This document shows, one piece after another, positions 1 to 64,000 of a stretch of DNA of 64,000 nucleotides. Made by a program: the position numbers and the translations under genes. This DNA is from Tetrahymena thermophila SB210 (Eukaryota > Ciliophora > Oligohymenophorea > Hymenostomatida > Tetrahymenidae). The DNA is taken from positions 534,625 to 598,624 of the forward strand of contig NW_002476420.1 of the NCBI RefSeq assembly GCF_000189635.1. Reading direction: 5' to 3'. Positions within the stretch are counted from its first letter, which is position 1, and every line of letters begins with the position of its first letter. The notes under the pieces are model-generated. The model searched no databases. It was not told where the DNA came from and saw nothing but the letters and a program-made list of their open reading frames with translations.

Positions 1-1497
1 TTGAAACTAAATCTAAGGTAAAAACAGTTTATTTGTTTTTGATTGTGATATTTTTTAATTTAAAAATAAATTTAAAATAATTTAACTAACTCTTTTAATT
101 AATTTATCAGCTTTTTATTATAATTTTATTATTTTTTATTCTGTTTGTGTTTTTTTTTATTTCATTGCTAATTTAACTCATTTTTTATTTTCTACTTTTG
201 CTAATTTTATCAATTAATTAATTCATTTCATGTTAATTCATATTTTTTCTTCATTTTTTCCTTCTAAATTAATAAATGACAAAATATTTTTTCTTCAATA
301 TTTAAAAAGTAATAATTAAATTGGTGCAACTGGTGTAAAAGGTTTAATTTGTGGATTAGAAAAGTGCCATTAATCTCTTAAATCTTTCACNNNNNNNNNN
401 NNNNNNNNNNNNNNNNNNNNNNNNNNNNNNNNNNNNNNNNNNNNNNNNNNNNNNNNNNNNNNNNNNNNNNNNNNNNNNNNNNNNNNNNNNTTAATTAATT
501 TATTTCTTATTATTTGATATTATTTCTTTTTATTTTCCTTACTTACTAATTAACTATATTTTTTTTCTTTAATATTTATAAAGGAATAATCTTATTGGTG
601 ACGAAGGTGCATCAAGCTTAGGTTCTGGTTTAGGAAGGTGTACTAATCTCTCAAATTTTACACTTCATCTTTAGTAAAAATAGTTTATTTGTTTTGGATT
701 GTGATATTTTTTATGTAAAAATGAAATTAAAACAATATAAATAACTCATTTAATTTATTTATTACATTTTTTTTCATTTTTTTATTTTGTTTGAGTTTTT
801 TTTTTATTTCTTTGTTAATTTTAATAATTTTTTAAATTAATTAATTAACTTTTTATTATTTAATATTTTTTCCTTCTAACTAACTAATTTAATATATATT
901 TTTTCTTCAATATTTAACAAGCGGAAATGATATTTATGACGAAGGTGCATCATACTTAGGTTCAGGTTTAGGAAAGTGTGCTAATCTCTCAAATTTGACA
1001 CTTCATCTTTTGTAAAAACAGTTTTGTTTTGAATTTTGATTAGATTTTTATTTGATTTATTTTTATTTATTTATTCTATTTATGTTTTTTTTGTTAAATT
1101 TAACTAATTTTTTCATTTTCAAAGTAGTTTTTATATTAATTTCTTATTATTTCATATTTTTTCTTCATTTTTTCCTTCTAACTATTTAACAAGCGGAAAT
1201 TAAATTTGTGATTAAGGTTCATTAGACTTAGGTTCTGGTTTAGGAAAATGCACCAATCTCTTAACTTTTACACTTAGTCTTGGGTAAATATAGTTTATTC
1301 ATTTTGGAACGATTTAATTAACTCTTTTAATTAATTTATTAGATTTTATTTGATTTATTTTTCTTTTAAATTTTTATTCTGCTAATCATTTTTATATTAA
1401 AAGTTACTACCATAACAATAAATCATCATAATTGAAATTAAAAAGAAAGTTTCTCAAATCAAAAAGATTAATTGTCTTAAATATAGCATTTTGGTGA
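1..1497 (+). CDS. Leucine-rich-repeat protein, 3' part (5' end outside window)
   Basis: Exons read with TAA/TAG as Gln: 1-17, 310 to about 399 (runs into the N gap), 584-673, 922-1011, 1194-1283 and the last exon 1404-1497 ending at TGA. Each complete internal exon is exactly 90 bp, has the same phase, and encodes one repeat of the form GN-I-DEGAS-LGSGLG-CTNLSNLTLHL. This is the ribonuclease-inhibitor-like LRR pattern common in ciliate proteins. The last exon gives a basic tail (KLKRKFLKSKRLIVLNIAFW). Introns of about 120-310 bp start GTAAA and end AAG. LRR proteins of this kind are protein-binding scaffolds; no other domain is visible, so the partner and role are unknown. The 5' end is missing and one exon is interrupted by the assembly gap. 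Confidence 0.8.
391..490. other. Assembly gap (100 N)
   Basis: Exactly 100 N, a conventional scaffold gap of unknown true length. It interrupts the LRR exon beginning at 310 and the following intron. Confidence 0.99.
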
Positions 1498-2981
1498 TAA
1501 AAAGTGATGAAAAAAGGATGAGAAATTATATAAATATTTGAATAAAAAAATATTATGTATTATTTTATAACCTAAAAAATAGTTAGTTAGTTAGTTAGTT
1601 AGTTAGATAGATTTATTTTTATTTTTTTATTTATAAATATCACATTTTGGTAATTTAATAAATAGTTTATTAAACAATAACAAAATTTAACAACTAAATT
1701 TACTTAAATAAAATAATTTCTCTAAATTCAGCCCTGAGCTTTAACAAAAACAATAAAAGCTTTTTTTTAATTACTAGCGTCTTACTATACCTTATCAAAT
1801 TAAATAAATGAGAAGCTTTTATATCAAATATTAATAATAGAAATTAATATTTTTAATACATAAGAAAAAGTTAAATAAAAATTACTATAAATATAAAATA
1901 TTTATAATTTAAATATTTAGATTTAAATAAAGGTATTTTAAAGTTTTATAGTATAGCAAGACGTCATACAAAAATATAGTGCTTAGCATGCAACTTTTTA
2001 TCAAATAGATTTTTTAGTTATTTTAAAAAAATCTGATTTTTATATTTTATAATAGAATTATAATAAATAATTAATAATTTAATTTATTATAATTTTAAAA
2101 ATAAATATTTTTTTTGCTATTAGTAAACAGCTTCATTTTAAAATAGCAAAGTGCTATATATATTCTCATTTATTTATATATTTTTTAAATGATCAATTTG
2201 ATATGTTTAATCAATCTAGTTAATAAATAAATTTAAGTTAACATATATTAGAAATATAATCATACTAAAATATTTTATAAATAAAAAGAAATTAGGATGA
2301 TAGAAGAATCTTGCCTTATTAAAATAATCAATTGAATTCTATGAAAATTATAAATTTGTTTATTTCAAATAAGATTAATACCACTTTGTTCTATTTTTAT
2401 TTAAATTATCTCATTTTCTTATGATAATGAAATTATAAAATTGAGTTTTTGAAGTAGAATTTGAAGAATAAATTCTGATTATTAAATTTAATAAAAGCAA
2501 AATTTATACTTATAATTAAATAGATTCGAACTAATTAATAACTTTAATTCAAACCAAGAATTAATTTTTTGAGACTAAAAAAATTAAAAAAGAATAATTA
2601 AACAAAACAAAATTATTTATTTATTTGGTTTTTCTTAATAAAATTTATATTTAATGAATGGATTATTTTTATATCAAAAGAGAGGAAGTTCATTTATGTA
2701 CATTAAAACCTCTAGTTTTAAGTAGAAATCAATCTCAAAGTTAAAGTAACTTGTAAGCAGCTCAAATATTTAATCTATTTTCACACATCTATCTTTATTT
2801 GAGGAATTTGTTTAATCAAAACAATGAAATCTTAATTTATAATTAAATATCAGAGCAAAAAATATACTTCTAACTCGAAATTAAAAGAAAAAAACTTTTA
2901 TTAATTAAAGAAAAAAAAAAGTTAAATATCTAACAATTTTCTTTTTAAAGAATTCTAATAAAAATACAATTGTTAAGTAAA
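1498..2981. other. Intergenic, AT-rich; contains (AGTT)n
   Basis: No open frame of note with TGA as the only stop. Holds an (AGTT)n microsatellite at 1581-1606. From about 2210 it is similar to 4290-5140, the upstream region of the next paralogue. The conserved block at about 2640-2930 probably includes the promoter of the gene at 2982. Confidence 0.6.
1581..1606. repeat. (AGTT)n microsatellite
   Basis: About six perfect tandem copies of AGTT, seen directly; it follows the LRR gene. Confidence 0.9.
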
Positions 2982-3545
2982 ATGAGCAAAAACTATAATA
3001 GATTAACTATTTCTTTTTTTATCTTTATGATTGCTTTAAATATCATTTACTGTAGGGATGATATAAGAATGCTTGGTTCAAAACGAGGTGGTGGTAATAC
3101 ATCAAGATCATCATCTACATCAGGTGCTGGTAGCTCAAATTAAAGTGGATCAGGAGGGACTAATTCTACTACTACTGGAGGTAGCTACACAACTAATGAC
3201 TTAATAATTTAAGTCGTAGTCCCAATAGTAGTTTTTGTTGTTCTTATTTTTCTTATTTGCTTATGTAAGAGGATAAGATTGGCAAAATAAAAAGTAGTAG
3301 CAGCTAAAAATATAAAATTTAATAACTAATAATAATAAGACCTGAATAAATAAATGCAGGCATGTAATCCTATTCAATAATAACCTTATAATTAATAGCA
3401 ATAAGGATTTTATTATCCAAACTAATATGGAGTTAATTAATAATAGCTCTAAGTAAATCAGAATATATCATATTAATAAACCAATTAGGAATAATCTTAT
3501 TTATACTATTAATAACCAGCTATTTAATAAGCAAGCATTTTGTGA
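2982..3545 (+). CDS. Small type I membrane protein, Ser/Gly ectodomain, Gln/Asn tail (family A, copy 1)
   Basis: Intronless 187-residue ORF using TAA/TAG as Gln, stop TGA. Residues 1-24 are a signal peptide with a hydrophobic core and Cys24. Residues 35-72 are Ser/Gly/Thr-rich (RSSSTSGAGSS, GSGGTNSTTTGGS), a likely O-glycosylated extracellular stalk. Residues about 74-95 form one membrane helix ending in CLCKR, which gives a type I topology with a cytoplasmic tail. The tail, about 90 residues, is Gln/Asn/Tyr-rich with the motif MQACNPIQ. First of four same-strand paralogues and nearly colinear with the gene at 5141. I do not recognise a named family; a surface adhesin or sensor is possible but unproven. 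Confidence 0.8.
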
Positions 3546-5140
3546 TGAAAATCAAAAATAAATTTATTAAGACAAATAGATAGTTAATTTAATAGCAGAT
3601 TGAAATACTTTATATTTATTCAAATTATTAGTGTCAATTAATAAATTTTTTAACATTTTTTTATATTATTTGATATTTACATTTAGTTTTTTTGAATTTT
3701 AATTAATTAGTTTAGATTTTCTATTTTTATAATAGATAAGATACATTAAGATATAGTCAGCATTAATTTATCTTGAATAAATAAATTAAAATCTAATTGC
3801 AAATATAATTAAATCTACAATTATTTTTGTCATTAATTAAATAAATAGAAACTCATTAAATTAATATTTGAATTTAAGGTTACTGCCTCTCAAAATTAAA
3901 TGTGTTAATTAAATTTTAAATAATTGAATAGACTTGAATTGCTTTTTTATTTTTTCTTAAATATTTTTACAATAATTATAAACTAATAATTACATTGTAC
4001 TTAATTAGAAATCAATTGTAATTTACCATCAAAAAAAGCATACTATTGGAAAAATCAATTATATTGATTAAATATTTACTGAAAATGGATCTTTTTTAGA
4101 GAGAAAATGTTTAAATAAATATGATTTAGCTTTATAAAAAAATGTTTAAATAAAATCATAAATAAATAATTAATTAATATTAAAAAAATATATTTTAAGA
4201 AAGATTTACTATTTTATTTCAAACTTTCACAAATAAATAGTAAAAAACTATTAAAATTCTCTCCCTTCCATAATTAAGTTTGTTTAATGAGTCTGTCTGG
4301 TTAATAAATAAATAACTAAATAAATTAAAGTATATATAATAGAAATATTATCATGCTCAAATATTTATAAATTCAAAATTTTATTTACTTACAAACAAAC
4401 TATAAAAAGATAGATATTAGAATGTTAGAAAAATATTGTATTTATAAATAATCAATAGAATTCTATGAAAATTATAAAATTTGTTTATTTCGAATAAAAT
4501 TAATACCACTTTATTCTTACATTGTTTACATTGGATTTTCAAATTATCTCATTTTCTTATGATAATCAATAAGTTATGAAATAATAGTTTTTTTACGATT
4601 TATAATTGAATTTTTGTAGTAGAATTTGATGAATAAATTCTGATATTTAAAATTGATTAAAAGCAAAATTTATACTTATAAATAAATGGATTCGAATTAA
4701 TAATAACTTTAATTAAAACCAAAATTATTTTTTTTTAATTTAATAGAATTCAAATAGAATAATTAAACAAAACAAAATTATTATTTTGGTTGTTTGTTTT
4801 TCTTAATAAAATTTATATTTAATGAATGGATCATTTTGATATCAAAAATGAGAGGAAATTAATTTGTATACATTAAAACATCTAGTTTTACATAGAAACA
4901 TGAATATTAAAGTAACTTGTAAACAGCTCAAATATTTAATCTGTATTCACACATCTTTATTTGAGGAATTTGATTAATCAAAACATTGAAATCTTAATTT
5001 GTAATTAAATATCAGAGCAAACAATACTTCTAACTCGAAATTAAAAGAAAAAACTTTTATTAATTAAAGAAAAAAAAAAGTTTAATATCTAACTATTTTC
5101 TATTTAAAGGATTCTTATAGAAATATAATTGCTTAGTAAA
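3546..5140. other. Intergenic spacer between family A copies 1 and 2
   Basis: AT-rich spacer with no gene seen. The part before about 4290 resembles the region after copy 2, and the part after it resembles the region before copy 1, as expected for tandem duplication. Confidence 0.6.
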
Positions 5141-5704
5141 ATGAACATAAATAATAATAGATTAACTATTTCTTTTTTTATCTTTTTGCTTGCTATAAAT
5201 ATCATTTACTGTAGGGATGATATAAGAATACTTGGTTCAAAGAGAGGTAGTAGTATCAGTAGTAGATCAAGATCATCATCTACATCACGTGGCGGCAGTA
5301 CAAATAATAGTGGATAAGGAGCAAATAACTCTACTATTTCTACGGGAGGTAGCATCTCAAATAAAGACTTAATAATTATAATTGTAATCCCAATAGCAGT
5401 TGTTGTTTTTGTTATTTTTCTTATTTGCTTATGTAGGAGAATAAGATTGGCAAAATAAAAAGTAGTAGCTAATAATATTTAATTTACTAACTAATAAGAC
5501 ATGAATAAATAAATGCAGGCATGCAATCCTATTCAGTAAGAACCTAATAATTAATAGCAATAAGTATTTTATTATCCAAACTAATATGGAGTTAATTAAT
5601 AATAGCTCTAAGTGAATCAGAATATATCATATTAATAAACAAACTAGGAATAATCTTATTTATACTTTTAATAACCAGCTATTTAATAAGCAAGTATATT
5701 ATGA
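5141..5704 (+). CDS. Small type I membrane protein, Ser-rich ectodomain, Gln/Asn tail (family A, copy 2)
   Basis: Intronless, 187 residues, the same length as the gene at 2982. Starts MNINNNRLTISFF, stop TGA. The start is the ATG in AAAATG at 5141. A TTG-initiated 62-residue frame from 5129 is an artefact of the standard code, which cuts the protein at an internal TAA (Gln). Signal peptide about 1-24; Ser-rich stretch 37-58 (SSISSRSRSSSTSRGGS); membrane helix about 77-97 ending CLCRR; Gln/Asn-rich tail with MQACNPIQ. Differences from copy 1 cluster in the Ser-rich ectodomain, while the membrane helix and tail are nearly the same. Function unknown. Confidence 0.8.
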
Positions 5705-6792
5705 TGAAAAATCAAAAACAAATTAATTAAAACATATAGTTAATTTAATACAAGATTGAAATACTTTATATTTATTCAAATTATTAAATTATTAGTGTCA
5801 ATATGGAAATTTTTTTTAACATTTATATATTTTATAAAACGAATTTCTAAAAAAAACATATTTTATTTTGATATTAAAACGTGCTTTTTGTTTTATTGAA
5901 TTTTGATTAGTTTAAATTTCAATTTTAATAAAACATAAGATAGATACATTAAGATATAGTCAGAATTAATTTATATTGAATAAATAAATTAAATCTAATT
6001 TGCAAATATAATTAAATCTACTTATTTTTGTCATTATTTAAATAGAAACTTACTTGTTAAATTAATATTTATATTAAAGATACTGCCTCTCAAAATTAAA
6101 TGAGTTAATTAAATTATAAATACATTGAATAGACTTGATTTGTTTTTTATTTTTCTAAAATATATTCACAATAATTATAAACTATTAATTTCATCATATT
6201 TAATTAGAAATCAATAATAATTTATAATCACAAAAGTATTTTTATGGTACTAGTAAACAATTGGAAAAATTAACTATGTTGATTAGATATATATTGACTG
6301 AAACTGGCTCTTTTTTACAGAAAATTTTAAATAAAATTATATAGCTTTATAGCTTTATAAAAAAATGTAAAAATAGTTCATAAATAAATATTTAAAATAT
6401 ATATTTTATGAATGATTTGCAATTTTATCTCAAACTTCCACAAACAAACAAACAAATAGTAAAAAAACTATTAAAACTATCTCCCGTATTCTTTAATCGT
6501 TTTTGTTATAAATATATATTGAAATAAATTAATTTAATAAATTTTATTAATTATCATTGATTAATCTGTAAACTAAAATAATCTGTAATATAAAATAATA
6601 AATATTTCAAGAACTTGAGTGGTTATTCAAAGATTTTAATTTTATTAACTTGTCCAAGTATAAATACTCGAAATTCGTTTTAATAGGAATAAAAAATTTT
6701 ATTTAATATCCTCTAAAAAAATATAAAGGTATTTTAATTAAATTTCTTATCTAAAGCAAATTATTATTTAAATACTTTATCAAAAAATAAAA
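5705..6792. other. Intergenic spacer
   Basis: AT-rich; the first about 780 bp resemble 3546-4290 (duplicated spacer). Nothing coding seen. Confidence 0.55.
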
Positions 6793-7299
6793 ATGAAAAA
6801 AATATTACAATTTTTAACTCTATTTTTGATATTCACTGAAGTTATTTGTACTTTTTCTTAAGCAGTTAATAACAGATAGAGAAATCTATTATCCTCAGCT
6901 AGTAGATCCTCAGGTTCAAGAAGTACTAGTAGCAATCGAGGAAGTGGAGGAGGAGGAAGTAGTAGTAGTAATAGTTCAACAAGTTCTGGAGGCCTTTCTA
7001 CAGGTGCTGCAATTGCTCTTTATGTCTGTGTCCCAGTTGGATTTTGTTTGATTGTTACTTTAATTACTATTGTTTGTAGAAGGTATAACGCTTAAAAAGT
7101 AAAAAAGCAATAAGAATAGGTTCAATAAAATTTATAATTTAATAAATAAAATGCTTTTTAACAGATGTGTTAAGTGAACTAAAATATAGGATAATCAGCT
7201 TTTTATCTCTAAGGACAAACTAATCCTACTAATTATTAATAACCTTAGCAGTACTAATTCTAAGTATATCCAAATTAAAATAATTAAAGCTATTTTTGA
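6793..7299 (+). CDS. Small type I membrane protein, Ser/Gly-rich (family A, copy 3, diverged)
   Basis: Intronless, 168 residues, TGA stop. Signal peptide about 1-22 (MKKILQFLTLFLIFTEVICT). Residues 34-70 are Ser/Gly-rich, including GSGGGGSSSSNSSTSSGG. Membrane helix about 71-94 (GAAIALYVCVPVGFCLIVTL onwards) followed by CRR. A shorter Gln/Asn-rich tail with NAFQQ and YQQPQQYQ ends the protein. Same architecture and strand as its neighbours, but sequence identity is confined to composition and the CRR membrane boundary, so it is an older paralogue. Function unknown. Confidence 0.75.
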
Positions 7300-8135
7300 T
7301 TTGAAAATCGGTATCTTTCAAAATAGCAGAAATTTGCAATAATAAATTATTTTATTTATAATTTTATATTGGTTATTTTTGTTAAAAAAATTATTATTAA
7401 AACTAATATTTAGCTATTTATTTTAATATACTTATTTGATAAAAAGCTATGATAAAATTTTCTGTTTTAAATCAAATTAATAAAATATTTCATTTTTTTT
7501 TGATAATTTTCGATAAAATAAAATTTAGCGATGTTTTTTGTGCATTAGTTTTTTTTATAAAGAGATGGTAATTTCTATAATTGAATCATTTTTCATGAAA
7601 TATGGTGATTTCAGACTCAAAAAATTCAATTAATTTTAATATTCAAGAATAATCAATCCCACCTCTTTTTTTAAACAAATAGTAATACTGATAAAAATAT
7701 TTAAGTATAATAAATAAATAATTAAATTAATTTTATTTTCTTTTTAGATAATTTTTACATCTAAATAAACAAACAAATAATTAGATAAAATTTGAGTTAG
7801 CCATATTAATATTTAATTTTAGATAAAGAAATTAATATCTTGGAAACTAAATTAATATTATTAAATTATTAATTTATTTAGAAATAGAAATTTATATCAC
7901 TTAATTAGAGTAAGTTGTAAACTGAGGAAATATGTAATTTTTTCCTCTATTATCTTGACGATTTCTTAATTAAAAATCTAAATTTTTTGATAAATAAAAA
8001 TCATCTTGGAATAAATCTAACTCGAATTTGATAGCATTTAAAACCAATTTTAAGGAAAAACTAAATATTATAAAATTTTATTTACAATTAAATAAATATA
8101 TAAAAATAAGAAAAATAATAATAATATTTCTTAAA
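7300..8135. other. Intergenic spacer
   Basis: AT-rich, no gene seen. The 100 bp before 8136 presumably contains the promoter of family A copy 4. Confidence 0.5.
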
Positions 8136-8675
8136 ATGAGTTAAAATTATAAGAGGCTGGCTTTTATTTTTCTGGTTATCATGTTTGCTATTAATTAAGC
8201 TTATTGTATAGAAGCTAGAAGAAATCTTAGTTCAAAAAGAGTTAGTAGTCGTAGCAGTAGTAGTAGATCAAGATCTTCATCTAGCTCAGGTAGTGGTTCA
8301 AGTGGGTCAGGAGGTAGCACCTCTGATACAGCTTTAATTCTTGCTATAGTGATCCCTGTAACAGTGGTTGTTATTATCATTTTTTTAGTTTGCTTATGCA
8401 GAAGATACAGAATGGCTTAATAAAAAATTGGATCACTGAATAATTTCTAACTTAATTAATAGTAAAATATGAATTAATAAATGCAGGCCTTAAATCCTAT
8501 TCAACCAAATCCTTTTAGTTAATAATAATAAGTATTTAATTGTCCAGATTAATATGGAATAAACTAATAATAATAACTTTAAGTGATACAATAAACCCCT
8601 TATTAGTAAAACATTAAGTAATAACCTTAAATATACTTTTAGTAGCCAGTTATATAATAAGCAAGCGTTTTATGA
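8136..8675 (+). CDS. Small type I membrane protein, Ser-rich ectodomain, Gln/Asn tail (family A, copy 4)
   Basis: Intronless, 179 residues, TGA stop. Signal peptide about 1-24 (MSQNYKRLAFIFLVIMFA, then INQAYC). Ser-rich ectodomain 31-62. Membrane helix about 66-87 ending CLCRRYRMAQQK. Gln/Asn tail with MQALNPIQ, QYGINQQQQLQV and a C-terminus PVIQQASVL that matches the PAIQQASIL end of copies 1 and 2. It is therefore closer to copies 1 and 2 than copy 3 is, although copy 3 lies between them. Function unknown. Confidence 0.8.
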
Positions 8676-10436
8676 TAAAAATTACATGTATTCATTAACT
8701 AATTTTGTAATCATATCACATTTATTTGTATTCTTTGATATATTCTTGCATAATTTATTAATATTTATTTTTAGAATCTTTATGAAGCAGAAATCATAAT
8801 AATTTTTATGAATTTTGAAAAAATGCAAATTTTATATTAAAAACTTAATTAACAACACTTTTTTTTAAAGAAAATATATTTTGATGCCATAAATATAGCC
8901 TTTTAAATATGTATGACAAAAGTAAAATTTATAGACTTCCTTACAATTAACTAAAGTATTTTGATAGGGCTTTATATTGATTTATCATAGATTTTTTTAG
9001 AGATATAGAATCATAATTTTAGTAGAAGAATGTAAGCTATCAAAATATAATTTATAGATTGTAAACGTCATTCCAATTTGATATGGAATTTAATTCTTTA
9101 CCATAAATTTATTTGTAATCATTAAAAACCAAATTCTTAATTTATAAAAGTTTCTCGAATTTAATTTGGATTATATTTAGTTATTATTTATTTTACCATG
9201 AAATTTATTAAAGAGATAAATTCAATATCAGCTTGAAGAATGAATGAACATTAATCAAATTTAAAGTTTATAAATGTTTCTCGAATTTAATATGGGCTTT
9301 ATTTAAATAAATATTCATTTACCATTCGCATGATTGAAGAGATAAGCTATAATACTTCTTAAAAAGGAAATATAGAAAGAAAAATATTTCTCAAATACAA
9401 AATTTCTTTCTTCAATATATATGGTAAGAAAGATTAAGATCTCAATTTAATTACCAAAATTAAGTATGTAATTATCTAATTAAATAATTCAGCGCATATA
9501 TTAAATAAAAACTAAATCTAATATTTTTTAAATATAAGAATCACTAAAATCTAAATAATTTTGGACACGTAGACTTAAAAAAAAATACTTTTATGCCATC
9601 TTTTTAAATAAAATCATAAATAATCAATCATATACATTTTTCATAAATTTTCATGAAATATAATTTACAATTTTTACTTTAGATTAATAAAAGTAGGTGA
9701 TTTTCTCTTTATCATATAAAATTAAGTGGTTAATACTTTAGTGGGAATTGAAAGTATCGATTTTATCAAAAAATGATTAGAAATCAATTATCAAATTTAA
9801 ATTTGTTTCGATTTTCGATTTACATTTTAAATCGAAACTTTAGATTCTTCCTTTAATTTCCAAAATTGACACATTCGATTGCCATATCTAGTTAGTGAGT
9901 GATGCTAAATTAAAATTTTTTGAGCGTTTTTAAAAAAAAAGATTCTTATTATTTTTTAAGTAATTAATTATGATAACATTTTTAATTCAATTTGTTTATG
10001 CTTAGATTTCTTTTACATTTACCATAAAAAAGTTTATTTTATAATAGCTAATTGAAGCACTAAAATTTTATTTTATTAATATCTTTTTATTTTTCTATAT
10101 TTATTTTTAATATTTAAATCTTTTTTAGTAGATTAATCTATCTATGGTAAATATTTATTTAAGAAACTAACAAATCAATTTGATATTATAGATGATCTTT
10201 GTTATTACTTTTTAAAATTATTAACTTGGAGTTTTTGATTTAACTATTAATAAAGAAAGTATAAATCTTTAGAATTTTATTAAATACAAAATTTTACAAC
10301 CTTATTACAATATGAAATAAAAATTAGCTGAAAGATGATCATTTAAATTTAAAATTAAAATATTGTAATAAGTCTTTCTATAAAGTAAAGTTAAAAAAAA
10401 TAATTAAGAATATAAAAGTGTTAAGTTTTAAATGAG
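8676..10436. other. Intergenic, AT-rich, with a diverged direct repeat
   Basis: No gene seen on either strand. Contains an imperfect about 80-bp direct repeat (9141-9220 and 9267-9347), listed separately. Confidence 0.5.
9141..9347 (+). repeat. Imperfect direct repeat, two units of about 80 bp
   Basis: Unit 1 at 9141-9220 and unit 2 at 9267-9347 both begin TTTATAAA-GTTTCTCGAATTTAAT and contain TTTACCAT and GAAGAGATAA or AAGAGATAA. Identity is partial and the units are separated by about 46 bp. No function seen. Confidence 0.6.
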
Positions 10437-11554
10437 TACCAATTAGATTTATAATTTTTATGGTGCATCCTTATTTTTTGACATTTTAATACAAATCAAG
10501 AAATTAATTTTATGAATAATTTTTTTCTTCCACCTTTTAACTGCAAAGTTTAAGATCAAAATTAATAATTTAAATCTAAATTAATTAAATTTTTTAAAAA
10601 GTTTACAAATATTATTCTTGATTTATTTGTTTAGAAAAGTTTGGAAAACAAAAAATTTTTTTCAACAAAAACATTTCAAAAATAAATACTAATAAATATT
10701 ATTATTTACGTAAAGCTTCTTTTCATTATTAAAACTAACATTTTTAATTATAGTAACAATTTTAATTAAATTAAATTTAATTTATTTTTATAAAACAATA
10801 AATGAATATTGATTTTAAAAGTTTATTTTTTTAGAAATTTTTATTAATTTTTGTTAATAAATAAACTAAAAAATTAAATAAATAAATATATTAAAACTTC
10901 AAATCAAATTTTTTCAAAGAATGCATTAAGTTTAGGCACTTCATTAATAGACTTCACCAATCACTTGACTTTAACATTAAATCTTAGATAAAATTACTTT
11001 ATATAGAAATCTTTCTAGGCATTTAAAGTTATATATAGATAGGAAATTGTTATAAAAATATACTTACTTTTTACTTTAAAGTTGCTTGTGAGATTATCAT
11101 TTATTATTTTCTTTTAATTTCAAATAAAAGTTTTTTAGAATATTAATCTATATGTAAATAAGAAAAGATTTAATCAAATTAATGACGGAAGAGTTTCAGA
11201 ATTATTGATTTTTAATATTAATTTCATGTAAAATAACTTTAATTGCTAATATTGATATTTTTAATTAATTATTTTATGAATTAATATATGAAACAGACAG
11301 ATACATAATTATTTTTCTTTTAAATAAATTCAAATATATAAATTTATTTTGAATTAAGAATATTCCAAAAGCAACCATTAATAGGATATTTTATTTTTGA
11401 AAATTTTAATTTATCATTTAATTTTACTTTTACTTTATTAATTTATTTTTTTCTGTATTTAAAGAAGAAATTAAATTGGTGAAATTGGAGCTTAAAATAT
11501 AGTATTTGTTTTTATAAAATTTCTCAACCTCTCAAATTTGACATCTGAAATTAG
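10437..11554 (+). pseudogene. Degenerate LRR exons (remnant of an LRR gene)
   Basis: Four fragments on one strand, in LRR phase. 10437 to about 10526 reads NQIYNFYGASLFFD. 10920-10987 reads NALSLGTSLIDFTNHLTLTL. About 11170-11226 reads NQINDGRVSELL. 11465-11554 reads NQIGEIGAQNIVF, then FLNLSNLTSEI. The last is exactly 90 bp with an AAG acceptor and GGTAAAT donor in the same phase as the exons of the gene at 1-1497. The second has a donor changed from GT to AT, and the first runs into an early TGA. No start exon or terminal exon was found. This looks like an eroded copy of the LRR gene at the left end of the window; a diverged live gene is less likely. Confidence 0.6.
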
Positions 11555-12912
11555 GTAAATAATTTATTGTTAAATTATGATTGACGAATCAATTCTATTT
11601 TTTATTAAAAATTTTTTTGGCAAAAAATAATAATATAATCTTAATGAAGAGATAATAATATTGTTAAAAAATAATATTCTTAAAATGATGGAGTTAGTTA
11701 TCTAAAAATTTAATACTTGAATAAATGGTTATTCTTTTTTAATTATTTCAAAGATCATTAAAAATACGAAAATAAAATATTTTTTTTTTAATATTTAATA
11801 AAAGCTTTTAAAAATATGAAATATATTTATTAATATTATTTTATTTTATTTATTATTAAAAAAAAAATAAAGAAAGATATTTGGCGATGTTTGTTTAAAT
11901 ATTTTGAAATATTTGACTTAATATTTTTCACTTTTAATTAAAAATTATGATAAATTTATATAGATTATTTGTTTTCTTCAAAATTGTTTTTAAATTGTGT
12001 AAAATAATTATGTATTTTGTATATTTAAAAATTATTAAAATAAATTTACGGATTAAATGATTAATGATTTTATTATTTTTGTAGAAAACAGTATTTTGTT
12101 ACTAACATATGTTTATTATTTTAAGATTTCAGATTTTATTTATTTATACATATTTAAACCCCTTTTTATGGATGAGAAAAAAATAACAAAAACAAAAAAC
12201 TAATGGCTATTGAGGATTTTAAATTTTATTTCAATCAAGCTAATTAATTTTGTCCACAAAAATCGTAATTGATTTCATATTTAAAAGAATAAAATATGAT
12301 AAATATTTATTATTATGTAGCAGTTATTATAAATAAAAACATAATGGAAGATAAAAATTAGATATACGTTAATATGTTTATTCAAAAGTGGTTTGTTGGA
12401 TTTGAAACAAAATCTTTTATTATATATATATATATATCTTTAAAACCGTTGGTTTATAGCTTGTTTTATTAAAATGAGTAAATGAGCTACTAATCCATAC
12501 ATAAATCAGTCAATTATTAATTTATTTATATTTTATTTTATTTTGAAGATTCCCCTTTAAAATTTTCAAATTATAAAAAAAGAAATCTTGGTTTTTGCTG
12601 CTTAGGCTATTCTTATTTAATTCGTTGATTTTTGAGATGAAGGATGATTAAAAGTAAAGCCTTCAAAAGTGAATGAAGTTATTATATAGTGAATTTATAA
12701 ATGTTCAATAATTATCTTTATATTTTTAGTATTGCGAATGATAAGCAACAACTATATTTTGTTAAAATAATTAAAATCTTAAGGAAAAAAAAAGAAATTA
12801 TTCAATTAATTAATAACAGCAACAATCAATCAACCAGCAATAAGAATAATAAATAATAAATATATAAAAATAGGTTTAGGAGTTAATTATTTGTATTTAT
12901 TAGCTTTCTCCC
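11555..12912. other. Intergenic, AT-rich
   Basis: No gene seen. Includes a short (TA)n run near 12420-12437. The last part is presumably the promoter and 5' UTR of the kelch gene. Confidence 0.5.
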
Positions 12913-15659
12913 ATGAATTATCAGTATTTGCCTCAGCCTAGCCAAAAGTTAAATAGTGTAATTAATTACTTTTTGTATGAAGTTTCTTAAAATTATTTTC
13001 TCTACGTTTTGGACAGTTAAAAGTCAATATCATTGAAATTACTCTATGCATTATTCACTTTAATAACTTTGCATTTTAACAAAAAGGGATAAATTAAATA
13101 GTTTCAAAATAGCCAACCTGTAGGAAGCAATCACTAAAATAGCTATATTTAGGATTTAAATTAATGCAAAGAACATCCAAATGAGTTAATAACTAATTTT
13201 TGCAGCTGCTTAGAGTGCTTAAAGCCTCTTTGTCCAGAATGTGTGACTATCCATAACCAACAGCATAAATAGCAAAGAACATATGCAGAAATCGAAACCA
13301 TTCGTAGCGTTAAATAAAGATGCGAAACAAAGCTTCTAAGTGCTGTTAATTTATTAGAATAGTAAATAAATAACTGCGAAAGAGCTCTTTCTGTTCCTGA
13401 AGGATCTTTGGATGATAACATTTAAATGCTAAGACGTTATAGGAAAAGAATAGATGATGTGATTGATACACATTTTAAGACAATAGAAGAATAAATAGTA
13501 CAAAATATGAAAGAGTTAAAAACAAGAATAACAAATTTCGAGCCTACGTTTGCTAAAATGAAGTAAATGTTTAAATTTGTTATTTTTTTTGTTAAATTTT
13601 TGAAGAAATAAAAACAAGTTAATATAAATTCGTATAAAATATTGTTAAGCAAAGTATTTTATAATAAACTAGTTAATCTATTGATTGATGTACGGTATTA
13701 AATTAAGCAAAAATAAATAAATATTAAAATATTCGAAAATATTAAAATATCCATCACAATAATTTTGAGAAATTTTGAATACATTTTAACTGAAAAACTC
13801 AAAACAAATTTTAATTGGAACTTGGACAGATATTTAACTTAAGCATAAATATTTAATTCAATTCAATGCATTTAGCAAATTTATTTTTAAAATATTTTTG
13901 AATAAAATAGAATAATAAAATTTACTTTCATTTAAATAATTTATTTTTGACAATTTTAAATTTTAATTATTTTTTTGAATGAAATAGGCAAGTCATTACA
14001 GAGTTTTAGAGTTTATGTTAGCTTTTAAATTCAAATGATTATGTTGATATTGTTCAAAAAATATGTTAAATGGATGTATAGCATATTATAGCAAAGCACA
14101 AAGGAGAGATAAATAAAATAGCCTCTTCATTAAGTTATGAGTGCTTACTCCCAAAATTGGATGACGCTCGCGTTTATTATCTCGTTGAGGAGTTAGAGAG
14201 AGTTGTATCTGTTAGAGTTGCTGATGTGTAAGATTAGCTTTAGATGAATTAATTTGCATAGAACAGTACATAGAAATCTCCTTAAAAATACTCTCCATAG
14301 TAAAATATATCTATGAAGTAGTCCAACACAAATTATAATCCTTAGCAATAGCAAATTTATTAAAATAATAACATAAGTATAAACCATTCAAAATCAGGTT
14401 AGCAATTTTAAAGTATTCAAAATGATAACGAGTCTTAAAGATAATTTGTTTCAGCCAATTAATCGTAGCAGTAAAAGTACCAACAACAACAACAACTTTA
14501 AAATTAAATGATTTAGAATGAAATTTTTCAAATAACTGCTAACGATTACTTTGATAAGAAGTCTCTGAGAAAGTTCTTGCATTTCTTTTAGAACGATGAC
14601 AATAAATTACATTATATAGATTTAACTGAGTTAGATAATTATGATTTAAAGGAAACGGCAAAATCGAGTAATCCTAGCAATTTATCTAGTAAAAGAGTGG
14701 CAGGGATTGATCAAATTTATAACATTGTAACAATTGATCTTAAAATATCATTTAGAATACCTTCATTCCACAAATCTATAGCTACTCCTATTGGAGAGCT
14801 ATTTCTTACAGGAGGAACTATACCTGATGGTCAAATGAATAAGAGTGGCTGGATTTACCAATATGATTGGTAAAATTAGAGTCTCATATAGCTTTCCAGC
14901 ATGAATCATCCTCGTAGTTCACATGGTATAGCATATTTAGCAGGTAAAATTTATGTCGTAGGAGGTTACGAACACAAACATGTTATGACTAAAAGATGTG
15001 AAAGATTTAATCTATTGACTAAAAAGTGGGAAATGATATCTAATTTGAACTACGCTGCAACATCTTTGTCCTTGTGCAGCTTCAATGGAAGGTATCTCTT
15101 CAAATTTGGAGGAATAGGAGAAGGATATGACAATCATCTCCTTAGTCCATATATAGAAAGGTATGATCAATTAACAGATTCTTGGGAGGTGATTGATCCT
15201 AAGCTAAGTTAAGTTCATAAATTGAATAAGATAGGATTCAACTTTGGTCTGCTAAGTACATCTGCCTCAATATAAATAAACAAAACAGATATATTTGTTT
15301 TTGGTGGTTATCACGAAGATAATTCTGGATCAAACTAATCCTTTATTTTATAAGTTATTGATGAAGATTAAAATTAGAATGATGAAGAAGAAAAAGGTTA
15401 CGATGATTAACAACATTAATACGATTACTAGGGATAGAATTAAATGTATAAAAACGAGGTTTCTTCTTAGTATTTTATAAAAAACATTAATTCTAAGCTT
15501 CTCCCTAATTCAGAAGCATTTTGGAATAACGTGCCAATAATCTTTAACAAAAAGGTGTATGCTCTTTAAAACATAGCAGGAGAAAATTCAGATAATTGCC
15601 TTGAAAATGAAAGAAAAATATTAGCTTTTAATGAACGTGAATGGAAAGCTCTAAATTGA
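12913..15659 (+). CDS. B-box zinc-finger and kelch-repeat protein
   Basis: Exons 12913-13562 and 13988-15659 give 773 residues, with intron GTAAATG...AAATAG joining in phase 2 and a TGA stop. A second probable intron, 12958-13101 (GTAATTAA...AAATAG, 144 bp, phase 0, no TGA), would shorten the protein to 725 residues; it encodes an odd hydrophobic stretch. Residues 85-118 form a B-box (CKEH, FCSCLEC, LCPEC, HNQQH). An acidic and basic coiled segment follows (LLEQQINNCERAL to KELKTRITNFE), then a Gln/Asn-rich linker. The C-terminal half has about four kelch blades: LFLTGG, IYVVGGY with CERFNLLTKKWEMI, LFKFGG with IERYDQLTDSWEVI, and IFVFGGYHED. No RING is visible, so this is a TRIM-like binding protein rather than a clear ubiquitin ligase. 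Substrates are unknown. Confidence 0.82.
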
Positions 15660-17053
15660 GAGAATGTAAATTTGGTGTTTTTGACTGAAATAAATCCAGA
15701 AATTAAAAACCCAAACCAAAGAAAGAAGTTTTTTAAATTTCTGAATAAAATTTATTAAAAAACAATTAAATTTTGAATAAACTACAAAAAAATGCATCTA
15801 TCTATCTATATGCGCCATCCTATTTATTACAATCTTAGGGTTTTTGTGCTATAATATTTCTAAATTAAAACTATATAAGTAGATATTCAAGCAGATTGAT
15901 TATTATAATAATTTGCCAAAATCAACAATAATTAATTAATTAAATAAATAAATTAATATTAAAAATCTAGTTGTAATTTTCTTAAAATTCAGTTAGTTAA
16001 TTAAGTCAGCGTATGTTATTTATGTACATATTATATTCATTTTATTTTTAAAAACTTATAACGATATTATTTGATTGATAACCTTTTTATTATTTTGGGT
16101 CAAATAAATATTTTTGGTAATATTTAAATTTTTTTTACTTTAGAATGGAATAAATACAAAATTTATAAAAATTATTATTTGTCAAGTTGAAAAAAGTAAA
16201 AACTTAAAGATTTAAAAAAATATAATTGTGGTTTAATTGGTTTAACAAATCTTTAAATTCTCATTAATATATTTTATTATTAAAACAAGCAAATAAATAA
16301 ATGCTTTTTTAAAATTAGTATACGAAGCTTTTTTAAGTTTTCAATAATTTTAAAAATGAAAAAATTAAGGATTTTACTTTTATAAACTCAATTTTTCTAA
16401 ATAAAATATTAATAATTTTATAATTAGTATTTTATGAAAATATCCCTTTTATTTCTTTGATATTCTTTTGTTTAGTTTTTTAAAATGTTTAATTTTTAGC
16501 TTAGAAAAGAAAGAAAATTTATAACAAATTCTTATAATTTTCTTCATTCAAATAAATAAATAATATTTAGAATATTTAAGTCATAAATTTATTAGAATAT
16601 TTATGAATATAATGTAGTAATTTATTTTTAGGTTGATTCTATCTTAAAAATAAAATATATGTTTCGATATATGCTTAATAAATACAAAAGTATTTTAATT
16701 TTATAAGTACTGTACACTAAATAAAATTCATCTTATTAAACTATACAATTCTGCTTTGAAATGAGAGGATGTAATTTGTTTATCATCAATCGTGCAACTA
16801 TAGGGAACGATCAGATAAAAATTAATTAATTTTTTGATAACAACTAATTAGCAAAAAATAAAGCAAGCAGGCAATCAACTAGACCAAGTTATTAATTAAA
16901 AATTTTAAATAGTATTAAAGATAGAAAGAGATATAAACAAAAAGAAAGTTTGATAATAAATACAATATATTATATTTTAATACCAACTCAATAAATTCCA
17001 TATTTTTCAAAAATAAAGCAGAGAGAAAAAGGAAAAAATAAATTTTAAGGTGA
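15660..17053. other. Intergenic, AT-rich
   Basis: No gene seen. Holds the 3' flank of the kelch gene and the 5' flank of ATG2. An in-frame TGA lies directly before the ATG2 start. Confidence 0.5.
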
Positions 17054-20000
17054 ATGAATAGAATTAAAGATGGCATTTTTAGCTTTATTGGAGGATTAGC
17101 TGGAATTTTGCCTTCATTTAATCCAATAGTAGAAACACTTGTTAAAAACATAGTTTAGAAATATCTTGGTCAGTATGTAGATATCAAATAGTTTCAATTG
17201 AAATCAATTTAAGACATTTCTCTTGAAAATGTAATTTTTATTAGAAAGATAGCAGAAATTTTGAACTCAATTAAAATGAATTTTAAAATTTTTACTTTAA
17301 ATTTGATTTGAAATTGAAAATTATTTATTTTATTTTTCAACAATTATTAATTTTATTATTTTGTTTACATTGATATTAATAAATGTCATTAGGTTAATCT
17401 TAAAATTGAAGAAATCAATTCAAAGATTTTGTATAAGTCTCCATTTATAATGACTTATGGTTAGATCGGAAAAATGAAAATTTAAATTCCCATCCAAGAT
17501 TTGCTAACAAAGTAAAGTAAAGCTGAAATTAATTAAGTAGAAATTCATTTGAGACCTAATGGAAAAAATATTTCTCACAATTATTTCAGAAAGCAAGAAA
17601 ACAAAGAAAAATCTGATACATAAAAGCTGTAGGAAAATGAGGATTATGATCCAAATAAAGTTAATGAATTAAAAAATATTCTACTTAAAGTAGCTTTAAC
17701 TAGTAAAGTTAGTGTGAAAGATTTAGTGGTAAAAATATTTCTCTAATCAACAATGAGCAGCAATTCTTCAGAAGAAGTCTACTTTATGTTAAGAATATCT
17801 GAAATTACAAGCAATGAAGAAAGCAAAAAAAATTGTCTAGACAATAGTTAAGTTAAATTTGATTTTATGGAATAATCATAAATTAGCATGACTATGGTTG
17901 GTAATCCTCCAAATTTAAATCATAATCCAAGCTCTGTAGACTCTGTTCCATCATTTAATCTTAAAGTATCAAATATCAATTTATTTATATTAAAAGATTC
18001 CAGTCTTAACCCTCAAGAATTTTACAATCTTTAAGCAAAAGCGCATCATTAAGATGATTTTAAAAGTAATTTTAGATAATTATTTTTTTTAAATAAATAC
18101 AATAATTATTGAATTATAATAAATGAAAAGGCAATAGTAGCAGCAGCAATGTAAAATAATTATAAAAAGAAATGAAATTTCCTTACCAATATCCACCTCA
18201 TAATCATCCAACAAATATATTGTATGTGCCAAATATTTTTTTAGATGCTGTTTATAATTAGAGAGAAAATGATATTTAATTAACGACTGAATTAAATTCA
18301 TTTGAAATAATGATTGAACCTTACTAATTAAAGGTTATTTGGAAAATAATTGAAATTATAGAATGCTGGTAAAAATAAATTAAATGTCTTCAATTACTTT
18401 TGATCACAAAAGACGAAAAAATTAAAGAAATTATTATCGAAAATAATAAAAATTGGACTAACGAGTAAGAGAGTTAAATAAAAAATAATGAAATTAATTA
18501 AAACAATTTAATTGAAGAGAGTTTTGTGGAAGATTTACTTTAAAAGACTGTTGTTGAAATGGAGAAGTCTCATCAAAGAGATAGCAAGTAGCTTTTTAAC
18601 TTTTAAAATAGTTAGCAAGAGAAACCTAGTAATCAGTCTTTTTTTAACTAATCTATACTAGTTTAAAATAATTAATTACCTCACTTTGGTCTAAATAGAA
18701 AATAAGCAGAGTTAGAAAATTCTGATTTCGAGTCAAGTGTTATCTTTAATAAAAGTTAGCTGGGTAAGATAATTGAAGTTAATGTTGAATAAAAATCTAA
18801 TGCAAATACTATTTCAGTTAAGTTTTTGCTTAGCAAATGTTGCATTTACGTTTTAAAGGGTAGTGAAAGAAAAATAGATTAAAATACTTCAATTGAGTAT
18901 TCGAGAGAGTGGAAATACTCTAAAAAAAGATCATTAATTTCTTAACTTTAATAAAATGAATAAGAAAATTTAGATAATTAAAATATTTTTGGCAACAACA
19001 CTTTCAATTAAGTTAAAAAACCTGTAAATATGCATATTCCATGCAGTTATTACATGTTAAAGATTGCTAATTTGGAATTTAACTTTTAAAAAGATAATTA
19101 TGTCAAAAAATTTGATGCAGATATGAGATCTTTCGAGCTTATGGATGTTTTGTTGATCAATCATGACCCTAAATAAAGTCATCACAGATTTTAGCACTTT
19201 AAATTTCACCATTAGAAACAATAATATTAAAAATAAAATAGTCAAATAAAAGATGGCCTTTAGGATAAAATTTCTTCAACTTTCTGGAAAAGCTAATAAA
19301 AAGATCTTGAATTTCAAGACGAACGAAAGACAGAAAGCAATTATCTGATTAAATATTAAATAGATAAGCAGTCTCATTATTGCGTTAATTACATAATTTA
19401 CTATAACTGCAAATAAAATAGATAAAAGAAAGAGAAAATTAGCAAAAGCGAAGATTTAAAAATACATAGCATAATTAATGATTTCTGGAACACTGAGAAA
19501 AAAGAGAGGAAAGAGAGATGTAAAAATATTCAAAATGCTAAAAAAAGAGAAGAGGAAAGTTTATACGAATTTAATATGAGATAATTTTACCCTAATAGCT
19601 ATAACAAGCTCATAGGTAAATCTGAGGATGAAAGCTCTCAAAATATGCTGTAGAAAGGAAGTAATAACACCTCTCAGCATAAGTTTTTTACGATGACTTA
19701 AAAAATTAGAAGCATTCCTATGAATTAAAAAAGTAATTTAAAGGAAAAACAAGAAGAGGAGATTTAATCTGATGAATTATGTGCTAATTTTTTTTTGGAT
19801 AAATTGTTTATTAACTTAGATATGAAGATTATGCATGACGTAGCATTGATATAGTGTCCGTTATCAAAATATGCTCATTATCATGAAAAAATATGCTAAG
19901 ATTTAGATTAGAAAATTCCTAAATATGAAATACCAAGAGAAATAAAAAAGCTTCTTAAATCTTTAAATAAAAATGTCCTAGAATTTGATATTAAATTGAA

Positions 20001-23000
20001 TTTAATCAGTTGTAATTTGCTAACATATGGGTTTAAAAATTTTTATATTTCATCTTCTGAAGTTGATAATATTTATAGCAATTATGCAAAATGGGGATGT
20101 TTATGCGAAGTCACTGATTAGCAACAAATTTGTAAAAAGTCAAATTGTTTTGAAGAATTAAAAAACTAAAGAGGCAGCTATAAACCTCACTATCTAAATA
20201 TTACATGGGTTAATCCAGAAATTCTTTTTGTCCAGAAAAAAGATGTCAACATTAATTTTAACGAAATAAACATTTTCTCAGTAAACTTTCAAACTGAAGA
20301 GTTTCATAAAATCATCCACATTGGAAGAAATTTTGTGTTAACTTAGCAGAACATGGAGAATCATTTTGAGCTTACCTATCCATCTATTTTAAAGTACAGA
20401 GTATAAAGAGAAGGATAAAAAGAAGTCCTTGAAACGTTATCATAATAAATTATTGAAACAAGTGAAGTAGAAAAGAAATTAGATGTTTAAAATTTAAAAA
20501 AATAGCAATAATAATAAAGTAATCAATTAATTTTTTATTTAAATTTGATAGTAAATTAATTCTTTTTAGGTTAAATTATTTGTTTTTTTAAATATAAATT
20601 CAGGTGGTGGTGAAAGATAAAATGAGAAAGAAGAAAAAAAATCTCAAAAAAAAAGTGAAATATTTCACTAAAATAAGGGTAATAAGAATTAGTATGACGA
20701 CAGATTTTATCATGATAATGAGCAAAACCCTGATTTAAATAAGGTAAAAGTTGGCTTGAATATTGGTATTCCTATATTAGAACTATATATTTAAGATGAA
20801 GACTTAAATACTATTGGAGATATTGTATTTTCTTTACTAACTTTTATGAATTTAATTGATCAATTTAAGTACAAATCGGCCATTTATAAAAGTTTTTTTG
20901 AAAATCTTCAATAAAAAGCAATTTTATAAAGCGATAATATTTTAATAAGAATAATATGTTCAGAAGTAAATATCCATTACCAAAAATAAGATTTACAAGC
21001 TGAATAAAATCCTTTGAATCAATCTAAATCTTAAATTAGCTAGCGTTTTAGATTGCCAAAGGATTACTGCTTGCAATAGACTCTCATATTTCATATGAAA
21101 GATTTGGGATTAGAAGTTCTTTTTAATAAGGAAATAAAAAAAGAGGATGATATTAAGAATTTTAAGTTAGCTATGAAGATATCTATAGGTATCAACACTT
21201 TAATGGTAATAGACAACTCGCTCTCTAATTTAATAAGCTAAAGCTCTAATTCAAATATGGATTCACTCCAAAACGAGTCAAATATTATCGAAAATTTCCC
21301 AAAAAATATCCATCTGTTTAGAATTTAAAGTGTATTTTTGGGTATTATAAAGCAGGAAAATATTTTAATATATAAAATGAATCTCTCATAATAATCTTAA
21401 AATAGCTATCAGGAATTGTATAATTTGATGGCAAGCAGATAAGACGATGAGTTTGAAAATGATAATTCAACTAAAAACAACAATCAAAGTAATAAATCCA
21501 ATTTAAAAGCCAAAAAAATGATACTAGCTATAAAGATTTTGCAATAGAGAATAAATTCTTTAGATAATTAGCTTAGTTTGCAAATGATATTTAAGAAGAA
21601 GCAGCATGAAAAACCATTTAGAGAAGCAAAATCTAAATAATAACTTGATTTTAGAGGATTGTGTTTAAACTAAAGTGTTATTTCGCTTTTACCTTTAAGC
21701 TAATCTAAACTGGTTCTTCACTTCTTTGAAAGTATTCAAAAATTTATGCTTAATGATAAAATAAATAGTGATATAATGGTGAAGAATGAATTCAAGGAAT
21801 ATGTCTTTAGAGATTTCATACTTTTTAGAGATGTCAAGATTGATATATTCCCTACTCCTTCATGCCAACTTTATAGTAATTTTGGGTAACTTCTTACTAA
21901 TGAAGTGCTTGAATTTATAAGCCAAAATAATAATTTCAATCTAAGTGATAGATTTATGTCCAATTACAGAGCTGTGCTGAGTATTGAAAAACTGCATATT
22001 TAAAAATTCTAGAGACGAGAATAGCGAAACTGCTCAAAATAAATTCAAATAAACTAAAAGGATTATGATAATGAAGAATAATTTTATGAGAAAGTAGAAG
22101 AAAAAATAAAATAATAAAATAAAGTTGAAAAATTATTAGATGTTTTAGACCTAAAAATCAGTAAAATTCAACTAGATTTTCTTTATCAGAAAGATTTCAA
22201 TACATCAATTGATCCTTTCATGATAGATTTTATGTTTACAAATAATTCAGATTAAGCTATTCAATCGATGGGATTTTCTAAAATTGGTATTATATTTGAT
22301 TTAGAATTGAATAAGCTGAATACTGAAATTTTGTAGCTCAAAGTAGATGGTATTTAATTAGGATTCTTTTCAGATACTCTAGCAAAGCTTCCTTATTTTA
22401 TAGATGTCCTCATTTTTTCTTTAAAATATAATCAAGAGCAAAATAAATATATTTTAGAAGCAATCGATTAGGCAAAAGCTGCAATTGACTAAAAAGATCT
22501 AGAAGTATAAATGGCTATTTATAAAACTAAGATTTAAAATATTTATAAAAATAATAATTATCATCCATTTTATCCTTCAGATGGCATTGAAGTCTCATCA
22601 CAATTGAATAAAAGTGTTTTCTAAATGAATTTTTAAAATGAAGGAAGGAGTAATCTTCTTGAATAGCCAGTTAAAGAGGTGGAATAAGAAAATGATGAAA
22701 ACGAAGAAGAACAGAAAAAAGGTTATCACAAATTGGAGATGAGCAATTCTTCTTAGTTTGAATAATTTGATGAGTCGTTTGAAAAAATTGATGGAGATGA
22801 ATATGTTATAGATGAAAAAAGTTTGAAAGAAAATAATAGAATTATAATAGACATTTAATTTGTTAAAATATTTTTGCAAGAAGGCCTTGGCTTTGATTTC
22901 ACTTCTGTTAATTCTAATTATAATGCTAACAAATAAATGTTTTTATCAAATTAAATACAGGCAAGCAATAAATAGCAAAGTTAAGATTAAAATATTTAAT

Positions 23001-24562
23001 AAAAAATCAAAGATTAAATGGAAAGTGATAGAAATTTAATATCATTCAAAAATAAACAAGAAAAAGATGAAGAAAAATCAATGAATTCTATTGATGCTGA
23101 CTCTAACTAAAACTAGATCAAATAATTAAATTTATAGAATTAAATTAAAGAAAATGAGTAAGAAGCATAGCAACAAAATTAAAATTAATGGCTAAAAGAA
23201 AGAGTAATAAACAACTATTTAGAAAAATAATAAACTTAAACTGTTTCAGACTAAAATATTCTTATTGTAAGGGAAAAAGCAGGAAAAAAATCAGCCGAAA
23301 GCTTACTTTTTAAGATAGAAAATATATTTTTTTAAATAAAATCTTTTGAAAAAAATGATTAAAATATAGAGAAACATGTTAGAGTAGATATTAATAAAAT
23401 TATAGCAGAGAACGGATTTTAAAAATATATTTGTTTGTCCACTGAAAAATAAAAAGATTCTTTGCTAGAGTAATTCCTTCACTTATCTTTCTATATCTAA
23501 ATATAAGAAAAGACAATAGTCAATAATGTATTAAAAGCTGACAACAGAAATGCAAATGTTGATAACTAAGCATAGTAGAAAATAAAATTAATAAACAACA
23601 CCATCAAATAAATAGATCTTTAAATGCATTAAATCATAAAAATAAGTCTATCTTCTCAAATTGCAGAAATGCTTAAGTAATTTTTCAAAAAATAAAGTTA
23701 AAAAGAAAAAAAAGAAACAAAAAAAATTTTAGAAGATAAATTTTAAAAAATATTAAACAAACACTCTATGAGATAATTTTCATTCAATGCAAATTATAGA
23801 AATGTCCAATTAATCAAAGATTTAATGCAAGAAAATTAACAAGAAAATTTTAGAATAGAAAAAATAACATCAATTGACGATTTATTTATCCCTGAAATTA
23901 ACATCTTTATTAGCAACAAAAGAGAAGGTAATAAATAATTCTTTTTTTCTTTTTTTGGCTTATTTGTTGTAAATCTATTTCAGAAAATATAAAAAAACTA
24001 ATTAATTATTTAATTTTTAATAGGATTCGATTTCTCAAGACTAGCTAAAGAAAATGGATATTTTTAGATAATAAATATTGGAGAATTCCATGAAATACAA
24101 GTTACTTTAGTTTAAGTGACTATTTATGATAAGAATATAGACGCAGTGGGTAAAGTTATTATTGATTAGTGGATGTAAGAGATTAAAGGAAATCAAAAAT
24201 GGCAAGTTGCATCTTAGTTACCCTTAATTAAAAATATAGTAAACATTGGTGAGGGAATATTTGATTTATTTTACTTGCCATATTCATATTATTAGCAAGG
24301 AATGAGTGTTTTAGATGGGACATATTAAGGTGTTAAAAAATTTGTTACTAACACGACATAAGAAAGTATAAATCTGACATCGGCTGTGTTCTCCTCACTA
24401 AGCTCATTGATTATGAAGAATGCTAAAGGTGCATCAAGTGTAATTAGTAAAGCTAAAAACTATGTAAATATTTTTATTCGTTTCATATAATTTTATAAAT
24501 ATTTTTTTATTAAATTTTAGTTTTCTGAAAGTAGTGATAAAAACAATTAAAACAATTTTTGA
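17054..24562 (+). CDS. ATG2: Autophagy-related protein 2 (ATG2), bridge-like lipid-transfer protein
   Basis: Six exons: 17054-17230, 17393-18065, 18170-20518, 20604-23927, 24024-24463 and 24521-24562, giving 2334 residues and a TGA stop. A TGA codon immediately precedes the ATG, fixing the start. Residues about 20-115 match the chorein_N module (IVQKYLGQYVDIKQFQLKS, then PFIMTYGQIGKMKIQIP and EVEIHLRP-like EIHLRPN). Residues about 2250-2310 match the ATG2 C-terminus (GEGIFDLFYLPYSYYQQG, then GTYQGVKKFVTNTTQ and ESINLTSAVF), comparable to the GI-DL--LP--QYR and G-FTRGAxSF-TSTA segments of ATG2. In the known family, ATG2 spans the ER and the growing phagophore and channels phospholipid with ATG9 and ATG18/WIPI. 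Long Gln/Asn/Lys-rich insertions make it longer than the usual 1600-2000 residues. The intron 2 acceptor (AAAAAG at 18169) was chosen because nearer AGs lead to a stop. Confidence 0.85.
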
Positions 24563-24889
24563 TGTTAATAAAACAAATAAATTAAAACAATATTTGAATT
24601 TTAAATAAAATATTTAAATAAAATTAATAATTTGTAATCAATGTATTTTATATATTTAAATTTTCTTTTGTAGGTTTGCATTAATAATTAATTATTAATT
24701 AATAATTCTTTATCATAGAAAGAAAGGTTAAATTATCCAATTCAATTTTCATGAATATTTCATTTTTAATGTAATATTTTCAAATTTAATACATAAAATT
24801 TAATTGACTTTATTTAATAAATTTATTTTGTTAATTTATTTATAAAATATCCAAAAACTACTAATTCAATTAATATTGCACAAGATAAG
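24563..24889. other. Short intergenic region between ATG2 and the Cys-rich gene
   Basis: 327 bp, very AT-rich, same-strand neighbours. It must hold the ATG2 3' end and the promoter of the next gene; no motif recognised. Confidence 0.5.
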
Positions 24890-25672
24890 ATGAAGATTCT
24901 TCACGTGTTTTTGGCAACATTGATAATTTTCAATTTAAGCTATTGCTCGCTTGACTATGATGAAGCAAAATATATCATACAGTATGAAAAAAAGTTAGAA
25001 AAGTGCATTAAAAATATTGGATTCTTTTCATGCACTACTTTAGGTAAGAATGTAGATGTTTAATAGAATTGCCTAAATGCTCTAAGAACTTATGAAAAAT
25101 GTCTTTATTCGACATGTTTTGATGCTGAGTACATAGAATTCAAATAAGGAGCTAGTTTTAATTATACTACGCAATATTATGACTATGCCTCCTAAAAATC
25201 AGGTGAATGCATGAGAGATCCTATTGTTATTAAGTATTCTAATAAATCTTAATCAACTAAAAATTATATTGAAGAAAAGTAAGACTGTTTTGATAGAAAT
25301 GCAGTTATATACGACCCTAATCAAAATTTAACTGACATAAATGAAACATAAGCATATTGCAAAGTTAAGAATCCTAAATGTGATACTTCCTGCTAATAGA
25401 ATGTATCTTCATTTGACTCTTGCATTGTTTAAGAAGAACAAAAGTTTATTGTTCAAAAGAACTTTTGGAATCTTTAATCCTAGCTATCTGATTTCAAGAA
25501 CTAGATTTTATCTATTTGTGCCAACAAAATGAAAGCTCAAATAAATTTTAGTCCTTAGTTTTAGACTTACGTTCACTGTATTTAAAAAAATCTTGATAAA
25601 AATTCAATCTAAATTTTATAAATCAATATAATTTTAATTTCTATTGCATTTTTATTTTCTTACATATTATGA
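24890..25672 (+). CDS. Secreted Cys-rich protein with probable GPI anchor
   Basis: Intronless, 260 residues, TGA stop. Signal peptide about 1-20 (MKILHVFLATLIIFNLSYCS). The mature part has spaced cysteines in helical-looking repeats (LEKCIKN, FFSCTT, NCLNALRTYEKC, STCFD, GECMRD, QDCFD, YCKVKNPKCDTSC, DSCIV, SICANKMK, VHCIQK). It ends with a hydrophobic segment, INIILISIAFLFSYIL, with no basic tail after it, typical of a GPI-attachment signal. N-glycosylation motifs are present (NYT, NKS, NLT, NET). It precedes the large eight-Cys family and shares its plan of signal peptide, Cys domain and GPI signal, but has no Lys/Glu repeat. It may be a distant relative; I do not recognise the family. Confidence 0.78.
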
Positions 25673-28374
25673 AGAAAAATAAATGCGTTTTTTTTAGAAA
25701 TTAGTTGAATAAAAATAAATAAATATTGCTGTTGAGATTTCAAATTAGAATTATTATTCACTAAATATTATAATAGTAAATTTAATAAATAAAAGATTAG
25801 TTAGTTGATTATATATGATTATTTTCTATTTTATTGCTTGTTTTACAATTAAGATTTTATTAAAATATTTATTTCTAAATTATTTGTTATTTATTTATAA
25901 ATGGTTTCTTTTCTTGAAATTAAAATTAAAATTGAATATATAATATATAATAATATGAGTTGATAATTAATTAATTAATTAATATATTTCGAAATACTTT
26001 ATATTTATTATTTATTACCATTTTTTATATATTACTTTAAGATTAAAATAATTTAAAATCTTTTTTTATTTAGGTAGGGTTAAAGGCGTCCTTAAATAAG
26101 CAAAAAATCTAGAAGAAGGCAGGGATAGGCCTTAATTAATGAGGTATGACTGTATTTATTTATATCTTTTGTTTTTTTAGGATATATTTATTATTAGTTG
26201 AAAATATTAGAAATGAATACATCTATCTTAAACAAAAAAGTATAAAAAATATTTATTAATTCTTTTAGTTTAAATTTATTTTATTATCTCTCTCTCTACT
26301 TTATTTGTTTATTTTTATCAATCAAATGCACTTAAAAATAATAAATAATATATCAATTTAATTTAAATGAGCTTTTTCTTGTAACTTTTTTTTTATTGCT
26401 AAATATAAAGCTGAATTCTTACAAATTAAATATGCTTTAAAATTCTCAGTTTTTCTGTAAAATAATTACTAGTAATTTACTATATTCAAGCTCTCCAATT
26501 AAAAATAATTGATTGAAACTTCATAACTTGTATTAATGCTTTATATTTTAATAGTTTTTTATAATTTAAGTAAGAGTGAATAAAATATCTAAAAATACTT
26601 GTAGAACAATTAAAAATTGTAACAGATAAATCTTCTCATATTAATAATAATTCATGATAAATTTCCTTTTTTTTGGTATAATTTAACAAAAGATAAGTTA
26701 AAATAGACTAAAAAAATAATTTCCTAATAGAATATTGAATTTTTATAATAATTTTAATTCAATTTCATTTTATGAATTGCCTAGATATTTTCAATAAGTT
26801 AAGAATTAAATTTATATTACTTACTATTGCTTGAATTTAATCCTTCAAAAATTAAATATTTGATTGAAAATTATATAATTTAGTTATAAGTCAAAAATTA
26901 TCAAGTATTAATATTCAATTACTATTAACTTATTTACTTACTTTCTAACTAGTCTTAATTACTCAAAAATTAAATAACTTTTTTTAATTAAAATCCAATA
27001 AATTACGAATGAAGATTAAAGTAAATTATTTGTATTAAAATTAATCATTTAATGCATGCGAAATGAGTGAATATTTACTGTAAACCAAAATAATATTACA
27101 AAATAAAGAAATAACTGATACAAATTTATTTTTTCATAATAGATCCAAAAATATTTGCCTCTTAAAATAAAAACATCAAACAAAAAGAAAAAGATATAAA
27201 AATCTAGATTTATCTCAAGATAATTTATTATATCGCCCTCATTACTAAATAATATCAATAAAATATTTAAAAACATTTTTATTAGTTAGATAGATTGAAA
27301 AAATAACTAAACTTTCAAATTGTTTATAAAACAATATAAAAATAACTGTAAGCAAATATTGATTATTTTTACTTCCAAAATAATTTTTATTTTATTATTT
27401 TTTAAAAACTACATTCGATTTGATTAACTATTTTTACTATTTTAGTATTATGTTTGAATGACTGTTTTTGCTTTGGTTAAAAAATTCAAATAATTTTAAT
27501 TAATTTCATCATTTTAAAAAATAATTTATATCTTTAAGTTATTTTTATAAATATTTTGAAGTTATAAGGTTTTTAATAAGTATAAAAAATGTAATTTTAT
27601 GTATAAATTATATAATATAAAGCTCTCTTTAATCAAAAATAAAATAATTTTGTTTTGATATTATTTAAAAATCTTTAAGATTAATAAAAATTAAATAACA
27701 AACAAGCTAATAAATTTTTAATATTGAAGTATTTACAGTAATTCTGTAAATGCTAGCTAGAAAGATATTTCTAATAAAATCTAATACCAAGTCTAGTTAG
27801 TATCAAATTTAAATTAACTTATAATTAATCTATGTTTTAGTTCTATTTGGATTTAATCAATTATAATTGCTTCAAAATTGCTTATTAATTCTTTTATAAA
27901 TTTTAAATATTTTTGATATTTTGCTTTCATATTTTTTATATTTTAAAATAATTCTTTTAATTGTTAAATAATTTGAAATAAACAATTTATACTTTTTCAT
28001 TTTATTTTCGAATTATAATAACAAGTTACTTTTAACTAATTAAATTTACTTGATACATTAAAATAGATAAATTTAATTAACTATAACTAAAAATTTATCC
28101 CAATTTATTTATTTATTTATTGCTAATTAAGTTTATCTAATTTAATTTTACATCAAGATATTACGTTATGGTTATAGTTAGTTAGTCAGTCAGTCAGTCA
28201 TTAATTGCTAAATTTTAAAATAACAGCATAAATAAATTATGATCACGAATATACGAATATAGTTTCATTTTAATTAAACACTTTAAATTATCTTAAGTAT
28301 TTACCAAATTTTGTATAATTAAATCAATTAAAATAAAAATATTAAAATCAAATCTAAAAAAACAGTTGAAAAAT
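25673..28374. other. Intergenic, left flank of the eight-Cys gene array
   Basis: AT-rich without a supported gene. 26097-27375 is repeated at 31162-32378. From about 27686 it is the standard upstream flank of the array genes, with GAAGTATTTACAGTAATTCT, a (TCAG)n run at about 28182-28200, and the leader ATCTAAAAAAACAGTTGAAA just before the ATG. Confidence 0.55.
26097..27375 (+). repeat. Segmental duplication SD1, copy a (partner 31162-32378)
   Basis: Starts near AGCAAAAAATCTAGAAGAAGGCAGGGATAGGCC and aligns with 31162 onward through ATTAATGAGG-ATGACTGTATTTATTTATATC to GTAAGCAAATATTGATTATT. Point differences and small indels occur throughout. Immediately right of it this copy has about 310 bp of unique AT-rich DNA, where the partner has a palindrome-containing insert. 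Confidence 0.75.
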
Positions 28375-29495
28375 ATGAGAATTATATGCTTAGCTTTAAT
28401 TGCTTTACTTGCAATATCTGTTGTCTATGCTGATGAAGATATTGATGCTATCAAGGAATGCGCTACTTCTACTGATGCCCAAATGAATTGTGGTGAAGAT
28501 GAAGATGAGGCCTGTGAAAAAGAAAAGGAAAGATTGGAATCATGCATAGATGCTTGTGACAACGGTTCCTTCGATTAAACTATGTATGAAATAGGGTTAT
28601 GCTTTTAAAAAAAGTGTACTACCAAAAACTCAAAGCTCAAAACTGCTTTATCAAATTACATTAAATGTTTCCTTAAATTCCCTCCCACTGAAGATAATAA
28701 AAATGAAGGCGACAATAAAGGTGAAGATGAAAATAAGGGTGAAGGAGAAAAGAAAGATGAAGGCGTAAATAAGGACGAAGATAACAAGAAAGATGAAGGA
28801 GAAAAGAAGGATGAAGGAGAAAATAAGGATGAAGGAAACAAGAAAGATGAAGGAGAAAAGAAGGATGAAGGAAACAAGAAAGACGAAGGAGAAAAGAAGG
28901 ATGAAGGAAACAAGAAAGACGAAGGAGAAAAGAAGGATGAAGGAAACAAAAAAGACGAAGGTGAAAAGAAAGATGAAGGAGAAAAGAAGGACGAAGGAAA
29001 CAAAAAAGACGAAGGAGAAAAAAAGGAGGAAGGAAACAAGAAAGATGAAGGTGAAAAGAAAGATGAAGATACTAAGAAAGATGAAGGTATCAAAAAAGAT
29101 GAGGAAAACAAAAAAGACAAGGTCGAAGAAGGTCAATAAGGCTAAAAGGGAGATAAAAACTCTAATGATCAAAAAGATTAAAAAGACCAAAATGGTAAAC
29201 CTACCAAAGCTGAATAAAGTGTTATTTCTGGTGGAAACTCTTTAGTTTTTGCAGTCACTTTAACTATTTTAGCTTTATTAAATTGAGAAATATTTTATCT
29301 GTATATTATTGTAAATTCAAAATGTAAACATACATAAGACTTGTTAGAATTTTAAGGTTTTTAAATAAATTAAAAAAAGTATTATTTTATTAAAGTTGAT
29401 AAATGGCTAGATTAATGTTTAAATATACCATAAAATTTATTAATTTATCTCTAGTAATAATAATTTAGTATTGCTATTCTCTGATAATTATGATT
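27686..29495 (+). repeat. Array unit, type 1 flank (SD2), copy a
   Basis: About 1.8-kb unit holding flank plus array gene 1. It is repeated head to tail at about 29496-31160, and again at about 32463-34250 and about 41105-42890. Flanks are nearly identical between the first two units, down to TAAAAATTAAATAACAAAC at the start. Confidence 0.75.
28375..29286 (+). CDS. GPI-type surface protein, eight-Cys domain and KKDEG repeats (family B, gene 1)
   Basis: Intronless, 303 residues, TGA stop; internal TAA codons read as Gln. Residues 1-19 (MRIICLALIALLAISVVYA) are a signal peptide. Residues 27-105 hold eight cysteines (KEC, MNC, EAC, ESC, DAC, GLC, KKC, IKC), ending at FLKFPPTEDN. Residues about 110-250 are an imperfect hexapeptide repeat KKDEG[E/N], a charged, probably disordered polyampholyte stalk. 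The tail GQ-rich linker is followed by SGGNSLVFAVTLTILALLN, a small-residue site plus hydrophobic end typical of GPI anchoring. An in-frame TTG nine bases upstream is not needed. Expected on the cell or ciliary surface; the role, possibly a surface coat or antigen, is inferred from layout only. Confidence 0.82.
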
Positions 29496-30138
29496 AATAA
29501 AAATTAAATAACAAACAAGCTAATAAATTTTTAATATTGAAGTATTTACAGTAATTCTGTAAATGCTAGCTAGAAAGATATTTCTAATAAAATCTAATAC
29601 CAAGTCTAGTTAGTATCAAATTTAAATTAACTTATAATTAATCTATGTTTTAGTTCTATTTGGATTTAATCAATTATAACTGCTTCAAAATTGCTTATTA
29701 ATTCTTTTATAAATTTTAAATATTTTTGATATTTTGCTTTCATATTTTTTATATTTTAAAATAATTCTTTTAATTGTTAAATAATTTGAAATAATCAATT
29801 TATACTTTTTCATTTTATTTTCGAATTATAATAACAAGTTACTTTTAACTAATTAAATTTACTTGATACATTAAAATAGATAAATTTAATTAACTATAAC
29901 TAAAAATTTCTCCCAACTTATTTATTGCTAATTAAGTTTATCTAATTTAATTTTACTTCAAGATATTACGTTATGGTTATAGTTAGTCAGTCAGTCATTA
30001 ATTGCTAAATTTTAAAATAACAGCATAAATAAATTATGATCACAAATATAGTTTCATTTTCATTAAACACTTTAAATTATCTTAAGTATTTACCAAATTT
30101 TGTATAATTAAATCAATTAAAATAAAAAGTTGAAAAAT
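29287..30138. other. Spacer between family B genes 1 and 2
   Basis: AT-rich; after about 29496 it repeats 27690-28370. Just before gene 2 it lacks about 26 bp of leader (ATATTAAAATCAAATCTAAA...) present before the other intact genes. Confidence 0.65.
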
Positions 30139-30957
30139 ATGAGAATTATAAGCTTAGCTTTAATTGCTTTACTTGCAATATCTGTTGTCTATGCTGATGA
30201 AGATATTGATGCTATCAACAAATGCTCTGCTTCTACTGATGCCCAAATGAATTGTGGTGAAGATGAAGATGAGGCCTGTGAAAAAGAAAAGGAAAGATTG
30301 GAATAATGCATAGATATTTGCGACGGTACTGGTAATTCAACTTTTTATGAATTAGGGTTATGCTGTTAAAAAATGTGTACTACCAAAAACTCAAAGCTCA
30401 AAACTGCTTTCTCAAATTACATTAAATGTTTCCTTAAATTCCCTCCCACTGAAGATAATAAAAATGAAGATGACAAGAAAGGTGAAGATGAAAATAAGGG
30501 TGAAGGAGAAAAAAAAGATGAAGGTGTAAATAAGGACGAAGAAAACAAGAAAGATGAAGGAGAAAAGAAGGATGAAGGAAACAAGAAAGACGAAGGAGAA
30601 AAGAAAGATGAAGGAAACAAAAAAGACGAAGGTGAAAAGAAAGATGAAGGAGAAAAGAAGGACGAAGGAAACAAAAAAGACGAAGGAGAAAAAAAGGAGG
30701 AAGGAAACAAGAAAGATGAAGGTGAAAAGAAAGATGAAGATACTAAGAAAGATGAAGGTATCAAAAAAGATGAGGAAAACAAAAAAGACAAGGTGGAAGA
30801 AGGTCAATAAGGCTAAAAGGGAGATAAAAACTCTAATGATCAAAAAGATTAAAAAGACCAAAATGGTAAACCTACCAAAGCTGAATAAAGTGTTATTTCT
30901 GGTGGAAACTCTTTAGTTTTTGCAGTCACTTTAACTATTTTAGCTTTAATAAATTGA
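30139..30957 (+). CDS. GPI-type surface protein, Cys domain and KKDEG repeats (family B, gene 2)
   Basis: Intronless, 272 residues, TGA stop. Signal peptide MRIISLALIALLAISVVYA. The Cys domain differs from gene 1: INKCSAST, EQCIDICDGTGNSTFYELGLCCQKMC, giving nine cysteines because GLC is followed by a second Cys, plus a new NST glycosylation motif. The KKDEG stalk is shorter than in gene 1 by about five hexapeptides. The GPI tail is SGGNSLVFAVTLTILALIN. The leader just upstream is shortened. It is the most diverged of the long intact members in the Cys domain while its flanks are almost identical to gene 1, so the domain may have been exchanged by gene conversion. Confidence 0.8.
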
Positions 30958-31161
30958 GAAATATTTTATCTGTATATTATTTTAAATTCAAAATGTATAC
31001 ATACATAAGACTTGTTAGAATTTTAAGGTTTTTAAATAAATTAAAAAAAGTATTATTTTATTATAGTTGATAAATGGCTAGATTAATGTTTAAATATACC
31101 ATAAAATTTATTAATTTATCTCTAGTAATAATAATTTAGTATTGCTATTCTCTGATAATTA

Positions 31162-32378
31162 AACAAGCATAAAATTTAGAAGAGGGGAGGGATAGACCTT
31201 AATTAATGAGGATTGACTGTATTTATTTATATCTTTTGTTTTTTTAGGATATATTTATTATTACTTGAAAATATTAGCAATGAATACATCTATCTTAAAC
31301 AAAAAAGATTTAAAAATATTTATTAATTCTTTTAGTTTAAAATTATTTTATTTTTTTCTATTTTCTTTGTTTGTTTATTTTTTATCAATCAAATGCACTT
31401 AAAAATAATAAATAATTTCTTAATCTAATTTAAATGAGCATTTTCTTGTAACTTTTTTTTTATAGCTAAATATCATACTGAATTCGTACAAATTAAATAA
31501 GCTTTAAAATTCTCAGTTTATCTTTAATACAATTACTAGTAATTTACTAACTTTCAAGCTCTCTAATTAAAAATAATTAATTGAAACTTCATATTTTGAA
31601 ATTATTATACTTTATATTTAAATAGTCTTTTATAATTTAAGTAAGAGTGAATAAAATATCTAAAAATATTTGTAGAACAATTAAAAATTGTAACAGATAA
31701 ATCCTCTTATATTAAAAATAATTAATGATAAATTTGGTTTTTTTGGTAAAATTGAAAATAAGTTAAGTTAAAATAGACTAAAATAAATAATTAATTTCCT
31801 AATAAAATATTGAAATTATAATGATTTTAATTCAATTTTATTTTATGAATTTCCTAGATATTTTCAATAAATTAAGAATATTTATTTATATAATTTACTA
31901 TTGATTGAATTTAATATTTCAAAAATTATCAAGTATTAATATTCAATTACTATTAACTTATTTACTTACTTTCTAACTAGTCTTAATTACTCAAAAATTA
32001 AATAACTTTTTTTAATTAAAATCCAATAAATTACGAAGGAAGATTAAAGTAAATTATTTGTATTAAAAGTTATCATTTAATGCATGCGAAATGAGTGAAT
32101 ATTTCCTGTAAATCAAAATAATATTACGAAATAAAGAAATAACTGATACAAATTTATTTTTTCATTATAGATCCAAAAATATTTGCCTCTTAAAAGAAAA
32201 AGATATAAAAATCTAGATTTATCTCAAGATAATTTATTATATCGCCCTCATTACTAAATAATATCAATAAAATATTTTTTAAAATTTTTATTAGATAGAT
32301 AGATAGATTGAAAAAATAACTAAACTTTCAAATTGTTTATAAAACAATATAAAAATAACTGTAAGCAAATATTGATTA
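31162..32378 (+). repeat. Segmental duplication SD1, copy b (partner 26097-27375)
   Basis: Aligns with 26097-27375. It carries a deletion near 32190, where part of the ATCAAACAAAAAG stretch is missing, and other small differences. It inserts between array genes 2 and 3. Confidence 0.75.
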
Positions 32379-32393
32379 TTTATATATATGTAT

Positions 32394-32423
32394 AGTACCC
32401 TAGGGTACTGCCTTTTTCAAGGC
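32394..32423. other. 16-bp perfect palindrome followed by a hairpin
   Basis: AGTACCCTAGGGTACT (32394-32409) is its own reverse complement. It is followed at once by GCCTT-TTTC-AAGGC (32410-32423), a 5-bp stem with a 4-base loop. It is unusually GC-rich for this window and absent from the paralogous locus at about 27375. Function unknown. Confidence 0.85.
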
Positions 32424-33137
32424 TACATACAAATAGAATACATATGCAGAGTATTTATCTTTTTTTAAAATATAAATTAAATAATAAACGAGCTAATAAA
32501 TTTTTAAGATTGAAGTATTTACAGTAGTTCTGTAAATGCTAGCTAGAAAGATATTTCTAATAAAATCTAATATCAAGTCTAGTTAGTATCAAATTTAAAT
32601 TAACTTATAATTAATCTATGTTTTAGTTCTATTTGGATTTAATCAATTATAATTGCTTCAAAATTGCTTATTAATTCTTTTATAAATTTTAAATATTTTT
32701 GATATTTTGTTTTAACATTTTTTATATTTTAAAATAATTCTTTTAATTGTTAAATAATTTGAAATAAACAATTTATACTTTTTCATTTTATTTTCGAATC
32801 ATATATAACAAGTTACTTTTAACTAATTAAATTTACTTGATACATTAAAATAGATAAATTTAATTAACTATAACTAAAAATTTCTCCCAACTTATTTATT
32901 GCTAATTTAGTTTATCTAATTTAATTTTCATTCAAGATATAAAGTTATAGTTATAGTGAGTCAGTCATACAGTAATTACTAAATTTTAAAATAACAGCAT
33001 AAATAAATTATGATCACAAATTAAGTTTCATTTTAATTAAACACTTTAAATTATCTTAAGTATTTACCAAATTTTGTATAATTAAATCAATTAAAATAAA
33101 AATATTAAAATCAAATCTAAAAAAACAGTTGAAAAAT

Positions 33138-34067
33138 ATGAGAATTATATGCTTAGCTTTAATTGCTTTACTTGCAATATCTGTTGTCTATGCTGATGAA
33201 GATATTGATGCTATCAAGGAATGCGCTACTTCTACTGATGCCCAAATGAATTGTGGTGAAGATGAAGATGAGGCCTGTGAAAAAGAAAAGGAAAGATTGG
33301 AATCATGCATAGATGCTTGTGACAACGGTTCCTTCGATTAAACTATGTATGAATAAGGGTTATGCTTTTAAAAAAAGTGTACTACCAAAAACTCAAAGCT
33401 CAAAACTGCTTTATCAAATTACATTAAATGTTTCCTTAAATTCCCTCCCACTGAAGATAATAAAAATGAAGGCGACAATAAAGGTGAAGATGAAAATAAG
33501 GGTGAAGGAGAAAAGAAAGATGAAGGCGTAAATAAGGACGAAGATAACAAGAAAGATGAAGGAGAAAAGAAGGATGAAGGAGAAAATAAGGATGAAGGAA
33601 ACAAGAAAGATGAAGGAGAAAAGAAGGATGAAGGAAACAAGAAAGACGAAGGGGAAAAGAAGGATGAAGGAAACAAGAAAGATGAAGGAGAAAAGAAGGA
33701 TGAAGGAAACAAATAAGACGAAGGTGAAAAGAAGGATGAAGGAAACAAAAAAGACGAAGGTGAAAAGAAAGATGAAGGAGAAAAGAAGGACGAAGGAAAT
33801 AAAAAAGATGAAGGAGAAAAAAACGAGGAAGGAAACAAGAAAGATGAAGGTGAAAAGAAAGATGAAGGTATCAAAAAAGATGAGGAAAATAAAAAAGACA
33901 AGGTCGAAGAAGGTCAATAAGGCTAAAAGGGAGATAAAAACTCTAATGATCAAAAAGATTAAAAAGACCAAAATGGTAAACCTACCAAAGCTGAATAAAG
34001 TGTTATTTCTGGTGGAAACTCTTTAGTTTTTGCAGTCACTTTAACTATTTTAGCTTTATTAAATTGA
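33138..34067 (+). CDS. GPI-type surface protein, eight-Cys domain and KKDEG repeats (family B, gene 3)
   Basis: Intronless, 309 residues, TGA stop; longest intact member. Signal peptide and first 70 residues are the same as gene 1. Downstream it reads TMYEQGLC where gene 1 has TMYEIGLC. One hexapeptide carries a TAA (NKQDEG), which is Gln under the ciliate code and would be a stop under the standard code. About 22 KKDEG-like units form the stalk. C-terminus SGGNSLVFAVTLTILALLN. Neighbours and flanks are type 1. Predicted GPI-anchored surface protein; role unknown. Confidence 0.82.
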
Positions 34068-34249
34068 GAAATATTTTATCTGTAAATTATTGTAAATACT
34101 ATATATATACATACATAAGACTTGTGAGAATTTTAAGGTTTTTAAATAAATTAAAAAAAGTATTATTTTGTTAAAGTTGATAAATGGCTAGATTGATGTT
34201 TAAATATACAATGATATTTATTAATTTATTGCTAGTAATAATAATTTAG

Positions 34250-36440
34250 TAGGCAAATGGATATAGCTAACCTTGTATATTTGTTTCGTGTATGTCAATA
34301 AAAATTATTTTTTTATCCCCATTAATAATTTAAATTTTAATACAATCCCATTTAAATCTTATGTAAAAAAATTTATATTAGAAAAAGTACCAAATATTGA
34401 GCACTTACGCTTTCACAATATAGAAATTTCATAAAATTAAAGAGACATTATAATATAGAGTATAAAATTAAAGAGATATTATAATATAGAGTATAAAATT
34501 AAAGAGATATTATAATATAGAGTTAATATTAATTTATAAGTTGTTAATAGTTTTTGAATAAAAAGAGTTGTTTAAATAAGTAACTTACATATTTTAGCAG
34601 CAGCATTCTATATATATGTGTAAAAAAAAAAAGTCTAACTCTTTTATATAAAAATTTATATATTATAAATTTCAAAATATTTTATGTTTAATTTCTCTTC
34701 AGATAGCATATTTAAAGCAATATCAAAACATTTTAAAGCAATAATTTTGATTAATAATTTTAAAAAATATATTAAATTTTATTAAAGAATACAGCTGCAG
34801 TTAATTACCTTTATGTTGTAAAAACTACTTGAATTTCATTTAAAAAGAAAATTGTATAATATGTGAATCTTAATTTATCTTGACATTTTTGCAAGTATTT
34901 TACTAACGCTCAATCACTTTATTAAATATAACTTATTGAAATTTTAATTTTTCAAACTAACTCGGAATAAATATTTATCAAAAAATAAATATGCATTGAT
35001 TACTTAGAAATTGTAACAAAACAAAATTTACTTCTGATAAAATTTGGTAATAATTAATTAAGATATTTCAGTAAAAAATAATCATACAAATAAATATATT
35101 CTAAAAGGACTAAAATATAAAAATTATTTTAGAATATTTAAATTTAAAAAAATATTTTATTAATTTTTTAAAAGAATTAAAAAGAATTTTATATTTTCCT
35201 TTATTTTTAATCACTAAAATTGAATTTAATGATAGCTTAAATATATTATTAGGTACTAACTAATACTTGCTAACTTACTGATAATTAAATTATCTAAATT
35301 GTTCTAAAATTAAATAACTTATTTTAATAATCATTCATTATACATAATAAATTACTAAGATTAAAATAAAAAAGTTTTGGTAATAGTAATGATTTTATAT
35401 GAATTAAATTATAGATATTTACTGTAAATCAATATATTTACACATAATTAAAATTAAATGATACAAATTAAAGTTATCCAACCCAATAGATCCAAATATA
35501 TTTATTTGTTTCTTAAACTAATAATTCATTAAAAAAGATAAAAGTATCTGGCAAATAAAAGTTATTATATTTTATTTCTTGCATTTCATTTTTGATTTAC
35601 AAAATTTTTTTGATTATATATTATTAAGAAATTAATAAGATTGAAAAAATACCATATTAATTAATACTTTAAACAAATTTTTTTATAAGAAGTAACTTAT
35701 TATGGATATAGAAATTTTTTTTTTTAATTTCACTGTTTTTTAAAATCAGCAAGCTTTTCATTTTAAATTATCAAAATTATTTATATAGTAATAATATTTT
35801 AAGCTTTGTATTCAAAATGATCAATTATTTTTAATTATTTTTTTAGGTATGAGTAAATATTATGTGGTACTATCAAGTAAATTCAAGCATTTTTAATTAA
35901 TTTTATTCATTAAAAATGATAATTTATCTTCATCATATAGTAAAAAATCTTTTAAAAAAATAAACTTTTTTCAAAACATAAGTTTATAATATTATTTCAT
36001 TGCATATGCATTATGAGTGTTAATAGTTTAATCATGAAATAAATAAATTGAAATAAAACCTCAACCAACAATAAGTGCTCTTAAAAATTTAATAGTATTT
36101 ATATTTTTAGAGTAATTTAGAATATATCTAATCAAAATTTCATCTTATACAAATAAATAATGCACTCACTTTTTATATTTTATATAAACTGTATCATTAG
36201 AAACTATTAATGAACAAGTAAATAAATAATATATTTAAATTAAATATTCATGTACAAATATAAAAAAGTTACTTTTAATTTATTAACTTTATTATATACA
36301 TTAAAATAGATAAATTTTATTAACTATAACTAAAAATTTATCCCGTTTTATTTATTTTTATGATTTAATATCATCTACTTTAATTTTACTTACAAGATAT
36401 TACGTAATAGTAAGTAAGAGATTGATAAATTATAAAATAA
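34250..36440 (+). repeat. Segmental duplication SD3, copy a (partners 42890-44945 and about 47200-48620)
   Basis: Begins GCAAATGGATATAGCTAACC in both full copies. Shares the ATTTTAGCAGCAGCATTCTATATAT block, GAGAATACAGC and the TTGCATATGCATTATGAGTG block. Each copy leads into a family B unit, and the second and third lead into truncated pseudogenes. Confidence 0.75.
34431..34523 (+). repeat. Tandem repeat, 3 x 31 bp
   Basis: Three adjacent 31-bp units beginning ATAAAATTAAAGAGA and ending TATAGAGT, at 34431-34461, 34462-34492 and 34493-34523. Only one C/T difference is seen in unit 1. The paralogous spacer near 43105 has a single diverged unit, so this is a local expansion. Confidence 0.92.
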
Positions 36441-36592
36441 CAGTAAAAAAAATTAAGATTTCTTAGCAAATTAACAAAAGTTTCATTTCCCTTAAATACT
36501 TTAAATTATCATTAGTAATTATCAAATATTTTATAATTAAATCAATCAAAATAAAATAATTAAAATTAAATCTAAAAAAACAGTTGAAAAAT

Positions 36593-37495
36593 ATGAGAAT
36601 TATATGCTTAGCTTTAATTGCTTTACTTGCAATATCTGTTGTCTATGCTGATGAAGATATTGATGCTATCAAGGAATGCGCTACTTCTACTGATGCCCAA
36701 ATGAATTGTGGTGAAGATGAAGATGAGGCCTGTGAAAAAGAAAAGGAAAGATTGGAATCATGCATAGATGGTTGCGACAACGGTTCCTTCGATTAAACTA
36801 TGTATGAATAAGGGTTATGCTTTTAAAAAAAGTGTACTACCAAAAACTCAAAGCTCAAAACTGCTTTATCAAATTACATTAAATGTTTCCTTAAATTCCC
36901 TCCCACTGAAGATAATAAAAATGAAGGCGACAATAAAGGTGAAGGTGAAAATAAGGATGAAGGAGAAAAGAAAGATGAAGGTGAAAATAAGGATGAAGGA
37001 GAAAAGAAAGATGAAGGTGTAAATAAGGACGAAGAAAACAAGAAAGATGAAGGAGAAAAGAAGGATGAAGGAAACAAGAAAGATGAAGGAGAAAAGAAAG
37101 ATGAAGAAAACAAGAAAGATGAGGGAGAAAAGAAAGACGAAGGAGAAAAGAAAGACGAAGGAGAAAAGAAAGAAGAAGGAAACAAGAAAGATGAAGGTGA
37201 AAAGAAGGATGAAGATAATAAGAATGGAGAAGGAGAAAAGAAAGACGAAGGAGAGAAGAAGGATGAAGGAAACAAGAATGAAGAAGAAACAAAGAAAGAT
37301 GAAGGTATCAAAAAAGATGAAGAAAACAAAAAAGACAATGTTGAATAAGGCCAAAAAGACCAAAAGGGAGATAATGGCTCAAAAGATCAAAAAGATCAAA
37401 ATGGCAAGACTGTTAAAGCTGAACAAAGTGTTATTTCTGGTGGAAACTCATTAGTTTTTGCACTCACCTTAACTATCTTAGCTCTATTAAATTGA
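36593..37495 (+). CDS. GPI-type surface protein, eight-Cys domain and KKDEG repeats (family B, gene 4)
   Basis: Intronless, 300 residues, TGA stop. Signal peptide and Cys domain match genes 1, 3 and 6 almost exactly (DEDIDAIKEC), except CIDGCD for CIDACD. The stalk and C-terminal linker are of a second type: EDNKNGEGEKKDEGEKK, ETKKDEGIKKDEENKKDNVE, then QGQKDQKGDNGSKDQKDQNG and SGGNSLVFALTLTILALLN. The protein thus joins a type 1 N-terminus to a type 2 C-terminus, as expected after gene conversion. Predicted GPI-anchored surface protein. Confidence 0.82.
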
Positions 37496-39187
37496 GAAAT
37501 ATTTTAATTTGTTAATAATTTAAATAAAATGTACTTGTAAACATACATACAATATGTGTGTGACTGATTATAATTATTTTGAATACTGATAAATTCTACA
37601 TTCAAAAATTTAATAGAGATAAAGTATTAATGAATCTTATATAAATAAATATTAAACTATTAAAATTAGTATTATTAAATTATGGTATTAATATTTTTAT
37701 CTTATTCATTTTTTTAAATTTACCAACTGTATATTAAATAATATGCTATTTAGCAAATAATTTTGTAATCTATTTTTAAATAATAGCAATGTTTGTTTTA
37801 AATGGTGTGTGTATCTTTTTAAATTTCTAACTCTTAAAATTTTCTGTCAATGTCATTAAATTAAATTTAGCTACCTCTATTTTTTGTACTTTGCTTTATT
37901 TTTATTAATATTATTAGTATTACTTTACTAAATAAATAAATAGCGCTTTTTATAAAATATATTAAATTGAAGGTTTATCAAGTTTATTTTTTTGTAATTA
38001 CTTTATTTTAGATAAGTTCTAAATTTCTAAAAAAATAAATACACCTTAATTATTTAGTAAATGTAATATATCTGATTAAATTTGGTCATTTATGAAGGAT
38101 GAATTATTAAATTTTGGAAAAAATTAATTTAAAACAGATAAAAATATGCTAGAATGTAGAACAGATAAATGTAATATTGAATATTGAAAACTTAACAAAC
38201 AAACAAATTTAATTAATTTAAATTAAAATAATTAAATGCATCAATTTAATTTTATTGCGATTCGTGAATAATTTAAATTATTTTCATATATTTGTTCTCA
38301 TTTATATTTAATTTTAAAAATGAATAAGTTGATTTAAATAAATTTACTAAGGACTAACAATTTAAAGTATTTTTTTCATAATTGGCTACTTGAAATTAAT
38401 TAAAAAATATAGAGCTTTTTTATTGATATTAAATATGATTAATTAATATGAGAAAACTAGTAATAGTACTTGTTAATAAAAAAGATTATAATCAATAATA
38501 ATATTTAATACTAATAATCAGCCGACTTAAACTAATTAACTAACTAACTAACTAACAGGCCATTTATTAAAATAAAAATTCTTGACTAAACTAAAAAAAA
38601 TAAATACACATCTTTAATGCTTATGTTTTTCTATTTTACATATTTTTGCATATTTTTCAAAATATGTAATTAAAAAAGCTTCTATTTTTTTCCTACCTTA
38701 TTAAAAACATTTTGAAAACTATAAAAAAAAAATATATTTACACAATATTTAATTTTTTATTATGAAATATTTACAGTAATTAAGTAAAGAATTAATATGT
38801 CTTATAATAAATAATATTAAGTCTAGTTTGTATTTAATTCAAAATAACTGAAATACATGCCTTTATTTTAGTTCTATTTAAATTAGAACAAATCATAAAT
38901 ATTGAAATTACTGCATTTAAATTATATTATTAGTTCTAATTTTATTTATATCTTAAGTTAATTTCGTCTATTTTTATTTATCTATCTTTCGAGATATTAT
39001 GTTATAGTCAGTGGATGCTTAAGGTTTATATAACAATATCAAAAATATTAGAATTTTTTAATTAATTAATTAAAGTTTCATTTCCCTTAAATACTTTAAA
39101 TTATCATTAGTAATTATCAAATATTTTATAATTAAATCAATCAAAATAAAATAATTAAAATTAAATCTAAAAAAACAGTTGAAAAAT
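37496..39187. other. Spacer after gene 4
   Basis: AT-rich, no gene seen. The first about 650 bp resemble the spacer after gene 5 (SD4). Contains (AACT)n at about 38536-38558. The last 110 bp are almost identical to those before gene 4, although the DNA further upstream is different. Confidence 0.55.
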
Positions 39188-40072
39188 ATGAGAATTATAT
39201 GCTTAGCTTTAATTGCTTTACTTGCAATATCTGTTGTCTATGCTGATGAAGAATCTGATGCAGTCAAGGAATGCGCTACTTCTACTGATGCCCAAATGAA
39301 TTGTGGTGAAGATGAAGATGAGGTCTGTGAAAAAGAAAAGGAAAGATTGGAATCATGCATAGATGGTTGCGACAACGGTTCCTTCGATTAAACTTTTTAT
39401 GAATAAGGGTTATGCTTTTAAAAAAAGTGTACTACCAAAAACTTAAAGCTCAAAACTGCTTTATCAAATTACATTAAATGTTTCCTTAAATTCCCTCCCA
39501 CTGAAGATAATAAAAATGAAGGCGACAATAAAGGTGAAGGTGAAAATAAGGATGAAGGAAACAAGAAAGATGAAGGTGAAAATAAGGATGAAGGAGAAAA
39601 GAAGGAAGAAGGAAACAAGAAAGATGAGGAAGAAAATAAAGATGAAGGAAACAAGAAAGATGAAGGTGAAAAGAAGGATGAAGGAAACAAGAAAGACGAA
39701 GGTGATGTGAAGGATGAAGGAAACAATAAAGAAGAAGGAGAAAAGAAAGACGAAGGAAACAAGAAAGATGAAGGTGAAAAGAAGGATGAAGAAAACAAGA
39801 ATGGAGAAGGAGAAAAGAAAGATGAAGGAGAGAAGAAGGATGAAGGAAACAAGAATGAAGAAGAAACAAAGAAAGATGAAGGTATCAAAAAAGATGAAGA
39901 AAACAAAAAAGACAATGTTGAATAAGGCCAAAAAGACCAAAAGGGAGATAATGGCTCAAAAGATCAAAAAGATCAAAATGGCAAGATTGTTAAAGCTGAA
40001 TAAAGTGTTATTTCTGGTGGAAATTCATTAGTTTTTGCACTCACATTAACTATCTTAGCTTTATTAAATTGA
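39188..40072 (+). CDS. GPI-type surface protein, eight-Cys domain and KKDEG repeats (family B, gene 5)
   Basis: Intronless, 294 residues, TGA stop. Signal peptide identical to gene 1; the mature start is DEESDAVKEC instead of DEDIDAIKEC, and EVC replaces EAC. All eight cysteines are present. The stalk is less regular (NKKDEEENKDEGN, DEGDVKDEGNNKEEGEKK). The type 2 linker and tail match gene 4 (KKDNVEQGQKDQKGDNGS, SGGNSLVFALTLTILALLN). Genes 4 and 5 form the type 2 subgroup. Predicted GPI-anchored surface protein. Confidence 0.82.
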
Positions 40073-41789
40073 GAAATATTTTAATTTATATATTTAAATA
40101 AAATTTACTTGTAAACATACATAAAATATGTGTGAATGACTATAATTATTTTTTATTTGAAAAAGGCTTTATTAAATAAATAAAAAAATTATTTTTGAAT
40201 ACTAATAAATTATAGAGAGAAAAAGTATTAATCATCTGAAATAAATAAATATTAAATAAACTCTATTAAAATCAGTATTATTAAATTAAGGTATTAATAA
40301 TTAAACATCCTATCCTGAATTTTATCATATTCCTTTTTTTTAATTTAGCCAACTGTATATTAAATAATATGCAATTAAATGAAGATATTTAGCAAATAAT
40401 TTTGTAATCTATTTTTAAATAATAGCAATCCTTGCTTTTAATGATGTGTGTATCTTTTTAAATTTTTAACCCTTAAAATGTCATTAAATTAAGTTAAGCT
40501 ATCTCTATTTTTTGTACTTTGCTTTATTTTATTAATATAATTATTAGTAATTTACTAAATAAATAGCGATTTTTATAAAATATATCAAATTGATGGTTTA
40601 TCTATCCAAGTTCTTATTTTTTGTAATTAGTTTATTTTAGATAATTTAGTTCTAAATTTCTAAGATAATATGCCTTGATTATTTAGTAAATGTAATAAAT
40701 AGCATCTGCTTAAATTTGGTCATTTATGGAGGATGAAGCATTAACTTCATGTTTAAAAGTAAAGTGGATCCGAGAATCTTGTATTAATTGTACAATTTTA
40801 TTTCAAAACAAAAATATTTTATGAAAAATATTCAAAATTATTTGCTGAATTCGATCAACTCTTGTTTCATATTTAATATAATAAGCTTTTAATTATATTA
40901 AGCTTAAGAGAGCTAAGGTATGCGAAATAATTAGAATACTTCCATTCATCATTCTTCTAGATTAAATGTATTTAATTTCGCGAATGAATACTAATTATTT
41001 ATCAATAATCAAAATTTTATAAATCTATAATAAATAAATATATATCTTAAAATATTAATTTTAAATTTTATGTGAAAATTATTCTTTTATTAGCAAAATA
41101 ATATTTTAATTAGTAAAAATTAAATAACAAACGAGCTAATTCATTTTTAATGTTGAAGTATTTACGGTAATTCTGTAAATGCTAGCTAGATAGATATTTC
41201 TAATAAAATCTAATACCAAGTCTAGTTAGTATCAAATTTAAATTAACTTATAATTAATCTATGTTTTAGTTCTATTTGGATTTAATCAATTATAATTGCT
41301 TATTAATTCATTTATAAATTTTTAATATTTTTGATATTTTGTTTTAATATTTTTTATATTTTAAAATAATTCTTTTAATTGTTAAATAATTTGAAATAAA
41401 CAATTTATACTTTTTCATTTTATTTTCTAACTATATATAACAAATTACTTTTAACTAATTAAATTTGCTTGATACATTAAAATAGATAAATTTAATTAAC
41501 TATAACTAAAAATTTCTCCCAACTTATTTATTTATTTATTTATTTATTGCTAATTAAGTTTATCTAATTTAATTTTACTTCAAGATATTACGTTATGGTT
41601 ATAGTGAGTCAGTCAGTCATTAATTGCTAAATTTTAAAATAACAGTATAAATAAATTATGATCACAAATATAGTTTCATTTTCATTAAACACTTTAAATA
41701 ATCTTAAGTATTTACCAAATTTTGTATAATTAATTAATTCAATTAAAATAAAAATATTAAAATCAAATCTAAAAAAATAGTTGAAAAAT
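40073..41789. other. Spacer after gene 5 (SD4 copy) and type 1 flank of gene 6
   Basis: No gene seen. About 40080-41040 is repeated after pseudogene 7 (about 45252-45720) and after pseudogene 9 (about 49060-49800). Shared markers are TTTGTACTTTGCT, GCTTAAGAGAGCTA and ATGCGAAATAATTAGAATACTTCC. From about 41105 it is the type 1 flank (SD2). Confidence 0.6.
40080..41040 (+). repeat. Segmental duplication SD4, copy a (partners about 45252-45720 and 49060-49800)
   Basis: Aligned by eye through AATAGCGATTTTTATAAAATATAT, ATATGCCTTGATTATTTAG and TTAAGAGAGCTA. Includes an imperfect inverted repeat near 40920-41000 (ATAATTAGAATAC against GAATACTAATTAT). Confidence 0.7.
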
Positions 41790-42701
41790 ATGAGAATTAT
41801 ATGCTTAGCTTTAATTGCTTTACTTGCAATATCTGTTGTCTATGCTGATGAAGATATTGATGCTATCAAGGAATGCGCTACTTCTACTGATGCCCAAATG
41901 AATTGTGGTGAAGATGAAGATGAGGCCTGTGAAAAAGAAAAGGAAAGATTGGAATCATGCATAGATGCTTGTGACAACGGTTCCTTCGATTAAACTATGT
42001 ATGAAATAGGGTTATGCTTTTAAAAAAAGTGTACTACCAAAAACTCAAAGCTCAAAACTGCTTTATCAAATTACATTAAATGTTTCCTTAAATTCCCTCC
42101 CACTGAAGATAATAAAAATGAAGGCGACAATAAAGGTGAAGGTGAAAATAAGGATGAAGGAGAAAAGAAAGATGAAGGTGTAAATAAGGACGAAGAAAAC
42201 AAGAAAGATGAAGGAGAAAAGAAGGATGAAGGAGAAAATAAGAATGAAGGAAACAAGAAAGATGAAGGAGAAAATAAGGATGAAGGAAATAAGAAAGACG
42301 AAGGAGAAAAGAAAGATGAGGGAGAAAAGAAAGACGAAGGAGAAAATAAAGATGAGGGAGAAAAGAAGGATGAAGGAAACAAAAAAGACGAAGGTGAAAA
42401 GAAAGATGAAGGAGAAAAGAAGGAAGAAGGAAACAAAAAAGATGAAGGAGAAAAAAAGGAGGAAGGAAACAAGAAAGATGAAGGCGAAAAGAAAGATGAA
42501 GGTATCAAAAAAGATGAGGAAAACAAAAAAGACAAGGTCGAAGAAGGTCAATAAGGCTAAAAGGGAGATAAAAACTCTAATGATCAAAAAGATTAAAAAG
42601 ACCAAAATGGTAAACCTACCAAAGCTGAATAAAGTGTTATTTCTGGTGGAAACTCTTTAGTTTTTGCAGTCACTTTAACTATTTTAGCTTTATTAAATTG
42701 A
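41790..42701 (+). CDS. GPI-type surface protein, eight-Cys domain and KKDEG repeats (family B, gene 6)
   Basis: Intronless, 303 residues, TGA stop. Signal peptide, Cys domain and TMYEIGLC match gene 1. The beginning of the stalk (EGDNKGEGENKDEGEKKDEG) matches type 2 genes 4 and 5, while the end (GIKKDEENKKDKVEEGQQG, SGGNSLVFAVTLTILALLN) is type 1. It is therefore a mosaic in the opposite sense to gene 4. Repeat units are interspersed with NKKDEG and KKEEG variants. Its upstream region is the type 1 flank and its downstream region is SD3. Predicted GPI-anchored surface protein. Confidence 0.82.
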
Positions 42702-44959
42702 GAAATATTTTATATGTATATTATTGTAAATTCAAAATGTATACATACATAAGACTTGTTAGAATTTTAAGGTTTTTAAATAAATAAAAAAAATAGCAGA
42801 ATTGTTTTATTAAAGTTGATAAATAGCTAGATTAATGTTTAAATATATCATAATATTTATTAATTCCTCACTAGTAATAATAATTTAGTATGCAAATGGA
42901 TATAGCTAACCTTGAAAATTTTTTTTCGTGAGTAGGTATGTGATTTTTAGTTTACATGTTTATTAAATATTATTTTTATAATCTCCTTTAATAATTTAAA
43001 TTTTAATATAATCCACATTTAAATCTTATGTATAAAATTTTATTTTATAAAAATTACCATATTCTCTATTGAACACTTACGTTTTCACAATATGGAAATT
43101 TCATAAAATCAAAGAGATATTATAATAGAGAGTATATAAATTAATTTATAAGTTGTTAATTGTTTTGCAATAAAAAGAGTTGTTTAATTAATTAAGTAAC
43201 ATATTTTAGCAGCAGCATTCTATATATTTGCGTAAAAAAAAAAACGACTGACTCTTTTATTTAAACTTATTTATATTAAATTTCAAAATATTTTATGTTT
43301 AATTTCTCTTCAGCAAGCATATTTAAAGCAAAAATCCTTTTAAAGCAATTGTTTTGATTAATAATTAAAAAAAATATAATTAAATTTTATTAGAGAATAC
43401 AGCAGCTGCAATTGATTACTTTTAAATTGTAAAAACTACTTAAATTTCATATAAAAAGAAAATTGTATAATATGTGAATCTTAATTTATCTTGATATTTT
43501 TACAAGTATTTTACTAACACTCAATCACTTTTATTAAATATAACTAATTGAAATTTTAATTTTTGAAACTAACTTGGAATAAATATTTATTAAAAAATAT
43601 GCATAGATTACTTAGCAATTGTAACAAAACAATATTTACTTCTGATAAAATTTGATAATAATTAATTAAGATGTTTCAGTAAAAAATAATCAAACAAAAA
43701 TAAAAAAAATTATTTTAGAATATTTAAATTTAAAAAAATATTTTATTAATTTTTTAAAAGAATTAAAAAGAATTTTATATTTTCCTTTATTTTTTATCAT
43801 TAAAATTTAATTTAATGATAGCTTAAATATATTATTAGGTAATAACTAATACTTGATAACTTGCTGATAATTAAATTATCTAAATTGTTCTAAAATTAAA
43901 TAACTTATTTTAATAATCATTCATTATACATAATAAATTACTAAAATTAAAATAAAAAAGTTTTGGTAATAGTAACTATTTTATATGAATTAAATTATAG
44001 ATATTTACTGTAAATCAATATATTTACACATAATTAACATTAAATGATACAAATTACAATTATCCAACCAAATAAATCCAAATATATTTATTTGTTTCTT
44101 AAACTAGAAATTTATTAACAAAGATAAAAGTATCTGGCTGGATTTATAGGAATAAAAGTTATTTGTATATTAATTGCTTGCTTATTATTTTTGATTTACA
44201 AAATTTTTTTGATTTAATATTATTAAGAAATTAATAATATTAAACAAATAACATATTAATTAATACTTTAATCAAATTTTTTATAAGAAGTAATTTATCA
44301 TGGATAGAGAATATATAATTGCACTGTCTTTTAAAAATACCAAGTTTTATTTTTAATTATTTCTTTAGGTATGAATACATATTCTATGGTACTATAAAGT
44401 AAATTTAAGCATTTTTAATTAATTTTATCCATTAAAAATGATAATTTATCTTCATCATAAAATAAAAAAACTTTTAAAAAAATAACCTTTTTCCAAAACA
44501 TAAGTTAAATAAAATTTAATATAGTATTATTTCATTGCATATGCATTATGAGTGTTAATAATTTATTCACAAAATAAATAAATTGAAATAAAAATTAATT
44601 TATTTTTTTAAATAAAACCTCAAAAAAATATGTGCTCTTAAAAATTTAATAGTATTTATATTTTTAGAGTAATTTAGAAATATTTCTAATCAAAATTTCA
44701 TCTTTTACAAACAAATTATGCGCTCACTTTTTATATTTTATATAAACTGTATCATTAGAGACTATGAATAAACAAGTAAATAAATAATATATTTAAATTA
44801 AATATTCATTAAAATAGATAGATATTTACTTAACTATAACTAAAATTTATCCCGTTTTATTTATTTTTAATTTTTTAATTCATCCAATTTTATTTTACTT
44901 ACAAAATGTTACGTAATAGTAAATTAGAGGTTGATAAATTATAAAATAACAGTAAAAAA
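42702..44959. other. Spacer SD3, copy b
   Basis: AT-rich, no gene seen; repeats 34068-36440 with substitutions and indels. Runs directly into truncated pseudogene 7. Confidence 0.6.
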
Positions 44960-45252
44960 ATGCTATCAAGAAACCAAAAACTAAAAGCTCAAAACTACTT
45001 TATCAAACTACATTAAATTTTTCTTAAAATTCCCTCCCACTGATCCACTGATGATAACAAAAATGAAGGCGACAATAAAGGTGAAGGTGAAAACAAGGAT
45101 TAAGGAGAAAAGAAAGATGAAAGTGTTAATAAGGACGACGAAAACAAGAAAGATGAAGGAGAAAAGAAGGATGAATGAAACAAGAAAGATGAGTGAGAAA
45201 CTAAAGATGAAGGAAACAAGACAGATGAAGGTGAAAAAAAGGGTGAAGGAAA
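44960..45252 (+). pseudogene. Truncated family B pseudogene (unit 7)
   Basis: Lacks the signal peptide and first seven cysteines. Upstream flank ATAACAGTAAAAAAATGCTATCAAG runs straight into the KNQKLKT, then LSNYIK, part. The conserved Cys of IKC is Phe. An extra GATCCACT appears after PPT and shifts the frame. Within the KKDEG stretch there are TGA stops (GATGAATGA, GATGAGTGA). The C-terminal GPI part is missing: the sequence jumps into the SD4 spacer at about 45252. Not expected to be functional. Confidence 0.85.
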
Positions 45253-46275
45253 GTCATTAAATAAGTTAAGCTTTTTCTATTTTTGTACTTTGCTATATTT
45301 TATTAATATAATTACTAGTACTTTACTAAATAAATAGCAGTTTTTATAAAATATATCAAATTGAAGGTTTATCAATTCAAGTTCTTTTTTTTTAATTAGT
45401 TTAATTTAGATACTAAATTTCAAAGATAATATGCCTTGATTATTAAGTAAATGTAATAAATAGCATTTTCTTAAATTTGGTCATTAATGAAGGATGGAGT
45501 ATATTAACTACATGTTTAAAAATAAAGTAGATGCGATCTTGTTTCATATATATTAAAATAAACTTTTAATTATATTAAGCTTAAGAGAGCTATAAATTTT
45601 TAAGGTATGCGAAATAATTAGAATACTTCCATTAATCATTCATCTAGATTAAATGTATTTAATTTCAGGAATAATAACTATTTCTTAATAATTAAAATTT
45701 TATAAATCTATAATATATATATATATATATATATATCCTTAAATATTAAGCAATGTCAACCCAAATTTCTTATTCAAGATTTATCATTTTCCATATTATT
45801 TAACTCTAATTATACAATAGAAAACATACTTAATTTTTTAAATATGGGGGTGTTTACAGTAATTAAGTTATGAATTAATATATCTGATAATAACTAATAT
45901 TAATTAAATATAGTTCGTATTAAATTCAAAATAACTGAAATATATATATATATATGCCTTTATTTTAGTTCTATCTAGATTTGATCAATTAATAAATTTT
46001 CTCAATATATTAGTTCTAATTTTATTATATCTTAAGTTAATTTTGTATATTTTTATTTATCTATATTTCGAGGTATTATGTTCTAGTCAGTCAGCGAATG
46101 CTAAAGTTTTATATAACAATACCAAAAATATTACTATTTTTCACTCAATTAATTAAATAAAGTTTCACTCTCCTTAAATACTTTAAATTATCGTTAGTAT
46201 TTACCAAATATTGTATAATTAAATCAATTAAAATAAAAATATTAAAATAAAAACTAAAAAAAACAGTTGAAAAAT
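45253..46275. other. Spacer between unit 7 and gene 8
   Basis: SD4-like DNA to about 45720, then an (AT)n run at 45712-45736, then a type 2 upstream flank (GTGTTTACAGTAATTAAGTTA, CCTTTATTTTAGTTCTATCT) shared with unit 10. Nothing coding seen. Confidence 0.55.
45712..45736. repeat. (AT)n microsatellite
   Basis: About twelve AT repeats, seen directly. Confidence 0.9.
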
Positions 46276-46758
46276 ATGAGAATTATTTGTGTTGCTTTAA
46301 TTGCTTTACTTGCAATATCTGCTGTCAATGCTTAAGATAATGAGTTTATTTAGTGTGTAGGGAAATCTATAGCTTAAATGAGGTGTACAGATAATTAAGA
46401 TACAGCCTGTAATAATAAATTTAATGAAATCTCAGAATGTTTTACTGGTTGCCATACTACTTTTCCTACTTAATATTTTGAATAAGGGCAATGCGTTAAT
46501 CAAAAATGTACTTCCGACAAATAAGAGTTCAAAACTGGTTTATCTGATTTAATTAAATGCTACTCTAAATTCTCTCCCACTGGAAATAAAGATGAAGGTG
46601 CAAATAAGGACGACCAAAAAGACTAAAAGGGAGATAATAGCTCTTAGGATCAAAAAGATCAAAATGGCAAAACAGCTAAAGCTGAACAAGGTGCTATTTC
46701 TGGCGGAAACTCATTAGTTTTTGCACTCACTTTAACTGTTTTTGCTTTATTAAATTGA
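46276..46758 (+). CDS. Short eight-Cys GPI-type protein without KKDEG stalk (family B, gene 8)
   Basis: Intronless, 160 residues, TGA stop. Signal peptide MRIICVALIALLAISAVNA. All eight cysteines are conserved in spacing (IQC, MRC, TAC, SEC, TGC, GQC, QKC, IKC), but the residues between them differ strongly from genes 1-6. After KFSPTGNKDEGANKDDQKDQ it passes directly to the linker and SGGNSLVFALTLTVFALLN, with only one KDEG-like unit. The intact frame, with many synonymous and non-synonymous changes, suggests a functional older lineage. It defines the minimal module: signal peptide, Cys domain, GPI signal. Nearest relative is the frameshifted unit 10. Confidence 0.82.
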
Positions 46759-48620
46759 AAAATATTTTTTTTTAGAGATTAATTTAAAAAAGTAAACTAT
46801 ACATTGAGTTTTTTTAAGTTTATGTGGTTTTTGTTAGTTAATTTTTTAGCCAATCAAATTAATAACTAATATTTATTTAAAATAATTTATTAAATATATC
46901 TTAAAGATATTATATAGGTTATAGTAAGACTTGTATGAATTATTATAACATGATTATATAATCATTGAATTAAACTCATTAAAAAATAATCATTATGATT
47001 ATAAATAAAATTATTGTTATTCTAAAAAATTTATTTATTAACTATTCTTAATTGATTATTTGTAAAAAGAATACGGCGATTATGATCTTTATTATTATTT
47101 TAGAAATTTATATTAGTTATAAGATTTTTTTGAAGAAAAAATTCATTTTAGAAAAACAAAATTAACATAAAAATAATTTATAAAATTAATTAAAAATGTA
47201 TTTACTGAAAGTTATAATTTAAAAGATTTTTTTAATGAAATGATAGTTTAGAATTTTTAAATTTAAAAAATATTTTATTGAATTTTTAAAAAAATTAAAA
47301 ATAAATATATATTTTCATTTATTTTTTTATCACTAAAATTGAGTTTAAAAATAGCTTAAATATATTATTAAGTACTAACTAATGCTTGCTAATTTGCTGA
47401 TAATTAAATTATCTAAAATGTTCTAAAATTAAATAACTTATTTTAATAATAATTATACATAATAAATTACAAAAATTAAAATAGAAAATTTTTGGTAATA
47501 GTAACTATTTTATATGAATTAAATTAAAGATATTTACTGTAAATCAATATATTTACAGATAATTAACATTAAATGATACAAATTAAAATTATTGGACCTA
47601 ATAGATCCAAATATATTTATTTGTTTCTTAAACTAGAAATTCATTAAAAAAGATAAAAGCATCTGGCTGGATTTATTGTAATAAAAGTTATTATATATTA
47701 ATAGCTTGCTTATAATTTTTGATTTCAAAATTTTTTTAATTATATATTATTAAGAAATTAATAAGATTAAAAAAATACCATATTAATTAATACTTTAATC
47801 AAATTTTTTTATAAGAAGTAATTTATTATGGATAGAGAATATATATATATATATATAATTGCACTGTCTTTTAAAAATAGCAAACTTTTCATTTATTTTA
47901 AATTATCAAAATAATTAAAAAAGTAATAATATTTTAAGCTTTGTATTCAAAATGATCAACTATTTTTAATTATTTTTTTTAGGTATGAATACATATTCTA
48001 TCGTACTATAAAGTAAATTAAGCATTTTTAATTAATTTTATCCATTAAAAATGATAATTTATCTTCATCATAAAATAAAAAAACTTTTAAAAAAATAACC
48101 TTTTTTCAAAACATAAGTTAAATAATATTTAATATAATATTATTTCATTGCATATGCATTATGAGTGTTAATAATTTAATCATAAAATAAATTGAAATAA
48201 AAAATAATTTAATTTTAAATAAAATTTCAACCAATAATATGTGCTCATATAAATTTAATAGTATTTATATTTTTAGAGTAATTTAGAAATATATCAAGTC
48301 AAAATTTCATCTTATACAAACAAATTATGCACTCGATTTTTATATTTTACATAAACTGTATCATTAGGAACATTAAATAAACAAGTAAATAAATAATATA
48401 TTATAATTAAATATTCTTGTAAAAACTTAAAAAAGTTTTTATTATTAATTTATAAACTTTGATATTATAATTAAAATAGGCAAATTTAATTAACTATAAC
48501 TAAAATTTATCCCGTTCTATTTATTTTCAATTAATTAATTTCATCGAATTTTATTTTACTTACAAGATATTACATAATAGTAAGTAAGAGATTGATAAAT
48601 TATAAAATAACAGTAAAAAA
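46759..48620. other. Spacer, partly SD3 copy c
   Basis: No gene seen. From about 47200 it resembles 35100-36440 and 43700-44945. Contains (AT)n at about 47840-47858. Ends in the same ATAACAGTAAAAAAATGCTAT junction as before unit 7. Confidence 0.55.
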
Positions 48621-49055
48621 ATGCTATAAAGAAAAGTATACTACCAAAAACTAAAAGATCAAAACTGCTTTATCAAACTACATTAAATGTTTCTTGAAAT
48701 TCCCTCCCACTGAAGATAATAAAAATGAAGGCGACAATAAAGGTGAAGGCGAAAATAAGGATGAAGGAGAAATGAAAGATGAAGGTTTAAATAAAAACGA
48801 AGAAAACAAGAAAATAAAGAAGAAAAGAAAATTGAAGGAAATAAGAATGAAGAAGAAACAAAGAAAGATGAAGGTATCAAAAGGAATGAAGAAAACAAAA
48901 AATGCAAGGTTGAAGAAGGCCAAAAAGACGAAAAGAGAGATAATTGCTCAAAATATCAAAATGGTAAGACTCTTAAATCTGAACAAAGTGTTATTTCTAG
49001 TGGAAACTCACTAGTTTTTGCTCTCACCTTATCTAATTTAGCTTTATTAAATTGA
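48621..49055 (+). pseudogene. 5'-truncated, frameshifted family B pseudogene (unit 9)
   Basis: Signal peptide and first six cysteines are missing. The KKC Cys is Tyr (TAT), while IKC is intact. The stalk is short, with a frame change near 48809 (AACAAGAAAATAAAG), after which the type 2 stalk end, linker and tail continue in the other frame to SSGNSLVFALTL and a TGA at 49053. The ATG at 48621 is not in the coding frame. The left junction is the same as in unit 7, so both come from one deleted ancestor. Confidence 0.85.
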
Positions 49056-50295
49056 GAAATATTTTAATTTATATATTTAAATAAAATTTACTTGTAAACA
49101 TACATACAATAGGTGTAAATGACTGTAATTATTTTTTATTTGAAAATGGCTTTATTAAATAAATAAAAAAATTATTTTGAATACTAATAATTATAGATGA
49201 GAAAAAGTATTAATCAATCTGAAATAAATAAATAAATATTAAATAAACTCTATTAAAATCAGTAATATTAAGTTTTAAATAGTGTGTGTATAGATTTTTA
49301 ACCCTTAAAATGCCATTAAATTAAGTTAAGCTATCTCTAATTTTTGTAATTTGCTTTATTTTATTAATATAATTACTAGTAATTTACTAAATAAATAGCG
49401 ATTTTTATAAAATATATAAAAATGAGGGTATATCAATTCAAGTTCTTTTTTTTTAATTAGTTTATTTTAGATAAGTAAGTTCTAAATTTCAAAATAATAT
49501 GCCTTGATTATTTAGTAAATGTAATAAATAAATAACATCTGCTTAAATTTGGTCGTTTATGAAGGATGAAGTATTAACTACATGTTTAAAAATAAAGTAG
49601 ATGCGATCTTGTTTCATATTTATTAAAATAAGCTTTTAATTATATTAAGCTTAAGAGAGCTATAAATTATTAAGGTATGCAAAATAATTAGAATACTTCC
49701 ATTCATCATTCATCTAGATTAAATGTATTTAGTTTCAGGAATAATAACTATTTCTTAATAATTAAAATTTTATAAATCTATAATAAATAAATATACTGTC
49801 GTTTCTCATTAATTAACACTAAAAAAAAAAACCTTTTTCCTCAATATTGGGTGTTAATTAATTAACTTTATTTATACAATAGAAAACATATTTAATTTTT
49901 AATTATGAGGTGTTTACAGTAATTAAATTATTAATTAATATATCTGATAATAACTAATATTAATTAAATCTAGTTGGTATTAAATTCAAAATAACTGAAA
50001 TATATATATGCCTTTATTTTAGTTCTATCTATAATTTATTCAATATATTAGTTCTAATTTTATTATATCTTAAGTTAATTTTGTATATTTTAATTTATCT
50101 ATCTTTCGAGTTATTATGTTCTAGCTAAAGTTTTATATAACAATACCAAAAATATTACTATTTTTCACTCAATTAATTAAAGTTTCATATTCCTTAAATA
50201 CTTTAAATCACCATTAGTATTTACCGAATATTATATGTTAAATCAATTAAAATAAAAAAATAAAATTAAAATCTAAAAAAAAACAGTTGAAAAAT
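49056..50295. other. Spacer: SD4 copy, 12-bp inverted repeat, type 2 flank
   Basis: About 49060-49800 is SD4-like. 49808-49862 is bounded by 12-bp inverted repeats. From about 49895 it is the flank shared with gene 8. No gene seen. Confidence 0.55.
49808..49862. repeat. 55-bp segment bounded by a perfect 12-bp inverted repeat
   Basis: ATTAATTAACAC at 49808-49819 and GTGTTAATTAAT at 49851-49862 are exact reverse complements around a 31-bp core with a poly-A run. The related flank near 45730 does not show it. Confidence 0.8.
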
Positions 50296-50742
50296 ATGAG
50301 AATAATTTGCGTTGCTTTAATTGCTTTACTTGGAATGTCTGTTGTCTATGCTGATTAATAAAAAGAGCTTATGAAATGTGTATCGCACGCAACCTAATGC
50401 TATAATAGTTTGTAGAAATGAGGAAGATAAAGCCTGTTAAAAAGAAATTTCTCCAGTATCTCAATGTATTTTTGGTTGTAATAAAACTAATTCTACTTAT
50501 GAAAAAGGGCAATGCATTAAAAATTAATGTACTACCGAAAACTCAGAGCTCAAAACGGCTTTATCTAATATTGTTAAATGCTTTGATAAATTCGCTCCAT
50601 CTGAAAATAAAGGTGACAATAAAGATGAAAGTGTAACTAAGATCAAAATGGCAAAACTACTAAAGCTGAACAAGGTGTTATTTCTGGCGGAAAATCATTA
50701 GTTTTTGCATTTACTTTTGCTGTTTTTGCTTTATTATATTGA
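50296..50742 (+). pseudogene. Frameshifted short family B member (unit 10)
   Basis: Starts with a good signal peptide, MRIICVALIALLGMSVVYA, and CVSHAT, then needs a frame change near 50400 to continue as IIVCRNEEDKACQKEI, SQCIFGCNKT, GQCIKNQC and IVKCFDKF. A second change near 50638 is needed to reach the linker and the hydrophobic tail (SLVFAFTFAVFALLY) ending at TGA 50740-50742. All eight cysteines survive across the frames, so inactivation is recent, or the shifts are sequencing errors. No KKDEG stalk; sister of gene 8. Confidence 0.75.
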
Positions 50743-51325
50743 AAAATATTTTTTTTTTAAGAGATTAATGTAAAAAAACAATAAAATAAGTTTATTTTAA
50801 GTTTATGTGGTTCTTGTTTATTTTTTAGCCAATCAAATTAATAACTTTTAAAAATAAACAAATATCATCTCTAAATAAATTTGATAGTTTTAATTATTAA
50901 AAATAAATATATTATTTAATATGTATGTCTAAAATTTTTAACTTTTTAAAAAACATTTTGGGTTTTAATTATTTTTATTATTATTAAATTACTAAAAAAT
51001 ATAAATGATTTCATGTCTTTAAAAATAAATTTATAGTAAAAATTAAACTTTTAGAATTTCAGTAAAAAACAAACCATTTAAATACAATATTGGTTGATAT
51101 AAAAAATAGAAAAGTATGAAATATTTTTATTTTTTTTACTAAATATTTATTATATTTTATGGAGTGATTAGTAAAAATTTAAAATAACAGTAAAAAAAAT
51201 ACTTATCAATCAATTAATTAAAGTTTCATTTTATTTATTTATTTTTCGTATTTTTAAATTGTTTCATGGTTTAATCAATTAAAAAAAAAAAATTATAAAT
51301 AAATCTAAAAAAATAGTTGAAAAAT
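50743..51325. other. Spacer between units 10 and 11
   Basis: AT-rich with no gene seen. A shortened family B leader (CTAAAAAAATAGTTGAAAA) precedes unit 11. Confidence 0.5.
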
Positions 51326-51910
51326 ATGAAAATTACTTGCTTAGCTTTGATTACTTTATTTACAATATCTTTTGTCTATGTTGATGAACAGTCTAACCCT
51401 GTCAAAGAATGTTCTCAATAAACTGAAGCTGAAATTAATTTTGTTGAAATAGAATTGTAAAGATTGGAAAAACACACTGGTGATATACAATAGTTTTAAT
51501 CTTATTTTGTATGAATAAGGACTATTCTTTAAAAAAAAATACTACCAGAAACTTAAAGCTAAAAGCTGTTTTATCAAATAAGTTACACTAAATGTTTTTT
51601 TTAATCCTAAATGAAGATAATAACAAAAAAGGTAACAAGAAAAATGAAGGTGAAAATTAGGATAAGGAAAAAAGAAAGATTAAGGAGAAAATAAGGACAA
51701 GGGAAACAAAAAAGATGAAGGAGAAAAGCAGATCTTAGGAAACAATATAAATGAAGAAAATAAAAGATGAAAGAAATAAGAAAGAAGAAGAGAACAAGAA
51801 AGATGTAGGGTATTTAAAATAAGTTGAAAATAAATAAGACAAGGTAGAGAAAAGTTAAAAGATTAAAATGGTGAGAAGAACCCTTAAGACAAAAATATTA
51901 AAAAGATAAA
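51326..51910 (+). pseudogene. Strongly degraded family B pseudogene (unit 11)
   Basis: A signal peptide-like start, MKITCLALITLFTISFVYV, and DEQSNPVKEC are recognisable, but most cysteines are lost (MNC to INF; EAC absent; ESC to KHT). The frame meets TGA in the region equivalent to YEQGLC. The following KKDEG-like purine stretch (about 51600-51870) is out of frame and broken, and no GPI tail is seen. Oldest decay in the array, at its right end. Confidence 0.8.
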
Positions 51911-52486
51911 AATAAAAAAGTTAAATAGAATATTTTAATGAAATGATAAGTTTAAATCTATAGTCTATGAAAAATTTTGGAAAATAATTTTATGTTTTAA
52001 ATTTTTTAGAAATCCATTCGTTTGTTTGTTTGTTTGATTAAAATTACTTATAATTTTTGACTTTATGGTATAAAAAAATTAAATAGAATATTTTTTGTGA
52101 TCAGCAAGATGCACTAAAAATATCTATTTATTTATTTGAAGTATAAGCTAAGATTATATGTTTCTAAGTGCTAGATTAAATTCATATGTAGTTTATATTT
52201 TTAAAAATACAGGATTTAAAATGGATTGAAAAGTACTGTTTTAATGAACTATTAAAAATAAGAAGACCTTATTTGCTATGCTTGAAATATGTAAAACTGT
52301 AGGAGTTATAAAGCAAGTTCATTATAAGAAAAATAATAAAAATATTGATTTGATCAAATTTGCAAATTTTATTAATTAATAGTGGAAACAAAGCATTAAT
52401 TAAAAAATATCAGCACCTAATATAATATACAAACAATAACAACTTAAACATAAAAGATACAAAAATTTTAAAATTAATTTACAGAA
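51911..52486. other. Intergenic, right edge of the array
   Basis: AT-rich, with (TTTG)n near 52018-52036. No gene seen; no similarity to array spacers noticed, so the array ends here. Confidence 0.5.
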
Positions 52487-54502
52487 ATGGCTAACTCTTA
52501 AGATTAATCTGTTTAGCACAAGGAAATAGAAGTATAGACAACACCTAGAAATAATTCCCTTTAATAAAATTAGCATTTGCTTGATTAAAATGACATGGTA
52601 ATACAGGATTAGAATAATCACCACTAATATTAAGAGAATCATAATGAGCAATAAGATTTTCAGCACTAAGATAATTCATTAGAAATGAATAACTTCGAAT
52701 ATAAATCATATTTGTAAATAAATTGAAAGAGTTTTAATGCTCTGACTAATTTTTAAAGCCTTCTTTAATTTAAATACTAATTACAGGAATCCTGATTAAG
52801 CAAAATCTCCTAGCCAATAATAGTAGGCATCTGCAGCAGCACCATAAGTTATAAAAAAGAAATGTGAAAATTGCACAAGTGGTTAAGTAGCTTAAAGGCT
52901 AAAGCAACAGTAAATAATTAATTAATCAATCATTTGAAAATCTTGATTTAAACGAACTGGAATTTGATTAGATCACTATTTGTTTAAAGTGGAATGATTG
53001 AACTAAATAAAATATGACTTAGTTTAAATTCAAAAATTTTACAATAGAAATTAATATTATATACTAAAATCTTTTAGATTTACGAAATATTTTTATTGAT
53101 AGATAGTAAGAAGTGCACAAACTAAAGATATAAAACGATAAGTTATTAGCTTAACTTAGGCAAATGAGTATTCAATTAGATGAAACTTTAGAGAAGTTTA
53201 AAGTAAAAAAGAATGAAAAGCCAGCATTAAATTAAGAATAAACAAGAAGTATTATTTAATTTTCTATAATAATAATAATAATAATAATAATACTTTTCTT
53301 CTCTTTATAATATAGGGGACGTCAATGAAAGTGAGTTAGAAAATGCTAAATAATAATTAGAGTTTTATACGAAATAAATAGCAATGTATGCAAATTAGGA
53401 TTAAGAATTTAGTTCCAACAGGTACATATATTAATCATATTAGAATTTAATTTTAAAAAACCTAATAAATTTTTTATTTTTATTCTAAACAGAGTTAATT
53501 AATGGTAGTAATCGCTGAAAGAAATAGATTATTAATTAAATGAGGCTAAGGTGTTCAATAAAAATTTGCTTTATATAAAGAGAGAATAAGAAAGGACTAT
53601 GCAATCAAATAAAGAGAGCACCAAAATTAAAATGCTTAGAGATGAAACTATGCATTTAAAGAGTCTTATCAGAGAAGCTAGAAGGGTTTTAAAAGATAAT
53701 GAAAAAGGTTTTAAAAAAACATAAGAACACACTGAAAAACTTAAATTAAGACATGAAGAAGTGTGTAAATAATTTGGTGTTCCTTTTGCTCCCTTTGAAA
53801 GTTTGGCAAAAGTAATTTATTTTAATTAAAGAAGTTGCATTTTAAGATAAAATTTCTTTGTAATCAAGGATGAAAGAATAGAAATTAAAATAGAAGATGA
53901 AAAAGACAAAGGCAAATTTCACGTGCTAAAAGTAAAAAGCATTTTATTTTTCTATTTTATGAATGAAAATACAATAAATTTATTAATTATTAAATTAGAT
54001 CAATGAAGAGAATATTTTTAAATTGTAGAATCACTTAAAAATCGTAGATGATAGCATAAATGCATCAAAAAAACAATTTAAAGTTGATATTAAATAGTAA
54101 TAAAAAATATTAGATCATGTATCTAAAGAAAAATAAGATATATAGGTTTAGCTAGATAGAAGAGAAAAAGTAAAATTTGTGAAAATATTCAATTGATATT
54201 AAGTTTTTGTTTATTTTTTTACAGGAATTGCAAGAAGCTTATGACAGCTTAAATAACTTTAAAGCTATTGCATCTAATAGTACTTCAAATTTAAACGGCT
54301 TAAAGGTAATAGAAGCATCTAAACCTACTAAATCGGGTTCATTACAAGTAAAAATAATTACAAATTATGAATGAAAATTTATAATATTTTAACATAAAAT
54401 GATATTTAGGTTATAGCTCCTTATGTCAAGAAATATAAAGTTCAAAAAAACGATTTAAAAGGATTACCTCTTAATGACAAAAATTAATTAGCATCAAGAT
54501 GA
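52487..54502 (+). CDS. Coiled-coil protein, nine exons
   Basis: Exons 52487-52713, 52787-52909, 53103-53248, 53316-53421, 53493-53811, 53869-53931, 53999-54169, 54225-54347 and 54410-54502 join in consistent phase to 456 residues with a TGA stop. The first about 100 residues are Gln/Asn/His-rich and probably disordered, ending KKKCENC. Coiled-coil heptads follow from about 115 (QEVHKLKIQNDKLLAQLRQM, ELENAKQQLEFYTKQ, SLIREARRVLKDNEKGFKKT), a less helical stretch FGVPFAPFESL, then more coil (DIQVQLDRREKELQEAYDSL) and a basic tail VIAPYVKKYKVQKND. No catalytic motif. Multi-exon, single-copy coiled-coil proteins of this sort are often cytoskeletal or ciliary in ciliates, but I cannot assign a family. 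Intron 3 holds an (ATA)n run. Confidence 0.78.
53275..53302. repeat. (ATA)n microsatellite in intron 3 of the coiled-coil gene
   Basis: About eight to nine ATA units, seen directly between exons 3 and 4. Confidence 0.85.
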
Positions 54503-55487
54503 CATTTTGATAAAAACTATAAAAAAAATTGAATATTTATTCAGTATTATTTATTAAATATTAAGTTATTTCAAATTTATCTTTTAAATTAAGAGATAGC
54601 TTGAAGCAATCACTAAAAATAAATAAAAATTCTAAAAGCTTAAAATAATTTGATTCAAAATAAAAATTATTTAATTTTAGTTTTAATAAGCAGATTTTAA
54701 CATTAAAGATTAATCATTTATTTTTAATTATTAATAAAATTTTAAATATTAAAAAATATCAATTTTATATTAATTTTTGATTTCTTAAATCATATTTTAA
54801 GGATTAATTTTAATTAAAATTAACTTTAAATGTTCACTTTTCAATTATTAAATTTTAAATTTTATTAAAAACTTGTTGAAATTCTGTTTTATTTAATCTT
54901 AAGATCTATCATTATTTCCAACCTAAAATTTCAGAATTTTGAAAATTGATTACTCAATCTTCTTTTTTATATTCGAAGGCATAATTTTTACATTAAAACT
55001 TATAATATATTTTTCATAAAGTTCAATAAAGTTAATTAAACATGTCATATTGGTATTTAATATTAAAATACATATATACATTTTACTTAAAATATTTTTT
55101 ATGTTTTCCTAAAATTAAAATTTAGATTTTTCTTTTTTTAATTTTAATCAAACAAACAACTTCTTTATTTAATGAATTAACACCTATAAAATTGAATTTA
55201 AATTTGTATTTAAAAATAAATCTAATAATACATTAAAATGTTTCTTGTTTTAATTTAGTATCTTTTCAATTTAAGTTTATATTTTGACAGCTTTTAAAAC
55301 CATTATTTTTATGAAACTTATAGCTGTAGATGAATGAATGAATGAATGAATGAATAGAAAGAATTGAATAACTATTTAGAAAAAAAGGAAATAATACAAT
55401 TAGAATATATTTTATATAAATTTGATGGAGTAAAATTTATTATATATTAAGTTTTTAGAGGTATTTAAATAATATTTATATTTTCCC
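54503..55487. other. Convergent intergenic region
   Basis: Lies between the 3' ends of the coiled-coil gene (plus) and the citrate synthase gene (minus). AT-rich, with (TGAA)n at 55331-55356. No gene seen. Confidence 0.55.
55331..55356. repeat. (TGAA)n microsatellite
   Basis: About six tandem TGAA units, seen directly. Confidence 0.9.
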
Positions 55488-58305
55488 TCAAGCTTAAGTA
55501 GCACTTTGCTTGGCTTCTTTACGTTAGGCTGTATATTCGACAGAAACTTATCTTCTTCTAGAAGTAGCACTTTTGTATGCATCTAAGTATGAAGATTTCT
55601 TTTATTTTATTTAATAAAGTAAGTTAATGAATGGTTTATTTACTTGATAAAATATTTAAATTTATATTATTTAAAGAATTAATTACTTCTTAACGTTGGG
55701 AGATATCAACATAATCCTTGTTAGAAAGACCTTGATAATTTTGACGAGGACGAACAATCTTATTTTCAGGATCATTAACGAACTCGTTCCAGTGGGCTAA
55801 CCAACCAGCAACTCTAGGAATAGTGAAGAGGACAGGGAACATATCAGTGGGGAAGCCCATAGCTTTGTAGATAACACCACTGTAAAAGTCAACGTTGGGG
55901 TAGAGTTTTCTCTTAACAAAATATTCGTCAGATAAAGCAATCTTTTCTAATTCAATAGCTATTTCAACAAGAGGTTCCTTTCCAACAATTTCAAAGACTT
56001 CATCAGCAACTCTCTTGATAATTTTAGCTCTAGGATCGTAGCTCTTATAAACTCTGTGACCAAAACCAAATAATAATTTCTTACGGTCTTTGACATCTTG
56101 AATAAATTGAGGAATATTTTCCTTCTTACCAATTTGATTTAACATTCTTAAGACAGCTTCATTGGCACCACCCTTTATTAATAAAATTAAATTGTTTATA
56201 AACAATTTATTTTTCAATGCTTTGCTAATATCAATTAAAGTAAATTAATTCATTCAAATCTTTATTTATTTTATATTATTGCTAATTTCTTTCTTTCTTT
56301 ATTTTTAATTTGCATTTCACCAATTCATATTTTCATATTCCTTATTTAAGAATGCTTTTTTTACTTTTGCTTTATAATTTTTATAACTAAACTACTGGAA
56401 ATTTAAATATTTCAGCTTATTTATTGTTAAGAAGAATATAAATTAAAATTTAATTATTACATGCTTGGGTCCATAGAGAGCAGCAGCAGCACCAGAAATG
56501 CATGAATAAACATCGACTCCTGATGAGCATAAATGACGGATGGCAGCAGTAGAACAATTTAATTCATGTTCTGCGTGTAAGATGAATAAAATATCCAAAG
56601 CCTTAACTAATTTAGGATGAGGTAAATATTTATTTTCATTCAAACGATCTAACATGTAAAGGAAGTTTTCAACGTAGTCCAATTTAGGATGAGGCTTGTT
56701 ATGGGAACGACCGATTCTGTGTCTGTAACAGTTAGCAGCAATAGTTGTGATGTTACCAAGAATTCTATGAATTTATTTGTTTCTAACAGTAGAGTCTTCA
56801 TAAATATTTTAACCAGATAAAGCAGGGTTTGCTTCAGGGTGGAATGTTGAAGTAGCGGCTATGGTAGAAACAAGCATACCCATAGGATGGGCATCGTATC
56901 TGAAAGACTTCATCATTTGATTGATATCTTAGTGGACAAAAGTGTGTGTTTAAATTCTATTAAATTTAAAAAATAAAAGTGAATAAGTAAAAATCAAATA
57001 TCTTTTGAAAGCAAATTAAGATTATTTAAACCATATTGGTTTGTTTATCTATCTATTTATTTCCAGCTTTAAGCTAATTTTTTAAATCCTATTTTATTTA
57101 TTATTTTATTTGTGTGGTTTATAGTAAATATTATAGAATATTTGCTTAGTTTGTTTTTATGCTTGCACTTTTGGCGATGGCTTAATTAGTTGCTATTTAT
57201 TTATTGGTTTAATCAAGTGTTAGTTTATTTTATATATGATATGTGGAAATATAATAATAAAAGTTAGTTTATTTCGATTAAATAAATAAATAAAATAGAA
57301 TCAGTCAGCTAATTTTTATAATTTGTTTATTTGATTATCGCTGAATGAATTATAAAAAGAAAAAATAAATAATATTGATTGTTATTAATTATATCGGTTG
57401 ATTATTTAAGAAATGAATGATCTACGTATTTAGATTGCGTCACTTAAAACGAGATAGAATTTTAATTGTAAATAAAGAGGAAATAAATAGATCTATTTAT
57501 TTATTCAAAATAAATTTTTGAGAAGTTTTCTTACTTGTTCTTCCAGATTTAGAATTGAGAAGGAGTGGGAAGTTCTCCGTAGATCAAGAGGAAGGCAACT
57601 TCAAGGAAGTTAGACTTTTCAGCCAATTGTTCAATAGGATAACCTCTGTATTCTAAAATACCTTTGTCACCATCGATATAACTGATCTTGGAAGTCTATT
57701 TTAATTTTCCGTTTAAAAAGAATGAATATAAGTCAAATCTATGTTTTAATTTTAAAGTTTGATGATCTATCATTTATATTTCGATTTGCTATCTTTAAAT
57801 GATTCTATCAGCAACTTAATTTTGAAAATTATCCATATTTATCATGAATTATTGTGTAAATCAAGTTTTCGAAATAAGTAATTAATTACACAACATATGG
57901 TATTCATATAACCAGGATCATAACTACGTAAAACTCCTTCGTCTTTTAATCCAACTTTGAGCAAGTCATTTGCTTAGATGAATTCGTTATTGTGGATCTT
58001 CAATTCGAAAGTATTACCTATTTTATGTAAGTAGATCGTTTTAATCTCATTTTACTTTATTTTTATTATTGCTCCAAAAATGTATACAAAAAGTTAGTTT
58101 CTTTCAGTAGTAGTTTTAAGATTTTTTAAAAAATAAATAAAGAGAAAGGAGAAGAAAAGTCAAGTAGGAGACCGGAGACAAAGCTCCATAAATAAGGAGA
58201 AAGGAAATTTAAACAATTACCCTTTCTGTCAGTGATGGTAAGGGTGTCCTTTTTGTTAACATCGTTTTTGTTAACTTGTTAATTAATTTCTGAGATTCTC
58301 TCCAT
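55488..58305 (-). CDS. Citrate synthase, glyoxysomal/bacterial-like type
   Basis: Condenses acetyl-CoA with oxaloacetate to citrate. Minus-strand exons in order are 58305-58221, 58017-57890, 57695-57535, 56956-56461, 56172-55687 and 55598-55488, giving 488 residues and a TGA stop. Family motifs are clear: [61 protein letters not shown] and [11 protein letters not shown]. Catalytic residues by comparison with E. coli GltA are His255, His290 and Asp385; the intron at 56460 falls directly after His290. YPNVDFYSG and GHRVY are typical of the hexameric/glyoxysomal class, not the mammalian mitochondrial class. No obvious mitochondrial presequence and no SKL-type C-terminus is seen, so the compartment is uncertain. 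The C-terminus has about 37 extra residues, basic then Ala/Gln-rich ([18 protein letters not shown]). An AG just upstream of the start could be an acceptor of an unseen 5' exon. Confidence 0.88.
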
Positions 58306-60854
58306 TTTAGCAAATGTCTACTTTAGTTTTAGAAAAAATGGTTATTAAAAATTATATGCAAACTATTTATTTATAAATTAAGTACTTCTTTTTCTTTAAT
58401 TCTTTCAAAGTTTATTTTTCTTTATTCTTTTTCTTTCTTTCTTTTTTTGTTATTTTTTTTATTTTTTTGTTTCTACTGCTTTTCTAATAAGACGTGAAAT
58501 GTATTGATTTCTTGTAAAGTTATTAGAAACTATTGAAAGTATTCCATTTGAATCTATCTCTTTTCCGAACAGTGACGTATATTGCAAAATCTAACTAATT
58601 AGATCATACCAATCCTTAATCTACTAATTACATCATCCCCGCAATATAATTTTTTATTTTTTATTTCTTATTTAACTACTCCATTCAATCTATTAATAGA
58701 AAACGGACATATTGAGTTGATCCATATCATAGCTTATTCTATATTAGTTTTATCATTTATATTTTTTAGGCTTTATTTAGAATATATTTCCTATAAAATA
58801 TTTAATCTTTAAATAAAATTGTTAAACTTCTAATTTAATTTTTACATAATTTTTGACAGAAGTAATTTGTGCCTGTAAGATTTTTAGAAATGTGGTCATA
58901 ATTGATAATTAAATTAAGAAATTTCATGTATACATACCATTTTAAATTAAATTATATTTGAAAAAAAATAAAAATTCGATTATAAATCTTATTTTAAAAT
59001 ATTTTCAATTATAATTTAGATTTTCATAAATTACTTAGAATTAATCATTCAATAAATAATTCATATATTTTTTTTAAGGTTTAAGGAGATGGTTAAAATA
59101 TTTTTTTTCTCATAATGTTACTGTCGAGTTTAATTTAATATTATTATATGTTTTTTTATTTGGCTCTCCTGCAAAAAAGATGGTAAAATATTTTTAAAAG
59201 TTTCATAAAAAAATTATTATTTTAAATATTTTTATTGAAAAAATGAATTCGAATTTCTTATAAAGCTGTTTTATGATTTTATTGAAAAATCTAAAGAAAA
59301 GATAAATTTGAATATAAATAATTTTATTATTTAATATTTTCTTTATATTTTTATTAAAATTTTTTACAAATTTATTAATTAAACAGATATTCAAAGAAAT
59401 AATTGAAATATTTTATTTTATATTTAACTTGATGAAATTCAAACCATTTTGAATTTAATACAAACAAACAAGTAAGTAATTAACAAAATTGTATTTTATT
59501 AATAATCATTCTTATGTGCTCTCAAATAAAAACAAGTTTGGCTGCTGAAATTTACTAATTATAATATTTTATTATTATATTAAAATAGATAAAATAATAA
59601 TTCAAATATAAAAATAATTTAATAAAACAAAAAATAAAATGCTTTAATACAATCCTACTTTATTAAACAATAGAAACTAAATCATTATGTCCAATAAAGT
59701 TAAAAAATTAAAAATTTACTATTGATTATTAAATAACTTAAAAATATTTAAAAAATATAACAATAATTGTTATTAAATATGATATGATATGATAATGATA
59801 TTTTGAAATATTTCCTTTGATATCAAAAAAGATATTTATAATTTTTCATTAAAAAAATATGAAAAATATATACCCATGAACCTTAAAATAATTCTCTCCA
59901 AAAATAATTGTCTTTCAACTGAAAATTTTAAAATTTGAGAACAGCTCTATATTTATAATTTTTAATTTATTTCTTTTTGTTTTGAATATTTTGAGGTGTA
60001 TTTATAGAAATTCAAAATTTATTATCAAAAGCATTTTCTTAGTTTCTTATTTGTTTGTTTGTTTGTTTTAAATTTTGAATAAAAATTTTTATTTTCAATT
60101 AACTATTTTATTATTTTACATTTTTTAAAATGAATTGATGTAGCTTCTAAAAATTACTTAATAAATACTTTGATTATTAAATTACAGAATACTTATTTAA
60201 ATTTACTACTAAATTCAGATATTTTATACTGATAAACTAGTTAAAGAGCCATTTTGTTTATTTAATTTTTTCAATTCTAAATAATCTATTGCTTCTATTT
60301 AAATTTAGTAAAACTAAATAAAATTTTTAATGATTTATTCATACAATTTTAAAATAAAATATAAATTAGATTATTTAAAATGCTATTAATTCAGTTTTTT
60401 TTAAAATAAGATTTAGCAAACTTCTAATTTTAATCGATAAATTTGATAAACTTACTAATTAATTAAATAAATTTAAAATTATAAAAAATACTCAATGAGG
60501 TTAGTAACGAACTAAAATAATAGTTTTGTGAATAAAATTAATATTAATGAGTAGACCGACTGACTGATTAACCAACAAATAAACTTTTATAAAAATATTA
60601 TTTGATTATTAAATAAATTTAGAAGGTTAATAATGAATGCAGTTTATAATTAGCTAAATACTAAGTAATTATAAATATTGTTAATATTTTTATCAAATTT
60701 GTTGTGGCTTATAATAAGGAAATTTTTAGATATCAAAAATCAAGCAAGATTACCCAATAATAAATTTACATTAAAAGAAAATAAATCAACATTTATTAAT
60801 AGCTTTTGCTTAATAAATAATTATTCTTTAATTAACTAATAGAATAAGCAGCTC
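58306..60854. other. Divergent intergenic region, about 2.5 kb
   Basis: Lies between the 5' ends of the citrate synthase gene (minus) and the gene at 60855 (plus), so it should contain both promoters. Very AT-rich, and no gene was seen. The only compositionally distinct patch is 58565-58650, with GTGACGTA and an 8-bp inverted repeat. (TTTG)n lies near 60050-60068. Confidence 0.55.
58578..58648. other. 71-bp segment bounded by an 8-bp inverted repeat
   Basis: TATATTGC (58578-58585) and GCAATATA (58641-58648) are exact complements enclosing a GC-richer core with TCTAACTAATTAGA and CATCATCCCC. On the minus strand the core begins GGGGATGATG, which resembles a box C, but no box D is evident and there is no tRNA B box. 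It could be a promoter element of citrate synthase or a small RNA; unproven. Confidence 0.4.
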
Positions 60855-63755
60855 ATGGATAATGATTTAAATGAGCTGAAAAAGACAGGCCTTCGCCATT
60901 TGTCTAACACTAGCTAATGTATAGTTGAAGAATAGCATAATGAAATGGAATTTCAAAAAACCTCTACCAAATTTTCTGTAAAAAAGAGATAAATACTTAA
61001 TTAAACTAATGGTTTTTAGTCGCTTCAATTTTCTAAGGGAATGATTCAAGTGATAGGAGAAAAAGATGCTAAAAACAATCCTAATTTATAAAATTTAAAT
61101 ATAGACTCAGAGAGTCTCAACAAGAATAGACCTAAAAATGTGGAGGAATAATACGAATAAAAGTATAGAGATATAGCTATAGCGGAAAATTCAACAAATA
61201 AAAATGATTAGAGAGCTTACATTGCTAAAGAACGTTAAAATAATAAAGGGTTATTTGATGAAGCTAATGGATTCAATATTTAACGCTTTTTAAAGAGGGT
61301 TGCAGAAGAAAAGCTTTATGGTGCTTTTTTGCAGACTCTTAAGAATAACGACATGCAAGGGCAAGCAGTAAATACTCAAAGAAGGATGTAGTTTTCTTTA
61401 TACAGTCCTAGTAAAACTAGTTCTTAATTTGAATATAATTCATAATTCAATCAATCATAAAATACATCACCAAATTCAATACAAAAATGTGGCTACGAAA
61501 CTAATTACACGCTTAATTCAAAAATGGAGAATACTGCAGTAAGTTATTGATTTATTTTTCATTTAATTTGGCATGAAATTCAAAATTTGCTTGGTCCCAT
61601 TTTAATTTACTTACAAGAATAAATAAGCAAATAGAATGTTTTGAATATTAAAATATTACTTGATAAATCATTCATTCACTCACTCACTCACTCATTGATT
61701 ATTTTTATTAACTGATTAATTAAAGTAAATTTTTCAATAAATTATTTTTAATCTTTTTAAAAGAATAAATTTTACAATTCGAAGCGCCCTTTTTCTACTA
61801 ATCAGAGGGTTCAAGGGGATTAGTTGAGCTCAAATGTAAATTCATTTTATAATTTAGGAGAATTAAATTCTTCTAGAGAGTAATAAAGTATTAATAGTGC
61901 TTACTAAAGACTAAAGTTTAACAAGAACAAATTTGACTTAAATAACAAAAGCTTTTATGGAAACGATCAAACAATAATACCATCTTATTTAAACAGTGAA
62001 GTAGGAACAGAGAGATAACTAGTTTAAGATTAAGACTCTTATAGGGAAACGACGGCTTTATCTAAAGATCGGAGATTAGAAACACCTTCAAGGAATAATG
62101 GAAATTAAAGCATTTTTGTTTCAGCTCCAATGAGCAGCTTGCTTAAAAAGAGACAAAAACATTACTCAATATCATATAATAGTAATAATGAATAAGTTAG
62201 TAGTATTTAGCAATCTCCTAATATATTTTAATCAATTAATGCTAATTAAAATTAAACTGAAAGAAAAATTTAAAGCGCTTTGAGAAAAACACATTATTTC
62301 TCTGACATTAAATAAAAGAGTAATCATATTTCAATAGATAATGACTTCATATAACAAAAATAAAGTTAAGAAGGAGTTCATTAGGTTCTTGCAAAGTCTT
62401 TGGCTGCAAGTCCAGTGTATAAAAGGAATGAAGAAGGCCCTTATTCCTAAATTATGAATAGAGATAACTCTATGAAAAAAACAAATCGTTCTTTTTAAGA
62501 TATTCCTTATTTTACAAATAATCTGCCTAGCAACAAAACTCTTAAATAAAATTTCTCTACTTTAAAAAAGAAAAATGATCCAAATTAGTTTAAAATGATA
62601 AGTGCAAGTGAGTGGAAAGAAAGAAGTATATCATAGTAATTCAAAATAATTTAATCAGAAGGTAGTTTAAACAAAAACAATCACTCTCATTACTATCATA
62701 TAAAGCTCAATCACAAGGAATAAGGCTTGCATCAAATATTTAAAAAAATATCAAATGCTCCTGAGTAGCAATAAATTCTCAATATACGTACAACTAGAGC
62801 TAATTTCCGCTAGTACCTGCTGAAGAGATATCATGAAGGTTTGGTAGAGAAGCTCATTTCATTTTTAGAGATTCCGTTAAAAGTAGATTACATGACATAT
62901 GTGAGATTAGTAGAGAAGCTATTAAATTTAACTCCTAAGTAAAAGGTGGTGCTTTGTTTTATTTTGCTTGACGAAAATGAAGACGGCTACATTTGTAATT
63001 CAGATATGTTTTCCTTTTTGCGTAAAAATCAGAATAAATTAACAGAAATAGATATAAAAAACGTAAGTAGATTTGCTTAAACTGAACTAAACTCTTTAGT
63101 AAATTACTCAAATGAAGACAATGAGCTTGAAAAAATACTGATTAAGAAAAATAATTTGACTTTGACAGAATATAAACTCTTTTAGAAAAAGGGTGTTGAA
63201 TGTCTTATCCCGACAACAGTAAAAAAAGATACACTTTATCATGTAAGTTTCCAAATTATTGAACACTCAAACAAATACAGACAAACAGTGCGTCAACTAG
63301 AAGAAACGAAAAGAAACCAATTGCAAGACTTAAAGAAAAGCAAAAACAGGGTTTGCAATTACATAAAAGATTCTTCGTTTTGCATTAATTTCGATTAATT
63401 TGAAATTCACCTGTCTCGCATGGAGAATATTCTCAACATATTTTTTGATATACTAGCATATATATCTTTAATACAGTTCTCTTACATTGAATATATGAAT
63501 TACGATAAAACATATTATGCTAACTTTTAAAGCTACAAGAGCGAGCAGGTAGAATTCAAATCTGCCTATGCTAAACTACTTAAACAACATGAAGAAAATA
63601 TGACTGAAATAAAACCAAAGTAAGGCTCAAATCATATTTAAATTGAAAAAGTGAATATTCCTGAAAAAATTCAGCTGAACAGAACCCTAACCCACAGAAC
63701 AACTCCAATGAATCAAGGGAGTGACCAAAAAAACTAAAGTTTTAGTAAAAACTGA
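60855..63755 (+). CDS. Gln/Asn/Ser-rich protein with EF-hand-like loop
   Basis: Exons 60855-61538 and 61764-63755 (intron GTAAGT...AAAAG, phase 0) give 891 residues ending at TGA. Residues 1 to about 520 are low-complexity Asn/Gln/Ser/Lys-rich with few hydrophobic patches. From about 570 a folded domain is apparent: FRQYLLKRYHEGLVEKLISF and VDYMTYVRLVEKLLNLTPKQ, then LLDENEDGYICNSDMFSFL, whose residues 631-642 fit an EF-hand calcium loop (D1, N3, D5, G6, I8, D12). A coiled segment (RQLEETKRNQLQDLKKSKNR) and a hydrophobic segment near MENILNIFFDILAYISLIQF follow. Basic, disordered C-terminus. I do not recognise the family; a calcium-responsive structural or signalling protein is plausible. Confidence 0.72.
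61671..61694. repeat. (CACT)n microsatellite in the intron of the EF-hand-like gene
   Basis: About five CACT units, seen directly. Confidence 0.85.
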
Positions 63756-64000
63756 CTAAAATATTTTAAAACTCTCTATTTTCTTTTATTCTTTTAAGCT
63801 CTGCCTATATACATACATATAAAAGCAGAAATAAATAGTAAATAATTTATTAAATTATTTTAAATTATATTTTTAAGTAACATTTGTATTAATTTTAATT
63901 ATTATTGCTTAATTCTAATCCATTCAATATTTTTATATATTTATTTGTATACAATTAAATTGCTTTAAATATTCTGATTAAAAAAATATAATACGATTTG

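Follow-up and report, generated by a model that had tools for sequence, protein, structure and literature searches.

A tandem array of eleven related units, all on the plus strand, lies at positions 28375-51913 of the 64,000-nucleotide stretch of Tetrahymena thermophila DNA analysed here (the window), as recognised by translation with the ciliate code (table 6) and by sequence similarity. TERT identity assigns the genome to this species. The first-pass annotation had described eleven plus-strand copies, four of them pseudogenes, and both points were borne out: all eleven places are related in sequence, re-prediction with the ciliate code recovered seven intact reading frames, and the units at 44960, 48621, 50296 and 51326 are broken by lost parts or frame breaks. 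The plan that it had ascribed to the array as a whole (a signal-like start, an eight-cysteine head, a stalk of KKDEG[E/N] hexads and a hydrophobic C-terminus) is complete in six units, all of them intact, and fails in the other five, of which one is intact and nearly without a stalk and four are broken. Eight cysteines likewise hold as the plan, with the exception of unit B.

28258..28374, plus strand: 5′ flank of unit A1, 117 bases, defined by BLAST, pairwise identities and start context
28375..29286, plus strand: unit A1, intact, 303 aa; signal-like residues 1-19, eight-cysteine head, charged stalk, hydrophobic C-terminus
30139..30957, plus strand: unit B, intact, 272 aa; nine cysteines after residue 19, shortest stalk among the six
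33138..34067, plus strand: unit A2, intact, 309 aa; longest stalk
36593..37495, plus strand: unit C, intact, 300 aa; mosaic with A-type head and A/F mixed tail and 3′ flank
39188..40072, plus strand: unit D, intact, 294 aa; mosaic with F-type upstream region, A-type head and mixed tail
41790..42701, plus strand: unit A3, intact, 303 aa; head DNA the same as that of A1
44973..45252, plus strand: broken unit; last 71 bases of the head and a partial stalk, stops in the stalk frame, tail absent
46276..46758, plus strand: unit F, intact, 160 aa; stalk almost absent, head 31-36% identical to the other heads
48621..49055, plus strand: broken unit; last 94 bases of the head, a partial stalk and a tail out of frame with these
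50296..50742, plus strand: broken stalkless unit; signal, first cysteine and C-terminus in one frame, remaining head in a second
51326..51913, plus strand: broken unit; several frames across head and stalk, tail only a fragment

Among the 173 ATG-initiated open reading frames (ORFs) of at least 100 aa in the window, the eight-cysteine spacing occurs in seven, every one an intact array unit, which indicates that the array is not a product of chance. Counterparts of the 117-base 5′ flank of A1 were found upstream of 30139, 33138, 36593, 39188, 41790, 46276, 50296 and 51326, and the start context GTTGAAAAAT-ATG is conserved at all nine existing starts. Because of this conserved context, the starts at 39188, 41790 and 46276 were retained despite earlier in-frame ATGs at 38999, 41595 and 46078, respectively. 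In the units first placed at 44960 and 48621, start, signal and the greater part of the head are gone, and the starts originally given to them are therefore ATGs of another frame. This gain and loss of copies agrees with the birth-and-death pattern proposed earlier for the locus. A subtelomeric location was also considered and dropped, since no telomere repeat occurs in the terminal 200 bases of contig C127.

The eight-cysteine head also occurs outside the array. A hidden Markov model (HMM) built from 19 heads outside the window matched the seven intact units (9.9e-11 to 7.4e-9 among 1010 window frames), and three mature heads each outscored all 1000 cysteine-fixed and all 1000 full shuffles. 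In merged genome searches the head family, with remnants counted, was found on 22 contigs at no fewer than 88 places. These profile matches indicate that the array head is one subtype of a genome-wide family in which the head is mounted without a stalk, on a Pro-rich stalk or in repeated blocks. The view of the array as an unnamed family of its own has to be modified in this respect; what stands is that no assignment of the head was found in Pfam or PDB. No Pfam model exceeded its cut-off for the head family, and routine annotation is therefore likely to miss it. Neither Pfam, Rfam nor PDB supplied a name for the array, no paper in the open-licence PMC literature was recognisable as dealing with it, and KKDEGE does not occur in those papers. 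The spacing of the cysteines is strongly constrained: C3-x9-C4 is present in all 36 domains compared and C7-x16-C8 in 35 of them, with x3-6 between C4 and C5 and x3-4 between C6 and C7. An N-glycosylation sequon falls inside the C5-C6 loop in 22 of the 36 domains (shuffle mean 6.4), and each of the six stalked array copies has one there.

It is very improbable, in our estimation, that the head is a helical eight-cysteine domain of the CFEM type that captures haem, iron or another small molecule. Weak Pfam matches to CFEM were obtained for four of 22 family heads (E 0.0077, 0.041, 1.7 and 3.3) and for none of 22 cysteine-fixed shuffles, the last three cysteine spacings are alike in 40 of 44 family ORFs, and CFEM proteins are, according to passages of PMC9684206, frequently GPI-anchored. 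However, all four matches fall under the 22-bit cut-off (best 16.7 bits) and in differing registers, a genome search with PF05730 returned no match at E ≤10 with one candidate scored, and a PDB profile search returned no CFEM structure at E ≤10. Fungal CFEM (PF05730) and the family both have eight cysteines, but the CxC and the N-terminal cysteine pattern are absent from all 44 family ORFs, and none of the 44 fits, strictly or on cysteines only, the pattern PxC[A/G]x2Cx8-12Cx1-3[x/T]Dx2-5CxCx9-14Cx3-4Cx15-16 taken from passages of PMC9684206, whose final cysteine was added in this analysis. The missing CxC, the scores under the cut-off, the differing registers and the empty genome search led to the rejection of CFEM membership. 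The CX9C of all 36 family domains is a likeness to CHCH (twin CX9C) proteins, and CHCH chains appeared among the PDB profile matches (E 0.05 and up) and once among 22 heads in Pfam (E 0.094). A CHCH origin was rejected because these matches are weak and C3-x9-C4 is the sole CX9C instead of one of two. CHCH proteins have a mitochondrial setting, whereas the family proteins carry predicted secretory signals.

The stalk of the six stalked copies measures 117, 141, 147, 147, 147 and 153 residues from the end of the head to the tail, and all six differ in length by whole hexads only. Unit F contains no strict KKDEG[E/N] hexad. A search with the stalk protein gave 11 matches at E ≤1e-5, none of them outside the array, and the stalk as a domain common to other genes was consequently discarded. 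When the DNA of unit A1 was used for the search, contigs C219, C81 and C126 were also matched, mostly across the repeat region. Signal and GPI calls were made by hydropathy only, and it is in this form, as a signal-like N-terminus and a GPI-like C-terminus, that the two signals of the earlier description were recovered. A hydrophobic C-terminus behind a stretch of small residues is kept in all seven intact units, and other family ORFs have one as well, although their listing had selected for that feature. Both observations argue against the improbable reading that the proteins are secreted or held in internal compartments (mucocysts, vacuoles) and that the hydrophobic C-terminus is a GPI signal that does not work. 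Such a reading would be consistent with the lack of a fixed sequence in GPI signals, with the ending of the array tail in Asn and with a crude hydropathy test in which four of the seven intact units passed both parts, the other three being tested from an earlier ATG.

Comparison of informative sites suggested that segments have moved among the copies. The upstream region of 39188 carries 53 F against 12 A among 71 informative sites, and its head 101 A against 4 F among 108. The head of 36593 is A at 106 of 108 sites, and its tail with the following 150 bases is divided into 30 A, 36 F and 11 other of 77. These counts indicate that array copies are mosaics, exemplified by 39188 with its F-type upstream region and A-type head. 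A1, A2 and A3 are 99.4-100% identical in their heads, 100% in their tails and 89-94% in the following 180 bases, and the near identity of the heads argues against strong diversification among these three copies. No departure from neutrality was detected in any of 21 window pairs (lowest p 0.35), and positive, diversifying selection in the window is therefore not supported. Elsewhere, without correction, one of three C205 pairs reached p 0.048 with dN above dS, and dN was below dS at p <0.05 in all three pairs of C173 and in four of 21 of C195; the tests were not significant for C206 (six pairs) and C22 (one pair). The dN/dS of 1.03-1.22 between 46276 and the other heads, over 102-107 changes, together with the four broken units among eleven, would fit an array that is decaying under relaxed selection and has no present function. 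This is nevertheless unlikely, given that 46276 still has its eight cysteines and an open frame at such divergence, that the six stalks vary by whole hexads only and that conservation extends to the 5′ flanks and the start context.

Taken together, the locus probably encodes surface proteins that resemble immobilization antigens, in a Tetrahymena thermophila array that evolves by duplication, loss and exchange. Each intact gene would give a secreted precursor, and the mature protein would be a small disulfide-bonded head, putatively glycosylated at the loop sequon in the stalked copies, carried by a hydrophilic, apparently flexible mixed-charge stalk of 117-153 residues and followed by a GPI signal. 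Anchored and displayed at the surface, the stalk may keep the head off the membrane and inside a glycoprotein coat. The array would evolve by segmental duplication and loss, with stalk hexads gained and lost whole, and gene conversion or unequal exchange would shift segments among copies and generate variant and mosaic coat proteins. Points against this reading are the single cysteine block, a stalk unlike known i-antigens, the neutral outcome of the selection tests in the window and the near identity of the A1, A2 and A3 heads. The signal-head-stalk-anchor plan also fits proteins that serve in recognition when cells meet (conjugation, co-stimulation, self/non-self) rather than as a general coat, in which head variation would give specificity and the stalk reach, and SerH3 and mating-type proteins are described in passages of PMC12029339 as travelling together on shed ciliary vesicles. 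We hold this to be unlikely, and the three nearly identical array heads offer little variety. Beyond the coat reading of the array itself, a tentative extension is a modular coat system, in which one eight-cysteine head family at the 88 or more places, often with a loop sequon, would be combined with no stalk, with charged or Pro-rich stalks that were each acquired separately, or with blocks, and reshuffled by gene conversion whose switches lie close to the start and within or behind the stalk. Some of the arrays may hold serotype genes that are known genetically but unidentified, of which PMC4136848 names SerT, SerS, SerM and SerI. The array itself is a single branch of this large family, which has no name and whose members exchange stalks and recombine parts with one another. 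The variation of surface coats in free-living ciliates, which face no host immune system, is put forward as an unanswered question in PMC4136848 and in passages of PMC9788069. A small single-head protein with a countable stalk and natural stalked and stalkless versions of one head family, in a tractable species, would make head, stalk and copy number separately testable.

GPI-linked cysteine-rich antigens in tandem arrays are known from T. thermophila (PMC4136848), where 216 Ser candidates were collected by motif and 55% of them left unclassified. The criteria were CX(>=6)CX(>=1)CX(>=1)CX(>=1)CX(>=1)C within 120 residues and a "highly probable" GPI call by FragAnchor (PMC4136848). By the cysteine criterion, which 43 of the 44 family ORFs fit, a loose published umbrella for the family exists in the Ser (i-antigen) candidates, a further qualification of its standing as a family apart. 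The C-terminus, GPI-like by hydropathy, and the same-type tandem arrays are likenesses to Ser as well. The eight cysteines per block agree with what is stated for SerH, and three-block relatives are found on C205. In contrast to SerH, SerL and SerJ as described, with several repeated cysteine blocks, each intact window protein has one block and, in the stalked copies, a long charged repeat stalk, in support of the earlier remark that the stalk sets the array apart from the cysteine-block repeats of i-antigens. Passages of PMC3341644 describe in Ichthyophthirius tandem arrays, pseudogenes included, of GPI-linked cysteine-rich antigens with a signal, a cysteine-rich region and a GPI-type C-terminus, a plan similar to that of the array; in the Ichthyophthirius antigens five to six repeats, each 60-100 aa long and with cysteines at periodic intervals, follow one another in tandem, whereas the array proteins combine a single head with a charged stalk.

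Translation of the window by the ciliate code (TAA and TAG read as Q) showed that the plus strand carries, from 28375 to 51913, an array of 11 related units, 7 intact and 4 broken, as the first-pass annotation had proposed. Features neighbouring the array include:

14070-15659, plus strand, kelch-repeat protein
17450-24562, plus strand, ATG2-like pieces
24890-25672, plus strand, just upstream of the array, 260-aa ORF, signal-like at its start and hydrophobic at its C-terminus, with 14 Cys (Pfam gave no match; nor, allowing E up to 1, did the rest of the genome)
55045-56916, minus strand, citrate synthase in two pieces

The plan that the annotation gave to all the units holds for six intact ones. 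It does not extend to the four broken units, to the eight-Cys count of 30139 (units are named by their start), which has nine, or to 46276, which is intact, almost without a stalk and only 31-36% identical to the other units in its head. The six stalked products, 272-309 aa long, begin with a signal-like segment of 19 residues ending in VYA, followed by a head with eight Cys (except in 30139). The charged stalk behind it contains 7-14 strict KKDEG[E/N] hexads and leads into a tail rich in Gln, Lys and Asp, after which the C-terminus is hydrophobic; signal and GPI assignments are predictions from hydropathy. Between the head and the KAEQ motif the net charge is -15 to -23, with 3-5 hydrophobic residues in 142-178. 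Stalk lengths differ among the six copies by multiples of six residues and by nothing else, as expected if repeat units come and go with the frame kept. The start context GTTGAAAAAT-ATG is identical at 9/9 starts. Unit 30139 (30139-30957, plus strand) is the sole intact one with an odd mature Cys count, and therefore perhaps has a free Cys or forms a dimer. In the broken unit at 50296-50742 (plus strand), most of a good head is open in a second frame and the C-terminus in the first, reflecting either recent decay or a sequence error. A 448-aa open frame (44541-45887, plus strand) runs through a spacer into one of the broken units, which it covers in part; Pfam, searched at E up to 0.01, gave no match to it.

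The copies form a patchwork of sequence types. Units 28375, 33138 and 41790 (A-type) have heads 99.4-100% identical and identical tails (100%), with 89-94% identity in the 180 bases that follow and 92-98%, gaps excluded, upstream. At informative sites, with 46276 as the F-type, unit 39188 agrees with F in its upstream DNA (71 sites: 53 F, 12 A, 6 other) and with A in its head (108 sites: 101 A, 4 F, 3 other); its tail together with 150 further bases is mixed (81 sites: 34, 34 and 13 other). In 36593 the upstream DNA is mixed (75 sites: 42 A, 23 F, 10 other), the head is A-type at 106/108 sites and the part past the stalk is again mixed (77 sites: 30 A, 36 F, 11 other); 30139 is A-like along its whole length (64/74, 94/107 and 74/84 sites). 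Several spacer types also recur within the array. A mosaic of this kind is the expected footprint of segmental gene conversion or unequal exchange. Mature-head dN/dS ranged from 0.24 to 2.25 in the window where defined, significant in no comparison, and outside it from 0.07-0.19 (contig C173) up to 2.33-4.11 (C205).

The source genome (101 Mb, 445 contigs) is taken to be that of Tetrahymena thermophila: away from exon edges its translated TERT exons agree fully with PDB 6d6v, the T. thermophila enzyme, and it contains a single match to a ciliate telomerase RNA. Searches of this genome with single proteins found related heads on further contigs. Pooling rows with E up to 1e-3, leaving out weaker ones and merging within 600 bp gave 88 places on 22 contigs, remnants counted; these searches give lower bounds, link members by a transitive chain of similarity and, in four of five cases, used queries that included signal peptides. 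A signal-free HMM of 19 non-window heads, whose source alignment had also contained three window heads, matched among 1010 window frames the seven intact units (9.9e-11 to 7.4e-9) and the remnants at 50296 (3.1e-8) and 48621 (7.6e-4). Three mature heads each outscored 1000/1000 Cys-fixed and 1000/1000 full shuffles.

A signal-like start, at least six Cys and a hydrophobic end were required of the 45 ORFs listed, so these features are selection criteria. The eight-Cys pattern was matched by 39/45, giving 36 distinct domains; the six others, including 30139 with its ninth Cys, are left out of the spacing counts. Spacing is C3-x9-C4 in 36/36, C4-x3-C5 in 31/36, C6-x3/4-C7 in 36/36 and C7-x16-C8 in 35/36. 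Of the 36 domains, 22 have a sequon in the C5-C6 loop (shuffle mean 6.4), though not as 22 independent events, since the domains are related; that sequon is present in 6/6 stalked window copies and absent from 46276.

The same head is borne on a charged stalk in the window array, on a Pro-rich stalk in four genes of contig C206, without a stalk on C195, C173, C168 and others, and in a three-block arrangement on C205. In a 42-row tree with weak deep branches and a long branch for 46276, the window group and the C206 group are each set apart by a branch of their own with good support (99/100 and 100/100), and the two are not joined to each other, so their stalks were probably gained separately. 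The four Pro-stalk genes (C206:302525-308548) are near-identical and alternate in orientation, whereas the window array is same-strand.

Pfam and PDB searches gave the head family no assignment. Fungal CFEM (PF05730) was the named domain matched by most heads, 4/22, all weakly (shuffles 0/22), and the heads failed the tests that define CFEM. The Cys pattern published for candidate Tetrahymena immobilization antigens (Ser; PMC4136848) is found in 43/44 family ORFs, the 45 listed minus one discarded as unrelated. The window proteins have one Cys block and a long stalk in comparison with known Ser proteins, which bears out the earlier remark that the charged stalk sets the array apart, and they are therefore not filed as Ser; in appearance and evolution they resemble Ser proteins.
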